A DNA stretch of 64,000 nucleotides, from assembly GCF_021535135.1 (NCBI RefSeq), contig NZ_CP091036.1, positions 930,001 through 994,000 on the forward strand, written 5' to 3'. Positions 1-64,000 of this stretch are shown piece by piece. A program made the translations under genes and the position numbers. The stretch comes from Antarcticibacterium sp. 1MA-6-2 (GTDB lineage: Bacteria > Bacteroidota > Bacteroidia > Flavobacteriales > Flavobacteriaceae). The stretch's first letter is position 1, and each line of letters begins with the position of its first letter. The notes under the pieces are model-generated. The model made no database searches. It was not told the origin of the DNA and saw only the letters and a list, made by a program, of their open reading frames with translations.

Positions 1-22
1 TTTCCTTTGTAAATCTATGATC

Positions 23-941
23 TCAGGAAAGTGGTTCAGGCGGGGGAGCATTCTTCTTTTTAAAGGGATCTTCGGGAAGTGGAATGAATTCTTTATCATC
101 TGTAGGAGGCAGAAGGATCTTTCCCTGTTTCCAATCTTCCTTAGCCTGTTCTATTCTCTCTTTTCTTGAAGAAACAAAATTCCACCAAATAAATCTTTCT
201 CCTAACGGCTCCCCTCCAAGAACCATTAGATCACAGTACTCGTTAGCAACTATAATGGGATCGCTACCTTCTTCAAATACCAGCATTTGCCCTTCGGTAT
301 AGTTAATGCTGTTTATTGCTAATGTTCCTTTTGCAATATAAATAGCTCTTTCTGGGTGTTTTTCCGGTAAGCCAAAATGCGCGCCCTTTTCCAGTTTTAC
401 ATGTAGATAAAAGAGAGAGGAATGTGTTTTAACATCATTTTGAAGACCAAAAGCCTCGCTTAAGCAATTAATCGCATCCATACAGCTTTATCTGTAAAAA
501 CAGGAAGTTTTTCCGGTTTGTAATTATGGAAACTGGGAGCATCTTCTTCATTCTTTTCCGGCAGTGCTACCCAGGTTTGGATTAATTCCAGAGAATTTGT
601 TGCTAATATTCCTGGATCTTCAAAACGTTCAGAATGTGATATTCCACTGCTTAAGCAGTCATCCAGTTAACTTCTCCCGGACGTATTACCTGATTAACAC
701 CTAAACTGTCTCTGTGAACAAGCTCTCCACTAAAGAGATAGCTTACGGTTGAAAGTCCAATATGAGGATGAGGCAAAACATCCAGCGAACTCTTTGTTTT
801 AGGATTAAGAGCCACAGGTCCGCCGTGATCCATAAATATAAAGGGACCAACCATCCTTTTTTGACGAAACGGTAAAATTCTTTTTACTTTCATCCCCTCA
901 CCAAGAGAAGCTTTTCTTGATTCAATTACGAGTTTCACCAT
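23..941 (-). CDS. Pirin family protein (frameshifted twice)
   Basis: Bicupin pirin-like protein of about 300 residues. The N-terminal piece (start at 941) carries the first cupin with [14 protein letters not shown] and ends in VNWMTA; the next frame resumes with GISHSERF, which supplies the usual His and Glu metal ligands. The C-terminal cupin contains [13 protein letters not shown]. Two motif-type indels break it: GCTTAAGC at 649-656, where homology expects Ala-Gly (GCTGGC), and GCTTAAGC at 458-465, where RLIAGEAFG is expected. Pirins are iron-binding cupins, some with quercetinase activity; the substrate here is unknown. The family call is firm. The two frameshifts are probably sequence errors. 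Confidence 0.85.
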
Positions 942-1205
942 TTAATTTTGATTATTTGTGGTAATGCAGTTTATATTCAATATCATTTAATCCTGTGGAA
1001 TAAATATATAAAGAGCTTATGAGAAATTGGATGTCCTTTATAAATTTAAACGATAAACGAATAAAATAGACCGGGATATCCATACAAGGGTAGCTCCCAC
1101 CTACTTCAGCTTTAAAATATTTTTTTGAAAATTAGAGTAGGAATAAAAAAAACTTAAAAAAGTGTGAATTATCTTTTTAATTGAAAAAGAATTTAGATCT
1201 TTGCC

Positions 1206-1216
1206 TAACGCTGTTA
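1206..1216. promoter_or_regulatory. Putative TetR operator 1 (upstream of tetR)
   Basis: The 11-mer TAACGCTGTTA is an imperfect palindrome ending 20 bases before the tetR start codon. It differs by one base from two copies at 1852-1862 and 3102-3112. Its placement suggests autoregulation by the adjacent TetR protein. Binding is inferred, not shown. Confidence 0.6.
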
Positions 1217-1236
1217 AATAGATTAATAGATTTAAA

Positions 1237-1830
1237 ATGGGAAGTAAGGAACGTATTTTACGATTGAAGAAAGAGACGAAGGAGAAGATACTGGAAGCTG
1301 CTTACCTTATTGTAAAAGAAGAAGGATGGAATGGCCTTAGCATGCGAAAAATAGCGGACAGGATTGAATATACTGCTCCAATTATCTATGAATACTATTC
1401 TAACAAAGAGGCTATCCTGAAAGCTTTGACTGTAAAAGGATTTATTTGCCTGGACGGACAATTAGCAATGGTTCAGGAAAAAATTGAAGATCCTACTGAA
1501 CAACTAGAAACCCTTTGGATGGAATTCTGGAGATTTGCTTTTGAAAATAAAGAATTGTACCAGGTTATGTTTGGTGTAGAAATATCTTGTTGTCGTCACG
1601 GGCTTTCAGAAGCAGAATCCCCACGAAACAGATTTATTAATGCCATAATGAAAGTAATGGAAGATAAAAATCCATCTGAAGATTTAGTCCGGGAAAAGTA
1701 TTTTACCTTTTTTTCAGTGATTCATGGTTTAATTTCAGTTAATCTCGTTGGAGCTGGACTTCCGTCTTCTTTAAATGATCAAATATTAAAAGATGCTATT
1801 AACGGAATAATTAAATCAATAAGCGATTAA
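1237..1830 (+). CDS. TetR/AcrR family transcriptional regulator
   Basis: 197 residues. The N-terminal TetR helix-turn-helix covers about residues 12-60 (KILEAAYLIVKEEGWNGLSM, then RKIADRIEYTAPIIYEYYSNKEAIL). The C-terminal half is a TetR_C-like helical ligand and dimer domain with three Cys near residues 115-120 (EISCCRH). It is a DNA-binding repressor, likely of the RND efflux operon starting at 3146. Support comes from three copies of the palindrome TAAC(A/G)CTGTTA placed just before this gene, before the gene at 1902 and before the efflux operon. The inducer cannot be told from sequence. The gene is intact and monocistronic or leads into 1902. Confidence 0.9.
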   Translation: MGSKERILRLKKETKEKILEAAYLIVKEEGWNGLSMRKIADRIEYTAPIIYEYYSNKEAILKALTVKGFICLDGQLAMVQEKIEDPTEQLETLWMEFWRFAFENKELYQVMFGVEISCCRHGLSEAESPRNRFINAIMKVMEDKNPSEDLVREKYFTFFSVIHGLISVNLVGAGLPSSLNDQILKDAINGIIKSISD

Positions 1831-1851
1831 ACTTTTTTTTGCCCATTTACT

Positions 1852-1862
1852 TAACACTGTTA
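1852..1862. promoter_or_regulatory. Putative TetR operator 2 (upstream of DUF2652 gene)
   Basis: A perfect 11-base palindrome, TAACACTGTTA, 40 bases before the start codon at 1902. It is identical to the copy before the efflux operon (3102-3112), so the cyclase-like gene and the pump are probably under the same TetR control. Confidence 0.65.
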
Positions 1863-1901
1863 GATATATAAACACGCATAGAAATATCAAAATATGGAAT
1901 T

Positions 1902-2552
1902 ATGAATTTACTTAGAAAACCCATAAGAAGAAGAAACAGGATTAATTCGAAATTTTACGAACCAAAAGTTTATAAGGGTACTCTACTCATACCAGACATA
2001 AGTGGCTTCACAAAATTTGTTCATACGACCGATATGATCCTTGGTAAAACTATAATTTTAAGATTGCTTTCCTCTATTATCCGTAGCAATAACCTTGGAC
2101 TACAGGTGTCAGAAATTGAAGGTGACGCCATTCTTTTTTATAGCTACGAAAAGAAATTTACGGTTAAAGAAATCCTGGATCAATATGAAATAATGCTTGA
2201 GAGCTTTAATCATGAACTTGCTCTAATAAGTGAGGAATTGGGAGAAGAGATTGACCTGACTCTAAAATTAATAGCCCACTACGGAAAGCTGGCCGATTAC
2301 AAAATTGGAAAATTTCAAAAATTATATGGCGAAACAGTCATAGAGGCTCATCACCTATTAAAGAACAAAATAGAAAGTCATACCTATGTTTTAATTACAG
2401 ATGAGCTTTTGGAAGACAATGTTCCTGCCATGACCGAAAACGGGAAAAATTCTTTCAATAAACAAATTTGTGATAAATACAGTGGCTTAAAAAACCTTTG
2501 CTTCACCTTTTTTGATTATCAGGCTCTTGAACTGCAAAAACTTAGTGCATGA
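1902..2552 (+). CDS. DUF2652 protein, class III nucleotidyl cyclase-like fold
   Basis: 216 residues, no signal peptide, so probably cytoplasmic. It matches the DUF2652 family, which resembles class III adenylate/guanylate cyclases. LLIPDISGFTKFV near residue 28 mimics the first metal-binding Asp strand of cyclases (DIxGFT). EIEGDAILFY near residue 67 resembles the second strand (xxGDAxxxxF). Later, LIAHYGKL followed by GKFQKLYGETVIEAHHLLKN resembles the usual YGDTVNxAARL segment. Whether it makes a cyclic nucleotide is unknown; I cannot identify all catalytic Asp, Lys and Arg residues. It lies between tetR and the RND pump and has its own copy of the TAACACTGTTA palindrome, suggesting co-regulation with efflux. 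Confidence 0.75.
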   Translation: MNLLRKPIRRRNRINSKFYEPKVYKGTLLIPDISGFTKFVHTTDMILGKTIILRLLSSIIRSNNLGLQVSEIEGDAILFYSYEKKFTVKEILDQYEIMLESFNHELALISEELGEEIDLTLKLIAHYGKLADYKIGKFQKLYGETVIEAHHLLKNKIESHTYVLITDELLEDNVPAMTENGKNSFNKQICDKYSGLKNLCFTFFDYQALELQKLSA

Positions 2553-2589
2553 AATAACATTACAAACTTCAATTAAAAATATCTTTATT

Positions 2590-3036
2590 ATGAATCTTAC
2601 AATTAAAACCTATTTTAAAGCTATGCTGTTCCTATTCCTTCTCCAGGGATGTAGCATAACCAAAAGTTCAAATGACCAATCTTTATACTCAACTTCTCAA
2701 ATTGGTTACTCCCCTCAAAATCCAATAGCAATTTGGGCACCTAAAAAGAAGGAAAGAGAATCTAAAACTTTAGAATATATAAAAAATTTAAGAACTGAAA
2801 ACGGAGAGAATTTGGAGATAATTTCAAAAGAATTAGTTCCCAACCCGGGTTATACTGAGCCCCGGATAAAATTATACAATATTTTCACCAATGAAATTAT
2901 TAATAAAAAAAACGGACGATTTATTGAATTATATACACTTCATTCTAAAGGAAAGGATACCATTTATCTCTACATAAATAATCATTCAAAAGATAAACTA
3001 CGCGTACCACCTGGTTTAGAATTCGCCAGTAATTAA
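2590..3036 (+). CDS. Small putative lipoprotein
   Basis: About 148 residues. The chosen start at 2590 begins MNLTIKTYFKAMLFLFLLQG, with a hydrophobic stretch ending in the lipobox LLQGCSITK, so the mature protein is probably anchored at Cys. An earlier in-frame ATG at 2512 would overlap the preceding gene and add a non-signal extension. I recognise no domain. Its position between the cyclase-like gene and the efflux operon suggests it belongs to the same regulon. The C-terminal part is rich in Lys, Ile and Asn, with a predicted beta-type pattern (GRFIELYTLHSKGKDTIYLY). Confidence 0.65.
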   Translation: MNLTIKTYFKAMLFLFLLQGCSITKSSNDQSLYSTSQIGYSPQNPIAIWAPKKKERESKTLEYIKNLRTENGENLEIISKELVPNPGYTEPRIKLYNIFTNEIINKKNGRFIELYTLHSKGKDTIYLYINNHSKDKLRVPPGLEFASN

Positions 3037-3050
3037 TTTGATATACAAAC

Positions 3051-3070
3051 CTTCTGCTAGTCGGCAGAAA
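3051..3070 (+). terminator. Weak hairpin after lipoprotein gene
   Basis: TTCTGC (3052-3057) and GCAGAA (3064-3069) form a six-pair stem with a six-base loop. No clear T tract follows, so termination is uncertain. Confidence 0.3.
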
Positions 3071-3093
3071 AATAATAATTAAAAATTTTTAAT

Positions 3094-3114
3094 CTAACAA
3101 TTAACACTGTTAGA
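3094..3114. promoter_or_regulatory. Putative TetR operator 3 (upstream of RND efflux operon)
   Basis: The palindrome TAACACTGTTA (3102-3112) sits inside a larger inverted repeat, TCTAACA (3094-3100) and TGTTAGA (3108-3114), 32 bases before the first efflux gene. The core is identical to the copy at 1852-1862. This is the best candidate for the site where the neighbouring TetR represses the pump. Confidence 0.65.
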
Positions 3115-3145
3115 AAAACTACTAATGTTAAACACTCTTTAAAAA

Positions 3146-4266
3146 ATGAAAAAAATAGTCTATTCTTTTATAATAATTGCTTTTGCGTATGGATGTAAAG
3201 AAAATGAGGAGAACCTCTCTCCTGCTCCATTGCAAACATTGCCTGTAGTGGAAGTGTTTGAAACTTCTGCTCAAACAATAGTCCAATATCCAGCCACAAT
3301 AGAGGGAATTATAGATGTTGAATTACGACCGCAGGTAGCCGTAAGACGGTCGAGGAAATTTATGTAGATGAAGGAGCCTATGTTCAAAAAGGTCAATCAA
3401 TTTTAAAGATTAACCAACAACCCTTTTCGGAAGCCTTAAACAATGCATACGCTAATTTACATGCTGCAGAGGCAGAGTTATTACAGCGCAACCTCGAAAT
3501 TGAAAAACTGGAACCCCTTGTTAAAAATGAGGTAGTTTCTCCTTACCAGTTAAAAACGGCCGAAGCCACCAAAAAAGTGGCTGAGGCAAAATTGAATCAG
3601 GCAAAAGCTATGGTAAGTTCTGCAAAGATTAACATGGGGTATACCACTATTAAAGCCCCGGTCAACGGCTATATTGGGAGGTTTCCTAAAAAACAGGGAA
3701 GTATTATTTCTCCTGCAGATGTTGAACCTTTAACCAGTCTTTCTGATGTTCATGAGGTGCATGTATATTTTGCACTTGGGGAGAAAGGCTTCTTTAGGTT
3801 TAAGGAAAAGTCGTCAGCAGCTAATGCAGAGGCTTTACCCGCCGTTTCACTGCTTCTTGCAGACGGAAAAATTTATCCTGAAAAAGGAAAGATAGATATG
3901 ATAGCAGGACAATTTAATTCCAATACCGGAACGATTACCCTTAGAGCCACCTTCTCAAATTCCCAGGGAATACTACGATCAGGAAATACCGGGAAAATTC
4001 AGCTTGATATTCCTCATGAAAATGTAATCCTGGTCCCTCAGCAGGCTACGGTAGAAGTACAGGATAAGATCTTTGTATTCGTAGTGGATAAGGACAATGT
4101 AGTGGCAAGACAACCCATTGAGGTAACAGGAAAGTCTGGGGATAACTACTTAGTTAAAAAAGGACTTTTACATGGTAATCGCATTGTGTACAAAGGCTTT
4201 GATTACCTGGTGGACGGTACTGTTATCCAACCGGAAAAAATGAAGAAAACAATTGCAAAAAAATAA
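3146..4266 (+). CDS. RND efflux periplasmic adaptor (MFP), frameshifted
   Basis: AcrA/MexA-type membrane fusion protein of about 373 residues. The N-terminus has a lipobox (AFAYGCKEN), so it is a lipoprotein of the periplasm. The barrel-sandwich half follows (RPQVA then VEEIYVDEGAYVQKGQ), then a coiled-coil hairpin (residues about 100-150), IKAPVNGYIGR closing the lipoyl-like domain, and a beta-barrel. A net +2 (or -1) shift near 3341-3346 separates the first 65 residues from the rest; RPQVAG-VEEIYV is expected there. The altered bases GTAAG resemble the motif-type errors elsewhere, but the exact original is less certain. It bridges the inner-membrane pump at 4290 and the outer-membrane channel at 7479. 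Confidence 0.88.
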
Positions 4267-4289
4267 ATTCAATACTTAAAAGTAAAAAT

Positions 4290-7200
4290 ATGTTTAAAAG
4301 ATTTATAAGCAGGCCCGTTCTGGCAACAGTAATATCCATTTTACTGGTGATCGTGGGGGTTCTGGGACTTTATAGTTTGCCGCTCCAACAATTTCCTGAC
4401 ATTGCACCACTAAGCAGTCCAGGTACTTGCTCTGTATCCCGGAGCCAATGCAGAAACCTTAATTCGTTCGGTAGCACCTTCAATAGAAGAATCTATTAAT
4501 GGTGTAGAAAATATGAGCTATATGAGTTCTACTGCAAGCAACGATGGCACCCTCATAGTAACAGTTTACTTTAAACTGGGGACAGATCCCGATCAGGCTG
4601 CGGTAAATGTTCAAAACAGGGTGGCCCAGGCTACCAGCCAGTTACAGCAGAAGTAGTCCAGGCAGGAATAACAACCTCCAAACAACAAAACAGTTTGTTA
4701 ATGGTGGTCGACTTATATTCCGAAGACCCTGATGTTTATGACCAAACTTTCCTGGCTAATTATGCCCAAATAAATATTATTCCTGAAATTAAAAGAATCC
4801 CTGGGGTAGGTCAATCCCTGATCTTTGGAGGAAGTAAAGACTACTCTATCAGGATTTGGATGAATCCTGGTCAAATGGCTTCGTATAATATTACCCCCAA
4901 AGAAATTGTAGCTGCTATCCAGGACAAAAGTTTAGAAGCAGCTCCCGGGAAATTTGGAGAAAGCAGTGAGGAATCGTTTGAATATATAATTAAATACCAG
5001 GGAAAACTAAATGAAGCGAAGCAGTATGAGGAAATTATTATAAGGTCAAACGACGACGGTTCTATGTTGCGGCTTAAAGACGTCGCCAAAGTAGAACTGG
5101 GTGCCTATAGCTACGGAAATTTTACCCGCGTCAATGGTAAGGCAGGAGTTAACATTGCCTCTTTCCAGCTGGCTAGTTCCAACGCCAGTGAAATACAGGT
5201 GGCAATAAGCGAACTTATGGAGAAAGCCTCAAAAGATTTTCCTAAAGGGGTGAAATACCTCACATTATATAACACCAAAGATTCCCTGGACCAATCAATA
5301 AGTCAGGTAAAAACTACTTTAATTGAAGCATTTATTTTAGTGTTTATTGTAGTATTTCTATTTCTCCAGGATTTCAGGTCTACTTTAATCCCGGCAATTG
5401 CCGTACCTGTAGCAATTTTGGGGACCTTCTTTTTTATGATGCTCTTTGGTTTCTCTATTAATCTACTAACCCTCTTTGCATTAATTCTGGCAATAGGCAT
5501 TGTGGTAGATGATGCCATTGTTGTCGTAGAGGCAGTGCACGCAAAAATGGAGAATGAGCATCTACCTCCAAAGGAAGCTACCACTACTGCTATGAGCGAG
5601 ATTACGGGAGCCATAATCTCTATTACCCTGGTGATGGCGGCAGTATTTCTTCCAGTAGGCTTTATAGAAGGTTCAACAGGAGTCTTTTATCAACAATTCG
5701 CGTTTACCCTTGCCATTGCAATTATTATTTCGGCAATAAATGCCCTTACGTTAAGTCCTGCTTTGGCTGCTTTGTTCTTAAAAGATAAACACAGCAACGG
5801 AGAAGAACCTAAAAAGAAACTAACCTATAAAGAAAAGTTCTTTATAGGTTTCAATACAGGTTTTGATAGACTCACGAATAATTATGTGAAAAGCCTGGGC
5901 TTTTTGGTACGAAAAAAATGGTTGAGCCTTGGAGCACTTGCACTGGTAATCGCTGCAACTATTTTTATGGTAAATAGAACCCCTACTGGATTTATACCTT
6001 CAGAAGATCAGGGATTTATGGCTATTTCCTTATCCATGCTTACTGGTGCTTCCCTGCAACGTACACAGGAGGTTATGGAGGAAGTAGAAATCCTGCTGGG
6101 AGATTTGGAATCCAAGAAAACGTTGATGGGATTATCAGGCTTTAATATCCTTACCCAGTCATCAAGTCCTTCATCGGGAGTGGCATTTGTATTGCTGAAA
6201 CCAACCGAAGAAAGAGGCGAGATATCAGATATAATTATGAAATAATGGCCGTCGTAAATCAAAAACTTTCGAGCATAAATGGCGCCAGTTTCTTTGTTTT
6301 TACATTTCCAACTGTTCCCGGGTTTAGTAACATTGACGGTCTTGATATTGTCCTGCAGGACAAAACAGGAGGAGATTTACAAAAATTTAGTGCTATAGGA
6401 AATAATTTTATAGGAGAGCTTATGAAAAGGGAGGAGATAGCGGTAGCATTTACTTCCTTTAAATCAGATTATCCACAGTATGATCTTATCATTGATGAAG
6501 TAAAGGCCGCGCAATTGAAGGTAAACGTACAGGATATTCTGCAAACAATGCAGGCTTACTTCGGAAGTACCCAGGCATCAGATTTTAATCGTTTTGGAAA
6601 ATATTACAGGGTTATAGTACAGGCAGATAAGGACGCACGTACAGATATAAGCTCTATGAATGGCATTTTCGTAAAAAACAGGAACGGTGAAAAAGTACCT
6701 ATAACAACATTGGTAAGCCTGGAGCGGGTATACGGGGCAGAGAATATTTCAAGATACAATCTTTTTACATCAATAGGAGTGAATGCTATTGCAAGCCCCG
6801 GGTTTAGTTCGGGAGATGCAATACAAGCTGTAAGAGAAGTTGCGATGCAACAATTACCGGGTGGATATTCCTACGAATTTTCAGGAATGACCCGCGAGGA
6901 AATTGGTTCAGGGGGGCAATCTGTGTTGATTTTTATTTTATCCTTATTGTTTATCTATTTCCTTCTCGCAGCCCAGTATGAAAGTTACATACTTCCACTG
7001 GCAGTAATACTATCTATACCTACGGGTATCCTGGGAGTTTTTCTTGCAATTGGAATTACGGGAATCGAAAATAACATTTATGTACAGGTGGCTTTAGTAA
7101 TGCTCATAGGGTTACTGGCTAAAAATGCAATTCTTATTGTAGAATTTGCTTCACAAAAAAGGCGCAGTGGAAAGTCCATAGTAGAAGCGTCCATAGAAGC

Positions 7201-7474
7201 AGCAAAACTCAGGCTGCGTCCAATCCTGATGACCTCATTTGCCTTTGTTGCAGGATTGACTCCAATGATGTTTGCTAAAGGACCTTCGGCAATGGGAAAT
7301 CACTCTATAAGTATAGGTGCTGCTTACGGTATGCTTGCAGGTGTGATCCTGGGAATATTTATAATTCCGGTGCTTTTTGTAGTCTTCCAGTCCCTGCAGG
7401 AAAAATTCAGTAAATCAGAGGTTGTAAAGCCCGGAACCTCTTCTAAGCAAACTCCAATAATTATCAATCATTAA
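4290..7474 (+). CDS. RND multidrug efflux transporter, HAE1/AcrB type (frameshifted)
   Basis: About 1060 residues, the full AcrB length. The N-terminal helix MFKRFISRPVLATVISILLV is followed by LPLQQFPDIAPP (with frame repair), the porter domain, and TM4 with the paired proton-relay Asp in GIVVDDAIVVVE. The second half repeats this plan, with GLLAKNAILIVEFA carrying the conserved Lys. Breaks: ACTAAGC at 4409-4415 (expected ACCAGC, Pro-Ala in PPAVQV), ACAGC at 4644-4648 (one C lost from ACCAGC in SQLPAEVVQ), and an unrelated frame slip near 6232-6240 between GEISDI and IMAVVNQ. The pump would export drugs, dyes or bile-type amphiphiles using the proton gradient. It is the second gene of the operon. 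Confidence 0.92.
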
Positions 7475-7478
7475 TAAA

Positions 7479-8891
7479 ATGAATAAAAAATCATATCTCA
7501 TTATAGCAATCCTGCTTTTACAGTTAAGCATTTCCTGTAAGACATCTATAGTTGAAAAAACCGTCCCTGCGGATCTTCCCTCTAAATTTATGGGAGAAAA
7601 AAATCCTGATTCTTTGAGTATTGGAAATCTTCAATGGAGGCAATTTTATAAAGACCCTCAATTAAAGAATTTGATTGACAGTGCTGTTGTAAGAAATAAT
7701 GATCTCCTGGAAGCGATGAAGAATGTAGAAGCTTCTCAACTCCTGCTAAAAAAATCGAAATGGGTGAATGTCCCTACTCTAAATGCTGAAGTTACAGGTA
7801 CCTATACTTATTTTTCAGATAATAGTCTCAATGGATTAAGTACTGCCACTTTTTTAGAACAGAACCATTTGGAAGATTATACCGCTCAGGGAGTTTTATC
7901 CTGGGAGGCTGATATTTGGGGAAAACTGAAAAATCAAAAACGGAAAGCCCTGGCTGAATATATACAGACGGACGAAGTGAAAAAGGCAATTCAAACCTCT
8001 ATAGTGGCACGAGTAGCCGAAAGCTACTTCAATTTACTTATGCTGGATGCACAGTTAGAAGTAGCCAAAAAAACCTGGAGCTTAGAGAGCGAACAAATGC
8101 AATTATTGCCTTACAATATGAATCGGGCGCGGTAACCTCCCTTGCCAAAAAACAAACAGAAGCCCTACGTCTACAGGCTGCTCAGCTCATTCCTCAACTT
8201 GAACAACAAATAATTATTCAGGAAAATGCATTAAGTATTTTAACTGGAAATTTTCCTTCAGAAATGAAAAGAGGAGAACTAAATAGCCTGCTTTCTCCAA
8301 TGGAAGAAGTACAAACGGGAGTACTAAGCAGAACTCTTACAATTAAGGCCCGATATTCTGGCTGCTGAATTTAAGGTAAGAGCTGCACAGGCAAGTGTAG
8401 GAATTACCAAGGCTTCCCTCTATCCTTCTTTACGCATTACAGCAGCTGGAGGGGTTAATGCATTTATAAGAAGTAACTGGTGGAATGTTCCCGGCTCCCT
8501 ATTTGGGATGGTAGCAGGTAGTGTTGGACAACCATTGCTTAATGGGAAACAACTTAAAACAGATTACAAAATTGCAATTATTGAGAAGGAAAAAACAGAA
8601 CTCCAATTCCGGCAAAAAGTGTTGGAAGCGGTACAGGAGGTGTCAAATGCTTTGGTAAGTATAGAAAAGCTTCAAAACCAGCAACAGGTTATTATGGAAC
8701 GTGAGCAGGTTCTGAATGAATCTGTTAGTGATGCAGATATGCTCTTTAAAAATGGAGTTGCGACCTACTTAGAAGTAATTACAGCCCAAACCAATTTGTT
8801 ACAAAGTCAGCTGGAACTCGTGGCTATCGAAAAAAGTGAAATGGAAGCAAGAATTGAGTTATATCGTGCTTTAGGAGGAGGATGGAAATAG
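7479..8891 (+). CDS. Outer-membrane efflux channel, TolC/OprM family (frameshifted)
   Basis: About 470 residues of NodT/OprM type. It starts four bases after the pump gene. The N-terminus is a lipoprotein signal (LLQLSISCKTS). The first repeat has NNDLLEAMKNVEASQLLLKK and ends in the broken LQYESGAVTSLA region. The second repeat has RPDILAAEFKVRAAQASVG and ends with NGVATYLEVITAQTNLLQ. Breaks: a slip near 8108-8113 of unclear cause, and ACTAAGC at 8323-8329 where GVPAELL demands ACCAGC. It forms the exit duct for the adaptor and pump upstream. Confidence 0.9.
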
Positions 8892-8918
8892 CTAAAACAA
8901 ACAATAATAACTTTAGAT

Positions 8919-9254
8919 ATGATACTTGAAAAAATGAGAATCCATAACAGAAGATTATGGCTACCTGGAGTTCATAAAACCTCGGAGGAAAAGAAATCTA
9001 TAGAAGGGAAACCGGAATTTACTCGCCGTTATCTTGAACTTCTTTCCCAATGGTTTGGAGATACTCTGGATCTTATAGATGACTTTGATACCGTATGCTT
9101 GTGTGAACTGGATTTTATTGAAATGATGCTCATAGGAGAATTGAAATTTTCTATAAACCTTTTGGAAAGTCCGGTGAACCGCACAGATTTTGTGAAGATA
9201 ATCGATTTTATAAACTGGGCTGAAACCAGGATAAATGCAAAAATCCAGCAATAA
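8919..9254 (+). CDS. Small protein of unknown function downstream of efflux genes
   Basis: 111 residues, intact, no signal peptide or membrane segment. It begins 28 bases after the efflux channel gene, so may be read in the same transcript. The sequence is mainly helical and acidic in the middle, with a cluster at residues 45-75 (FGDTLDLIDDFDTVCLCELD). I do not recognise the family. Its stop overlaps the start of the next gene by one base (TAATGA), suggesting translational coupling. Confidence 0.55.
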   Translation: MILEKMRIHNRRLWLPGVHKTSEEKKSIEGKPEFTRRYLELLSQWFGDTLDLIDDFDTVCLCELDFIEMMLIGELKFSINLLESPVNRTDFVKIIDFINWAETRINAKIQQ

Positions 9255-9598
9255 TGAAAGAATTAATTTTTATCCTTTTCTCTCTAATCTGGCTGCAAGA
9301 CATCTCCTCCCCTGTGGGTATTTGGGAATTTAAGGAAGATAACACCCGGGTGGAGATTAAGACCTACCAGGGAAAATTGACTGGTGAATTAATATCCTCA
9401 GATAATCCTCATCGAAAAGGAGAAAAGGAGATTTTGAGAAATATGGAATTTCTGGAGGGGAAATGGGTGGGAGAGTTCTATAACCACAAGAGTAAAAGAT
9501 GGGTACAGGCCGAATTTTTGGTAAAGGAAGATATCCTGTTTATTACCTGCAAATATGGGTTTGACACCAAAAATTTCCATTTTTATCGCGAAAAATAA
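9254..9598 (+). CDS. DUF2147-like secreted protein
   Basis: 114 residues. An N-terminal hydrophobic stretch (ELIFILFSLIWLQ) is probably a signal peptide. The mature part starts SSPVGIWEF and continues with beta strands (RVEIKTYQGKLTGELI, GKWVGEFYNHKSKRW, LFITCKYGF), the pattern of small DUF2147 beta-barrel proteins. The usual paired Cys of that family are absent. It is translationally coupled to the preceding small gene. The role is unknown; the envelope is the likely location. Confidence 0.6.
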   Translation: MKELIFILFSLIWLQDISSPVGIWEFKEDNTRVEIKTYQGKLTGELISSDNPHRKGEKEILRNMEFLEGKWVGEFYNHKSKRWVQAEFLVKEDILFITCKYGFDTKNFHFYREK

Positions 9599-9691
9599 AA
9601 AATGTACAGCCTTAAATATGAGGCACTAGGCCACTCCTGAATTTTACAAGTTTAATACAATCTTCAAACTGTATTTTTATTCAATTACCTG

Positions 9692-10567
9692 ATGAATCCT
9701 TTTCAAGTTTTAAAATTTTTTCCGTTTTTCGTTTTCCTTTTTCTTACTTCCATCACAAGCTTTGCACAGGGTGAGACTAAAGATTCTGTCCCTAATACCT
9801 GGCAACTTCTAAAATATGATGGGATAAGTGCCTTTCAAGGTTTAACAACAACTTACGCGAAACCTCTGGAATGGGAAAAGGAAGATTATCTTACTGCAGG
9901 TGCAATAGTTTTAGGCACAGGAGCTATGTTTTTAATTGACGAAAATTCTACTGAATGGTTCATGGCTCAGGAAGAAGACATTCCAAATCTTATTAAAGAG
10001 GCAGGATGGTATTATGGTAGTCCACAAAACAATTATGCCTTAAATGGAGCTGTATATTTATACGGTTTATTCACGAAAAATCAGAAAATCAGGAAAACAG
10101 GTGTTCTGTTAATTTCCGCAGCCTCAACTGCAGGCCTCCTCCAAACTTTTTCTAAAACTGTTGCAGGAAGGGGACGTCCCACAACGGGGGAAGGATCTGC
10201 CAGTTTTAAACCTTTTAGTAATAAAGGGGAGTATCACAGTTTCCCATCAGGTCATACCATATTGTCGTTTACTACTGCCTACGCTATTGGAAAACAATTT
10301 AATAATCCTTTTATAAAAGCGGGAATATATGGATTTGGACTGGTAGCTCCAATATCAAGGCTTTGGGCAGGTGCACATTGGTTTTCTGACGTGGGAGTGA
10401 GTATTATAATTAGTGTAGTGGTTGTAGATGCTATTGATAATTACTTAAACAAGCAAAGAGATTATGGATCTCAAATCCATGATAAAAATAAAATTAGCTG
10501 GAGTTTCCAATTAGGAATGGGACAAATGAAGGTTACTGAGTACTTTCTAATGCAGGTTATAAAGTAA
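9692..10567 (+). CDS. PAP2-family membrane phosphatase
   Basis: 291 residues. A signal peptide (FFVFLFLTSITSFAQG) is followed by a domain with the three phosphatase motifs of the type 2 phosphatidic acid phosphatase superfamily: KTVAGRGRP near residue 158, FPSGH near 191, and SRLWAGAHWFSDV near 236 containing the nucleophilic His. Members dephosphorylate lipid phosphates such as phosphatidate or undecaprenyl diphosphate in the periplasm. The exact substrate is not determined. Intact; followed by a 420-base region without genes. Confidence 0.85.
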   Translation: MNPFQVLKFFPFFVFLFLTSITSFAQGETKDSVPNTWQLLKYDGISAFQGLTTTYAKPLEWEKEDYLTAGAIVLGTGAMFLIDENSTEWFMAQEEDIPNLIKEAGWYYGSPQNNYALNGAVYLYGLFTKNQKIRKTGVLLISAASTAGLLQTFSKTVAGRGRPTTGEGSASFKPFSNKGEYHSFPSGHTILSFTTAYAIGKQFNNPFIKAGIYGFGLVAPISRLWAGAHWFSDVGVSIIISVVVVDAIDNYLNKQRDYGSQIHDKNKISWSFQLGMGQMKVTEYFLMQVIK

Positions 10568-10989
10568 TAACAGTCCAGGTAAGTTTCATATATACTCTCA
10601 TTGTGCCTTTCTTAGATCCTTACTACTTCCTGTAATTTTCTACAGAATAGTAACTCGCCTTCTTTTTAAAATTTCTGAAATGGCACCAGAACTTTCGTTC
10701 ACCCATCTCCCTATTTTTAAAATTTCCGATAAATTATTGTCAGATATTTAAAAAGATATATTTTATAAATTTACAAAAGGAAAGAAAATTAAATCCGGAC
10801 CTTGATCATTTACAAGAATAAAATCGAGAGTGGTTGATGCAGAAATTAAGTTTTCGGTACTTATTCAATTTAATTCCAATTCAAATTGAGTGGCTGTAGA
10901 CGTGATAAATAAAAGAAGCTCCCTACTGCCGTTCCTGCGGAAGAAATGGAGTGAAAAACATTGAAAACAATTATAAATACAAGAATATT
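10568..10989. other. Gene-free region between PAP2 phosphatase and sirtuin genes
   Basis: 422 bases, AT-rich. I see no convincing short gene. There is a near-exact direct repeat, TTTTTAAAATTTC(T/C)GA, near 10663 and 10713. No clear terminator follows the phosphatase gene. The sirtuin promoter should lie here, but no good TAnnTTTG box stands out. Confidence 0.4.
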
Positions 10990-11670
10990 ATGAAACAGGT
11001 AGTGGTCTTGACTGGAGCAGGTATTAGTGCCGAAAGTGGAATAAATACTTTTCGTGATGCAAATGGGTTGTGGGAAGGCCACGATGTAATGGAAGTCGCA
11101 TCCCCTCTCGGCTGGAATAAAAACCCTGAAACCGTTCTTGAATTCTACAATCAACGACGAAGGCAACTCCAGGAGGTAGAGCCAAATCCTGCTCATTTTG
11201 CTTTAGCTGACCTGGAAAAAAAGTTCAAAGTAAATATTATAACTCAAAATGTAGATGATCTTCACGAAAGAGCTGGCAGCTCCAGGATACTACATTTACA
11301 TGGGGAACTCTTAAAAGTAAGAAGCACCTTTGATCCCGATTTAGTGCTTGACTGGAGAAAGGACCTCAATCCCGGTGACTTTTGTGAACACAATCATCAA
11401 CTTCGCCCTCATATTGTTTGGTTTGGAGAAGAAGTTCCTATGTTTCCTGTAGCTTTCGAAATAACAGAGAAAGCTGATATTTTAATTATCGTAGGAACTT
11501 CTATGCAGGTTTATCCTGCAGCTGCCCTTCTGGATTATGCTAAAGCAGATGCTGAAATATATTTCATTGATCCTAATCCTTCCCTCAGGCACCGCCAGGA
11601 TATTACTGTAATAGACAAAAAAGCATCTGTGGGAGTCCCTCAACTAGTAAAAGAATTGCTTCGTGAGTAA
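10990..11670 (+). CDS. cobB: NAD-dependent protein deacylase, sirtuin family
   Basis: 226 residues from the start at 10990 (MKQVVVLTGAGISAESGINT); an earlier ATG at 10951 adds an unconserved leader. Rossmann motifs include GAGISAESG, FRDANGLW, QNVDDLHERAG and the catalytic His in LHLHGEL. FYNQRRRQ carries the Tyr and Arg typical of class III sirtuins (E. coli CobB, SIRT5) that accept acidic acyl groups, so desuccinylase activity is likely. The zinc-ribbon Cys pairs are mostly missing; only one Cys remains in the region (GDFCEHNHQLRP). The role is removal of lysine acylations in the cytoplasm. Confidence 0.87.
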   Translation: MKQVVVLTGAGISAESGINTFRDANGLWEGHDVMEVASPLGWNKNPETVLEFYNQRRRQLQEVEPNPAHFALADLEKKFKVNIITQNVDDLHERAGSSRILHLHGELLKVRSTFDPDLVLDWRKDLNPGDFCEHNHQLRPHIVWFGEEVPMFPVAFEITEKADILIIVGTSMQVYPAAALLDYAKADAEIYFIDPNPSLRHRQDITVIDKKASVGVPQLVKELLRE

Positions 11671-11760
11671 GCTTAACGGATCCACAAAATAAAAATGCCG
11701 TGTGATTAAATAAAAATTGTTAATGACTTATCTTAGCCTTTTTAATTTAAACACCCATAA

Positions 11761-13098
11761 ATGACACCGCTTAAAGCAATTTCACCTATTGACGGAAGAT
11801 ATCATCAAAAAACCCGGGAACTTATAAAATATTTTAGCGAAGAAGCCCTTATCCAATATCGGGTACGGGTGGAAATCGAATATTTTATTGCCTTATGTAA
11901 ATTGCCTTTACCCCAGCTTAAAAATGTGGCAGAAGAGAGATTTGATGATCTACGGAACATCTTTAAAAATTTCACCTCTATTGATGCAGCTGCTGTAAAA
12001 GAAATTGAAAAAACAACCAATCACGATGTAAAGGCGGTTGAATATTTTATAAAACAAAAATTTGACGACCTTGAGCTTGGGGAATACAAAGAATTTATTC
12101 ATTTTGGCCTTACCTCCCAGGATATTAATAATACTGCAGTACCTTTAAGTTTAAAAGAGGCTGTTACAGATGTGTATCTTCCAGGCCTTGATCAAATAAT
12201 TCAGAAGTTAACAGATTTGTCAAAGGAATGGGAAAAAATTCCATTACTGGCCCGTACTCATGGACAGCCCGCCTCTCCCACCCGCTTAGGCAAAGAAATG
12301 GAAGTTTTTATAACTCGTTTGCAAATTCAAAAAACGCAATTAGAGACTGTACCTCACTCCTCAAAGTTTGGAGGAGCAACAGGAAATTATAATGCTCATA
12401 AAGTTGCTTATCCAACTATAGATTGGAGAAAATTTGGAACCGACTTTGTGGAAAAGGATCTTGGGCTTAATCATTCTTTCCCTACCACTCAAATTGAACA
12501 TTACGATAATATGGCAGCCTTATTTGATAATCTTAAAAGGCTGAATACTATCCTTATCGATCTTAATCGCGATTTCTGGACATATATCTCCATGGATTAC
12601 TTTAAACAGAAGATAAAAGAAGGAGAAGTGGGATCTTCTGCCATGCCTCATAAAGTTAATCCTATAGATTTTGAGAACAGCGAAGGAAATTTGGGTCTCG
12701 CTAATGCAATATTTGAACATTTATCGGCAAAATTACCTGTGAGCCGACTTCAAAGGGATCTAACGGACAGCACTGTTTTAAGAAATATTGGTGTTCCTAT
12801 TGGACATACTTTAATTGCGTTTCAGTCTACCCTTAAGGGATTGAATAAGCTACTACTAAACGAAAGTAAAATTCAACAAGACCTGGAAAACAATTGGGCA
12901 GTTGTGGCAGAAGCAATTCAAACTATTTTAAGAAGGGAAGGCTATCCAAACCCTTATGAAGCATTGAAAGGACTCACGAGAACAAACGAAGCAATTAACC
13001 AGGAAAGTATTGCAAACTTTATTGAGACTTTGAGAGTAACTGAGGAAATTAAAGTGGAATTAAAATCTATCACTCCTCAAAATTATACAGGTCTTTAA
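11761..13098 (+). CDS. purB: Adenylosuccinate lyase
   Basis: 445 residues, full length for the PurB form that begins SPIDGRYHQKTRELIKYFSE. It contains the fumarase/aspartase superfamily signature SSAMPHKVNPIDFEN around residue 297, plus HFGLTSQDINNTA and ARTHGQPASPTRLGKE. It catalyses two steps: SAICAR to AICAR in de novo purine synthesis, and adenylosuccinate to AMP. Intact, single gene, followed by a strong terminator at 13120-13152. purL is elsewhere in the window (53605), so purine genes are not clustered. Confidence 0.97.
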   Translation: MTPLKAISPIDGRYHQKTRELIKYFSEEALIQYRVRVEIEYFIALCKLPLPQLKNVAEERFDDLRNIFKNFTSIDAAAVKEIEKTTNHDVKAVEYFIKQKFDDLELGEYKEFIHFGLTSQDINNTAVPLSLKEAVTDVYLPGLDQIIQKLTDLSKEWEKIPLLARTHGQPASPTRLGKEMEVFITRLQIQKTQLETVPHSSKFGGATGNYNAHKVAYPTIDWRKFGTDFVEKDLGLNHSFPTTQIEHYDNMAALFDNLKRLNTILIDLNRDFWTYISMDYFKQKIKEGEVGSSAMPHKVNPIDFENSEGNLGLANAIFEHLSAKLPVSRLQRDLTDSTVLRNIGVPIGHTLIAFQSTLKGLNKLLLNESKIQQDLENNWAVVAEAIQTILRREGYPNPYEALKGLTRTNEAINQESIANFIETLRVTEEIKVELKSITPQNYTGL

Positions 13099-13119
13099 AA
13101 TATATTCATTCTGAAATAC

Positions 13120-13152
13120 AAAAAGCCCGATATTTTATTACCGGGCTTTTTA
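13120..13152. terminator. Bidirectional rho-independent terminator after purB
   Basis: AAAAGCCCG (13121-13129) pairs with CGGGCTTTT (13142-13150), with A and T runs on the outer sides. It lies between converging purB and the DUF4252 operon. Confidence 0.85.
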
Positions 13153-13177
13153 ATGCATAAAGAATTTCTCCTAACGT

Positions 13178-13768
13178 TTATTCTTTTCCATCGGTTTCTT
13201 CAATTTCCTGTGTTTCTTCTTCTGCTCCACCAGTTGAAGCAAAGATCTCTTTTACCCCAGAGAATGCCTCCAGATTTAGATCCCCTTCCTGCAGAGAACG
13301 TACAAGTTGCATAATGTCCCCGGGATTCATATCCTTACCCAGTAAGCGGGCAATACCCATACCTTTTGAGTCATCAAATCCATAAATAATGACTTCATCT
13401 ACTGCCTCTTCTTCGCTAGTAAAGTAAATTTCCATCCTGGAAGTTCCACCTCCATACCTCATTAGCAGCTGGTACTTTTCCTCCTTAAGTATATTGAAAA
13501 GATTATTTTTTTCTACTTCAATAGTCTCAGTATTGGCGTCTTTTTTTGGAATAGCAAGAATATTAATTTTCTTAACTGTTTCAAGAATTTCCCGCTGTTC
13601 AAGATCCAGGCTTTCTGCATTTGCAAACATACTTGCAGGAATGTCAAAAGCTACGAAATCTTTGCTTTCCTGGTTGTCTACATAATATTCCTGCAGCGTT
13701 TGCTGGTTGTCACAGGAGATCATCCACGTAACCAGGAAAGCGACACCTATTGATTTAAGCAGTCTCAT
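13178..13768 (-). CDS. DUF4252 lipoprotein
   Basis: 196 residues. The signal peptide ends in a lipobox (WMISCDNQQ). The body is a DUF4252 domain: a hydrophobic FVAFDIPASMF start, VKKINILAIP, a charged YQLLMRYGGGTSRMEIY segment, and a C-terminal acidic tail (EEETQEIEETDGKE). Family members are lipoproteins of unknown function in Bacteroidota, usually downstream of an ECF sigma and anti-sigma pair, as here. It is the last gene of the minus-strand operon starting at 15270 and lies 8 bases after its paralogue. Confidence 0.75.
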   Translation of the reverse strand: MRLLKSIGVAFLVTWMISCDNQQTLQEYYVDNQESKDFVAFDIPASMFANAESLDLEQREILETVKKINILAIPKKDANTETIEVEKNNLFNILKEEKYQLLMRYGGGTSRMEIYFTSEEEAVDEVIIYGFDDSKGMGIARLLGKDMNPGDIMQLVRSLQEGDLNLEAFSGVKEIFASTGGAEEETQEIEETDGKE

Positions 13769-13776
13769 AATATTTA

Positions 13777-14310
13777 TTATTTAGACTTATTTGCTTTTAC
13801 ATTTTTCAATTCTTCAGACCCTGGTACTTTAAGATCAGAAGTTAGTTTAGAAATCTTTGTAAGATCCAAGTCTCCTGTAATACTCATTATTACAGAAACA
13901 GGTTTTCCATCTTTCTGCCCTTCCATAAACATAAACAGTTCACTTACAAAATTGTCATTACGGCCGGGTTTAGAATAGAACTTGATATTATTTCCACCTT
14001 CACTCACTCTCATTAATTCATCCAGCGTACCTTTTTTAAGATAAGAGGCAACATCTGTGGCCATTTGTGACCGCACCCCTTGCTGGTGGGAACTATACAC
14101 TCTAATTTCCTTTAAATTATCGATTAAATTAAGGTATTGCTGGGCCTCGGGATCATCTGCACTTAAATCTACTTTTGACAATAGTTTAAACATTTTGCTT
14201 GTCATGACCACGGCATCTACTTCCTTCATTGAATCGTACTTCTCAAAACTTTGCGAGTATCCCGTTAAAGATATTAGGGCTACGGCGACTAAAATTGCTA
14301 TCTTTTTCAT
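13777..14310 (-). CDS. DUF4252 exported protein
   Basis: 177 residues with a Sec signal peptide (KIAILVAVALISLTGYSQS) and no lipobox. The DUF4252 core includes VDAVVMTSKMFKLLSKVD and LIDNLKEIRVYSS. It is a paralogue of the lipoprotein at 13178-13768 and precedes it in the same operon. Function unknown; likely a periplasmic output or sensor of the adjacent ECF sigma system. Confidence 0.72.
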   Translation of the reverse strand: MKKIAILVAVALISLTGYSQSFEKYDSMKEVDAVVMTSKMFKLLSKVDLSADDPEAQQYLNLIDNLKEIRVYSSHQQGVRSQMATDVASYLKKGTLDELMRVSEGGNNIKFYSKPGRNDNFVSELFMFMEGQKDGKPVSVIMSITGDLDLTKISKLTSDLKVPGSEELKNVKANKSK

Positions 14311-14325
14311 TGTTTTTGGTTTTAA

Positions 14326-14774
14326 TTATTCTTTTATGTACTTGTTTTTGGCTTTATCAAATTCTTCTATGTAAGCCAGGTCTTCCCTGCCGGAGTTTAA
14401 TGCGGCAGAAATTAACTGCAGGCTTTCTTTTGCTTTTTCATATGCTTCCTGGGGGTCTTCTATAGTCCCTAAATCCTGCTGATTTAGATCTTCCTGCCCA
14501 TTATTAAGTCCCACAAATAATCCTACTGCCAGGATAATACTTGCTGCAATCCCGGTGAAGGCATATTTCTTTCTATGCGATCTCACTTTAATCTCTCCCG
14601 GATAAGAAGCAGAATTTTCTCTTGCTACATAAGAAAATAGCAATATATATTCTTCTAAATGTGCTTAAGCACTTTTCCAGAGGTAAAATATTCCCGCAAA
14701 AGCTTTTCTTCAGCAAGGCTGGTGTTCCCATCCTCATATTTTTGCAGAAGAGCTTCTATTTTAGTTAATTCCAT
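14326..14774 (-). CDS. Membrane anti-sigma-like protein (frameshifted)
   Basis: About 149 residues after frame repair. Start ATG at 14774 gives MELTKIEALLQKYEDGNTSL and then EEKLLREYFTSGKVP, the short N-terminal sigma-binding module typical of Bacteroidota anti-sigma factors. A single membrane helix follows (KYAFTGIAASIILAVGLFVG), then a periplasmic tail (QEAYEKAKESLQLISAALNSG). The frame is broken by GCTTAAGC at 14663-14670, where GKVPAHLEEY expects GCCAGC. The start overlaps the end of the sigma gene by 14 bases, showing coupling. It probably holds the sigma factor at the membrane. Confidence 0.75.
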
Positions 14775-15270
14775 AGTTGTGTTTTTTTATTAATTCTTCT
14801 CTTATTTTTTTTCTCGCCCTTGAAAGTGCCACACGAATTGCGGTTTCATTCATTTGGGTTATTTCTGATATTTCTTCATAATCATATTGCTCTACATCCC
14901 TTAGTTGAAAAATTAGTTTTTGCTGTTCCGGCAAGGCATTCAGAATCTTATTTACCTGGTCCAGTTCATCACTTATCTCCAGCTGTTGATGTTGGTTATT
15001 TTCTTTACTATCGTAATTGCTGTGAACTATTTTTAAATTATTGTTCTGCTTCAATTTCAACTGATCAAGGCAGTGGTTTTTCGTTACTGTCATCGCAAAG
15101 GCCTCAAGATTGGCATAGTGATTGAGTTTATCATTCCGGCTCCACAATTTTAATATTACATCTTGGGTCGCATCCTCGGCTGCTTCCCTTGACGTTAGCA
15201 ATCGCAGTGCCAAACGATAAATTTTATCCTTAACGGGATCAATTAGTTTAACAAAGGTGTTTTGGTTCAT
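14761..15270 (-). CDS. RNA polymerase ECF sigma factor (sigma-70 family)
   Basis: 169 residues. Region 2 has YRLALRLLTSREAAEDATQDVILKLW; region 4 has LNALPEQQKLIFQLRDVEQYDYEEI followed by the helix-turn-helix NETAIRVALSRARKKIRE. It is the first gene of a minus-strand operon: sigma, anti-sigma (14326-14774), DUF4252 (13777-14310), DUF4252 lipoprotein (13178-13768). It is one of three ECF systems in the window. The signal that frees it is unknown. Confidence 0.92.
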   Translation of the reverse strand: MNQNTFVKLIDPVKDKIYRLALRLLTSREAAEDATQDVILKLWSRNDKLNHYANLEAFAMTVTKNHCLDQLKLKQNNNLKIVHSNYDSKENNQHQQLEISDELDQVNKILNALPEQQKLIFQLRDVEQYDYEEISEITQMNETAIRVALSRARKKIREELIKKHNYGIN

Positions 15271-15392
15271 TGGTTGGTTGTTAGTACCTCTACATCTTTA
15301 CGACGAACCACTTGTGAATTTGTTACAAGGGGAATTGAAATGTCAAAAAATTGTAACTATTTTTAAAGGTTACTTAAATCAAAATTACATAT

Positions 15393-16845
15393 ATGAAATT
15401 ATTAAAGCTTTTTTTACTGGCCCTACTTGTAAGTAGCTCTACTATTTCTTGTTCTAAAGATGAAGATGACATAGGTCCTCAGGCAGTAAAACCGGGTGAT
15501 AAGAGAGATTTTACAGTTGAGAACTTTATTTATAAAGGAATGAATTTATATTATCTCTATAAGGCTGATATTCCGCAATTAGCAAATGATTATTTTGACA
15601 CGCAGTCCCAACTGAATGATTTTATTGATAACTACCCTACTCCCGAAGATTTTTTCTACGATGGAGTTGTAGCATCACAAGATAGGTTTAGCTGGATTGT
15701 AGATGATTATATAGAGCTTGAAAATTCTTTCGCGGGAATAACTAAAACTTCGGGAATGTCTTATGTCCTTAGTTATTACTCTGAAGATTCAAATAATATT
15801 TTTGGAGTGGTGCGATTTGTTGAACCCGGAACTTCTGCTCAGGTTGCAGGTGTTAAGAGAGGAGATATCTTCACAAAGGTAAATGGGGAACAATTAACTG
15901 ATACTAATTACGGGGCGTTGTTAGGCGGTGATAGCTATACCCTTAATATCGCCAGTATTGAGGAAAACACTATTATAGATTCAGGAGAAACAGTAAATCT
16001 TACAACTGCAGTTTATCAATCAAATCCCGTTTACATAGCTAAAACTTTAACCATTGACGGTAAAAAGATTGGGTACCTAATGTATAATAGTTTTACAAAT
16101 GAGTTTGATGAACAATTAAATACTGCCTTTGGACAATTTAAAGCAGATAATGTTGAAGAATTAATTCTTGATCTTCGTTACAACAGCGGTGGAGACGTTA
16201 GAACTGCCACAGATCTTGCAGCCATGATTACTTACCAGTTTCCGGGACAGGTATTTATGAAAGAAGAATGGAATGCTGAACTTCAGGAATATTGGGAAGA
16301 AAATGATCCTAATGGATTGGTCAATAAATTTAATACCACTTTAAGAAGTGGAACACAAATAAATAGTTTGATGCTGGAGAGAGTTTATGTATTAACTTCC
16401 TCTCGATCTGCTTCTGCAAGTGAGTTAATAATTAATGGTTTGGATCCTTATATTGATGTAGTTCAGGTTGGAGATAAAACAACTAAGCAAATTTACGGCA
16501 TCCACTACCTTATACGATTCACCCAATTTTAGGAGACAAAATGCAAATACGAAACATACTTATGCTATTCAGCCGTTAATATTAAAATCTGTAAACAAGA
16601 ATGGAGTTTCAGATTATATTAATGGTTTAAGTCCTGATCTTGAACTTAAAGAAAATATTAGAAACTATGGAATACTGGGTGATCTTGACGAACCTTTATT
16701 AAGAGCTGCTCTAAATCTTATTCAGGAAAATAGAGTTTCTGTTCCTCAATTTCAAACCTACAAGTTTGCTGGTGAAGATGGAATGTTTCAACCAACTTAC
16801 CAGAGAATGTATATACACGATATTCCACAAATTCCTGTTGACTAG
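15393..16845 (+). CDS. S41 family peptidase lipoprotein, copy 1 (frameshifted)
   Basis: About 484 residues. Lipobox STISCSKDED, so surface or periplasmic and lipid-anchored. It has an N-terminal cap, a PDZ-like domain (GTSAQVAGVKRGDIFTKVNG), then the tail-specific protease core: ELILDLRYNSGGDVRTATDL and SSRSASASELIINGLDPY, holding the catalytic Ser of S41 proteases. Broken at 16482-16488 by ACTAAGC, where the paralogue at 17030 reads TTGKFQAS (here ACTGGC expected). The C-terminal part (SDYINGLSPDLELKEN) aligns with copy 2. The two genes are a tandem duplication 184 bases apart. Confidence 0.88.
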
Positions 16846-17029
16846 ATCGTTATACTTTTAGTAAAAAGGCCGATTTTTAATTATGTCAGCTTTTTAGCTT
16901 TAAACCTTATCATATGTTGTACTTCCATTGTAAGCTTGGGGTAGCCTAAGCGACTTAATGTGTAGAAAATAATCTGTAAATTTACTTCCCCCTCCTCTTA
17001 TTGACTATTCATATATTTAAATAAACAAT

Positions 17030-18508
17030 ATGAAATTGACAAAAAATAATAACTTTTTATTGATCTTCCTGCTAGGTTTGCTGTTCAGTTGTTCAGCCGA
17101 TAATGAGGAATTTATTGAGGAGGAAACTGAAAATAATATTGATAATCCTGCCAGTACAATAATTAAGAAGGATCTTGAGGTACAAAAATTTATATATCGT
17201 GGGATGAGTGATATTTATTTATACAACAGTGACGTGGATTTACTTGCCTCTGATTATTTTGCGACCCAGGAGGATAAAGAAGATTTTTTGGACAACTACA
17301 CCAAACCCGAAGACTTATTCGAAAGACTTATGGCATCCCATGATCGCTTTAGTTATATTATGGATGATTATAATGATTATAATAAAACTTCAGGAGGCTT
17401 AGATGCCATTACAGGAATGAGCTATGGATTGGTAAGCTACTGTACTAATTGTTCTGAAGTATTTGGTTATGTGAAATTAGTACTGCCGGGATCTAATGCA
17501 GACGATAAAGGAGTAAAAAGAGGAATGATCTTTAACAGGATCGACGGGCAACAAATAACTACTTCCAATTACAATGAACTGTTGGATTCTAACAGCTTTA
17601 GCATTGGTCTTGCTAAAATCGAAGATAATACAATAAGTGAGTTAGATCAAACTATCACCATTTCTGAACGTGAGCAAAAAGAAAATCCAATTGCCTACAA
17701 TAAAGTTATGGATATCGATGGTGAAAAAGTTGGTTATTTATACTATAATAGTTTTGATGAAGATTACGATGAAGATCTAAACAATGCTTTTAAGGAATTA
17801 AAAGGAGCCGGAGTTACTGAGCTGGTCTTAGATCTAAGGTACAACGGTGGAGGTTCTGTAAGAACTGCGACTGATCTTGCTGCAATGATTACTAAGCCAA
17901 TTCCTGGCCAGCTCTTTATGAAAGAGAAATGGAATCAAAAATATCAGAAATATTACGAGCAAAATAAACCGGAGTATTTGTTGAATAATTTTAATAAGAC
18001 CTTGAGAACAGGAACTCCCATTAATAGTCTTAATCTTTCCCGTGTGTTTGTTTTAACAACTGCATCTTCTGCTTCAGCAAGTGAATTAATTATTAATGGA
18101 CTAGATCCTTATATTGATGTCGTACAAATTGGAGATGTAACTACAGGAAAATTTCAGGCTTCGGTCACTCTATATGATTCTGAAGATTTTTCCAAAGATC
18201 ACGCATCTTTAAAAACCACGCATAAGTATGCCATGCAACCCCTCGTTTTAAAATCTCATAATGCCCATGATGTATCAGATTACGTAAATGGACTTACTCC
18301 TGATATTACTTTAAAAGAGAATGTTAGGAATCTGGGAATACTGGGAGACCCTTCAGAACCTTTACTAAAGGTGGCGCTGGATGTAATTAAAGGCAACAGA
18401 GTTTCCATTCCTGAAGTTAAAGAATATAAAAATATAGGAGAAAGCGGAATGTTTGAGCCGGAATATCAAAGAATGTATATAGACAAATTGCCTGAAGTAA
18501 TAGAGTAA
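17030..18508 (+). CDS. S41 family peptidase lipoprotein, copy 2
   Basis: 492 residues, intact paralogue of the gene at 15393. Lipobox LFSCSADNE. The PDZ-like segment is GSNADDKGVKRGMIFNRIDG; the S41 core is ELVLDLRYNGGGSVRTATDL with the Ser in SSASASELIINGLDPY. S41 proteases cut protein C-termini; these single-domain lipoprotein forms are common in Bacteroidota, with substrates unknown. A strong bidirectional terminator follows at 18528-18569. A short acidic linker (NEEFIEEETENN) follows the anchor Cys. Confidence 0.9.
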   Translation: MKLTKNNNFLLIFLLGLLFSCSADNEEFIEEETENNIDNPASTIIKKDLEVQKFIYRGMSDIYLYNSDVDLLASDYFATQEDKEDFLDNYTKPEDLFERLMASHDRFSYIMDDYNDYNKTSGGLDAITGMSYGLVSYCTNCSEVFGYVKLVLPGSNADDKGVKRGMIFNRIDGQQITTSNYNELLDSNSFSIGLAKIEDNTISELDQTITISEREQKENPIAYNKVMDIDGEKVGYLYYNSFDEDYDEDLNNAFKELKGAGVTELVLDLRYNGGGSVRTATDLAAMITKPIPGQLFMKEKWNQKYQKYYEQNKPEYLLNNFNKTLRTGTPINSLNLSRVFVLTTASSASASELIINGLDPYIDVVQIGDVTTGKFQASVTLYDSEDFSKDHASLKTTHKYAMQPLVLKSHNAHDVSDYVNGLTPDITLKENVRNLGILGDPSEPLLKVALDVIKGNRVSIPEVKEYKNIGESGMFEPEYQRMYIDKLPEVIE

Positions 18509-18527
18509 AATGAAACAGAAATCAATT

Positions 18528-18569
18528 AAAACGGCCACCGGAAATCTTTATTTTCGGTGGCCGTTTTTA
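18528..18569. terminator. Bidirectional terminator between S41 protease and BtuG-like gene
   Basis: AACGGCCACCG (18530-18540) pairs exactly with CGGTGGCCGTT (18555-18565), flanked by A and T runs. Confidence 0.85.
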
Positions 18570-18585
18570 TATGAACAACAATAAC

Positions 18586-19634
18586 TTAGTTATTAAAGTA
18601 AAATCCGTTTGGTGCTACTCCAACTTCGATTTTTTGAAGAAGTTCTCCTGCTGTAGAATACACTTCTACAAAACTATTTGAAGCAAAATCACTTAAGCAT
18701 CTGCAACATAGACTCTCCCATCTTCTACCTCAAAACCATACATTATGCCCCATTCTGAATTGCTTTCATATTGAAAAAGAGGCTCTGCTGCTAAGTTCTG
18801 TGGCATCTGTGGAAATAGAATATACTCCTTTTCCAATTGTGTAATATATAGATTGTCCTTCAACATCAATTTTACTAGCGCCTGCCAATCCTTCCGCAGA
18901 AATAATTTGGGATTCTACCTCTCCACTGTTAAGATTGATCACCTGTAGGGTTCCACTGCTTAAAGTGTATAAACGATCTCCCACAACTTTTATAGAGTTA
19001 AGGCCAGCCGCAACCTCTATAGTATTTACCACCGTGTTTGTAGCAGGATTAAGGACGCTTATCGAATTACCTGAACCAAAGGAAGAATTTTGCACATAAA
19101 GCAGCTCCTTAGCTTGAGTTATATAGGATGCTGTATTGTTGATTTCAATTGTTTCTTCAACTTCCAGGGTTTCCAAATTAATGACGGCCACAAAATCATC
19201 TGTATTAGAATCAAAACTTGCAAGGTTGGTTACATAAGCTTTTCCGTTAATTATAGTACCATAATAAGGTACCTGCAAATCACTTTCTACTCTTCCAACC
19301 AGTTCAAAGGTGTGCCTGTCTACAACTGTAATCATATTTGATCCGTTAGAAATTATATATGCGTTGTTCTCATCAAAGAACATAGATTGAAGGTACTTCC
19401 CAAGATCATCACCTTCGCTCACTGCCGCAAAAATTTCCTGTTCTACAGTTTGTAAATCATCACTTACAAATGTAACTGTACTTAAGCAGCCTGTGAACCC
19501 TCATTTAGCACAAAAAATCCATTGGAATATTCGCTGCCTTCTTCAGGTAATTCTACAATATCATCGTCACTGCTACAGGAGTTTAATAAAAACGCTCCAA
19601 GCATTCCGAATAAAAATGATCTGGTAATCTTCAT
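18586..19634 (-). CDS. Beta-propeller lipoprotein, BtuG-like (frameshifted twice)
   Basis: About 348 residues after repair. The N-terminus (KITRSFLFGMLGAFLLNS, then CSSDDD) is a lipoprotein signal with an acidic export-type tail, suggesting surface exposure. The rest has YncE-type propeller repeats: NGFFVLNEGSQ, NAYIISNGSNMITVVDRHTF, AYVTNLASF, LLYVQNSSFGSGNSISVLNP, GDRLYTLSSGTLQVINL. It lies 3 bases downstream of btuB under the cobalamin riboswitch, the position of BtuG, the high-affinity B12-binding surface propeller of Bacteroides. The function is inferred from fold and place. Breaks: ACTTAAGC at 19480-19487 and at 18691-18698; both fit a lost CCAGC. Confidence 0.72.
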
Positions 19635-19637
19635 AGT

Positions 19638-21479
19638 TTAAAAATTAAGGTTTAGGTATATATTAAAGTTTATGCCGGGCATCCAGCGATTTTCCATACT
19701 TTGATAGGCTTCATCAAAAAGATTATTTACACGCGCACCCAGTCTGTAATTTGCCATATTTCCAAAACCATAGGAAGAGGCTATATTTGAAACTGAGTAA
19801 GAAGACAGATTATAGCGAGTATCATTGTTTGACCGGGTAAAAACTTCACCGTTGAACATAAGTTGGTAATTCACCTCCCATCGCTTGTTTTTATATTCCA
19901 GGGAAGCAGTAGTTTTATGAAAAGGCACATAAATTAACTGTTGGTAAGTGTCTCGGTTTTCTGAAACTGTATAAGCATAGGTAGCATTAAGGTTTACATA
20001 CTGTTGATCTCCAATTTTCCTGTTCCACCTCATTAGTCCTTCAAGCCCATAGGTTCTAACTTCTGCCACATTTCTGGGTCTCCACTCACCGTTACTTCCG
20101 GGAATCCACTGGATCATATTTTTAATATCTATATAGTAAGCAGTAAGATCTAAACCTATTCCTTTCCAGGTAAAGCTGTTTCCAATTTCCCCTTGCAGAG
20201 AAACTTCCGGATTTAAAACTGTATTTCCAGATGTTGTCCAGTAGAGATCATTATAGGTTGGGATTCGAAAATTTCGGGAGACGTTCAGCTTAAGAATATA
20301 AAATTCTGAAAATTTATAGCGCCCTCCTGCTGAAAAAAGGAAGGGACTTTTATAATTATTGGTGCTTTCCTTCCGCAAACCTGCCTCATAAGTTAAGTGG
20401 TCATTAGGCTAGGTGTTTCATTAAAAGCGCAGCGGAAAATATATTCCTGTTGTTCTCTCCAATGCTACTTCCCTCACCCATGGTGTAGGTGTTCGTTAAG
20501 ATTGCATTGAACTGGAACTTTTCCAAACCTGAATATTCGAGGTCATATTTGCCAATAATAGTTTTTGCCTCTCCAAAAGAATAACGGTTTGAATCTATGT
20601 TCTCGTAGTAACGGTAATTTTCATCCAAAAAAGCAATCCTGGTAATAGATTTAAATTTCTGTAACCTGCTCTCCCACTCCAGCAAATTACGATTATTGAA
20701 GTTTTGATACTTTGTCCTCGTTTCTGAAGGCCTTATTAAGGAAAAATGTCTTTCACTGTCGAAAAGTTCCCCGTAATATTTAAAAATATTGCGATTGTTA
20801 AACCTAGTATGCAATCCCAAAGTTTATGGAATTACTGTAGAACTGTCCGTTAAGATTTTTCCTGGCGTTTGGCCATTCATAATCGTTATCTGAACTATTA
20901 TGCGCTCCTGCCACAGATATACTCCATTTTTCCCAACCTGCCTTTAGCCTGTAACGAGCATCAAGAGTATTAAAGCTTCCGTATTCAAGAAAAAGATCAT
21001 TTTCCAGTCTATCCCGAAAGGACAAATTTGTATTTAAATGTACGGTTCCTCCAATTGCCCCAGTGCCATAGGCAACACTTCCTCCGCCGCCCCTAACTGC
21101 TATCTCATCAAAGCCTGCAGCATTAATAGTATTAAAATCTATTTGCCCGTTAAATTGTGAATTAATATTGATCCCATTCCACAAAACAGCCGTTTGTGAT
21201 GCAGTAGTACCCCTAAAAGCTTAGTGAAGAAACCATCCCGTTACCGTTTTCCTTGAAGAAAATAGGAGTATTAAAATTTAACAAAGAAGTTAGTAAAGGA
21301 CGGGTATGTTTGGTAGCCGAATCAGAAATTTTAATTACTGTTTGGCCCGTAGAAAAGTCTTTAAGACGGGTGTCTACAAGAAAGACTTCCTCAAGTACTG
21401 TAATAGAATCCGGTTGTGCAATTGCAGGGAATGCAAATACAAGTGCCGTTAAGGTAAAAAAGTAGTATACGTTTTTCAT
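19638..21479 (-). CDS. btuB: TonB-dependent vitamin B12 receptor (frameshifted three times)
   Basis: About 613 residues, BtuB size. A signal peptide (YFFTLTALVFAFPAIAQ), then a plug domain (SSPAFRGTTASQTAVLWNGI after repair, AVRGGGGSVAYGTGAIGGTV), then a 22-strand-type barrel ending in an aromatic C-terminus (NFNIYLNLNF). The upstream cobalamin riboswitch on the same strand and the adjacent BtuG-like and btuFCD genes identify the substrate as cobalamin. Breaks: GCTTAGT at 21219-21225 (expected ACCAGC on the minus strand, SPAF), CCTAGTA at 20803-20809 (expected ACCGG, AYRFNN), and GCTAGGT at 20408-20414 (expected ACCAGC, KHQPNDHL). Confidence 0.9.
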
Positions 21480-21524
21480 CTGCCTCAGACTTTTATCCCG
21501 AAAGTCGCGAATCTTTTAAGTTTG

Positions 21525-21760
21525 ATTTGGCAGGTCTCCTGGCTCGCGTCTTTTTGTTCACCTTCCCATTCCATTTTAAGGAACAGTGGTAAAGAAGTAA
21601 TAACAAAAAGCATCCCTGTTTAAGGGACAAAGCTTACAGTTGCGGGAACAGCTCAGGATTAATTGAAGTATTAAATACGAATTAAAAATATTCTATCTTC
21701 AATTCACCTGATTCCCTTTTAATCGAAATGGCGCTATAAATATAGCACCCGTATCGAACC
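21525..21760 (-). promoter_or_regulatory. Cobalamin riboswitch
   Basis: Read on the minus strand, the region contains the conserved B12 elements in order: AGGGAATCAGGTGAATT (around 21700-21720), CCCGCAACTGTAAGC (around 21630-21646), GGGAAGGTGAA (around 21556-21570), and the B12 box AGCCAGGAGACCTGCC (21529-21544). It lies 50 bases upstream of btuB on the same strand, so B12 should lower btuB and the BtuG-like gene. The transcript probably starts near 21765, just after a minus-strand TAAATTTG box (21773-21780). Confidence 0.93.
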
Positions 21761-21826
21761 AAAATTCTGGTGCAAATTTAAACATTTAAGTTTCTTTACG
21801 CTGAAAAAAATTAAATAATATTACTT

Positions 21827-22984
21827 TTGAGCTGTAAATCCCATGCCTTGAAAAATAATCTCTTACTCATTTTCGCTGTTCTATTCTTATCCTGTAAAGG
21901 AGAAAGCGAAAAAGGCTCTTCTCCCAAACCAACTGAAGCTGAGCTGGTTGAAATTAAATATGCTGAAGGATTTTCTATTGAATCTTATGAGGGTTATAAA
22001 GTCCTTATCGTTAAAGATCCCTGGCCAGATGCCAATCAAATTTACCGCTATTTACTTGTAGAGGATGAAGCAAAAGTACCTGCTGATTTAAAGTTTGAGC
22101 ACAAAATTAAAATTCCTGTAGAAAATATTGTCGTTACATCCACCACCCATATCCCCTCACTTGAAGTTTTAGAAAGTGAAGAAAAATTAATAGGATTCCC
22201 GGGACTTGATTATGTTTCTTCTCAAAAAACAAGAAATAGGATTGAAAGTGGAGAAATAACCGAATTAGGAAAAAATGAAGCGATCAATACTGAAATCCTA
22301 ATTGCTTCAAATCCTGACCTGGTGATTGGTTTCGCGGTAAACGGTAACAATAAAACTTACAACACATTAAAAAGAGCTGGAATACTAGTCATTTTCAATG
22401 GAGACTGGACAGAAAATTCACCTTTAGGAAAAGCCGAATGGATAAAATTTTTTGGCGCACTCTTTAATAAATCTAAAGAAGCTGAAGAATATTTCATCCG
22501 GGTGGAGATAAATTATCAGGCAGCAAAAACACTTGCAAAGGCAGCTGAAGAAAAACCTGTTGTCTTAAGTGGCTCAATGTACAAGGAGCAGTGGTACGTT
22601 CCCTATGGTAATTCCTGGCTTGCGCAATTCATTGAAGATTCTAATGCTTCATATATTTACAAGGATACTGAAGGAAGTGGTAGTATTGCCCTGGCCTTTG
22701 AAACCGTCTTAAGTGATGCTCAAAATGCTGATTATTGGGTTGCTCCCGGTCAATTTATATCTTTTGAACAATTACAGGAAGCTTCTCATCATTACGAGCA
22801 ATTTAAAGCAGTAACATCAAAAAATGTATTCACTTATGCTAACACTAAAGGTGAAACAGGCGGAGTTATTTTTTATGAGCAGGCACCCAATAGACCAGAT
22901 CTGGTTTTGAAGGACCTTATCTCGATATTCCACCCCTCTTTACTTCCGGATTATGAGAGGACATTCTTTAAACCCTTAGATTAA
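21827..22984 (+). CDS. btuF: Vitamin B12 ABC transporter substrate-binding lipoprotein
   Basis: About 385 residues. The nominal start is a TTG; another TTG at about 21848 gives a cleaner lipoprotein signal (KNNLLLIFAVLFLSCKGE). Periplasmic binding protein class III features: VVTSTTHIPSLEVLE, IGFPGLDYVSS, NPDLVIGFAVNGN, then a long helix and a second lobe (VVLSGSMYKEQWYVPYGNSW). It delivers cobalamin from btuB to the permease btuC, whose ATG overlaps this stop codon by one base. Transcribed away from btuB; no riboswitch is seen on this strand. Confidence 0.85.
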   Translation: MSCKSHALKNNLLLIFAVLFLSCKGESEKGSSPKPTEAELVEIKYAEGFSIESYEGYKVLIVKDPWPDANQIYRYLLVEDEAKVPADLKFEHKIKIPVENIVVTSTTHIPSLEVLESEEKLIGFPGLDYVSSQKTRNRIESGEITELGKNEAINTEILIASNPDLVIGFAVNGNNKTYNTLKRAGILVIFNGDWTENSPLGKAEWIKFFGALFNKSKEAEEYFIRVEINYQAAKTLAKAAEEKPVVLSGSMYKEQWYVPYGNSWLAQFIEDSNASYIYKDTEGSGSIALAFETVLSDAQNADYWVAPGQFISFEQLQEASHHYEQFKAVTSKNVFTYANTKGETGGVIFYEQAPNRPDLVLKDLISIFHPSLLPDYERTFFKPLD

Positions 22985-24015
22985 TGCAAGGAAGTACCCA
23001 TTATAAGATACTTTTACTCATTCTGTTTTTAGCGGTCATTGCCTTTTCAATTTTAAATTTAAGCCTGGGATCGGTTAATATCCCGGTGAGGGAAGTTTTT
23101 AACACATTTCTTGGGGAGGAAGTTAGCAGGGAAAGCTGGAAATATATTCTTATTGAATTTCGTCTTCCAAAGGTAATGACGGCCATTCTCACGGGATCTG
23201 GTCTTGCGGTTAGCGGGCTTTTAATGCAGACCTTATTTCGCAACCCTCTGGCAGGTCCCTACGTCCTGGGACTTAGCAGTGGAGCCAGCCTGGGAGTTGC
23301 TCTTATAATTATGGGTTCGTACGTTTTTGGAGGAGTAGCCACTAGCTTTTTACTTTCCAAATGGAGCCTGGTAATAGCCGCAAGTTTGGGGAGTTTACTT
23401 GTTTTACTAGCGGTACTTCTCGCTTCAGCCAAACTGCGGGATACTATGGCTATTTTAATTATAGGTCTTATGTTCGCCAGTCTCACTGCTGCAGTGGTAA
23501 GCGTTTTATCTTATTTTAGTCCTGCAGCACAATTGCAACAATATGTCTTTTGGTCTTTTGGCAGCCTGGGAAATCTTTCCTGGGAAGAAGTAGGAATTTT
23601 ATTTATTTTCTGGATCCTGGGAATAATTATCTCTGTCTTCTGCATTAAAAATTTAAATTCGCTTCTGCTGGGGGAGCAATATGCCAGGAGCCTGGGAGTA
23701 AGCATTGGCAGAAACAGACTCTTGATAATACTGGCCACAAGTTTGTTGGCAGGAAGTATCACCGCCTTTGCAGGTCCCATTGCATTTGTAGGATTAGCGG
23801 TCCCTCATTTGATAAGAAATGTGATCTCTTTAAATGATCACAGGATATTGCTTCCCGCTGTGATTTTAGGTGGAGCCATTTTAATGCTTGTGTGTGATAT
23901 AGTTGCACAATTACCCGGCAGTCAATATACTTTACCTATTAATGCCATCACCTCTCTCGTTGGAGCTCCTGTAGTCATATGGCTATTGGTGAGGAAGCGA
24001 AAATTTATATTTTAA
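22984..24015 (+). CDS. btuC: Vitamin B12 / iron-siderophore type ABC permease (FecCD family)
   Basis: 343 residues, about ten membrane helices, FecCD/BtuC family. Conserved parts include RLPKVMTAILTGSGLAVSG, MQTLFRNPLAGPYVLGLSSG, and the coupling segment AGPIAFVGLAVPHLIRN. Start overlaps the stop of btuF (TAATG). Substrate assignment to cobalamin rests on the riboswitch-controlled btuB next door; the family alone also covers siderophore-iron transporters. Intact. Confidence 0.88.
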   Translation: MQGSTHYKILLLILFLAVIAFSILNLSLGSVNIPVREVFNTFLGEEVSRESWKYILIEFRLPKVMTAILTGSGLAVSGLLMQTLFRNPLAGPYVLGLSSGASLGVALIIMGSYVFGGVATSFLLSKWSLVIAASLGSLLVLLAVLLASAKLRDTMAILIIGLMFASLTAAVVSVLSYFSPAAQLQQYVFWSFGSLGNLSWEEVGILFIFWILGIIISVFCIKNLNSLLLGEQYARSLGVSIGRNRLLIILATSLLAGSITAFAGPIAFVGLAVPHLIRNVISLNDHRILLPAVILGGAILMLVCDIVAQLPGSQYTLPINAITSLVGAPVVIWLLVRKRKFIF

Positions 24016-24027
24016 TTTATAAAAAAG

Positions 24028-24815
24028 ATTGATTCACATATTACCCTTAGTACTAAAAACCTTGAAATAGGTTATAAAAGTAAAAAGAAGAATACTGTTA
24101 TAGCTTCTCAAATTAACCTAGATATTTATGAAGGGGAGTTAGTAGCCGTAGTGGGTGTTAACGGGGTTGGAAAATCTACTCTCTTACGTACATTAAGTGG
24201 AGTGCAGGAAGCTCTCCTGGGAGAAATTTTTATTAGATCGAAGCCTTTACAGGAAACTTCATCATTAGAACTGGCAGAATTGGTGAGTGTCGTGCTTACT
24301 TAAGTCAACCTTATTCTAAGAATCTAACTGTTCTTGAGCTAATTGCTTTGGGAAGACAACCTTATACCAATTGGATAGGAACATTATCACAAAAGGACAG
24401 TGAGCACATCAGGAATTCTCTGAAATTAATTGATATTGAAGATATACAACATAAGAAATGTTATGAGTTGAGTGACGGTCAACTTCAAAAGGTACTAATA
24501 GGCCGGGCACTTGCACAGGATACTCCGGTAGTGCTGCTGGATGAACCCACCACACATCTTGATATTTACCACCAGGCGTACGTATTAAAACTCCTGAAAA
24601 GACTTACAATTCAAACGAGGAAAAGTATAGTATTTTCTACGCACGAGATTAATCTGGCCCTGCAGTTATGCGATAAGATCATTTTGATGAAAAAAGATGA
24701 CGTAATGATAGGTTCTCCTTTTCAACTCATGGAAAATGAGGCCTTCTCCAGAATTTTTCCTGAAGATCTCATCGTTTTTGATAAATCATCTCAATCATTT
24801 AAAATTAAACCTTAA
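24028..24815 (+). CDS. btuD: Vitamin B12 ABC transporter ATP-binding protein (frameshifted)
   Basis: About 260 residues. Walker A GVNGVGKST, ABC signature LSDGQLQKVLIGRALAQ, Walker B VVLLDEPTTHLD, switch His in STHEINLAL. The reading frame opens with IDSHITLSTKNLEIGYKSK, but there is no ATG in the short gap after btuC; an ATT at 24028 is the most likely start unless a base is wrong. Broken at 24298-24305 by ACTTAAGT, where VVLTGQPYSKNLTV expects ACTGGT. It powers uptake by btuC. Confidence 0.83.
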
Positions 24816-24847
24816 CTGAAAATCTTCAGGAGAAGTGGGCACAGAAC

Positions 24848-24877
24848 TTTTACAAGAAGATCATTTAATTATCTTTG
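24848..24877 (+). promoter_or_regulatory. Candidate Bacteroidota promoter of rmuC
   Basis: TTTT near 24848 and TATCTTTG at 24870-24877, about 18 bases apart, 25 bases before the rmuC ATG. It fits TTTG-N19-TAnnTTTG. Confidence 0.45.
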
Positions 24878-24902
24878 AGTAAATTCTTCTCTGCCAGATA
24901 TC

Positions 24903-26313
24903 ATGGATTTTATTCTGAACCCGTTTTATTTACTTCTTGCTCTCGCCCTGGGTTACTTGCTGGGCAACTATATCGCTGGTTTAAAAGCTAAAGCAAGATC
25001 GGGTGATTTAGCTGAAAAAAACAATCAATTAAAACTTAAGATTGAAGACCTTAATAATCAGCATATCAACAGTGTTGAAGAATTTAAAAAAGAAAGGTCT
25101 GAAGCACTACTTCACCACGAAAACCTGTTATTTAAAGTAGAAAAAGAGAGAGATCTATTGAGGAAAGAAAGAGATTTTTTCAGCAATGATCTTACCCGAA
25201 GAAATGCAGAATTTGAGAACCTTCAGCAAAGAAATCTGGAACAAAAAGAGGAAGTAGAACAACTTCAGAAAAAATTTGAAGCGCAATTTGAAAATCTGGC
25301 GAACAAGATCTTTGAAGAAAAATCAGAAAAATTTACCAACCTTAATAAGGAAAATATTCAAAATATTTTGCACCCGCTAAACGAGAAGATCAAAAGTTTT
25401 GAAGAAAAGGTTCAAAAGAATAATTCCGACTTTATAGAGCGGCATGCACAGTTGGGTGAGCAACTTCAATTCCTTAATAAACAAAACATCAGGATTAGTG
25501 AGGAAGCTACCAATCTCACAAAAGCATTAAAAGGAGATTCCCAAATGCAGGGGAACTGGGGGGAAATGATTCTGGAAAGAGTCCTGGAACGAAGCGGTTT
25601 GCAGAAAGACAGCGAATATTTTGTGCAGCAGAATTTTCAAACAGAAGAAGGGAAGAACATTCGTCCTGATGTAGTGATCTTTTTACCCGGAAATAAGAAA
25701 ATGATCGTAGATTCTAAAGTCTCTCTTGTGGCGTATGAGCGCTGTATGAATGAACCTGAAGAATCTCTTCGCAGGAATCATATAAAAGATCATCTCACTT
25801 CGGTAAAAAAACGGGTGGAGGAATTGAGTGCTAAAAACTATCACATACTTTACGAAATGGAGAGCCCTGATTTCGTATTGTTATTTATCCCAATAGAATC
25901 TGCATTTGCAATGGCATCGGGTGAATATCCAAATTTGTATTCTGAAGCATTTGATAAAAACATTATTATAGTTACTCCCACCACTCTTTTAGCTGTTTTG
26001 AAAACTGTGGATACGATGTGGCAAAATGAGAAACAAAAACAAAATGCCATTGACATTGCAACTCAGGCTAAGTGCGCTTTATGATTCTTTTGTAAATCTC
26101 ACAGACGATCTTCAGAAGATTGGTCGTCAATTAGGTACTGTGCAGGGAAGTTATGATACTGCCATTAAAAAGTTAACTAATAAAGGAAATTTAGTGAACC
26201 GGGTTGAAAAATTGAAAAAATTGGGTGCAAAAGCAAGCAAGCAGCTGGATCAAAAGCTTCTCACCCGCGCCCAAAATAGCAGTGATAGTTACGAAATTGA
26301 TGATGCTGAATAA
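24903..26313 (+). CDS. rmuC: DNA recombination protein RmuC (frameshifted)
   Basis: About 470 residues. An N-terminal membrane helix (ILNPFYLLLALALGYLLGNY), a long coiled coil (residues 30-180), and the RmuC nuclease-like core: GNWGEMILERVLERSGL, RPDVVIFLPGNKKMIVDSKV, SPDFVLLFIPIESAF, and VTPTTLLAVLKTV. RmuC limits DNA inversions at short inverted repeats. Frame broken at 26067-26073 by GCTAAGT (expected GCTGGT in TQAGALYDSFVNL). The C-terminal 80 residues (GRQLGTVQGSYDTAIKKLT) then match the family. Confidence 0.92.
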
Positions 26314-26440
26314 AATAAATGTTTTTAAGGATATATTACTTTATAACTTTGTCATGTACACAAAGACTTTTTTGAGGTAATTTTTCCCGTTCGTATATAT
26401 TATAAAATGAAAATGTAAATTTGGTTCACCACATCGTACC

Positions 26441-26809
26441 ATGAAAAAGACGCTTTACTATATATTGGGAAGTTTACTACTACTTTACCTTCTCTATTTT
26501 GCTTTCATTTACTTTGTACCCTATAGCGAAGGGACTCGTACCGGGGAATTAATAAAATTCAGCAGGAAAGGTGTTATTACTAAAACCTGGGAAGGTGAAA
26601 TTAGCCAGGGAATAAGTGGTGCCCAGATTTTCCAGTTTTCCGTTCTAGACGGGAATAAAGAAGTTATAAAGGAGCTAAGGGAAAACGAAGGTAATTATGT
26701 AAAACTCACATACGTTGAAAGGTATTCTACCTTTATATTTTGGGGAGATACCCGCTATTTTATTACAGAAGTTGAAGAGGCAAGATCGCCACATTTTAGA
26801 GACAGATAA
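26441..26809 (+). CDS. Small membrane-anchored protein of unknown function
   Basis: 122 residues. One N-terminal membrane helix (LYYILGSLLLLYLLYFAFIY) followed by a soluble beta-rich domain (GTRTGELIKFSRKGVITKTW, GNYVKLTYVERYSTFIFWG). The pattern is common in Flavobacteriia, where it is a conserved hypothetical protein. It overlaps the thioesterase gene by one base (TAATG), so the two are co-transcribed. I cannot give a function. Confidence 0.6.
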   Translation: MKKTLYYILGSLLLLYLLYFAFIYFVPYSEGTRTGELIKFSRKGVITKTWEGEISQGISGAQIFQFSVLDGNKEVIKELRENEGNYVKLTYVERYSTFIFWGDTRYFITEVEEARSPHFRDR

Positions 26810-27357
26810 TGCACGAAAAATTTAAAAAAATAACCCAGTCACAGGTAGTAATTTCCGAATTAATGCTTCCCTCCCATTCCAATTTTAATGGGAAAATCCA
26901 TGGAGGATATATTTTGTCACTCCTAGACCAGATCGCCTTTGCCTGTGCCTCCAAACACTCCGGTGTCTATTGTGTTACAGCAAGCGTGGACACAGTAGAT
27001 TTTTTAAATCCTATTGAAATTGGAGAACTCGTCACAATGAAAGCTTCAGTTAATTACGTGGGTTCCAGTTCCATGGTCATAGGTATTAGAGTGGAGGCTG
27101 AAAACATTCAAACAGGAGTAGTAAAACATTGTAATTCCTCTCATTTTACAATGGTAGCAAAGGATAAAGAAGGAAAATCGGTCAAAGTTCCAGGTCTCAT
27201 AATAGAAACTGATGATGATATACGCAGGTTCGTCAAAAGCATTCAACGAAGCAATATGAAAAAGAAGCGCAAGCAGGAATTTCATGAAACCGATTTTACC
27301 TCCAGTGAATACCTTCATTTACTTAAAGATCACAACGTGAAGTTGGAAATGAAATGA
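26809..27357 (+). CDS. Acyl-CoA thioesterase, hotdog fold (YciA/BACH type)
   Basis: 182 residues. Hotdog core with SHSNFNGKIHGGYILSLLDQIAFACASKHSG, read here as two motifs: NFNGKIHGG, holding the catalytic Asn/Asp region, and LLDQIAFACA, the long helix. VDFLNPIEIGELVTMKASVNYVG follows. Members cleave acyl-CoA to free CoA and fatty acid in the cytoplasm. It overlaps the next gene by four bases (ATGA). Substrate chain length is unknown. Confidence 0.85.
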   Translation: MHEKFKKITQSQVVISELMLPSHSNFNGKIHGGYILSLLDQIAFACASKHSGVYCVTASVDTVDFLNPIEIGELVTMKASVNYVGSSSMVIGIRVEAENIQTGVVKHCNSSHFTMVAKDKEGKSVKVPGLIIETDDDIRRFVKSIQRSNMKKKRKQEFHETDFTSSEYLHLLKDHNVKLEMK

Positions 27358-28331
27358 AAATAAATGGTTTTATACTATCCTTACTGTCGGCAATCCTGTT
27401 GGCCTATTTCTTTCCCACTGCTTTAAGTCGCCTGCCTCTTCCTTTAATTATAAATATTGGGATTGGTCTTATCTTTTTCTTTTACGGACTTAAAATGGCT
27501 CCCGCAGAGCTTAAACAGGGATTTTTTAATTATCCTTCCCATTTCTTAATACAGGGTACAACTTTTATCTTATTCCCCTTCATTACCCTTGCCTTTTTTC
27601 CATTTTTTGAAGGAGGAACTGAATCTGATCTATGGTTGGCAATCTTTTTCCTAGGAGTTCTTCCCTCTACAGTTTCCTCATCTGTAGTTATGGTTGCCAT
27701 TGCGAAAGGAAACCTGCCTACCGCAATTTTTAATGCCAGTATCTCCGGATTAATCGGAATTCTGGCCACTCCACTTTTGTTAAGCATCTTTCTTTCTGAT
27801 TCCGGAAAATTTGAATTTCTGGACGTTGTCCTAAAGCTGGTTTTTCAAATTGTTCTTCCATTATGTGCAGGTCTTTTATTACAAAGGTTCTTTGGAAATA
27901 TTGCGCTTAAATACAGTAAAAGTCTTGGTTTATTTGATAAAGCAGTTATAGTATTGATCGTTTACTCGAGTTTTAGTAACTCCTTCAATTCCAATCTTTT
28001 TGCAACCGTGGGGGTACTGGATCTTGTGAAACTTTTCGCTATTGTAATTGTCCTGTTTTTCCTTGTATATGGAATGATGAGCTATATCTGCAGAATTTTA
28101 GGTTTCAGCTTAAAAGATACTATAACTGTAAAATTTTGTGGAACTAAAAAATCTCTTGTTCATGGTTCGGTAATGGTGAAGATTATCTTCGGAAGCAGCG
28201 CCAGTGTGGGTCTTTTTCTTCTGCCAATCATGTTATATCACATTCTTCAGTTACTGCTCGTTTCGGTTTTTGCTGAAAACTATCGGCAAAAGTGGCTAAA
28301 GCAGTCTAATCCTGCTATTGTAGAAGATTAA
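27354..28331 (+). CDS. Bile acid:sodium symporter (BASS) family transporter
   Basis: 325 residues and about nine or ten membrane helices of the SBF-like family. Features: LIFFFYGLKMAPAELKQG near residue 45, FLGVLPSTVSSSVVMVAIAKGN near 100, typical of the sodium-site crossover, and VKFCGTKKSLVHGSVMVKIIFG near 260. Members co-transport organic anions with sodium; the substrate here is unknown. It ends 17 bases inside the convergent DUF423 gene. Confidence 0.83.
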   Translation: MKINGFILSLLSAILLAYFFPTALSRLPLPLIINIGIGLIFFFYGLKMAPAELKQGFFNYPSHFLIQGTTFILFPFITLAFFPFFEGGTESDLWLAIFFLGVLPSTVSSSVVMVAIAKGNLPTAIFNASISGLIGILATPLLLSIFLSDSGKFEFLDVVLKLVFQIVLPLCAGLLLQRFFGNIALKYSKSLGLFDKAVIVLIVYSSFSNSFNSNLFATVGVLDLVKLFAIVIVLFFLVYGMMSYICRILGFSLKDTITVKFCGTKKSLVHGSVMVKIIFGSSASVGLFLLPIMLYHILQLLLVSVFAENYRQKWLKQSNPAIVED

Positions 28332-28713
28332 TTCCATACTCCATAGCATTGTAGGTAAAGATCGCCCAGCCAATCAAAAGGAGTAATCCTCCCAAAGGGG
28401 TGACAGGACCCAGAAATTTGATCTTTTTACCTCGGGCAGCACTCAAGCTTAGAGCATAAATTCTAAAGGAAAACAGGAATGTTCCAAGTACGAAGCACCA
28501 CCCCATAACAATTTGCGAGGAAGTGGTAAAGGGAAATATTATTGCACAAATTATTAGAACAAGTGCGTGATACATTTGATATCTCACTCCTGTTTCAAAG
28601 CTGGATTGTGAGGTTTCATTGAGGATCTTTTTAAGGGCATGAGCTCCAAAGGCTCCAAATAAAACAGCTAAACCTCCATAAATGCCTCCTAAAATTAACA
28701 GATTTTCTTTCAT
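28315..28713 (-). CDS. DUF423 membrane protein (YgdD family)
   Basis: 132 residues and four membrane helices. The family signature GLAVLFGAFGAHALKK lies near residue 14, then YQMYHALVLIICAI, GWCFVLGTFLFSFRIYALSL, and GPVTPLGGLLLLIGWA. Small inner-membrane proteins of unknown function found across bacteria. Its 3' end overlaps the convergent BASS transporter gene by 17 bases. Confidence 0.88.
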   Translation of the reverse strand: MKENLLILGGIYGGLAVLFGAFGAHALKKILNETSQSSFETGVRYQMYHALVLIICAIIFPFTTSSQIVMGWCFVLGTFLFSFRIYALSLSAARGKKIKFLGPVTPLGGLLLLIGWAIFTYNAMEYGINLLQ

Positions 28714-28761
28714 AGTGCTAAAATTACGTGAAAATAAGGACCCTACAACAGTTCCTAATTT

Positions 28762-28789
28762 TTTGTAGATTCAATTTGTCGTATCTTTA
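28762..28789 (+). promoter_or_regulatory. Candidate promoter of lipocalin-like gene
   Basis: TTTG at 28762-28765 and TATCTTTA at 28782-28789, close to the Bacteroidota consensus, 19 bases before the start codon at 28808. Confidence 0.4.
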
Positions 28790-28807
28790 AACAAAAATAG
28801 AATTATT

Positions 28808-29206
28808 ATGAAAAAATCATTATTTATTGCTGCAATATTAGCTTTCTTTCTTACCAGTTGTGGTGGTCCTAAAATAGTGGGAACCTGGAATGTTGATCGA
28901 TACGTAGTAGACAATCAGCAAGGAAGAACAATGAACACAACAAATGCTTACCAGATAAAGATAAATAAAAATGGTACCGGAGAAAAAGATATAAACTATG
29001 CTATGTTTCAAACAGAGTTTAGTGATACACAAAGTTTTAGATGGAATATGCCCAGCGAGGATTTAATTACCCTTACAAGTTCAAATTCCACCAATTCTGA
29101 TCTTGATAAAACCTGGATCATTGTTTCTAAAAAGAAGGATAAGCAAGTATGGCGTTCTACAGATGGTAAGAACACTGTCCAAACTTTAGAATTAAGTAAA
29201 AATTAA
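28808..29206 (+). CDS. Lipocalin-like lipoprotein
   Basis: 132 residues. Signal with lipobox (FFLTSCGGPK), then KIVGTWNVDRYVVDN, the opening strand of the lipocalin-like/DUF4923-type small barrels common in Flavobacteriia. Further strands: YQIKINKNGTGEKDI, TQSFRWNMPSEDLITL, KQVWRSTDGKNTVQTLEL. Role and ligand unknown; probably faces the periplasm or cell surface. Followed by a shared terminator with carB. Confidence 0.7.
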   Translation: MKKSLFIAAILAFFLTSCGGPKIVGTWNVDRYVVDNQQGRTMNTTNAYQIKINKNGTGEKDINYAMFQTEFSDTQSFRWNMPSEDLITLTSSNSTNSDLDKTWIIVSKKKDKQVWRSTDGKNTVQTLELSKN

Positions 29207-29226
29207 TTTTCTGCTTTTTAAGAAAT

Positions 29227-29259
29227 AAAAAAGGCTGCCAATCGGCAGCCTTTTTTTTA
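29227..29259. terminator. Bidirectional terminator between lipocalin-like gene and carB
   Basis: AAGGCTGCC (29231-29239) pairs with GGCAGCCTT (29244-29252), followed by T8 on the plus strand and preceded by an A run serving the minus strand. Confidence 0.88.
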
Positions 29260-29274
29260 TAGGTTTAAAATTGT

Positions 29275-32126
29275 TTACTTACTTAAATACATCTTTCTTC
29301 TAGAATACAAATCATAAAAAGCATCATCTCTTAAGCTATCTATAAAAAGTATACTTTCACCAGTACTCTTCATTTCCGGTCCTAATTGTTTATTTACATT
29401 TGGAAATTTATTGAATGAAAATACAGGTTGCTTAATAGCATAGCCTTTAAGCTGTGGATTGAATTCAAAATCTGTGATCTTCTTCTCACCCAACATAATT
29501 TTAGTAGCATAGTTTACATAAGGCTCACCATAAGCTTTTGCAATAAAAGGAACAGTCCTGGAAGCTCTTGGATTGGCTTCAATGATGTAAACCTTATCGT
29601 CCTTGATCGCAAATTGTATATTAATTAGTCCCACTGTGTTAAGTGCCAGAGCTATTTTATGAGTGTGATCTTTTATTTGCTGCATTACCAGGTCTCCCAG
29701 GTTAAAAGGAGGAAGTAGCGAATTTGAATCTCCGGAATGAATTCCACAAGGTTCAATATGTTCCATAATTCCAATAATATACACGTTTTCACCGTCGCAA
29801 ATAGCATCTGCTTCCGCTTCAATAGCTCCGTCTAAATAATGGTCCAGTAAGAGTTTATTATTAGGTATAGATCTTAGGAGATCAATAACATGCTCCTCCA
29901 GCTCGTCTTTATTTATCACGATCTTCATACCCTGACCACCTAAAACATAAGAAGGCCTCACAAGGATAGGGAAATTTAGTTCTTTAGCCACTTCCAGTGC
30001 TTCATCGGCTGTTTCGGCAACACCAAATTCCGGGTAAGGAATATCATTTTCCTGTAGCAATCTGGAGAAACTACCCCTGTCTTCAGCTAAATCCAAAGAC
30101 TTATAGCTGGTGCCCATTATTTTTATTCCGTAGCGATCAAGTTTTTCAGCCAATTTTAATGCTGTTTGACCTCCAAGCTGCACGATCACTCCTTCAGGTT
30201 TTTCGTGGCGAATTATATCATAAATATGCTCCCAGAAAATCCCTCAAAATAAAGCTTATCTGCTACATCAAAATCTGTTGAAACCGTTTCAGGATTACAG
30301 TTGATCATTATTGTTTCATATCCACATTCCGCAGCTGCCAGGACACCATGAACACAGCAGTAATCAAATTCGATCCCCTGCCCTATTCTGTTAGGACCAG
30401 ATCCTAATACAACGATCTTTTTCTTATCTGTGACCTTACTTTCGTTATCAATAAAACGAGTTCCATCAGCTTTCTCAATATCAGCTTCAAAAGTGGAGTA
30501 GTAATACGGAGTATATGCACGGAATTCGGCAGCACAGGTATCTACTAATTTAAAGATCCTCTTTACCCCCAGTTCCTCTCTTCTGTTATAAACCTCACTT
30601 TCCAGGCAATCCAACATATAAGCGATCTGCCTGTCAGCAAATCCTTTTTGCTTTGCTTCCAGTAACAGGTCTTTCGACAGTGTATCAAGACTGTATTTTG
30701 AAATTTCTACCTCGAGAGCATATAGTTCCTCATATTGTTTAAGGAACCACATATCTATTTTAGTAATTTCATGGATCCTGCTAAGTGGGATCCCAGCCTG
30801 AATGGCATCATATATTACAAAAACTCTGTCCCAGCTGGGATGAGTTAGTTTATCAATAATTTGATCGTATTTCTTATAGCCTTTTCCATCTGCACCCAAT
30901 CCGTTTCTCTTAATTTCCAGAGACTGCGTGGCTTTATGAAGAGCTTCCTGAAATGATCTTCCTATTCCCATTACCTCTCCTACAGATTTCATTTGAAGTC
31001 CAAGAGTACGATCACTGCCTTCAAATTTATCAAAGTTCCAACGCGGGATCTTCACAATTACGTAATCCAGGGTGGGTTCAAATAAAGCTGAAGTTGACTT
31101 GGTAATTTGGTTTTGCAATTCATTGAGGTTGTATCCAATTGCTAATTTCGTTGCTATTTTAGCGATAGGATAGCCAGTAGCTTTGGATGCCAGTGCTGAT
31201 GAACGGGAAACTCGCGGATTAATTTCCACGGCTATAATATCTTCTTTCTCATCTGGGCTCACTGCGAACTGTACATTACAACCCCCGGCAAAATCTCCAA
31301 TGCTTCTCATCATAAGAATTGCCAGGTCCCGCATTCTTTGGTAGGTCGTGTCGCTAAGAGTCATTGCAGGAGCAACTGTAATAGAATCCCCGGTATGAAT
31401 ACCCATAGGATCCATATTTTCTATAGAACAAATAATAACCACATTATCATTCCTGTCACGAAGAAGTTCCAGCTCATACTCTTTCCAGCCTATTAAAGCC
31501 TTATCAATAAGTACTTCATGAATTGGAGAAGCTTCGAGGCCCAGGGTGAGCAGTTCATCGAAATCTTCTGCCCTGTGTACAAATGCTGCTCCTGTACCAC
31601 CCAATGTAAAAGAAGCCCTTATTACTAATGGAAATCCAAATTCCTGGGCAACTTCTTTTCCCTGTAGATAAGAAGTAACAGTTTTTGCAGGTGCTACAGG
31701 AACACCAATTTTCCCCATTAATTGTTTAAACTTCTCCCTGTCTTCTGTAATATTTATTGCGTCAATGTCAACCCCTATAAGCTTAACTCCAAAATCTTTC
31801 CATATCCCTTTTTCATCGGCTTCTATACAGAGATTCAATGCAGTTTGACCTCCCATAGTTGGCAATACAGCATCAATATTTGGGTGTTTTTTTAATATCT
31901 CTATTATAGATTTGGTGGTAAGCGGTTTCAAATAAATATGATCTGCCATGGAAGGGTCAGTCATTATTGTTGCCGGATTGGAATTAATAAGAATTGTCTC
32001 AATTCCTTCTTCGTTAAGAGATTTTAGTGATTGTGCTCCTGCATAATCAAATTCACAAGCCTGACCAATTACAATGGGACCTGAACCAATTATTAGAACA
32101 CATTTAAGCTGATTGTTTTTAGGCAT
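29275..32126 (-). CDS. carB: Carbamoyl-phosphate synthase large subunit (frameshifted)
   Basis: About 950 residues. Two ATP-grasp halves: the first has KVLIIGSGPIVIGQACEFDYAG-type start (here CVLIIGSGPIVIGQ), GGQTALNLC and NPRVSRSSALASKATGYPIA; the second has VLGSGPNRIGQGIEFDY, GGQTALKLAEKL and EANPRASRTVPFIAKAYG. It makes carbamoyl phosphate for arginine and pyrimidine synthesis. The frame is lost near 30235-30239: YFEGFFWEHIYDII is expected and one base is missing from an A run beside CCCAG. The C-terminal allosteric domain appears short compared with the enteric enzyme, as expected in Bacteroidota. carA is not in the window. Confidence 0.93.
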
Positions 32127-32172
32127 TTTTAAATAAAATTATATTCCGTTAAAAATAGGAAGCGTTTAGGTA

Positions 32173-32205
32173 TAAAAAAAGGCGTTACTTCAAAAAGTAA
32201 CACCT
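32173..32205 (-). terminator. Terminator of rpmH
   Basis: GGCGTTACTT (32181-32190) pairs with AAGTAACACC (32195-32204). On the minus strand it is followed by a T7 run, so it ends the rpmH transcript. Confidence 0.78.
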
Positions 32206-32228
32206 TATTATTTTGAGACTAATTTTCA

Positions 32229-32387
32229 CTAGTGCTTATGTCTGTTTTCTGAAGATACAGATAATTTCTTTCTACCTTTAGCTCTTCTTCTTGCTAATAC
32301 CTTTCTTCCGTTCACACTGGCCATTCGTTCTCTGAAACCGTGCTTATTTTTTCTTTTTCTTTTAGATGGCTGAAACGTTCTTTTCAT
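32229..32387 (-). CDS. rpmH: 50S ribosomal protein L34
   Basis: 52 residues, too short for most ORF lists. [20 protein letters not shown] is followed by [20 protein letters not shown], the highly conserved L34 sequence; the tail [13 protein letters not shown] is typical of Flavobacteriia. Rich in Lys and Arg. It has a strong promoter upstream (32461-32491) and a terminator downstream. The usual dnaA/rnpA context is absent, as in many Bacteroidota. Confidence 0.97.
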
Positions 32388-32460
32388 TTTAATTATCTCT
32401 TTATATCTCCTGTGGAAACCTTAGTTAAATTAGTTCTAAACCTTCTTTTAAAACTGCGGG

Positions 32461-32491
32461 CAAATATACAAAGACTTTTATCTCTTGCAAA
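32461..32491 (-). promoter_or_regulatory. Promoter of rpmH (TTTG-N19-TATATTTG)
   Basis: Read on the minus strand: TTTG (32488-32491), 19 bases, then TATATTTG (32461-32468). It matches the Bacteroidota housekeeping consensus very well and leaves a leader of about 65 bases. Confidence 0.75.
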
Positions 32492-32523
32492 AACTAAATA
32501 AAAATAATTTTAATTGTTTTTAT

Positions 32524-32531
32524 TACCTTTG
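32524..32531 (+). promoter_or_regulatory. Candidate -7 box of the TPR-like gene
   Basis: TACCTTTG matches TAnnTTTG, 22 bases before the ATG at 32553. No clear -33 TTTG was found at the right distance. Confidence 0.35.
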
Positions 32532-32552
32532 CCGCCTGTAAATAAAGGCATC

Positions 32553-33069
32553 ATGTTCAATAAGAATATCAAATTAGTTTTAGCTTAGTGTAATAGTAGC
32601 CATTGCTATCTGGCAGTTTTACCTCGGAAACATAGGTAACGGGATCATGTTTATTCTGCTTTCACTCATTTTCATCTTTCTGTATTACAAGAACGAAATG
32701 ATCCTGATGGCTTTTTTAAGGCTAAGAAAACAGGATTTCCCCGGCGCTAAAAAATGGCTGGACAAAATTAAGGATCCTGAAGCTGCACTTACTCAAAAAC
32801 AACAAGGCTATTACTGGTACCTGCACGGACTTATGCTTTCCCAAACAAATATTACAAAAGCCGAAAAATATTTTAAAAAAGCTATTAAACTGGGACTTTC
32901 AATGGATCAGGATTTGGCTATGGCTAAATTAAATCTGGCGGGTATAGCAATGACAAAGAGACGGAAACGAGAAGCCCAAAATCTTCTTGTGGAAGCAAAA
33001 AAACTGGATAAGCACGGGATGCTGAAAGAACAAATCCAGATGATGAAACAGCAGATGAAGAAAATTTAG
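32553..33069 (+). CDS. Membrane-anchored TPR-like protein (frameshifted)
   Basis: About 172 residues. MFNKNIKLVLA, then after the break VIVAIAIWQFYLGNIGNGIM and FILLSLIFIFLYYKNEMIL, giving two N-terminal membrane helices. The rest is helical repeats of TPR type (GYYWYLHGLMLSQTNITKAE, KYFKKAIKLGLSMDQDLAMA, REAQNLLVEAKKL). Broken at 32583-32589 by GCTTAGT, where GCTGGT (Ala-Gly) is expected. Function unknown; conserved in Flavobacteriia in my recollection. Confidence 0.7.
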
Positions 33070-33174
33070 ATAATATTTTCTTTACAAAAAGTTAAAAATT
33101 TATAAAATTACCTGCTTTTTACCCTGGATATCTGCATTTTAACGAATAATTTTCTTACACCTTTTATCATTTAG

Positions 33175-33182
33175 TAAATTTG
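33175..33182 (+). promoter_or_regulatory. Candidate -7 box of the redoxin-like gene
   Basis: TAAATTTG matches TAnnTTTG, 24 bases before the start codon at 33207. Confidence 0.35.
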
Positions 33183-33206
33183 TATTTATAATGTTAAATG
33201 CATTGA

Positions 33207-33914
33207 ATGGTAAGAATTTTACTTCTAATTTTTACATTATTATTGGTTTTTAAAGCCTCAGCCCAACAGGAAGAAGAGAGGATCTTTTTCACTGAAGCTC
33301 TTGCTGTGCATCTTCCCAAATATGAGAAGAAGGCGAAAGACGCCTATTTTTACAGAGATTTTGAAAGAGGAAGAGAACTATTTGATTCTCTGGTTAACTT
33401 TCAGCTTAGCGGCAGCTATATGGACAATTTCAAATTCTTTACTCTTAAAGGTAAAATCACTTCCCTATACGAGTTTAAAAAACCGTTATATTTAATTACA
33501 TATGCAACCTGGTGCGTAACTTCCAAAGGTGAGATCCCGGCTCTGAATGAACTGGCCAAAAAATACAGTGCCCAAATAAATTTCGTTGTTTTATTCTGGG
33601 ATGATCAAAAAGCTGCTAAAGAAGCTGCAAGGGCATACAATAAAGCTATAACTGTTGTTTATGTGGATGAGCTACAGAATAAGAATCCCTTCGTTATTAG
33701 TATCCTAAAACATTCCCTGGGGCTTCCTACAACTTTTCTTTTAGATGGAAACAAAAAAATTCTGAATATAAGGAGAGGCGTAACCCATTACTACGGTAAA
33801 AGTTTTGAAGAATCTTTAGATGCGAATTACAACTCTATTTACGACGGTATTGCCAATCATTTGCTCGGTATAAAAGGATATGACTTACCCGCCAGTCCTG
33901 TAGCCTCCAACTAA
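33207..33914 (+). CDS. Exported thioredoxin-fold protein with a single active-site Cys
   Basis: 235 residues. Signal peptide (ILLLIFTLLLVFKASAQQ). A TlpA/AhpC-like redoxin domain follows: LITYATWCVTSKGEIPALNELAKKY, INFVVLFWDDQKAA, ITVVYVDEL, and the cis-Pro region LGLPTTFLLDGNKKILNIRRG. Where TlpA proteins have WCxxC, this one reads WCVTS, so only the first Cys is kept. It may act as a one-Cys redox protein or may have lost disulfide exchange. Periplasmic. It converges on the lytic transglycosylase gene with no gap. Confidence 0.78.
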   Translation: MVRILLLIFTLLLVFKASAQQEEERIFFTEALAVHLPKYEKKAKDAYFYRDFERGRELFDSLVNFQLSGSYMDNFKFFTLKGKITSLYEFKKPLYLITYATWCVTSKGEIPALNELAKKYSAQINFVVLFWDDQKAAKEAARAYNKAITVVYVDELQNKNPFVISILKHSLGLPTTFLLDGNKKILNIRRGVTHYYGKSFEESLDANYNSIYDGIANHLLGIKGYDLPASPVASN

Positions 33915-34871
33915 TTACATTCCTACATTATAATATCCCTTTTGTGGGATTTCAATTTTATACTTCTTACCTGAGTTATTATCCAAATGTGCTTCTCTTA
34001 GCCAGGGATTGTGAAGTTTAAGGATTTTGTAGTTGATTCCATGCTCTTTTGCAAATCCTGCAAAATCCGTAACTGGAGAGGAAATTTCTACTGTATAAGT
34101 AGGGATATGCTTATAAAGGTCCTTTTCCTCGTAATGGAATCCATACTTGTACGGATCTTTCATAATTTCTTTCAATGCAAGTATCCTGAAAACATACCTC
34201 CCTGTCTCTTCCCCCAGCAATAAATCGTAATAATCATTCACATCCTGCCTCTCCAATTGCCTTGAAATTCCGGCATTCCCCGCATTATAGGCCGCAGCCG
34301 CCAATGTCCAGCTTCCAAATTTTTCTTTTGATTTTTTAAGATAATCCGCAGCAACTCTTGTAGCTTTTTCAATATGGTACCTTTCATCCACATTACTGTT
34401 AATTTCCAGCTTATAATCCTTGCCCGTTCCCTCCATTATTTGCCAGAACCCGGTGGCTCTTGCCGGGGAGACTGCCTGGGTAAGACTGCTTTCTATAACA
34501 GCAATGTATTTAAGATCATCTGGTACTCCCTTCTCTTTTAAAATAGGCTCTATAACAGGAAAATATTTATTAGCCCGTTTCATCAACAATAATGCATTTG
34601 ATTGCCAGTAGGTATTGACAAGCAGTTCCTTGTCCATTCTTTCATAAATATCCGGATTATCTAAAGGAACAGGCTCACCTGCAAAATTCAGATCATCAGG
34701 CATGGGTAAAGCATAAATATTATAATCTTTCGTAACTTTTCCTTCCTCATCCCTTTCTTGAATTTTCTCTGTTGTACTTTTTGCTGCAGGAGTTTGCTGT
34801 ACGGCCTGGATGCTAAGGGCACAAATGGTAATAAGTCCAATACTCATCAACATAATCTTTAATAACTTCAT
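33915..34871 (-). CDS. Lytic murein transglycosylase, SLT/MltD family
   Basis: 318 residues from the ATG at 34871 (MKLLKIMLMSIGLITICALS, a signal peptide); an in-frame ATG at 34949 would extend 26 residues into the previous gene. The SLT domain shows IAVIESSLTQAVSPARATGFWQI, with the catalytic Glu in ESS, then AAAAYNAGNAGISRQL and the Tyr region NDYYDLLLGEETGRYVFR. A C-terminal LysM-like segment (YTVEISSPVTDFAGFAKEHG) probably binds peptidoglycan. It cleaves the glycan strand, forming 1,6-anhydro ends. Its start overlaps the stop of the hydrolase gene (ATGA). Confidence 0.88.
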   Translation of the reverse strand: MKLLKIMLMSIGLITICALSIQAVQQTPAAKSTTEKIQERDEEGKVTKDYNIYALPMPDDLNFAGEPVPLDNPDIYERMDKELLVNTYWQSNALLLMKRANKYFPVIEPILKEKGVPDDLKYIAVIESSLTQAVSPARATGFWQIMEGTGKDYKLEINSNVDERYHIEKATRVAADYLKKSKEKFGSWTLAAAAYNAGNAGISRQLERQDVNDYYDLLLGEETGRYVFRILALKEIMKDPYKYGFHYEEKDLYKHIPTYTVEISSPVTDFAGFAKEHGINYKILKLHNPWLREAHLDNNSGKKYKIEIPQKGYYNVGM

Positions 34872-35578
34872 TGCTCTACCTTTTTTGTTGTCTTTTTGTC
34901 TAAAATTTTTCCGTGTAAAATTATTTCGGGCAAGTAGCGGTTGAACCACTTAAACCTGTTTATTATCATAATATGAGTTCCTCCCTTAACCGTAATACAA
35001 CCTTTAATGTATTTGTAAGGAAAAACCATATCCTTGTCTCCATGAATATGGATTACATTTTCCCTTGCTTTCTCACAATCCCAAAGAACCATTTTTTCAA
35101 TTGCCCAACTTAAATAGATCCTGTTTCTAATAGCAAGATATTTATTATATAAACGTGCCCTCTTCTTCAGAAATTGATTTAGCGGAAGTTTTTCAATATA
35201 ATCCAGATAATCTAAGAGGCTTGTGGGTAATAATTTGAAGGAGCCAGTTTTAGCTGCAAATTTCATCCTTCTTGGAAGCTCCTCTCTGCACTTCACGCTG
35301 GAAATGATAATGAGTCTTTGGAGTTTTATGTAATTGCTTAGTTCCTGTACTATAACTCCTCCAAAGGAAACTCCAATTAAAACACAATTATCATGTTTTA
35401 CATAAGGTTTTAATCTCTCTACATACTCCTTAAGACTCTCATCCTTAAAAGGAATTATCCACTCCAGGTAGTGTACTTCAAATTGATCCCGGGGTAATTT
35501 AATGTTTTCAAATATCGATCGATCTGTTGCCAGTCCGGGCATAAAATAAACATGGATCTTTTCCTGATTTACTAACAT
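34868..35578 (-). CDS. Alpha/beta hydrolase
   Basis: About 236 residues from the ATG at 35578 (LVNQEKIHVYFMPGLATD); another in-frame ATG at 35623 is less likely. Oxyanion turn MPGLATD, nucleophile elbow GVSFGGV with Ser, acid in HGDKDMVFP, and His in KGGTHIMI. Cytoplasmic by lack of a signal. Substrate unknown. It overlaps the lytic transglycosylase start by four bases and is read first in that pair, which may link it to envelope metabolism. Confidence 0.78.
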   Translation of the reverse strand: MLVNQEKIHVYFMPGLATDRSIFENIKLPRDQFEVHYLEWIIPFKDESLKEYVERLKPYVKHDNCVLIGVSFGGVIVQELSNYIKLQRLIIISSVKCREELPRRMKFAAKTGSFKLLPTSLLDYLDYIEKLPLNQFLKKRARLYNKYLAIRNRIYLSWAIEKMVLWDCEKARENVIHIHGDKDMVFPYKYIKGCITVKGGTHIMIINRFKWFNRYLPEIILHGKILDKKTTKKVEQ

Positions 35579-35887
35579 ATAAAATAATTGCAGGTTATTT
35601 ACGCCGAAGAAGCCTCTTTCCAAAAATAATTCAATTTTTACAGAGAGACTAAAATACAGAGAGAAAAAAGAGAATCCTTACATTTCAATGATGAACAGGA
35701 AGTTAGATTGCTTATTGCGAATTAAAGCATTAACTTTGTGTATCTCACTAAAAAATTTTTGGAGTAGGTCTTGATCCCGGAGCATCTTTTTTGGATTTCC
35801 TTTTTTATTGGATATCATTTCTGCACCTGCACATTTTGGATTCAGACTTAGCCAATAGTGAAATTGTTAAATTAAAAAATCAGAACG

Positions 35888-36190
35888 ATGATAGATGATG
35901 ATATGGTAATTACCAACAATGAATTCTTGAGACAGTTTGAAACTGTCATAAAAGACGAACTTGTCACTGTGGAATATTCTCAACAGGAACGAAAAATATT
36001 CCTCACCAAACTTTCTATGTCTGAAGATTTAAGGGAGGAAGGTTATCTTGAAAATTTCCTTTCTACTTTACTAAGCAAAATCCAGGAAGGGACGGACAGG
36101 GTAGTACCAACCAGTCCTGAGATTGCAAAATTTATGCGCAAGAACAGAAGAAAGTATAAAGACCTTCTTCCTGTTGGCATAAACATTTAA
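35888..36190 (+). CDS. Short GNAT-fold N-acetyltransferase-like protein (YidJ type)
   Basis: 100 residues. NEFLRQFETVIKDELVTVEY, then RKIFLTKLSMSEDLREEGYLENFL and VVPTSPEIAKFMRKNRRKYKDLLP. The pattern matches the minimal GNAT_YidJ-like acetyltransferases, with the last segment (pro-thr-cys/ser-pro, then phe-arg-lys-asn) typical. Whether it is active is unknown. It ends four bases into the convergent mtaB gene. Confidence 0.6.
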   Translation: MIDDDMVITNNEFLRQFETVIKDELVTVEYSQQERKIFLTKLSMSEDLREEGYLENFLSTLLSKIQEGTDRVVPTSPEIAKFMRKNRRKYKDLLPVGINI

Positions 36191-37522
36191 ACTGCCACTG
36201 CTGGTTCTAAATATTTAAAGCGTACAATACCGTCTTCATCTATATTAGATAGCTCTATTTGATGCAAGGTATTAACAAGAGAAGGATTCCAGGGAGTTTT
36301 TACTTTCACGTAATTCCCGGTGAAACCATGAATATAACCTTCTTTGTTTTCACCTTCAAATAAAACGGTTTGAGCTGTTCCTAATTGGCTTTCATAAAAA
36401 GCACGACGTTTTTTAGCTGATAAACCTCTTAACATTTTACTGCGCTTTTTTCTGACTTTTAGGGGCACAACCTCGTCCATAATAGCAGCAGGTGTATTAT
36501 CCCTTTCAGAATACGTGAAAACATGTAAATAGGAAATATCCAGGTCGTTCAGGAAATTGTAGGTCTCTAAAAACTTTTCATCAGTTTCTCCCGGGAAGCC
36601 TACTATTATGTCTACTCCTATACAGGCATGAGGCATAGTAGACTTGATCCTGGCTACCCGGTCTACATATAATTCTCTCATGTATCGGCGTTTCATCAAC
36701 TTTAGGATATCATTGCTTCCACTCTGTAAGGGAATATGAAAGTGAGGCACAAAACTGTTACTGCTTAGCCACGAATTCAATAGTCTCGTTTTTAAGCAAA
36801 TTTGGTTCTATAGACGAAATCCTTAGTCTCTCAATTCCTTCTACTTCATCCAATGCCCTTACCAGGTCGAGAAAAGTATGTTCATGCTTTTTATTTCCAA
36901 ATTCCCCTTTCCCGTAATCTCCTATATTAACTCCGGTCAATACAATTTCCTTAATTCCTTTTTCTGAAATCGTTGAAGCGTTTTGAAGAACGTTTTCCAG
37001 TTTATCGCTTCTCGAAATTCCTCGAGCCAAAGGAATTGTACAGTAGGTACATTTATAATCACAACCATCCTGAACTTTTAAAAAAGCTCTGGTACGGTCG
37101 CCAAAAGAGTAAGAACCCACATAAAAGTCGGCATCTTCAATTTCACAGGAATGAATTTGTACAGACTCGTGCTTCACAAGATCATTCAGGTAGTGGGTAA
37201 TCTTAAATTTCTCGGTAGCACCTAAAACCAAATCAACTCCTTCAACATCGGCTAATTCCTCAGGTTTTAACTGGGCATAGCAGCCTATTGCTATAACAAA
37301 GGCATCTTCATTTACCTTCTGCGCCTGCTTTACAATACTTTTAAATCTCTTATCAGCATTTTCTGTGACTGAGCAGGTATTGATAACATATATATCAGCT
37401 TTTTCTGAAAAATCTACTCTGGTAAAACCTTCATCTTTAAAAGAACGGGCAATAGTAGACGTTTCTGAAAAATTCAGTTTACAGCCAAGGGTATAAAAGG
37501 CAACTTTTTTTAAACTCTCCAT
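36187..37522 (-). CDS. mtaB: tRNA threonylcarbamoyladenosine methylthiotransferase MtaB (frameshifted)
   Basis: About 445 residues. UPF0004 domain (FYTLGCKLNFSETSTIARSF, with Cys at 12, NTCSVTENADKR and GCYAQ), then radical SAM with CDYKCTYCTIPLARG, then RRYMRELY-type loops and a C-terminal TRAM domain. It adds a methylthio group to t6A37 of tRNAs reading ANN codons. Frame broken at 36763-36769 by GCTTAGC on the plus strand (expected CCAGC), between TIEFVA and SNSFVPHFHIPLQSG. Cytoplasmic, needs two 4Fe-4S clusters. Confidence 0.92.
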
Positions 37523-37730
37523 AATTCTTCTTCAGAAATAGTTACAGTAACACCTGTGAATAGTTCTTTCTGCTCCTACTTCATTGTTTTTGAAGATGCA
37601 AAGGTACCAACTAAAATTCTCTTTTAAAACCGAAAGTATTAGAAGCATTAGCTCAAAACTTCTTTTTCCAGGATAGCCTGAATTCTCCTTTTAGATTTAA
37701 AACTCTTATCTTCCGTCAAACATTGAAGAG

Positions 37731-37991
37731 ATGAGTTTTGGAAGTGTTATTGGCGCAATTGTAAGCCTGAAGAACAATAAAAGAAGCAGAAAGCGTAAAA
37801 TAGGAGTTCTTCCCGGAGAATCTCTTTTAGATGAGGGAGTGAAAAGTCATGTAACGCCCACAAAGGAGGAGCTTGAACAACTTAGAACCCGGCTTCAAAA
37901 AGAACATAAGCAAAGACAGGTAAAGATTGTTGCTTTCTTCTTTGTCTTTTTTGTAATTTTCTGCTTTGGGCTATTGAATATTTTATTCTGA
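37731..37991 (+). CDS. Small single-helix membrane protein of unknown function
   Basis: 86 residues. A basic N-terminal half (KNNKRSRKRKIGVLPGESLL), a charged helix (TKEELEQLRTRLQKEHKQRQ) and a C-terminal membrane helix (IVAFFFVFFVIFCFGLLNILF is slightly over the anchor length). Tail-anchored topology. No family recognised; intact and monocistronic. Confidence 0.55.
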   Translation: MSFGSVIGAIVSLKNNKRSRKRKIGVLPGESLLDEGVKSHVTPTKEELEQLRTRLQKEHKQRQVKIVAFFFVFFVIFCFGLLNILF

Positions 37992-38002
37992 AATTTCAGT
38001 TC

Positions 38003-39175
38003 TTACTCCCGTCTCCATTTTTTGGTATCCTCAAAAACCTGTTCCAGAATTTCTTTATCTTCATTAGAGAACAGAAGATTTCTTCGGTTTAAAACAATTT
38101 CGGCAACTTCAAAAGCTTTAGACGTCTTATAAGTAGTTATACCTCCACTACCTCCCCAGCTAAAACTAGGAATAAAATTACGTGGAAACCCACTTCCAAA
38201 AATGTTTGCACTCACGCCCACTACTGTACCCGTATTGAACATGGTATTAATAGAACATTTACTGTGATCTCCCATCATTAATCCGCAGAATTGAAGACCT
38301 GTAGACGCAAATTTTTCTGTCTCGTAATCCCAAAGTTTCACCACTGCATAGTTATTCTTCAAATTAGAAGTATTAGTATCGGCTCCCAAATTACACCACT
38401 CCCCAAGAACTGAATTTCCCAGGTATCCTTCATGACTTTTATTAGAATTACCAAAAATAACCGAATTAGTAATCTCCCCTCCTACTTTTGAAAAAGGTCC
38501 AACCGTGGTGGGCCCATAAATTTTCGCACCCATTTTAACTACAGAACTTTCACCCAGAGCAAAAGGTCCCCTAATTAGAGAACCTTCCATTATTTCGGTT
38601 TTTGCTCCTATATAAATTGGACCTGTTGAAGCATTTAGGATACAAAATTCTACCTTGGCGCCTTCTTCTATAAAAATATTTTCTGCTGCCAAAACATTAT
38701 TTGAGGAAGGAATTGTACAACTATTCCGGTTAGCGGTAATTAATTCAAAATCTGCCGTAAGTGCTTCTCCATTTTTAGAAAAAATATCCCAGGTGTGCTC
38801 TATTCTTAAAGGATCCCCCGAAAGTTCAAGTTGTAGATATTCCTCAAAATTAACTTCCTGATCTTCGAGTGTGTAAAATGCAACAACTTCCTCGTCGAAA
38901 AAGATAGCCTGCCCCTCTTCGAGAGATTCTATTTGTGCTACTAATTCAGGAGTGGGAAGAAAGGAAGCATTTATCATGATGTTCTCACTCATTTCCACCA
39001 GGGGCCATTTATGAGAAAGATAATCCTCGGTAACAGTAGATGTCGTAGAACCCAGCCAGCGCTCCCACTTTTCGCGAATTGTAAGTATACCTACGCGAAT
39101 ATCAGCTACGGGACGGGTAAAGGTAAAGGGTAATAACTGTTTTCTTACCGAACCGTCAAATAAAATAAAATTCAT
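38003..39175 (-). CDS. GlmU-like putative sugar nucleotidyltransferase
   Basis: 390 residues. N-terminal nucleotidyltransferase-like part (MNFILFDGSVRKQLLPFTFT, then RPVADIRVGILTIREKWERW). The second half is a left-handed beta helix of hexapeptide repeats (GAKIYGPTTVGPFSKVGGEI, VIFGNSNKSHEGYLG, GVSANIFGSGFPRNF). This is the Bacteroidota GlmU-like family; it lacks the classical GlmU N-terminal loop, so activity on UDP-GlcNAc is not proven. Cytoplasmic, cell envelope precursor role likely. Confidence 0.82.
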   Translation of the reverse strand: MNFILFDGSVRKQLLPFTFTRPVADIRVGILTIREKWERWLGSTTSTVTEDYLSHKWPLVEMSENIMINASFLPTPELVAQIESLEEGQAIFFDEEVVAFYTLEDQEVNFEEYLQLELSGDPLRIEHTWDIFSKNGEALTADFELITANRNSCTIPSSNNVLAAENIFIEEGAKVEFCILNASTGPIYIGAKTEIMEGSLIRGPFALGESSVVKMGAKIYGPTTVGPFSKVGGEITNSVIFGNSNKSHEGYLGNSVLGEWCNLGADTNTSNLKNNYAVVKLWDYETEKFASTGLQFCGLMMGDHSKCSINTMFNTGTVVGVSANIFGSGFPRNFIPSFSWGGSGGITTYKTSKAFEVAEIVLNRRNLLFSNEDKEILEQVFEDTKKWRRE

Positions 39176-39262
39176 GTATTACTTTTTAGAGGGTTAAGGT
39201 ACAAGGAAAAAAGAAAAAATTACAGCATCACCTTATTCAGCACCTTTTCAAAAAATAAAATA

Positions 39263-39287
39263 AAAAAAGCCTCCAATAAATGAAGGC
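39263..39287 (-). terminator. Terminator of rpmE2
   Basis: GCCTCCA (39269-39275) pairs with TGAAGGC (39281-39287) with one wobble. On the minus strand a T7 run follows. Confidence 0.6.
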
Positions 39288-39311
39288 GTAATAATCTATG
39301 TCACTAAATTC

Positions 39312-39563
39312 TTATTTCTTGAACTTAGAATATTTGTTCTTGAACTTGTCAATTCTACCTGCAGTATCCAATAATTTAGATTTACCAGTATAGAAAGGAT
39401 GAGAGGTTCTTGAAATTTCCATTTTTACCAATGGATATTCTTGTCCTTCAACTTCAATAGTTTCTTTAGTGTTCGCGGTAGATTTTGTAATAAACACCTC
39501 TTCGTTAGACATGTCTTTAAATGCTACCAATCTATAATTTTCCGGATGGATTCCCTGCTTCAT
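39312..39563 (-). CDS. rpmE2: 50S ribosomal protein L31, type B
   Basis: 83 residues. [20 protein letters not shown] is the type B start; [20 protein letters not shown] and [10 protein letters not shown] are conserved. The zinc-binding Cys of type A L31 are absent, which marks the C- form used in zinc limitation in bacteria having both types. Upstream on the minus strand, TAAATTTG (39601-39608) is a likely -7 box. Confidence 0.96.
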
Positions 39564-39600
39564 CTCTTTAATCTTTAATCTTGTTCGTTTTTTCGAGTGG

Positions 39601-39629
39601 CAAATTTAAGCATTTTTAATAAAAAACAA
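39601..39629 (-). promoter_or_regulatory. Candidate promoter of rpmE2
   Basis: On the minus strand TTG (39627-39629), 18 bases, TAAATTTG (39601-39608), leaving a leader of about 30 bases. Confidence 0.5.
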
Positions 39630-39741
39630 CTATTTATACCCAAAAATTTTAAGCGAACCGCTTTTGTACAATTAAAGCTGCTGTATGTAACGTTTTCCTA
39701 TATTTGCCTACTAACGCCATATAACCAAATTACTTTAACAA

Positions 39742-40273
39742 ATGGAAAAAACTACTACAGTATCGCCAGGAAAGATTGGCGCAAATTATGGCATTATATT
39801 AGGCTTCATTCTCATTCTTATTTCCGTGATAATGTATGTCACAGGCTTAGCCTATGAAGGAGCACAGTGGCCCATGTATGTATATTATGTTCTATTCCCC
39901 GTTTTAATAATCTTAGGAATAAGGGCATATAAAAAAGAGAATAATTCCTTTTTAAGTTTAAGTGAAGCATTAAAAGTTGGAGTTTCTATAGGAGTAATAA
40001 GTGGTATATTATTTCTTATCTATAATCTTATCTTTAACTATTTAATTGAACCGGAGTTTGCCGAACAAATGATAGAAATTGCCAGAAACCAAATGGCAGA
40101 AACTAAGCACTCTAACAGATGAACAGATAGAAATGAGCCTGGGGTGGATAAGATGGATGTCCAATCCATTTTTGGGAGGAGCTATTTTTATTGCCATGAG
40201 TGCATTTTTTGGCTTGATTTATTCCCTCCTTGCTGGTCTTGCAATGAAAAAAGAAAATCCTTATAGCGCGTAA
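39742..40273 (+). CDS. DUF4199 membrane protein (frameshifted)
   Basis: About 176 residues, four membrane helices: GIILGFILILISVIMYVTGL, YVYYVLFPVLIILGI, ALKVGVSIGVISGILFLIYN and FLGGAIFIAMSAFFGLIYSL. It matches DUF4199, a Bacteroidota inner-membrane family of unknown function. Broken at 40102-40108 by ACTAAGC (expected ACTGGC) between QMAET and TLTDEQIEMSLG. It lies 11 bases before a GT2 glycosyltransferase gene, as is common for this family, so both may serve the envelope. Confidence 0.85.
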
Positions 40274-40284
40274 ATTAAAATTTA

Positions 40285-41244
40285 ATGCAATTATCTATAG
40301 TTATTCCCCTGCTAAACGAGGAGGAATCTTTACAAGAGTTATATAATTGGATTGTATCGGTGATGCAATCCAATTCTTATTCTTACGAGATCATATTTAT
40401 AGATGACGGCAGTACAGATGGTTCCTGGAAGATAATAAATCATATTTCGGCAGAAGATCCTTCGGTTAAAGGAATAAAGTTTAATCGAAATTATGGTAAA
40501 TCCCAGGCTCTCCACGCTAGTTTTCTTGCCGCCCAGGGAGATGTTGTTATTACAATGGATGCAGACCTCCAGGATAATCCCGATGAAATTCCTGAGCTTT
40601 ATGACCTAATAAACAAACAAAAATTCGATTTGGTCTCAGGGTGGAAAAAGAAACGTTATGATTCTGTTCTCACCAAAAATTTACCTTCCAAACTCTTCAA
40701 TGCAGCCGCAAGAAAAACATCGGGTGTAAAACTCCATGACTTTAACTGCGGCCTAAAAGCTTACCGCCGCGAGGTGATTAAAAATATCGATGTATATGGA
40801 GAGATGCACAGGTATATTCCTGTACTTGCAAAAAATGCAGGATTTTCAAAAATAACTGAAAAAGAGGTTAAACACCAGGCAAGAAAATATGGTAAAACCA
40901 AGTTTGGAATTGAACGTTTTATTAACGGCTTTCTCGATCTTATAAGCATTTGGTTTTTATCAAAATTTGGAAAAAGACCTATGCACCTTTTCGGTGCCCT
41001 GGGAGTTTTAATGTTTTTCTTCGGTTTTATTGCTGCTGCCTGGATAGGTCTTTCCAAACTATACAAACTTTATCACGGCCTGCCTAACATTCTTGTTACT
41101 CAGAACCCGTGGTTTTATATTTCCCTCACTTTAATGGTAATAGGTACTCAATTATTTCTCGCAGGTTTTCTTGGAGAGTTAATTTTGAGAAGTAAGAGAG
41201 AAAAAGACCGTTACCTCATTAGCAAAACAACCGGGATAAATTAA
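40285..41244 (+). CDS. Glycosyltransferase family 2, DPM1/GtrB-like
   Basis: 319 residues. GT-A domain: SIVIPLLNEEESLQELYNW, FIDDGSTDGSW, the DxD-type MDADLQDNPDEIPEL, and the acceptor region CGLKAYRREVI. Two C-terminal membrane helices follow (LFGALGVLMFFFGFIAAAW and WFYISLTLMVIGTQLFLAGF). Such enzymes transfer a sugar from a nucleotide donor to polyprenyl phosphate on the cytoplasmic face. Likely co-transcribed with the DUF4199 gene. Confidence 0.88.
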   Translation: MQLSIVIPLLNEEESLQELYNWIVSVMQSNSYSYEIIFIDDGSTDGSWKIINHISAEDPSVKGIKFNRNYGKSQALHASFLAAQGDVVITMDADLQDNPDEIPELYDLINKQKFDLVSGWKKKRYDSVLTKNLPSKLFNAAARKTSGVKLHDFNCGLKAYRREVIKNIDVYGEMHRYIPVLAKNAGFSKITEKEVKHQARKYGKTKFGIERFINGFLDLISIWFLSKFGKRPMHLFGALGVLMFFFGFIAAAWIGLSKLYKLYHGLPNILVTQNPWFYISLTLMVIGTQLFLAGFLGELILRSKREKDRYLISKTTGIN

Positions 41245-41293
41245 GCGCTTTCAGCTTAAATGATTATTTTTGTTTCTCTAATTTTCTAAGCTA

Positions 41294-43024
41294 TGACACA
41301 GATAAAATCGGAAATACTTACAAAAGCTAAAGCATGGCTCTCTGATCATTTTGATACTGAGACTCAACAGGAAGTAAATAACCTCATTGAGAATCATCCA
41401 AAAGAACTGGAAGAAAGTTTTTATAAAAATGCGGCTTTTGGTACTTAGTGGAATGCGTGGCATTATGGGGGTTGGACCAAATAGAATAAATAAATATACT
41501 CTCGGTCGTAATTCTCAGGGTATTTCAAATATCCTGAAAAAAGAGTTTCCTGATGAGCAACAAAAGGTCGTTATAGCTTACGACTGCAGGAACAACAGTA
41601 AAGAGCTGGCCCAGGTAGTGGCAAATGTTTTTTCTGCCAATGGAATAAAAGTATATCTGTTTTCAGAACTTAGACCTACTCCCGAGCTTTCGTTTGCTGT
41701 TCGACATCTCAATTGTCACTGCGGAATAGTTCTTACTGCAAGCCATAATCCGCCGGAATATAATGGATATAAAGTATATTGGCAGGATGGAGGACAGTTA
41801 GTTCCTCCTATGGACAGCAGAATAATTAATGAAATAGAAAGTATAGATTTTTCTGAAATAAATTACAACACCAACGATGATCTTATAGAATATATTGGAG
41901 AGGAAGTAGATAAGGCTTTTATTGAAGCTTCTGTAAAAAATGGAAGTTTTAATACTTCTTCTGAAGCTAAAGACAATTTAAATATTGTTTTTACCTCCCT
42001 TCACGGTACCTCGATTACCACTAATCCCGATATTCTTGAGAAAGCCGGATATAAAAATGTTTTCCTGGTAAAAGAACAGGAAAAACCTGATGGAAATTTT
42101 CCCACCGTAAAATCTCCAAATCCCGAAGAGCCTGAAGCCATGGAAATGGCTATGAAACTTGCCGAAGAAAAAAATGCCGATATAGTGATTGGTACAGATC
42201 CAGATGCAGACCGATTGGGAATTGCAGTAAGAGATCTGGAAGGAAAACTCATTCTTCTCAATGGAAACCAAACCATGATCATAATGAGTTGGTTCCTCCT
42301 GGAGCAATGGAAAAAGCAAAACAAATTAAACAAAGATACCTTTGTTGCTTCCACCATAGTTTCTACTCCAATGCTAAAAAGTATTACTGAAGATTATGGC
42401 GCTCAATACCTTGAGGTTCTAACTGGATTTAAATGGATAGCCAAGCTTATAAAAGACAACCCACAATTAAATTTCATTGGTGGTGGTGAAGAAAGTTTTG
42501 GATATATGGTAGGTGATTTTGTAAGGGATAAGGATGCAGCTACGTCTACCCTTCTTGCCTGTGAAATTGCCGCTCAAATGAAAGCCCAGGGAAGCTCTGT
42601 CTATCAAAAACTCCTGGAACTATATGTTGAATATGATCTTTACAGGGAGGAACTAATTTCCCTTGTCAAAAAAGGAATTGAAGGGGAAGCAGAAATAAAG
42701 CAGATGATGATCGATCTAAGGGAGCAGCCACTTAAAGAGATTGATGGAGAAAAAGTTGTACTTATCGAAGACTATCAATCTTCAGTTTCAAAAAATCTCC
42801 AGGACAATACAGAAGCTTCCATAGACATTCCCAAATCTAATGTGCTTATTTATTACACCGAAGCCGGAACAAAAGTTGCGGCAAGGCCCAGTGGTACAGA
42901 GCCAAAGATCAAGTTTTATATAAGTATAAGCGATGAGCTTAAAGCTGTAGAACAGTATGAGGAAATTAACGGGCAACTGGCTGAAAAGATCTTAAGAATT
43001 AAAAAAGATCTAAAGGTAGATTAA
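41294..43024 (+). CDS. Phospho-sugar mutase (phosphoglucomutase/phosphomannomutase), frameshifted
   Basis: About 576 residues. The true start is the ATG at 41294 (MTQIKSEILTKAKAWLSDHF), running to AFGT, then after the break GGMRGIMGVGPNRINKYTLG. Active-site Ser loop TASHNPPEYNGYKVYW, metal loop GTDPDADRLGIAV, sugar loop GGGEESFGYMVGDF, phosphate loop RPSGTEPKIKFY. The family interconverts hexose 1- and 6-phosphates. Broken at 41443-41449 by ACTTAGT (expected ACTGGT, Thr-Gly before Gly-Met-Arg). A candidate TATTTTTG box is at 41265-41272. Confidence 0.92.
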
Positions 43025-43033
43025 CAATACTTA

Positions 43034-44857
43034 ATGACGTATTTCAGAAAAATTCTTGAATTTGCGAAACCATATAAGAGGTTCGCAGTCCTCAATATTA
43101 TTTGTAACATTTTATATGCTCTTTTTAGCACGCTATCCTTTATAGCACTTATTCCAGTAATTAGGATCCTGGTAGACCCCGAGGAAAGAGTTGTACAAAA
43201 GCAGGTATGGAGTGGCTGGAGAGATGCTCCTGAATATTATGAAGGTATATTTAATTATGATATAAGCCAGAGGGTTGCACAGGATGAAGTCTCTGCACTC
43301 GTGTTTGTTTGTGGAATAGTCGTACTACTTTTTTTTCTGAAAAATCTTTTTGGATATTTAGCTGCATTTTTTCTTACTTTTTTACGCAATGGTGTTCTAC
43401 GGGATCTAAGAAATGCTATATACAAGAAGATTCTTTCTTTACCCATTTCCTATTTTTCTGAAAAGAAAAAAGGTGATACAATTTCCAGAATAACGGCCGA
43501 TGTGAACGAAGTCCAGTTTTCTTTCCTTTCCATCCTGGAATTAATTGTTAGAGAACCGCTACTCATAATTTTCACCATCATCGCAATGTTGACTATAAGT
43601 GCGAAACTTACCATCTTTGTATTCGTGTTTTTACCCGTATCGGGTTTTCTTATTTCAATTATAGGTAAAAAACTTAAAAGCCAATCTCATAAAGCCCAGG
43701 AAGAAAATGGGCATTTTCTGTCAATAGTAGAAGAAACCCTCTCCAGCCTAAAAATTGTTAAAGGATTTAATGCTGAAGAAAGTTTTCAAAAGAAATTTGA
43801 GGATTCTACCAACAGGTTGAATACCATTTTAAACAGCCTGGTGAACAGACAAAATCTGGCTTCACCTGCCAGTGAATTCCTTGGGATTTTTGTTATCGTG
43901 GTAATACTTTGGTTTGGAGGAAATATGGTACTCGTAGAAGGCACTCTGGATGCTGCTGCTTTTATTGCTTTCCTGGCGCTCTCTTATAATATTCTTACCC
44001 CTGCAAAACAAATTTCCAAAGCTTCCTACAGTGTGAAAAAAGGAAATGCCGCTGCTGAAAGAATTTTGGATGTGCTGGAAACAGAGCCTTCAATTACTAA
44101 TTCTCCCGATGCTAAGGAGATCAATACTTTTGGAAATGCTGTAGATATAGAAAATGTATCCTTTATGTATGAGGATGAGCCAGTCCTCAAAAATTTCAGT
44201 TTACATGTGCCAAAAGGAAGTACTGTTGCTCTTGTAGGTCAATCGGGTAGTGGAAAATCTACTATTGCAAATCTAATTACCAGATTTTACGATGTAAACA
44301 AGGGGAATATTAAAATTGATGGGATTGATATACGGAATATTACTAAAAAATCTCTTCGGGATCAAATGGGACTAGTTACTCAGGATTCTATTTTGTTTAA
44401 TGATACTATTAAAAATAATATATCCCTGGGAAAACCCGGCGCGACAGAAGAAGAAATAACAGAAGCTCTTAAAGTCGCAAACGCCTGGGAATTTGTAAAA
44501 GATTTGCCCTTAGGTTTGGAAACAAATATTGGGGACAGCGGCAATAAATTAAGTGGGGGTCAAAAACAAAGGCTTTCCATTGCCCGTGCTGTTCTTAAAA
44601 ATCCGCCGATAATGATCCTGGATGAGGCCACCTCTGCCCTTGATACGGAAAGCGAAAAACTTGTTCAGAAAGCATTGGAAAATATGATGAAGAATCGAAC
44701 TTCTATTGTAATTGCTCACAGGTTATCCACCATTCAAAATGCAGATAAAATTGTGGTTATGAATAAAGGAGAAATCGTTGAACAGGGAAAACACGAAGAA
44801 TTACTTCTTCATAATGGTACCTATCGAAAACTTGTAGAAATGCAGTCCTTTGAATAA
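43034..44857 (+). CDS. ABC transporter, fused permease and ATPase (MsbA-like)
   Basis: 607 residues. Type IV ABC exporter: membrane domain with six helices (residues about 15-330), then the ATPase with Walker A LVGQSGSGKSTI, signature LSGGQKQRLSIARA, Walker B IMILDEATSALD and the switch His in IVIAHRLST. Subfamily fits the lipid A or multidrug exporters of the MsbA/BmrA group. It starts 10 bases after the mutase gene, so may be co-transcribed. The substrate is inferred only. Confidence 0.9.
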   Translation: MTYFRKILEFAKPYKRFAVLNIICNILYALFSTLSFIALIPVIRILVDPEERVVQKQVWSGWRDAPEYYEGIFNYDISQRVAQDEVSALVFVCGIVVLLFFLKNLFGYLAAFFLTFLRNGVLRDLRNAIYKKILSLPISYFSEKKKGDTISRITADVNEVQFSFLSILELIVREPLLIIFTIIAMLTISAKLTIFVFVFLPVSGFLISIIGKKLKSQSHKAQEENGHFLSIVEETLSSLKIVKGFNAEESFQKKFEDSTNRLNTILNSLVNRQNLASPASEFLGIFVIVVILWFGGNMVLVEGTLDAAAFIAFLALSYNILTPAKQISKASYSVKKGNAAAERILDVLETEPSITNSPDAKEINTFGNAVDIENVSFMYEDEPVLKNFSLHVPKGSTVALVGQSGSGKSTIANLITRFYDVNKGNIKIDGIDIRNITKKSLRDQMGLVTQDSILFNDTIKNNISLGKPGATEEEITEALKVANAWEFVKDLPLGLETNIGDSGNKLSGGQKQRLSIARAVLKNPPIMILDEATSALDTESEKLVQKALENMMKNRTSIVIAHRLSTIQNADKIVVMNKGEIVEQGKHEELLLHNGTYRKLVEMQSFE

Positions 44858-44876
44858 AACCTTATAACTAAAACTG

Positions 44877-44911
44877 AAAAACCTTCAAAGATCTCTTTGA
44901 AGGTTTTTTTA
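44877..44911. terminator. Bidirectional terminator between ABC exporter and tatA
   Basis: ACCTTCAAAGA (44881-44891) pairs exactly with TCTTTGAAGGT (44894-44904), with A and T runs outside. Confidence 0.88.
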
Positions 44912-44929
44912 TTTCAGCTCAATTTAAAG

Positions 44930-45127
44930 TTATTTTTTATCCTCTACTGGAATTTTAATTTCTTCTTCTTTTGTAGCATCCTTAAATTCTTTAATTCCGC
45001 TACCCAATCCTCTCATAAGTTCAGGGATCTTTTTACCTCCAAAAATCAGAAGTAAAATAACTGCTATCAGGATCACCTGTGGCATTCCTATAAATAAGGG
45101 TAAAATAAGAGTTTCCATAATTGACAT
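44930..45127 (-). CDS. tatA: Sec-independent translocase subunit TatA/E
   Basis: 65 residues. A membrane helix (VILIAVILLLIFGGKKIPEL) with the FGGKKIPEL hinge of TatA, then an amphipathic helix (MRGLGSGIKEFKDATKEEE). It forms the Tat pore for folded proteins. It is divergent from two genes (45330 and 46107) whose products carry twin-arginine signals, so the local context is a Tat cargo cluster. Confidence 0.93.
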   Translation of the reverse strand: MSIMETLILPLFIGMPQVILIAVILLLIFGGKKIPELMRGLGSGIKEFKDATKEEEIKIPVEDKK

Positions 45128-45329
45128 TTTTTGGGAAGTTAAGTTTATTTGAACGGAATAGAAGAACGTTTAACAATTAAATTTCAAAAGCACCTGATTA
45201 TTAAACTTTAAATTGAAATTTTTTCTTCGGAAAACTCCTCATTTCTGTTTTAACAGATTATTAACTAGAACAGGAAAACCGCTGCCCATTCTCCTGCGTA
45301 GGTATAGGTGTAACAACAAAATAAGAATT

Positions 45330-46079
45330 ATGAAAAAAACAGAAATCCAGGTGCAAACAAAATTAGTTGCACCCAAAGAAAACAACAATTCCCGAAGAAA
45401 ATTCCTGAAAATGGGAAGTTTAGTAGTCGTAGGCTCAGGATTCTTGCTTTCCTGCAGTAGCGACGATGATTTAATGATGAATCCAATGCCCCCAGGTGAC
45501 GTGTTTGACCTGGGAAGTGGCGACCTGGGAATTTTAAATTATGCCTATGCTTTAGAACAACTGGAAGCTGCTTTTTATACCAATGTACTTAATGGCTCTT
45601 ACTGGATGAATGCTACTCCAGAAGAAAAATTGATACTGGAAGATCTTTATAAGCACGAAGTGATTCACAGAGAGTTTTTTAAAGCAGCTATAACAGGCGC
45701 AGTTGGTAGTGATACGTCAAAAGTATTACCGGAACTGGAATTCGACTTTTCATCAGTAGATTTTAGTAGTAGAAACTCAGTTTTAAGAACGGCCAATATT
45801 TTGGAAGATACAGGTGTAGCAGCTTATAACGGTGCTGGCAGTTTACTGGAAACTCCCGGCTACCTTGTACTGGCAGGGAAAATTGTTTCAGTAGAAGCCA
45901 GACATGCCGCTGCAATTCGATCTTTATTCCTTGAAGATCCCAAAGCTTTTGCAGGGGATGATGTAATAGATGCCAATGGCCTTGATCTAGCTAAATCACC
46001 ATCAGAAATTTTAACTGCAGTAGGCCAAACGGGTTTTGTTAAAACCGAATTCACTGCAAATCAATTGCCAACAGGATAA
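45330..46079 (+). CDS. Tat-exported ferritin-like lipoprotein
   Basis: 249 residues from the ATG at 45330. Twin-arginine signal NNSRRKFLKMGSLVVV followed by a lipobox (FLLSCSSDDD), so exported folded and probably lipid-anchored. The mature domain is a ferritin-like four-helix bundle (PF13668 type): YALEQLEAAFYTNVL, LYKHEVIHREFFKAAI, NILEDTGVAAYNGA, VSVEARHAAAIRSLF. Glu and His positions fit a di-metal site. The function of this family (sometimes called dessication-related) is unknown. Pairs with the gene at 46107. Confidence 0.82.
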   Translation: MKKTEIQVQTKLVAPKENNNSRRKFLKMGSLVVVGSGFLLSCSSDDDLMMNPMPPGDVFDLGSGDLGILNYAYALEQLEAAFYTNVLNGSYWMNATPEEKLILEDLYKHEVIHREFFKAAITGAVGSDTSKVLPELEFDFSSVDFSSRNSVLRTANILEDTGVAAYNGAGSLLETPGYLVLAGKIVSVEARHAAAIRSLFLEDPKAFAGDDVIDANGLDLAKSPSEILTAVGQTGFVKTEFTANQLPTG

Positions 46080-46106
46080 TTTTTAATCACCTTAAAAGAC
46101 ATCATT

Positions 46107-46949
46107 ATGAATATCATAAAATTTTTAGACGAATTTACTTCAGACAATCTTACCCGTAAGACTTCTTCAAGACGTGAAATGCTTGGTACTTTTGGTAATT
46201 TGAGCAAAAAAGCAGCTATGGTCGCTGTACCATTCGGCCTGGCATCAGGTTCTTCAAAAGCATTTGCAGCCCAGGATGGAAATGCTGCAGTGTCTGCACT
46301 ACAGCTGGCCTTAACTTTAGAATATCTGGAAGCTGAGTTTTATATGAAAGCTCTTGACTCAGGAGTATTACCTTCAGGGAGTAAAGCTGAAGCCATTTAT
46401 ATGCAGATTTCAAAACATGAAAATGCACACGTTACCTTCCTTAAAAGTGGATTGGGAGACAATTCTATTGATTCACCTGAATTTGATTTTACAGTAGGAG
46501 GAATGTTTGACCCCTTTAATGAAAATGGAGCAGGTCAGGAAGTAGCCTACGCGCAACTTCTTGCATTGGCCCAGGCTTTTGAAGACACTGGTGTTCGTGC
46601 TTACAAAGGGCAGGCCGGAAATCTAATGGGCACCCCATTCCTCACCCCTGCTCTCCAAATTCACTCTGTAGAAGCAAGACATGCTTCCGAAATCAGGAGG
46701 TTAAGAGCAAAAGTATTAGGTGAAGATCTCAACCAAAATGCACTGGGATGGATTACCCTTGATAACAGAGGGCCGGGAATGCCTGAAGCCACCCAGGCCG
46801 TATACGACGGAGAAGAAAATGTTATACAGGGCGGTGTAAATCTTACAGATGCCACAGAATTTGATGCAGTTGCCGTTTCACAGGCTTATGATGAGCCTAT
46901 GGACGGGCAAACAGCCTCTACCATCGCAGGTTTGTTCATAGTTTCTTAA
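46107..46949 (+). CDS. Tat-exported ferritin-like protein
   Basis: 280 residues. Twin-arginine-type signal (TSSRREMLGTFGNLSKKA, then AMVAVPFGLASGSSKAFAAQ), no lipobox, so soluble in the periplasm. Ferritin-like helices: LALTLEYLEAEFYMKALDSG, ISKHENAHVTFLKSGL, LALAQAFEDTGVRAYKG, HSVEARHASEIRRLRAK, with conserved Glu and His positions. It follows its relative by 27 bases, so the two form an operon, perhaps a heteromeric complex or two forms of one enzyme. Function unknown. Confidence 0.82.
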   Translation: MNIIKFLDEFTSDNLTRKTSSRREMLGTFGNLSKKAAMVAVPFGLASGSSKAFAAQDGNAAVSALQLALTLEYLEAEFYMKALDSGVLPSGSKAEAIYMQISKHENAHVTFLKSGLGDNSIDSPEFDFTVGGMFDPFNENGAGQEVAYAQLLALAQAFEDTGVRAYKGQAGNLMGTPFLTPALQIHSVEARHASEIRRLRAKVLGEDLNQNALGWITLDNRGPGMPEATQAVYDGEENVIQGGVNLTDATEFDAVAVSQAYDEPMDGQTASTIAGLFIVS

Positions 46950-47133
46950 TGTTCATAATTCTGTACCTGCTGGAAAGATCGCCTGGTGAAAATCAGGTGG
47001 TCTTTTCTTATTATTCTTTTTGGCAAAAAGAAAACTCCTGCACAATAGTGTTTACCTTTTAAAATTCTACCTGAGAAAAACCACAGTAGATATTGCTCAT
47101 TATTCTTTACATTTAGAAAATAATTATCCCTCA

Positions 47134-47664
47134 ATGCAAGAAGACCAACTAATTTACCAGCTTCAGGCAGGTGACGAAAAGGCTTTTGAAAAAGTTTATC
47201 AAATGTATTCCAGGAGCCTGTATGGAATCATATTTAATATCACCCGGGATGAAACTGTTTCAGAAGAAATCCTTCAGGACGTTTTTATGAAAATTTGGGA
47301 CAATGCATCTTCTTACGATTTTAATAAAGGAAGATTTTTCACCTGGATCCTTAATATAGCGAGGAATGCCTCCATTGATCGCTTAAGATCCAAAGACTTT
47401 AAAAATAAAAGATCCAATATCAAAACTGAAAATTTTACCGATATCCTGGAATCTAAATCTAATACAGCCGGAAAACTGGACGCCATTGGTCTTCAAAAAT
47501 ATGTGGATATTCTGGAGCCTGTATGTAAAAAACTTATCGACCTATTATTTTTTAAAGGATTTACTCAAAAAGAGAGTGCTGAAGAACTGCAGATACCTTT
47601 GGGTACAGTTAAAACCAGGAACAGGATTTGTATTGATAAATTAAGAGCTTATATAGTAGAATAA
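47134..47664 (+). CDS. RNA polymerase ECF sigma factor
   Basis: About 176 residues from the ATG at 47134 (MQEDQLIYQLQAGDEKAFEK). Region 2: GIIFNITRDETVSEEILQDV and KGRFFTWILNIARNASIDRLR; region 4: RLIDLLFFKGFTQKESAEELQIP-type helix-turn-helix (here IDLLFFKGFTQKESAEEL) and GTVKTRNRICIDKLR. Its stop overlaps the anti-sigma ATG by one base. It is a SigK-like pair and may control the Tat ferritin-like genes just upstream. Confidence 0.9.
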   Translation: MQEDQLIYQLQAGDEKAFEKVYQMYSRSLYGIIFNITRDETVSEEILQDVFMKIWDNASSYDFNKGRFFTWILNIARNASIDRLRSKDFKNKRSNIKTENFTDILESKSNTAGKLDAIGLQKYVDILEPVCKKLIDLLFFKGFTQKESAEELQIPLGTVKTRNRICIDKLRAYIVE

Positions 47665-48456
47665 TGGACATACAGGAATATATATCCTCCGGAATTTTAG
47701 AATTGTACGTCTATGGTTCTCTTTCAGAACCAGAAAGCCGGGAAGTGACACGTATGGTCAGGGATTACCCCGAAGTTAAAGCTGAAGTAGAAAAAATAGA
47801 AGCTGCACTTCAAAGTTTATCAGCAGCCGCAGCACCATCAGATCCCAAACCTCTATTAGCTCCTTCCCCTGTGGATGGTGCAGGAGGCAAAGAAGTGGTA
47901 AAGATGGCACAAAGCAAAACGAATTGGCTAAGCATATTTAGGATGGGCAGCAAGCTTCCTTTTTTTAATAGGTCTTTTTGCTCTATATAATCAAAACCAA
48001 CATTTAAAAGAATCTTTACAGGCTCTTGAACAAAGGAATAACGAAATAGAAAATGAAATTGCAGATGCCCGAAGAGATGTCACAAAGAAGCAGGAATTAT
48101 TGAATGTGCTTAGAGATAAAAACATTATAGAAGTTGATCTTGGCGGCCAGGATATAGCTCCTGATGCTTATGCCACTGCTTATTGGGATAAAGAGCAAAA
48201 TATCACATTTATCGATGCAAAGAACCTTCCCGAACCGCCCAGAGGAATGGTTTACCAGGTTTGGTCATTAAAATTAAGTCCCCTTACTCCTACCAGTCTG
48301 GGGCTTCTGGAAAATTTTAAAGAAGATGAAAACAAGATCTTCAGGCTACAAAATTCCCAACCTTCTGAAGGTTTTGGGATTACCTTAGAGCCTGCCGGAG
48401 GAAGTGAATCCCCTACTTTAGAAAAACTCTATGCTCTGGGAACAATTTCGTCTTAG
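47664..48456 (+). CDS. Anti-sigma factor, RskA-like (frameshifted)
   Basis: About 264 residues. N-terminal sigma-binding part (YISSGILELYVYGSLSEPES), a membrane helix (AAASFLFLIGLFALYNQ after repair), a coiled coil (NQHLKESLQALEQRNNEIEN) and a periplasmic RskA domain (VDLGGQDIAPDAYATAYWDK, EPPRGMVYQVWSLKL, FGITLEPAGGSESPTLEKLY). Broken at 47927-47933 by GCTAAGC; reading GCTGGC gives NWLAYLGWAAASFLF, the expected helix start. It regulates the ECF sigma at 47134. Confidence 0.86.
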
Positions 48457-48475
48457 ATAAAAAACTATTTTTTTG

Positions 48476-48517
48476 AAAATCTCCTCCTTTATTAATTAAG
48501 TGAGGAGATTTTTTTTG
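48476..48517 (+). terminator. Terminator after RskA-like gene
   Basis: AATCTCCTC (48478-48486) pairs with GAGGAGATT (48502-48510), followed by T8. Confidence 0.85.
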
Positions 48518-48567
48518 CCTCTCCGCTAAAATTAAATGATTTACATTTTTCTGGATCTTCAGCAAAA

Positions 48568-48598
48568 AAAAATGGATGAAGTAGGTTCATCCATTTTT
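48568..48598. terminator. Second hairpin with flanking A and T runs
   Basis: AAATGGATGAA pairs with TTCATCCATTT around a GTAGG loop; A run before and T5 after. It could stop transcription on either strand. Confidence 0.55.
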
Positions 48599-48613
48599 AA
48601 AACTATTTTCACC

Positions 48614-48667
48614 TTGGGGCAAATGAAAATAAAACTTGATTCAATTAAATTTTTTCGTTGGGGCAAA
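48614..48667. repeat. Direct repeat TTGGGGCAAA, two copies
   Basis: Exact 10-base copies at 48614-48623 and 48658-48667, 44 bases apart start to start, about 200-250 bases upstream of an ECF sigma gene. They could be sites for a regulator or chance. Confidence 0.4.
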
Positions 48668-48868
48668 AAAAGATTAAATCGTTTTGATAATTCAAAGATA
48701 AGCTAAAAATCTAATTCTCCAAAAAATTATTGCTTTTAATCTTAATTTTTTGTTTTTAGTCGACAAATTGTGTTTTATTCCTACATAAATTCCTACAAAA
48801 TTAGAATGATTCTCCCATAGCAGAGGTTTAAAAAGATTCAATAACTTTAACCGCTAAAACTTACTCCC

Positions 48869-49413
48869 TTGCAAAAAGTGGAAGATATACTTATAGAAAG
48901 GCTTCAGGACCATAAAACCAGACATGAAGCCTTTCGGGAATTGCTTTCAACATATAAAGAAAGTTTGTACTGGCACCTTAGGAATATTGTCAAAGATCAC
49001 CAGGATGCTGATGATGTTCTTCAAAACACATTTATTAAAATTTATAATAACATTGATACCTTCAAGGGGGAAAGTAAACTATACTCCTGGATGTACCGTA
49101 TTGCAACTAATGAAGCGATCACTTTCCTCAAAAAAAATCCCGGGGGTTGCAATTATCTTCAGAAGAACTTCAGAATAACCTGATAAATAATCTGGAATCT
49201 GATGTGTATTTCGAAGGAGATGAAATTCAAATGAAGCTTCAAAAAGCTATCGCCTCTCTTCCGCAGAAACAACAACAGGTTTTCAATATGAAGTATTTTG
49301 AGGAATTAAAATACAGGGAAATGGCAGAAATTTTAAGCACTAGCGAAGGAGCCCTTAAAGCTTCCTATCATATAGCAGCAAAAAAAATAGAAGAATTTTT
49401 AAAAACCCATTAA
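48869..49413 (+). CDS. RNA polymerase ECF sigma factor (frameshifted, TTG start)
   Basis: About 181 residues. The likely start is TTG at 48869 (QKVEDILIERLQDHKTRHEA). Region 2: YWHLRNIVKDHQDADDVLQNT and KGESKLYSWMYRIATNEAIT; region 4: SLPQKQQQVFNMKYFEELKY and GALKASYHIAAKKIEEFL. Frame lost near 49133-49150, where an A8 run and CCCGGGGG meet; KKKSRGLQLSSEE fits if one A is missing. First gene of a three-gene ECF module with 49446 and 49981. Confidence 0.88.
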
Positions 49414-49445
49414 ACCATTGTTAAGAAAATTAGTCAAATAAACAA

Positions 49446-49976
49446 ATGAAAAAGAATAAGTTATCATATCAGCAAAAAACGGGATTCAGGATCCCTCAAA
49501 ATTATTTTGAGGATCTTGAAGAAAATTTGATGCGTAAAATCTCGCAGGAAGATATTGATGTTGATAACTTAAAAGTCGCACCTGGCTTTATTGTTCCTCA
49601 GGATTATTTTGAAAAATTAGAGGAGCGGGTACTTAAAAGAGTGACTAAAGAACAGGAAAGAGGAAAAATATACTCCCTATTTAATCAACAAATTTTTTAT
49701 TATGCAGCAGCAGCCGCAGCTATAATTGTATTGCTACTTTCCACCAATTTGTTTAACAATAATGCCCCTCAATATACCATTGATTCTGTAGAACTGTCTG
49801 CTCTTGAGGACTATATAGATAATGGTTATATGGATTTTACCTTTGATGAAATCTCATCCTACATAACCGAAGAGGGAAACCCTACCGAAAATTTTAATGT
49901 TTCTGCACTTAGTGATGAAGAGGTTTTCATTTATTTAAGCCAGGATGTTGAGGATCCCGGGTTGCTAATTGAATAA
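49446..49976 (+). CDS. Membrane protein in ECF module, probable anti-sigma factor
   Basis: 176 residues. The cytoplasmic part contains two copies of a short motif: GFRIPQNYFEDLEENLMRK (residues 13-31) and GFIVPQDYFEKLEERVLKR (residues 46-64). One membrane helix (IFYYAAAAAAIIVLLLSTNL) and an acidic periplasmic tail follow. The position directly after a sigma gene points to an anti-sigma role; the repeated PxxYF element may be the sigma-binding part. Conserved in Flavobacteriia as a hypothetical protein. Confidence 0.68.
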   Translation: MKKNKLSYQQKTGFRIPQNYFEDLEENLMRKISQEDIDVDNLKVAPGFIVPQDYFEKLEERVLKRVTKEQERGKIYSLFNQQIFYYAAAAAAIIVLLLSTNLFNNNAPQYTIDSVELSALEDYIDNGYMDFTFDEISSYITEEGNPTENFNVSALSDEEVFIYLSQDVEDPGLLIE

Positions 49977-49980
49977 AACT

Positions 49981-50433
49981 ATGAAAAAAAATATACTTAT
50001 TATTTTCCTGTTCCTTACCGCGATTCCGGGTTTATACGCTCAGGATAAAGAAGATAGGGAAGATCACAGGGAAAAAATAAAAGCGCTTAAAGTGGCTTTT
50101 ATTACTGAAGGTCTTAATATGAGTACAGAATTGGCGCAAAAATTTTGGCCGATTTATAATCGCTACGAACAGCAAAAATGGGCCTTATATAGGAGGGAAC
50201 ATATTGACCTGAATGATGCCGCATCTATCTCTGAGAGTAAAGCGGAAGAAATGCTGAAGGAATATCTTGCTGTTGAAAAAGAAGAATATATTATAAAAAG
50301 GGAACTTTTCTCTGATCTTAAAAAGTTCCTGACGGCAAAAGATATAATTAAACTTCACAAGCTGGAGGCAGATTTTAACAAGAAGTTGCTTAAAGAATAC
50401 CGCACCCGAAAGACTTCTAAAAATAAGGAGTAA
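49981..50433 (+). CDS. Periplasmic sensor-like protein of ECF module (CpxP/Spy-like)
   Basis: 150 residues from ATG at 49981. Signal peptide (NILIIFLFLTAIPGLYAQ), then an all-helical protein rich in Lys and Glu: KIKALKVAFITEGLNMSTEL, AQKFWPIYNRYEQQKWALYR, KKFLTAKDIIKLHKLEADFN. It resembles the LTxxQ/CpxP-like helical proteins, often named sensor of ECF-type sigma factor in Flavobacteriia. It could sense misfolded periplasmic proteins for the sigma and membrane partner upstream. Confidence 0.75.
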   Translation: MKKNILIIFLFLTAIPGLYAQDKEDREDHREKIKALKVAFITEGLNMSTELAQKFWPIYNRYEQQKWALYRREHIDLNDAASISESKAEEMLKEYLAVEKEEYIIKRELFSDLKKFLTAKDIIKLHKLEADFNKKLLKEYRTRKTSKNKE

Positions 50434-50452
50434 ATAACACCTGAATTATAAC

Positions 50453-50487
50453 ACACTGCGAACAGCTAAGTGTTCGCAGTACTTTTT
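50453..50487. terminator. Terminator between ECF module and YCF48-like gene
   Basis: ACTGCGAACA (50455-50464) pairs with TGTTCGCAGT (50471-50480), followed by T5 on the plus strand. Confidence 0.75.
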
Positions 50488-50494
50488 CCAATTT

Positions 50495-51525
50495 TCACCT
50501 CTTAAATTTAAGTTTTGCCAGCCTGTGTTTTCCTGCAGCATAAGCAATACTGTCGTTCAAAAACCTGATGGTATAAAAGCCCTCGTCACTCAGTTTTATC
50601 CATTCTCCCCCTGTGTCCCCCGAATAATATATACCTGAATTCCCTACTGAAACAATTTCTTTACTCTCACCTGCCGGAACGTATCTTACACTACTCATAT
50701 ACCCGGGAGGCTTTGAATCGCTAATAAGAGCCCAGGTCCTGCCTCCATCTACGGTTATTGCTTTATTGGCTTTATTAGCCTCAGGATTTAAGTAATCTCC
50801 TCCTATTATTATTCCGTTGTTTTCGTCATAGAAATCAATACTATATCCTCCTGTAGTGGGAGTTCCATGGATCAAAGGAGTGTCGTAAACCTCCCAGCTG
50901 TTCCCTTTATCTGGAGAATAAAAAACCCTTGACTTAATACCACCTGAAAGGATCCATGTATGGTCTCCCACAACAGCAATATTCGAGTTGCTCGCTGCAA
51001 ATGCTGCTTCTCCTTTAGCTGCTTTCGGCAAAAGGCCGCAAGAAAGTTTTTTCCAGCTCTCTCCCCCATTCCTGGTAATAATTATTGACAAACAGTCTTC
51101 TGTAGGATCCCCCATAGCTATTCCTTCTTTAGCGTTCCAAAAGGTCATGGAATCATAGAATACCTTTTCGTTTTCCTCCTTATAAACCAGCTCCATGCTT
51201 CCGTTTTCACTAAGTTTTATATAAAAGTGCAGGGTTTCCCACGCTTAGCATAAAAAAGTCAGATGAAGTACTGGCAACGGCACGAAATTCCGGGGAGATG
51301 GAATCAAACCTTTGCTTATTCGTTCGTACTACACCTGCATTAGAGTCGTATAATCCATAAGTTCCATAATTACAGCAAATGCTAAATCTTCTCCCATTAA
51401 TTCAATGGCACGTATACTAATAGTGTCTTCCAGTAAATCTTCAATTTCTACATTAGTAAATCCTTTTTTTCTTCGGAACTACAACCTATTATAAATAAAA
51501 TTGATACCAGGTATATTGCTTTCAT
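50495..51525 (-). CDS. YCF48/BNR-type beta-propeller lipoprotein (frameshifted)
   Basis: About 344 residues after repair. Start ATG at 51525; signal with lipobox (ILFIIGCSSEEKK). Propeller blades with the BNR-like pattern: ASTSSDFFMLSVGNPALLYK, WNAKEGIAMGDPTEDCLSI, TRNGGESWKKLSCGLLP, SPDKGNSWEVYDTPLIHG, VDGGRTWALISD. It resembles photosystem II stability factor YCF48-like proteins found outside phototrophs. Breaks: a T7 run at 51464-51470 (one base short) and TTACAGC at 51370-51376 (one C lost from ACCAGC; AFAGNYGTYG expected). Role unknown. Confidence 0.78.
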
Positions 51526-51569
51526 TTCCATAATTTAGGCTAATATAAAATTTCGCCGTCAAAATTAAG

Positions 51570-51577
51570 TACCTTTG
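51570..51577 (+). promoter_or_regulatory. Candidate -7 box of RsmB-like gene
   Basis: TACCTTTG, 17 bases before the ATG at 51595, matching TAnnTTTG. Confidence 0.4.
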
Positions 51578-51594
51578 CAGCTTATAAAAACTTT

Positions 51595-52810
51595 ATGCGC
51601 TTACACAGGAATTTAGTCTTTGCAACCATTGACGCACTCTCAGAAATTTTTAATGAAGGAAATTATGCCGATAAGGTTATAGAAAAAACCTTGAAGAGGG
51701 ACAAACGATGGGGCTCCCGTGACCGTAGCTTTATTGCTGAAACCACTTATGACATTGTTAGATGGAAGCGATTATATGCTGAAATTGCTGAAGTAAAAGC
51801 TCCTTATTCCCGGGAAAATCTTTTCAGAATGTTTGCTGTTTGGGCGACTTTACGCGGAGTGGAATTACCGGACTGGAAGCAGATAGAACCTACACCGAGC
51901 AGAAGGATTAAAGGAAAATTTGATGAACTTAGCAAAATAAGAAAGTATAGAGAATCTGTGCCAGACTGGCTGGATGAGTTGGGGGTAAAAGAATTGGGCG
52001 AAAAGGTTTGGGAAAAAGAGATACATGCTCTTAACCAACAGGCGCTATTGTTCTAAGAACCAACACTCTTAAAATTACGAGGGATAAGCTGCGTAGCGTA
52101 CTTAAAGATGAAGGTATTGTCACCGAGCTAGTAAAAGGTTTTCCTGAAGCTCTTCAACTGGAAGAGAGAGCAAATGTTTTTAAGACTGAAGCTTTTAAAA
52201 ATGGATTTTTTGAAGTTCAGGATGCTTCCTCACAACTGGTCGCTAATTTCCTGAATGTTGAGCCGGGAATGCGCGTTGTAGATACCTGTGCTGGTGCTTA
52301 GGTGGAAAGACATTGCACATAGCCGCTATAATGGAAAATAAAGGCCAGATCATAGCCACAGATATTTATGAGAATAAGCTAAAAGAATTAAAGCGACGGG
52401 CAAAACGAGCCGGGGCACATAATATTGAACCACGGGCAATTGATTCCACAAAAGTGGTGAAGAAATTGTATGGTACTGCAGACAGGGTTTTAATTGATGC
52501 TCCCTGCAGTGGCCTTGGAGTCTTAAGCCGTAATCCCGATGCTAAATGGAAACTACAGCCGGAGTTTATTGAAACAATAAAAATAACCCAGTCTCAAATT
52601 CTTGATCAATATTCCCGAATAGTAAAATCGGGAGGAAAAATGGTATACGCGACCTGTTCAGTTCTACCTTCAGAGAACCAGGAACAGGTAGAGAAATTCC
52701 TGAAAGGAGATGCAGGAAAAGACTTTAGCTTTATAAAGGACCAGAAGATTCTCTCATCAGAATCAGGTTTTGACGGATTTTATATGGCACTACTGGAGAA
52801 GAAGGAATAG
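51595..52810 (+). CDS. RsmB/NOP family rRNA cytosine-C5 methyltransferase (frameshifted twice)
   Basis: About 404 residues. An N-terminal NusB-like helical domain (RLHRNLVFATIDALSEIFNE, KRDKRWGSRDRSFIAETTYD), then SAM motif I VVDTCAGAGGKTLHIAA after repair, DAPCSGLGVLSRNPD with the first active Cys, and VYATCSVLPSENQEQVEKFL with the second. It methylates cytosine in rRNA. Breaks: near 52043 (GCGCTATTG, one C short for QQAPIVLRTN) and GCTTAGGT at 52296-52303 (expected GCTGGT, Ala-Gly in the SAM loop). Confidence 0.9.
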
Positions 52811-52911
52811 TAAATGTTTCCGGAAACCAGGTCCTTCTTTTTATCTAAATCTGTTTTTATTGAGATACCTCTTCTAAAAAAATTATTATCTTCCTTTTAG
52901 ATTTAAGGTAT

Positions 52912-53490
52912 ATGAGACAAACATTCATTTTATTCCCAATCCTCATACTATTATTTAGTTCCTGCGAAGGAGATGATGCCATGGACCCCATACTTATTGA
53001 AGAAGAATTTTCAATAGACCTTTTTTTCTCTGAATATGTTGAGGGAACATCTTTTAATAAAGCTCTGGAAATAGCCAATTTTACAGGAGAGACAATAGAT
53101 TTGGAGGCCTCAGGGTATTCCATTAGAAAACAATCCAACGGTGAAGGAAACTGGATGGGAGAACTTATACTTACCGGAAGTATTCTCAACGAGGAAGTAT
53201 TTGTCATTGGTAACGAATCTTCCACAGAACCAGACCTTTTAAACTCTGCTCAACAATTAAAATCTGGCGCTCCTATGGACTTTAATGGGAATGACGCCAT
53301 TGGACTTTTTAAAGATGATGTCCTTATAGATGTCATTGGAGTCTTAGATGAAGTCGAAGATTATGGAAAAGATGTTACTCTAAGAAGGGTGACTGAAATA
53401 ACAGAACCCTCTGCAATATTTAATTCAGGGGAATGGGAAGCCTTCGAAGTGGACGATTTTTCTGGCCTTGGCAGCCATTCTTTGCAATAA
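52912..53490 (+). CDS. Lamin-tail-domain (LTD) lipoprotein
   Basis: 192 residues. Signal with lipobox (ILLFSSCEGDD). The body matches the lamin tail domain found in bacterial surface and nuclease-associated proteins: FFSEYVEGTSFNKALEIANF, DLEASGYSIRKQSNGEGNW, then NEEVFVIGNESS, DFNGNDAIGLFKDDVLIDVIG, and RRVTEITEPSAIFNSGEWEA. The typical order of EYVEG-NKALEI, GNDAIGL and GEWE is clear. No nuclease domain is attached. Likely surface-anchored; function unknown. Confidence 0.83.
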   Translation: MRQTFILFPILILLFSSCEGDDAMDPILIEEEFSIDLFFSEYVEGTSFNKALEIANFTGETIDLEASGYSIRKQSNGEGNWMGELILTGSILNEEVFVIGNESSTEPDLLNSAQQLKSGAPMDFNGNDAIGLFKDDVLIDVIGVLDEVEDYGKDVTLRRVTEITEPSAIFNSGEWEAFEVDDFSGLGSHSLQ

Positions 53491-53604
53491 GCTTTCCTGA
53501 ATAAATATTCTTCCTTAGTAGAATTTATTCCTGAACTTGCTAGAGTATTTCCTTTTAAAAATCTTAAATTTGGTCTTTCTTTTTTCAACAAAAAATAACG
53601 CAGA

Positions 53605-56600
53605 ATGATCCTCTTCTTCGGAACCCAAACCTCCCGGGTTTATGCAGTGCAAACGCACTCTGCACTTACAGCCTCGGATATTTCAAAATTAAACTGGCTT
53701 TTTGGCAACTCCCAATATCTCAATAAATCTGCACTGGCAGATTTTTTTGTTGGTCCGCGTGCCGCAATGATCTCCCCCTGGAGCACAAATGCGGTGGAGA
53801 TTACACAAACTATGGGAATAAGAGGAATTTTGAGAATTGAGGAATTTTTAAAAGTAGATTCGAAATTCACCAATTTTGATCCAATGCTCTCTCAAAAGTT
53901 CAATGGTCTTGATCAGGATATTTTTACTGTTAAGACTGATCCACATCCGGTTATTGAAGTGGAAGACATAGCTGCTTTTAATAAACAGGAAGGTTTAGCT
54001 TTAAATGATGAAGAAGTTGAGTACCTGCAAGATCTGTCAAAGAAGGTGGAAAGAAAACTTACAGATTCTGAAGTCTTCGGATTTTCCCAGGTTAATTCTG
54101 AGCACTGTCGGCACAAAATTTTTAATGGAAGGTTTGTCATTGATGGAGAAGAAAAACCTTCCAGTTTATTCAAGCTTATCAAAAAAACTTCCGAAGTAAA
54201 CCCGAACGAAATAGTTTCAGCTTATAAAGATAATGTCGCTTTTATAAAAGGGCCGAGAATAGAACAATTTGCACCAAAATCTGCAGATGTACCAGATTAT
54301 TATTATTCCAAAGACTTTGAGTCTGTAATATCCCTAAAAGCGGAAACTCATAATTTTCCGACAACTGTAGAACCTTTTAATGGTGCTGCTACAGGAAGTG
54401 GTGGAGAAATAAGAGACAGGCTTGCCGGAGGAAAAGGTTCACTTCCACTTGCAGGAACTGCTGTTTATATGACATCTTATTCGAGACTGGAAGAAGACCG
54501 CGACTGGGAAAAAGGAGTAGCCGAAAGAGAATGGCTTTACCAAACACCTCTGGAAATTTTAATTAAAGCATCAAACGGAGCATCAGATTTTGGAAACAAA
54601 TTTGGGCAGCCTTTGATAACAGGTTCTGTACTCACTTTTGAACACAAGGAACACAATCGTACCCTTGGTTTTGATAAGGTAATTATGCTGGCAGGCGGAG
54701 TGGGATATGGAAAAGCCGATCAGGCAATTAAGGACGTTCCGAAGAAAGGGGATAAAATAGTTGTACTGGGTGGTGAAAATTACCGCATTGGTATGGGTGG
54801 AGCCGCAGTTTCTTCTGCAGACACCGGAGAATTCAGCAGCGGAATTGAATTAAACGCGATTCAACGTGCAAATCCCGAAATGCAAAAACGCGCTTCAAAC
54901 GCTATTCGTGGAATGGTGGAAAGTGACCATAATCCTATTGTTTCCATTCATGATCACGGAGCGGGCGGACATTTAAACTGCCTTAGCGAACTTGTGGAAG
55001 ACACGGGTGGTAACATAGATCTTGACGCACTTCCTGTAGGTGACCCTACCCTTTCTGCCAAAGAAATTATTGGCAATGAATCCCAGGAGAGAATGGGACT
55101 TATTATTTCTGAAAAAGATATGGAAATTCTTAGAAGAGTTTCTGAAAGAGAAAAAGCCCCTATGTACAGCGTTGGTGAGGTTACCGATGACCGCAACTTT
55201 AAATTCGAGAGCAAAACCAGTGGAGAAAAACCTATGGATCTTTCTTTGGCCGATATGTTTGGAAGTTCTCCTAAGACCGTTATGGCCGATAAAACGGTAA
55301 AAAGAGATTATGAAGGCCTGGTTTATCAATCCTCAAAAATTCCAACTTATCTCGAGCAGGTCCTTCAACTGGAAGCCGTGGCCTGTAAAGATTGGTTAAC
55401 AAACAAAGTTGACCGTTGTGTTAGCGGCCGGGTTGCAAAACAGCAAACTGCTAGGTCCCCTGCAGTTACCATTAAATAACTGTGGAGTGATGGCTTTGGA
55501 TTTTAATGGTAAAGAAGGTGTTGCGACCAGTCTTGGCCACTCCCCTGTTTCGGCTCTTATAGATCCAGTAGCGGGATCAAGAAATTCTATTGCCGAAGCA
55601 TTAAGTAATATTGTTTGGGCACCTTTGGAAAAAGGATTAAAATCTGTTTCACTTTCTGCTAACTGGATGTGGCCCTGTAACAATGAAGGAGAAGATGCCA
55701 GGTTATATGAGGCTGTAAAAGGAGTTTCAGACTTTGCAATTGCCCTCGGAATTAATGTTCCTACAGGTAAAGATTCTCTTTCTATGAAACAAAAGTATAA
55801 AGAAGGAGATGTACTTGCCCCGGGAACTGTCATTATTTCGGCTGCAGGACATTGTGATGATGTTACAAAAGTAATTGAGCCTGTATTACAAAAGGACGGG
55901 GGTGCGATTTACTATATAAATCTTTCCCGGGACGATTTTAAATTAGGTGGTTCTTCTTTGGCTCAGGTATTAAATAAAGTGGGCAATGAAGCACCTACTA
56001 TTAAAGACGAAAAGAAATTTGCAGAAGCTTTTAATAACATTCAGGCCCTTGTAAAACAGGAAATGATAGTGGCTGGTCACGATGTTGCTTCAGGAGGATT
56101 AATTACGACACTTTTAGAAATGTGTTTTGCAGATGTTAATTTGGGGGCAGACATTGATCTTTCAGAATTAAATGAGAAAGACCTGGTGAAGCTTCTTTTT
56201 AATGAAAACTGCGGAATTGTTTTTCAGGCAAAAGATAATCTTGCTGAAAGATTTTTAAAAGAGAATGGTATAGACTTCTTCCGGATTGGGACAGTAACAG
56301 AAGGAAATTCGTTAAACATTAAGAACGGCGAAGAATCCCTGAATTTTAATATTTCTGATTTAAGAAATACGTGGTTCAAAACTTCCTTCCTGCTTGACCA
56401 AAAACAAAGTGGAATAGATAAAGCGACAGAAAGATATAAGAATTACGCGCTGCAGCCGCTGCAGTTTATTTTTCCTGAAGGTTTCACGGGACAACTTCCC
56501 GACATTGATAAATCTGCACCCAGGATAAAAGCGGCTATAATTAGAGAGAAAGGATCTAATAGTGAACGAGAAATGGCCAGAGCGATGCATTTCGCGGGTT

Positions 56601-57271
56601 TTGATGTGAAGGACGTACATATGACAGATCTTATCACGGGCAGGGAAAATCTTGAGGACATAAAATTTATTGCTGCAGTTGGTGGATTCTCAAATTCAGA
56701 TGTGTTGGGAAGTGCCAAAGGTTGGGCGGGAGCTTTTCTATACAATGAGAAAGCGAAAACGGCACTTGACAACTTTTTTCAAAAAGAAGATACCTTGTCT
56801 ATTGGAGTTTGTAATGGCTGCCAGCTATTTATGGAATTAGGACTAATTAATCCCGATCACGATGAAAAACCAAAGATGCTTCACAACGCTTCAAAGAAAT
56901 TTGAATGTACTTTTACTTCAGTTGAAATTAAAGAAAATAAATCAATAATGTTAGGTTCCCTGGCCGGAACTAAATTGGGAATTTGGGCTGCACATGGGGA
57001 AGGAAAGTTCAGCTTCCCTTATACTAAAGATCGCTATAATATAGTGGGAGAATACGGCTATGACAAATATCCCTCAAATCCCAACGGCTCAAATCACAAT
57101 ACTGCCATGCTTACAGATGACACAGGAAGACACCTCGTGATGATGCCGCATTTAGAACGATCTACTTTTCCCTGGAATTGGGCTTATTATCCTAAAGGAC
57201 GAAAAGATAAGGTTACCCCCTGGCTCGAGGCCTTTGTAAATGCCCGTAAATGGCTCGAAGAGCAGTCGTAA
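53605..57271 (+). CDS. purL: Phosphoribosylformylglycinamidine synthase (frameshifted)
   Basis: About 1220 residues, the long fused form. It has the N-terminal linker, two AIRS-like halves (SEHCRHKIFNG, ETHNFPTTVEPFNGAATGSG, HDHGAGGHLNCLSELVED; then after the break GPLQLPLNNCGVMALDF, VPTGKDSLSMKQKY, GHDVASGGLITTLLEM), and a C-terminal glutaminase with the Cys in GVCNGCQLF. It makes FGAM from FGAR in purine synthesis. Broken at 55450-55456 by GCTAGGT (expected GCTGGT, Ala-Gly before PLQLPLNNCG). Followed by a terminator. Confidence 0.96.
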
Positions 57272-57292
57272 AACAATAATTCAAAACCTTCA

Positions 57293-57318
57293 ATGGCTCC
57301 TTCACAGGAGCCTTTTTT
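57293..57318 (+). terminator. Terminator after purL
   Basis: GGCTCCT (57295-57301) pairs with AGGAGCC (57306-57312), followed by T6. Confidence 0.85.
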
Positions 57319-57562
57319 ATTATATAAGTTCAATATAGTATTTCAGTATAATCCCGGCAGAGGGCATTATTATTAAATGGACACCAGTCAGATTTTTCTC
57401 ATTTTTCAAAAAAACCTGTTAAAAATCTTCGTTTTTATCTTCAAAATGCTGCTTTAATGCATTATTAACAAAGGTTTAGCCAAACATTAATATACAGGCC
57501 TGTATCTAAATAGTAATTTTATTTTTTTATAAACACATATTTAAAAACCAAAAAATTGAATT

Positions 57563-58205
57563 ATGGCAGAAATTAAAATTGAAAAGAAAAAACCAGTATG
57601 GCCTTGGATATTACTGGCTTTAATAATCTTAGGTATTATTCTATATTTTGTTTTCGCAGACAATGATAACGAAATAGATGACGTAGACGAAAATAATACT
57701 GAGCAAATTGAGGATACAACCTATACCAGTACACAAACAAGTGCAGGTGAAGTTGGAACATTGGCTAAGTACCACAAGTGATACATTAAATGGAGATAAT
57801 GTTTCTAATTATATTGCTCATGTAGGAGATAAAAGTAGAATGGGTATAGATCATGAATATACTAACAATGCTCTTATTCATCTTGTTGAAGCAGTTAATT
57901 CTAAAGCAAGTGAACTCAACGTTAATGTGAGTACAGATATGCAGTCAATAAGACAGGATGCTCAACAAATTACTCAAAATCCTCAGGCTACAAACCACGC
58001 AAATAAAATTAAAGATGCAGGGACAAAGCTGGCCGATGTTTTGAAAAAAATTCAGGAACAACAGTTTCCCAACCTGGCAGGTGATGTAGAAGAAGTGAAG
58101 ACAGCTGCCAATAATATTAAGCCGTCTGTTCAAACTTTAGAACAAAAAGATCAAGTCAATAAATTCTTTGATGAAGCGGCCGATGTGCTTAAAAAAATGA
58201 GCTAA
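57563..58205 (+). CDS. Single-span membrane protein with helical exterior domain (frameshifted)
   Basis: About 213 residues. A basic start (EIKIEKKKPVWPW), one membrane helix (ILLALIILGIILYFVFADND), an acidic linker (NEIDDVDENNTEQIEDTTY), then after the break a helical domain (TSDTLNGDNVSNYIAHVGDK, LIHLVEAVNSKASELNVNV, KIKDAGTKLADVLKKIQEQQ). Broken at 57764-57770 by GCTAAGT (expected GCTGGT in GTLAGTTSDT). No family recognised. It lies 20 bases before the PRC-barrel gene and is likely in one operon, perhaps a stress response unit. Confidence 0.68.
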
Positions 58206-58225
58206 TAAAAATAAAAATTGAAATT

Positions 58226-59173
58226 ATGTCGACTAAAGATAGAAACACCAATAAACATTTATTTTACCTTAATGAATTGTCTGACTATAAAGTAGCAAGT
58301 CACGATCCCGATGTGAGGGGTTGGCAGGTAAAAGATAAAGATAACCGCGTTATAGGAAAGGTAGATAATCTTCTTGTGAATAAAGTAGCAGAAAGAGTGG
58401 TATACCTGGATGTGGAAGTTGATAAGACGATTATTGAAGCAGATCATGATCCATATGGTAAATCTGCCAATAACGACATTCGCGAATTTATTAATAAGGA
58501 GGGTGAAAATCACATTATTATTCCTGTAGGCCTAGTTAGTCTTAATAATGATCAAAAATTTGTTTATACCGATCAAATTGATCACAGGACCTTTGCTGAA
58601 ACGAAACGCTATGAAAAAGGAACTAATGTCAATAGAGAATATGAAGTGGTTGTCTTGGAATCATATGATAGAAGGAATGACAGAATAAGTGGAGATTCAG
58701 GAAGTAGCCTCGGCGATAGAACAACTACCGGAACTACCTCCAGGAGTACCTTCAACGATGATGATAATTTTGACAGAACAGGAGATACTTTTTCAAGTGA
58801 CAGGGACCGTAACCGTGCGGGAAAAGATACCTTCTCTGATGACAGAGATTTCGACAGGACTTCAGGAACTACCGGAAGTACATTCTCTGACGATAGGGAT
58901 CGTACAAGAACAGAGAGATCATCTGAAGATAAATTTTCTGATGACCGTGAGTATAGCCGGACTTCCGGAACAACCGGAAATCGATTTGACGAGGATAAAG
59001 ATATTAGCCGTACCGGAAGTACCTATGGACACGATCGCAATGATAACGACAGCGGAATATCGGACAGAGACAGAAATGATGACTACCGCAGTGACAGAGA
59101 CAGGAGACACTCTGATGATGATTTTTACGAAAGAAGAGAATTTAACGGTTCTCACTTCCGCAGAAATCGATAA
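58226..59173 (+). CDS. PRC-barrel domain protein with Asp/Arg/Ser/Thr-rich repeat tail
   Basis: 315 residues. A PRC-barrel (residues about 15-125): HDPDVRGWQVKDKDNRVIGK, VDNLLVNKVAERVVYLDVEV, IIIPVGLVSLNNDQ, FVYTDQIDHRTFAETKRY. The tail (residues about 150-310) repeats a unit like FSDDRD-x-x-RTSGTTGS several times and is almost free of hydrophobic residues, so probably disordered. PRC-barrels bind RNA or membrane partners in varied roles. The tail DNA has direct repeats (58700-59050), a place where copy number may change. Terminator follows. Confidence 0.82.
   Translation: MSTKDRNTNKHLFYLNELSDYKVASHDPDVRGWQVKDKDNRVIGKVDNLLVNKVAERVVYLDVEVDKTIIEADHDPYGKSANNDIREFINKEGENHIIIPVGLVSLNNDQKFVYTDQIDHRTFAETKRYEKGTNVNREYEVVVLESYDRRNDRISGDSGSSLGDRTTTGTTSRSTFNDDDNFDRTGDTFSSDRDRNRAGKDTFSDDRDFDRTSGTTGSTFSDDRDRTRTERSSEDKFSDDREYSRTSGTTGNRFDEDKDISRTGSTYGHDRNDNDSGISDRDRNDDYRSDRDRRHSDDDFYERREFNGSHFRRNR
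58735..59025. repeat. Degenerate in-gene repeats encoding the FSDDRD/RTSGTTG units
   Basis: Related units of roughly 75-100 bases, for instance TTCTCTGATGACAG near 58831, TTCTCTGACGATAG near 58883, TTTTCTGATGACCG near 58933, each followed by RTSGTTG-type codons. Degenerate rather than exact, so old or under selection for protein pattern. Confidence 0.65.
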
Positions 59174-59193
59174 AATTAGTATTGAAATGAACA

Positions 59194-59226
59194 GAAAGGG
59201 GAAACGCAATGTTTCCCCTTTTTTAT
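59194..59226. terminator. Bidirectional terminator between PRC-barrel gene and tex
   Basis: AAGGGGAAAC (59196-59205) pairs with GTTTCCCCTT (59211-59220), followed by T-rich bases. Confidence 0.87.
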
Positions 59227-59227
59227 T

Positions 59228-61399
59228 TTAGTCAATTAGAGATAACTGGATTCGTTTATTATCTATATCTACGTCAAGAACCTTTACTACAAGCTGTTGA
59301 TTAAGTTTAACTACAGCGTTAACATCGCTAATAAATTCATTCGCCAATTTGGAAATATGAATTAATCCACTCTCTTTAATTCCAATATCTACAAAACATC
59401 CAAAATTTGTAATGTTATTTACTATTCCGGGTAACCTCATTCCCGTATGAAGATCTTCAATTTTTTTTACTGAAGGATCAAAGGAAAATTTTCTAAGGGA
59501 TTTACGTGGATCTATTCCGGGCTTTTCCAGTTCTCTAAAAATATCTTCAAGAGTAGGTAAACCCAAATCCCCTGTCACATATTTTTCCCGTTGGATCTTT
59601 TTTAAAATATCCTTATTGCCAATCAAGTCATTAATGGTGAGACTTTCATCTTTGGCCATTTTCTCCACTACATCATATCGCTCTGGATGTACAGAGGAAT
59701 TGTCCAGGGGATTTTTACCATTTCTTATTCTAAGGAAACCTGCAGCCTGTTCAAACGCTTTTGCCCCTAACCTGGGAATCTTAAGTAATTCCTTCCTGTC
59801 CTTTAAATTTCCTTTTTCCTTCCGGTAATTCACAATATTTTCTGCCAAAGAAGGACCTATTCCTGAAACATAAGAAAGCAGTTCTTTACTTGCGGTATTC
59901 ACATTAACTCCTATTCTGTTAACACAACTAACAACAACCCCATCTAGTTTTTCTTTTAACCTTGTTTGATCCACCTCATGTTGATACTGCCCCACTCCTA
60001 TTGCCTTTGGTTCAATTTTCACAAGTTCAGCCAAAGGGTCGCTCAACCTTCTTCCTATTGAAACAGAACCTCTTACTGTTACGTCGTAGTCAGGAAATTC
60101 ATCCCTCGCTATTTTTGAAGCGGAATAAACCGAGGCTCCTGCCTCATTTACTACAAAAATTTCAACCTCCCTGTCAAGTTGAACCTTTTTAATAAATTCT
60201 TCTGTTTCCCTGGAAGCTGTTCCATTACCAATCGCTATTGCTTCTATCTTATACGCATTAACCAGAGATTTCACTTTCTTTGTGGCCATTGCAATCTCCT
60301 TTTGAGGCGGATGCGGATAAATGGTTTCGTTGTAAAGGAGAGAACCATTTTCATCAAGACATACGATCTTACAACCCGATCTAAAGCCGGGATCAATTCC
60401 TAATATTCGCTTTCCTCCTAAAGGTGGAGACAAGAGTAATTGCTCAAGATTAGTGGCAAATACTTTAATTGCTTCCTCATCTGCTTTATTTTTTGCCTCT
60501 CCAAGAAATTCTGTAAAAAACGAAGGTTTCAAAAGTCGATTATAAGCATCTTCAATAGCTTCTTTAATAACTGTTGCTGAAGTATGTCGTTGGTTTTTTA
60601 TGAAGATCCTTGAAATTCTGGAAAGAGCTTCCTCGGGTTCAATTTCAATCTTCAACCTCAGGATCCCCTCATTTGCAGCACGATAAATTGCCAGAAATCG
60701 ATGGGAGGGTATCTTATTTAATGCCTCCTCCCAATTAAAATATTGGTTAAATTTTTGGGAAGCAGGATCATCAGCTTTCTTCTTAACCACGACAGAAGTT
60801 ATGGTAGCTTTCCTGCTGTATAAAGAACGAAGGTCTGCGCGTATTTTCTGGTCTTCATTTACCCATTCGGCAATAATATCTTTGGCTCCCTGCAAGGCTT
60901 CCTCTTCTGAATTTATTTTTGTATTCAGAAATCGTGATGCAGCATTACTTAAATTTATTTCCTGTTGAGCTACAATTATTCTTGCCAGTGGTTCAAGACC
61001 TGCTTCGCGGGCACTATCTGCTTTTGTTTTTCTTTTCTTTTTATAGGGTAGATAAAGATCTTCAACTTCAGTAAGATTGCCAGCCTTATTAATTGCCCTT
61101 TCAAGTTCAGGTGTTAGAGCTTCCTGCTCCCCAATGGCTTTTATAATAGCTGACTTTCGACTTTCTAAAATTCCATGTGTCTTAAGTAGACTCGCCACTT
61201 GTTCTATTTGTACTTCATCCAGGTTTCCGGTTTGTTCCTTTCTATATCTGGCGATAAAAGGAACAGTGGCATCAGAATCTAGTAATTCGACCGTATTTTT
61301 TATAGAGCGTTCAGGTAAACCTGAATATTTTAATATATATTTTTCTGAAGTCAAAATTTGAAAATTTGATAAGGAGGTGGCAAAGATAGACTCTTGCAC
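59228..61399 (-). CDS. tex: Tex family RNA-binding transcription accessory protein
   Basis: 723 residues. Order: N-terminal helical core (SIKNTVELLDSDATVPFIAR, then YRKEQTGNLDEVQI), YqgF-like nuclease-fold domain (GGKRILGIDPGFRSGCKIVC), helix-hairpin-helix (ELLSYVSGIGPSLAENIVNY), and a C-terminal S1 domain (GMRLPGIVNNITNFGCFVDI and ESGLIHISKLANEF). Intact. The nominal GTG-type start adds about 15 residues before the conserved beginning; a TTG inside (LTSEKYILKYSGL) may be the true start. Binds nucleic acid and affects transcription; also linked to stress tolerance. Confidence 0.95.
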   Translation of the reverse strand: MQESIFATSLSNFQILTSEKYILKYSGLPERSIKNTVELLDSDATVPFIARYRKEQTGNLDEVQIEQVASLLKTHGILESRKSAIIKAIGEQEALTPELERAINKAGNLTEVEDLYLPYKKKRKTKADSAREAGLEPLARIIVAQQEINLSNAASRFLNTKINSEEEALQGAKDIIAEWVNEDQKIRADLRSLYSRKATITSVVVKKKADDPASQKFNQYFNWEEALNKIPSHRFLAIYRAANEGILRLKIEIEPEEALSRISRIFIKNQRHTSATVIKEAIEDAYNRLLKPSFFTEFLGEAKNKADEEAIKVFATNLEQLLLSPPLGGKRILGIDPGFRSGCKIVCLDENGSLLYNETIYPHPPQKEIAMATKKVKSLVNAYKIEAIAIGNGTASRETEEFIKKVQLDREVEIFVVNEAGASVYSASKIARDEFPDYDVTVRGSVSIGRRLSDPLAELVKIEPKAIGVGQYQHEVDQTRLKEKLDGVVVSCVNRIGVNVNTASKELLSYVSGIGPSLAENIVNYRKEKGNLKDRKELLKIPRLGAKAFEQAAGFLRIRNGKNPLDNSSVHPERYDVVEKMAKDESLTINDLIGNKDILKKIQREKYVTGDLGLPTLEDIFRELEKPGIDPRKSLRKFSFDPSVKKIEDLHTGMRLPGIVNNITNFGCFVDIGIKESGLIHISKLANEFISDVNAVVKLNQQLVVKVLDVDIDNKRIQLSLID

Positions 61400-61431
61400 C
61401 CAAAAATTTCTCTGTCTCTAATAGATTATAA

Positions 61432-62396
61432 TCAAATTATACCTATATTCTTAGAATGCAGTAAAGCTTTGTCACTGCCTTTAAAGTAACAGGTAGAGAC
61501 ATTTAGACTTTCAATATTTTTAAGTACCGAATAAACTTTAATATTTTCCTTTCTTCCTGTTTGACGCAAATAAACAGCCTTTATATTCATTGGAAAAATC
61601 TTGCAAATCCTTTCATAAATAAAGGCATCTTTTTGAGAATCATCTCCCAACAATACATATTGCAAATGAGGATAAAAAGCAATTATGTCCTTAATCTTCT
61701 CAAATTTATGATCGTGACTGCCTCTTCCTGTCAATAGAAAATCTGAAATACTAGTTTTTATCTTTTTCAGTTTGATAACAGCTTTAGGCAAATTGTGCAT
61801 TTTGGCGAAATCATTTATAAAACCATAAAGATTCCATTCACTGCTGGAGACGTAGAAAAATGAATTTGATGCTTCTTCACTATCCTGTCCAGAAATACTC
61901 AAATGCTGTAATGTTGTACAACATCGTCAAAGATCTTCCTTTTATTAATATTCTTGAGGAGCATAACATAAAGCTTTTTAAAAAAGCTGTTACTATGAGA
62001 AATGAGAAAAGTATCATCAATATCTGATATTATTCCCACTTTACCGGGAAAAGGCTTGAGGAGTTCTCCTGTTTCTATTATTCCAATATCATTTATTTTA
62101 CAACTAACGCAGTATTCATGCCACCCGCTTTTTAGCTCCTCATTGAAGGGAATTTCAAATCGAAAATATCCATCATCTAATGTTTTAGTAGTAACTTCAA
62201 TATTTTTAAATTCCAGTTTTACAGTGATGTTCTGGAGAGGTTTAATCCTAAACATATGAATGATTGAAAAGGCATGTTTAATACCGCGCCTGTCTGTCCT
62301 GTATTTGTCGGGAGCCCAGGATTCAAAAACATGTCCAAAAACTACTAATTGATTTTCATTTACGTAGCCCCTGTATAATTTTAAATCTAATTTCAC
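61432..62396 (-). CDS. App1-like phosphatidate phosphatase domain protein (DUF2183), frameshifted
   Basis: About 321 residues. N-terminal beta-rich part (NENQLVVFGHVFESWAPDKY, GYFRFEIPFNEELKSGWHEY), then the HAD-like App1 domain: VGIISDIDDTFLISHS with the DxDxT catalytic motif, FFYVSSSEWNLYGFINDFA, FLLTGRGSHDHKFEKI, YVLLGDDSQKDAFIYERI. Yeast App1 removes phosphate from phosphatidate. Broken at 61905-61910 (GCTGTA; one base lost from GCTGGT, expected HYQHLSISGQD). Diverges from a diacylglycerol kinase-like gene 63 bases away. Confidence 0.85.
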
Positions 62397-62459
62397 CTTT
62401 GGTTTTTGTTAACTCACAATATTCTCCAAATTAATTAATTTTAAAGACAAATTGAAGAA

Positions 62460-63342
62460 ATGGCAGACATAAAGAAGGTTTTGCTCGTGGTAAATCCAAT
62501 TTCCGGAGCTGTAAATAAATCTGATTTGATAAAGGAGATAAAAAACGAAATAATTAAGAGAAATCTTACTCTATTTATTTTCGAGACCACAGGAGAAGAG
62601 GACACTTTTAATTTAAATAATAATATTGCAGAATTGCAGCCTGGTAGGATACTGGTAGTTGGAGGTGATGGTACTATAAAAATTGCTGCTGAAGCACTTA
62701 AAGGAAAGGATATTCCTATAGGCATCATACCTGCTTAGTTCTGCTAATGGACTGGCCGTGAATCTTAACCTGCCATCCAGTCCTCAGGAACAGATTGAAG
62801 TCGCACTTGATGCAAATGTAAAAGGCATGGATATCATTCTCATTAATGATGAGTATTGCCTGCACATGAGCGATTTCGGAGTAAATGCTGAGCTGATAAG
62901 GAAATACGAGCATTCAAAAATAAGAGGAAAGATAGGTTACTTCCTAAATTCCATTCCTACTCTTGTGCAGAGTAATTATCCTTTTCAGTTCCAAATTAAA
63001 GCCAATGGACAGGTACTTCAAAAAGAAGGAATTCTTTTGGCGATTGCAAATGCCAAATCCTATGGAACAGGTGCTACCGTTAATCCCAATGGAAAGATAG
63101 ATGATGGCTTCTTTGAAATTTTAGTTTTTAAAAATTTTGATTTTCTGGAAATTCTTAAAACCCTGCGGAACGAGGTGGAACTTAATCCCGATTTTATTGA
63201 AATAATTTCTACTCAAAATGCCCGTATAAGTTGCAAAAACCCCGTTGCCTTTCAGGTAGATGGGGAGTATATAGGCAAAAGAAAATTCGTCGAGGTAAGT
63301 ATTTTACCTCATAAAGTTAAGATAGCTTCTCCCCTGCAATAA
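62460..63342 (+). CDS. Diacylglycerol kinase-like lipid kinase (YegS/DagK family), frameshifted
   Basis: About 294 residues. Catalytic domain: VLLVVNPISGAVNKSDLIKE, ILVVGGDGTIKIAAEALKG with the GGDGT motif, and after the break GSANGLAVNLNLPSSPQEQI. C-terminal beta-sandwich with GILLAIANAKSYGTGATVNP and DDGFFEILVF. Broken at 62733-62739 by GCTTAGT (expected GCTGGT in IIPAGSANG). Members phosphorylate diacylglycerol, sphingosine-like lipids or related alcohols. Divergent from the App1-like gene, so the two could run opposite reactions. Confidence 0.88.
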
Positions 63343-63625
63343 AGTCTTATAAAATTATCAACACATTATTACCAAATATTTATCCACTATTCAACTTCCT
63401 CTTTAAATCTCCGGGAGACCTTGCAAATTCAAGCATTTTACAATTAAAAGGAAGCTTAGCTTCCTCTACTAAATTACTAAATTGTAAGAAAACACTCTAT
63501 TTAATTGCACAATATTCATTACTCAAAGGTTTGAGATTTTTATTTAGTTTGAATCTTAGAGAAATTTTTCATTAAATTTAGTCTCTAGATTCGCTTACCA
63601 ATTAATCATTGAAAAATTAATTTAT

Positions 63626-64000
63626 ATGAAAAACAATTATTTGAAGATCTGTTTCTTTCTTTTTGCTGTTTTCAGTTTTGGCTTCATTCAGGCTCAGGGA
63701 ACAGTTTCGGGAACGGTAACAGATGGTACGATGCCAATACCAGGTGTAAACATCATTGTGCAGGGCACTACTAATGGTACAACTACCGATTTCGACGGAA
63801 ACTATACTCTAAATAATGTACCGGATGATGCTGTACTTGTTTTTAGCTTTTTAGGTTATGGTAGTCAGGAAGTACTTGTAAATGGCAGGCAAACTATTAA
63901 TGTAACCATGCAAGAAGATGCTGCAGCCTTAAGTGAGGTAGTGGTAATTGGTTACGGTCAAACTACAGTAAGAGATGCTACTAGCGCCGTAGCGACTGTA
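63626..64000 (+). CDS. SusC-type TonB-dependent outer-membrane receptor, N-terminal part (cut by window end)
   Basis: 125 codons are visible and the frame is open at the window edge. Signal peptide (YLKICFFLFAVFSFGFIQAQ), CarboxypepD_reg-like domain (GTVSGTVTDGTMPIPGVNII, GTTTDFDGNYTLNNV, LVFSFLGYGSQEVLVNG) and then the SusC plug start EVVVIGYGQTTVRDATSAVA. Full proteins are about 1000 residues and usually precede a SusD partner, expected to the right. Substrate (glycan, peptide or other) cannot be told. Confidence 0.9.
   Translation, partial: MKNNYLKICFFLFAVFSFGFIQAQGTVSGTVTDGTMPIPGVNIIVQGTTNGTTTDFDGNYTLNNVPDDAVLVFSFLGYGSQEVLVNGRQTINVTMQEDAAALSEVVVIGYGQTTVRDATSAVATV

Follow-up and report, generated by a model that had tools for sequence, protein, structure and literature searches.

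Why do so many reading frames stop and resume in another frame within one stretch of the genome of the marine bacterium Antarcticibacterium sp. 1MA-6-2, and why do the interruptions look so alike? The stretch analysed here, hereafter the window, spans 64,000 nt (NZ_CP091036.1, positions 930,001 to 994,000). An earlier note on this DNA had listed 24 gene-breaking indels sharing one motif, which it ascribed to consensus errors at a modified cytosine. The indels are indeed in the assembly, and a common rewritten form is present at 24/24 sites, all of which display an R-C-x-G-Y pattern in which the central CG has been swapped out (Table 1). The replacement is TTAA, TTA or TAA in 18/24 sites, while three have only a five-base form, which is frequent by chance. 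Insertions are seen at 21/24 sites, in a sample that is biased because frame breaks had been selected for.

Table 1. Candidate rewritten RCCGGY sites in the window and genes of the methyltransferase locus
Feature	Position	Strand	Sequence	Basis or remark
Rewritten RCCGGY site	458..465		GCTTAAGC	form only
Rewritten RCCGGY site	649..656		GCTTAAGC	form only
Rewritten RCCGGY site	4409..4415		ACTAAGC	form only
Shortened RCCGGY site	4644..4648		ACAGC	short form only, frequent by chance
Rewritten RCCGGY site	8323..8329		ACTAAGC	form only
Rewritten RCCGGY site	14663..14670		GCTTAAGC	form + frame break (both relative sets)
Rewritten RCCGGY site	16482..16488		ACTAAGC	form; alignments without break
Rewritten RCCGGY site	18691..18698		ACTTAAGC	form; alignments without break
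Rewritten RCCGGY site	19480..19487		ACTTAAGC	form; alignments without break
Rewritten RCCGGY site	20408..20414		GCTAGGT	form + frame break (one relative)
Rewritten RCCGGY site	21219..21225		GCTTAGT	form + frame break (one relative)
Rewritten RCCGGY site	24298..24305		ACTTAAGT	form + frame break (both relative sets)
Rewritten RCCGGY site	26067..26073		GCTAAGT	form + frame break; RCCGGY in 1/2 relatives
Rewritten RCCGGY site	32583..32589		GCTTAGT	form + frame break; relatives have CCGG, not RCCGGY
Rewritten RCCGGY site, mtaB gene	36763..36769		GCTTAGC	form + frame break; CCGG in no relative
Rewritten RCCGGY site	40102..40108		ACTAAGC	form + frame break (one relative)
Rewritten RCCGGY site, phosphohexomutase-like gene	41443..41449		ACTTAGT	form + frame break; RCCGGY in 3/8 relatives
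Rewritten RCCGGY site	47927..47933		GCTAAGC	form + frame break (one relative)
Rewritten RCCGGY site, absent from earlier note	51209..51215		ACTAAGT	form + frame break; RCCGGY in 1/8 relatives
Shortened RCCGGY site	51372..51376		ACAGC	form + frame break; short form frequent by chance
Rewritten RCCGGY site, rsmB-like gene	52296..52303		GCTTAGGT	form + frame break; RCCGGY in 3/8 relatives
Rewritten RCCGGY site, FGAM synthase (purL) gene	55450..55456		GCTAGGT	form + frame break; RCCGGY in 1/8 relatives
Rewritten RCCGGY site	57764..57770		GCTAAGT	form + frame break (second relative set: one relative)
Shortened RCCGGY site	61905..61909		GCTGT	form + frame break; short form frequent by chance
Rewritten RCCGGY site	62733..62739		GCTTAGT	form + frame break (second relative set: one relative)
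Putative REase	L083 381-1460	minus		adjoins C5 methyltransferase
C5 methyltransferase	L083 1438-2622	minus		~3.945 Mb of genome, outside window
vsr	L083 2996-3415	minus		same locus as C5 methyltransferase

We examined the breaks by frame-aware alignment against proteins from relatives in the Gillisia group, using a first set in which 161 of 686 candidate ORFs were retained (excluding those with <45% identity or in a region already four deep) and a second in which 358 of 933 were retained (excluding <50% identity or eight deep). Breaks with <10 aligned codons or <40% identity on either side were excluded, and those within 25 nt were pooled, which brought 62 down to 53 distinct breaks. Since synteny with the relative G011 ends beyond ~140 kb of the 264 kb of genome considered, these tests cover 106 kb. 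The frame breaks proposed previously hold at 16/24 places, with 12/24 recovered again under a stricter flank filter and with the other relative set. The other eight have no homology confirmation: five fall within the initial 10 kb, a part hardly covered by the relatives' stretches, and the alignments to relatives show no frame break at 16483, 18692 and 19481. A break at 51209-51215, overlooked before, is backed by 8/8 relatives. Over the 106 kb, a strict long form, R-C-(TTAA/TTAG/CTAA/TTA/TAA/TAG/CTA)-G-Y, lies ≤8 nt from 29 of the 53 breaks as compared to 1.5% of random positions, a count that supersedes an earlier one including five-base forms (33/53, background 14%). At 11 of these 29 breaks, at least one relative has RCCGGY. 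The 24 breaks with no strict form include homopolymers, variants and alignment effects at gene ends, as well as unexplained cases (30241 and 52046). Both purL and mtaB (above the NCBIfam cut-off) and an rsmB-like gene (below it) are among the broken genes, and it is hard to accept that these are, together, genuine knock-outs.

The word from which the rewritten forms would derive is nearly missing from the assembly. The window contains 140 copies of CCGG but none of RCCGGY, and there are only three RCCGGY in 264 kb of the genome vs 251 in 280 kb of G011. When all the NCCGGN words are tabulated for the 264 kb, the four RCCGGY cells hold 1, 2, 0 and 0, and the remaining 12 cells 36-68, the matching four cells in G011 being 72, 72, 39 and 68. 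RCCGGY is retained at 0/161 gap-free aligned positions (leaving out those with weak flanks or gapped at the word itself), which is the minimum among the 134 R-4-Y words for which ≥40 positions were available and compares with 42/295 for RCCGGR and 21/147 for YCCGGR. Since other CpG-rich words are also seldom retained (RGCGCY at 3/90 and RCGCGY at 1/32), ordinary divergence accounts for part of this low retention. Likewise, in a looser look at 215 places with RCCGGY in a relative, none keeps the word and 177 are without any listed form, which is mostly ordinary divergence. Genome-wide, ACCGGC occurs 19 times vs 1038 for a reversed-word control, the lowest ratio among 249 family genomes. The loss of RCCGGY, the continued presence of the other NCCGGN words and the strict-form breaks support errors that are tied to one motif.

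The earlier note had identified that motif as CCAG(C/T), which has to be replaced by RCCGGY. RCCAGY is not depleted (414 in 264 kb, where scaling from G011 gives 427 and from other relatives 285), it is still found at 57/266 gap-free aligned positions, and a modified CCAG(C/T) would leave the loss of RCCGGY without explanation. CCAG(C/T) was proposed because, depending on the phase, RCCGGY and its one-base variants can encode identical residues (RCCGGY and RCTGGY both give A/T-Gly, and CCG and CCA both give Pro), and CCAGY can indeed be inserted once at the listed sites with unchanged residues in several phases. A CCAGY word is also near 3 of the 29 strict-form breaks in a relative, and PMC10687267 describes errors centred on GCTGG in a strain of Listeria. 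However, CCAGY does not predict the R to the left of the long forms, which is found in 21/21. Furthermore, in phases able to tell, CCAG/CTGG words encode the same as in relatives (dots mark codon boundaries): RC·CAG·Y words are opposite Gln in 12/22 cases and Arg in 1/22, and RC·TGG·Y words are opposite Trp in 23/26 and Arg in 0/26. In the phase that separates the two words best, six sites outside the window are opposite an Arg codon in G011, as RCCGGY predicts (judged by eye). Rewriting is also visible in frame, with RCT·AGY opposite Gly at 7/11 places (RCA·AGY at 2/27) and R·CTA·GY opposite Pro at 4/9 (CTC at 0/12, CTG at 1/59 and CTT at 0/42). We consider it extremely improbable that CCAG(C/T) is the modified and misread word. 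A first look in the genome at a CCAGC-pair pattern was uninformative.

RCCGGY might instead have been erased by true mutations, through a strain-specific process such as avoidance of restriction or defective repair of 5mC after deamination. Avoidance and deamination of 5mC are both real processes, and in one draft genome (G039, about 80 contigs) ACCGGC is at ~1/10 of its control, which suggests that the family may include cases of strong avoidance. RCCAGY also exceeds the number scaled from the second relative set (414 vs 285), though every CCAG word is raised there. However, the deamination products RCTGGY and RCCAGY show no excess over G011 and encode the same as in relatives, in phases able to tell, while avoidance does not put bases into purL, mtaB and rsmB-like genes. 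Moreover, ACCGGC is retained (616 vs a control of 859) in G173, a genome that encodes a methyltransferase of 63% identity along with its REase. True mutation is thus a very unlikely cause, and misreading of RCCGGY is the reading that we retain.

A candidate writer is present in the genome, where an orphan or R-M methyltransferase had been suggested as something to look for. There is one DNA_methylase (C5) match in the whole genome, in an intact gene of R-M type. A 66% relative of this C5 methyltransferase (P0175) is annotated, by annotation only, as NmeDIP, an RCCGGY system, and its two best plasmid relatives (53% and 51%) adjoin Cfr10I/Bse634I-family enzymes. The neighbouring putative REase has no match in the PDB sequences, NCBIfam or the Pfam copy searched; its precomputed domain is PF27126. 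Word loss and kinship together suggest a predicted RCCGGY specificity for this locus. A C5 methyltransferase of R-M type is thus present, but an unlisted specificity is not needed since RCCGGY is already known from NmeDI, Cfr10I and VchM. Could RCCGGY be misread because of another enzyme or mark, such as N4-methylcytosine or a larger base? The errors, rich in insertions, look stronger than those that the accounts cited below report for 5mC, and the genome has several further methyltransferase-type matches. However, these are to N6_Mtase and Eco57I models, which we take to be adenine-type families, and such enzymes are not expected to act on RCCGGY. N6_N4_Mtase (PF01555), the m4C-type enzyme, has zero matches in the genome, and the relatives of the C5 enzyme independently indicate RCCGGY. 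Another enzyme or mark is therefore unlikely, and it is just as doubtful that the mark is a bulkier or different cytosine modification rather than plain 5-methylcytosine. If true, a bulkier mark would account for the T-T/A-A insertions and the near-total loss, beyond C to T changes.

The best explanation, which we hold to be highly probable, is that 5-methylcytosine in RCCGGY, written by the NmeDI-like C5 methyltransferase, is misread in a nanopore-type consensus. What the data show is that RCCGGY is lost, that the breaks carry R-C-x-G-Y forms and that a methyltransferase of this kinship is present; the modification itself, its chemistry, the sequencing platform and the role of this enzyme as writer we infer. 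The claim of a DNA-motif-bound consensus error arising from a modified cytosine is well supported, with RCCGGY as its motif. The strain would methylate cytosine, most likely to 5-methylcytosine, on both RCCGGY strands, through the methyltransferase of the R-M locus at ~3.945 Mb. The assembly would rest on long reads of native DNA, most likely from nanopore sequencing, with no effective correction. With a modification foreign to both basecaller and polisher, the central CG would be read as T(T)A(A) or variants of it, and the consensus would lose nearly every RCCGGY. Length-changing rewrites would break reading frames, while CG to TA would keep the frame and alter residues. CpG 5mC is frequent in basecaller training sets and RCCGGY contains CpG, which makes a near-total failure at this word a little surprising.

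There are 155 strict rewritten words in 264 kb, where the relative has 88 in 280 kb; this surplus of about 70 does not yet include in-frame changes. This assembly cannot be relied on for gene content, pseudogene counts or sequence typing. Methylation specificity can be read from an assembly alone, without reads, via word loss and rewrites, and a loss test of the RCCGGY type could flag further affected public assemblies.

This type of artefact is already known, but here it is nearly complete and insertion rich. C/G to T/A errors at 5mC sites are described in Neisseria nanopore assemblies (PMC12506013) and consensus errors at Dcm sites (PMC6591954). As in these accounts and in PMC10687267, the errors found here are motif bound, affect both strands and survive consensus. 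Unlike the errors in PMC10687267 and PMC12506013, which are described there as mainly substitutions, here almost every copy of a six-base word has gone and there are many 1-2 base insertions, on a platform that is presumed to be nanopore; because of these insertions, genes break. The target of Cfr10I is given as RCCGGY (PMC4081073). The 51-53% relatives of the methyltransferase are linked to Cfr10I/Bse634I systems by adjoining PF07832 enzymes, and the word here would be that of Cfr10I. In contrast to these systems, the putative REase here has neither PF07832 nor another match in the Pfam copy searched, whereas the plasmid neighbours of the two relatives do match. VchM of Vibrio cholerae is an orphan RCCGGY 5mC methyltransferase (PMC4654547), by this description alike in word and predicted mark but not in being an orphan. 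Through the NmeDIP-annotated 66% relative, the locus may also be akin to NmeDI of Neisseria meningitidis, for which the target RCCGGY (PMC4081073) and a locus with VSR, listed as m5C (PMC7973814), are reported. M.NmeDI is also cited with RCCGGB in PMC7973814, as compared to which RCCGGG is at most mildly reduced here. Like NmeDI, the locus in Antarcticibacterium has genes for Vsr and a putative REase alongside that for a C5 methyltransferase.

The motif behind the rewritten sites is RCCGGY (R, A or G; Y, C or T). Comparison of k-mer counts with relatives showed that ACCGGC, ACCGGT, and GCCGGC have been emptied. When NCCGGN words were tabulated in 264 kb (the window and the next 200 kb), the four RCCGGY words occurred 1, 2, 0, and 0 times and the twelve others 36 to 68 times, while the former were found 72, 72, 39, and 68 times in 280 kb of a relative, G011. 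CCGG occurs 140 times in the window and RCCGGY never; the whole genome, a single contig of 4,383,004 bases from which the window takes bases 930,001 to 994,000, has 19 ACCGGC vs. 1038 for the reversed control, the lowest ratio read from the table of 249 family genomes. The three RCCGGY copies remaining in the 264 kb are possibly unmethylated sites or correct calls. Since RCCGGG/CCCGGY is somewhat under the G011 level (200 in 264 kb vs. 329 in 280 kb), there may be a weak effect at RCCGGB.

The earlier note had placed the rewriting at CCAG(C/T), but the loss is in RCCGGY words: RCCAGY occurs 414 times in 264 kb vs. 427 scaled from G011, or 285 scaled from a second relative set where every CCAG word is lower. 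CCAGY seemed right because CCGG, CCAG, and CTGG encode the same residues in some phases. The telling phase is the one with CGG as a codon, where these words give Arg, Gln, and Trp, respectively, and where G011 has an Arg codon at six sites compared by eye. The RCCAGY words that this genome has with CAG as a codon lie opposite Gln of relatives in 12/22 cases and Arg in 1/22, and its RCTGGY words with TGG as a codon opposite Trp in 23/26 and Arg in 0/26; they are therefore ordinary sequence.

We aligned to the 264 kb, in a frame-aware manner, proteins from five relatives of the same genus and from the first 20 named loci of a comparison by one conserved protein. Since the closest named relatives by that protein are mostly Gillisia and Christiangramia, the source is, judging from this marker, a flavobacterium of the Gillisia group. 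Coverage was 106 kb, mainly in the first 140 kb, with the first 10 kb of the window hardly covered. RCCGGY was kept at 0/161 gap-free aligned positions, a lower rate than for any other of 134 R-four-Y words that had 40 or more positions each, the next being RGCGCY (3/90). RCCGGR was kept at 42/295 and YCCGGR at 21/147. Because RGCGCY is also rarely kept, the low retention is partly ordinary divergence. In a looser comparison of 215 places with RCCGGY in a relative, none keep the word, 38 show a listed rewritten form, and 177 show none, mostly through ordinary divergence.

Of 24 gene-breaking indels claimed previously, homology supports a frame break at 16, several from one relative only, and 12 recur under a second alignment filter; of the eight others, five belong to the first 10 kb, outside the coverage, and three showed no break. 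By sequence, all 24 read R-C-x-G-Y, with x being TAA (7), TTAA (6), TTA (5), A (2), TAG (2), TTAG (1), or T (1), although the three sites with a one-base x are weak on form alone. A strict long form (x = TTAA, TTAG, CTAA, TTA, TAA, TAG, or CTA) is present at 29/53 distinct breaks in the covered region vs. 1.5% of random positions. At these 29 breaks, the word in at least one relative is RCCGGY in 11, another CCGG word in 10 (overlapping), and CCAGY in 3. Among the remaining 24 breaks are some at homopolymers or at the ends of genes, some with short or variant forms, and a few unexplained cases; the homopolymer errors at 49131 and 51461 fit an uncorrected long-read assembly. CTTAAGC-type words, which the earlier note had suggested counting, number 356 genome-wide (as RCTTAAGY) vs. 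63 to 222 in 15 genus relatives (2.2 to 4.4 Mb).

Sites and regions singled out in the analysis
Position	Coordinates	Observation
1072143	contig	remaining RCCGGY copy
1153597	contig	remaining RCCGGY copy
1181224	contig	remaining RCCGGY copy
1237-7474	window	gene cluster of regulator and efflux type, interrupted by several frame breaks (by eye)
near 3340	window	break in this cluster, seemingly without RCCGGY form (by eye)
30241	window	unexplained break supported by 5/6 aligned relatives; no RCCGGY form or long homopolymer
52046	window	unexplained break supported by 8/8 aligned relatives; no RCCGGY form or long homopolymer
49131	window	break at A8 run; ordinary homopolymer error
51461	window	break at T7 run; ordinary homopolymer error
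73694	joined 264 kb	Arg codon in G011, outside window
91644	joined 264 kb	Arg codon in G011, outside window
102315	joined 264 kb	Arg codon in G011, outside window
107502	joined 264 kb	Arg codon in G011, outside window
121564	joined 264 kb	Arg codon in G011, outside window
129373	joined 264 kb	Arg codon in G011, outside window
105497	joined 264 kb	same by-eye comparison with G011; ambiguous

Rewriting also occurs in frame. Words read as RCT-AGY lie opposite Gly in 7/11 cases, and RCA-AGY in 2/27; with CTA as the codon, R-CTA-GY lies opposite Pro in 4/9, and CTC, CTG, and CTT in 0/12, 1/59, and 0/42, respectively. These residues make CG to TA without frame change an additional class. The informative phases show no one-sided changes (CG to TG or CA); a CG to TG change would be silent in the A/T-Gly phase and so escape notice. 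The central dinucleotide tends to be altered on both sides, which is what a misreading of the cytosines of both strands would give.

We consider it very likely that 5mC at RCCGGY was misread and that the rewrites are an artefact, not biology. Among the rewritten genes, purL and mtaB score above the NCBIfam cut-off, and an rsmB-like and a phosphohexomutase-like gene score below it. One other of the 249 family genomes, G173, encodes an enzyme closely related to the methyltransferase described below (63%) together with its restriction enzyme, and the ACCGGC count of G173 is ordinary (616 vs. 859 in the control); the presence of such a locus therefore does not always deplete the word, as far as one genome can tell. 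True avoidance of ACCGGC is possible in G039, a draft of about 80 contigs with the next lowest ratio of the 249 (about 0.10 of the reversed control), whose genus mate G267 is normal. For the misreading that we favor, the kind of error suggests a nanopore-type platform. Precedents are on record: Neisseria assemblies from nanopore data contain C/G to T/A errors where 5mC occurs (PMC12506013), errors tied to a motif are reported for Listeria (PMC10687267), and consensus errors for Dcm sites (PMC6591954). The completeness of the loss and the number of insertions are unusual features. A small search of open-licence literature found no description of an RCCGGY error with nanopore, which may nevertheless be in print.

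A search of the genome for a methyltransferase, as suggested in the earlier note, gave a single DNA_methylase (m5C) match, in a restriction–modification-type setting. There is no N6_N4_Mtase match in the genome, and the N6_Mtase and Eco57I models have seven each, partly overlapping. The matching gene, which encodes 394 aa, is intact, with a Vsr gene (139 aa) nearby and an adjoining 359-aa protein that is a putative type II restriction enzyme by PADLOC score. This C5 methyltransferase is the candidate writer at RCCGGY. Described enzymes with this specificity are VchM, a 5mC enzyme (PMC4654547), and Anabaena M.AvaIX (PMC8112702). In the best 2 of 518 matching plasmid records (53% and 51%), a Cfr10I/Bse634I-family enzyme, confirmed by PF07832, adjoins the gene. 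Among 120 listed relatives of the methyltransferase, one (66% identity) is annotated as modification methylase NmeDIP. NmeDI is reported to cleave around RCCGGY (PMC4081073), and its locus, described with VSR, is listed as m5C, missed by SMRT and detected by MspJI cleavage (PMC7973814).
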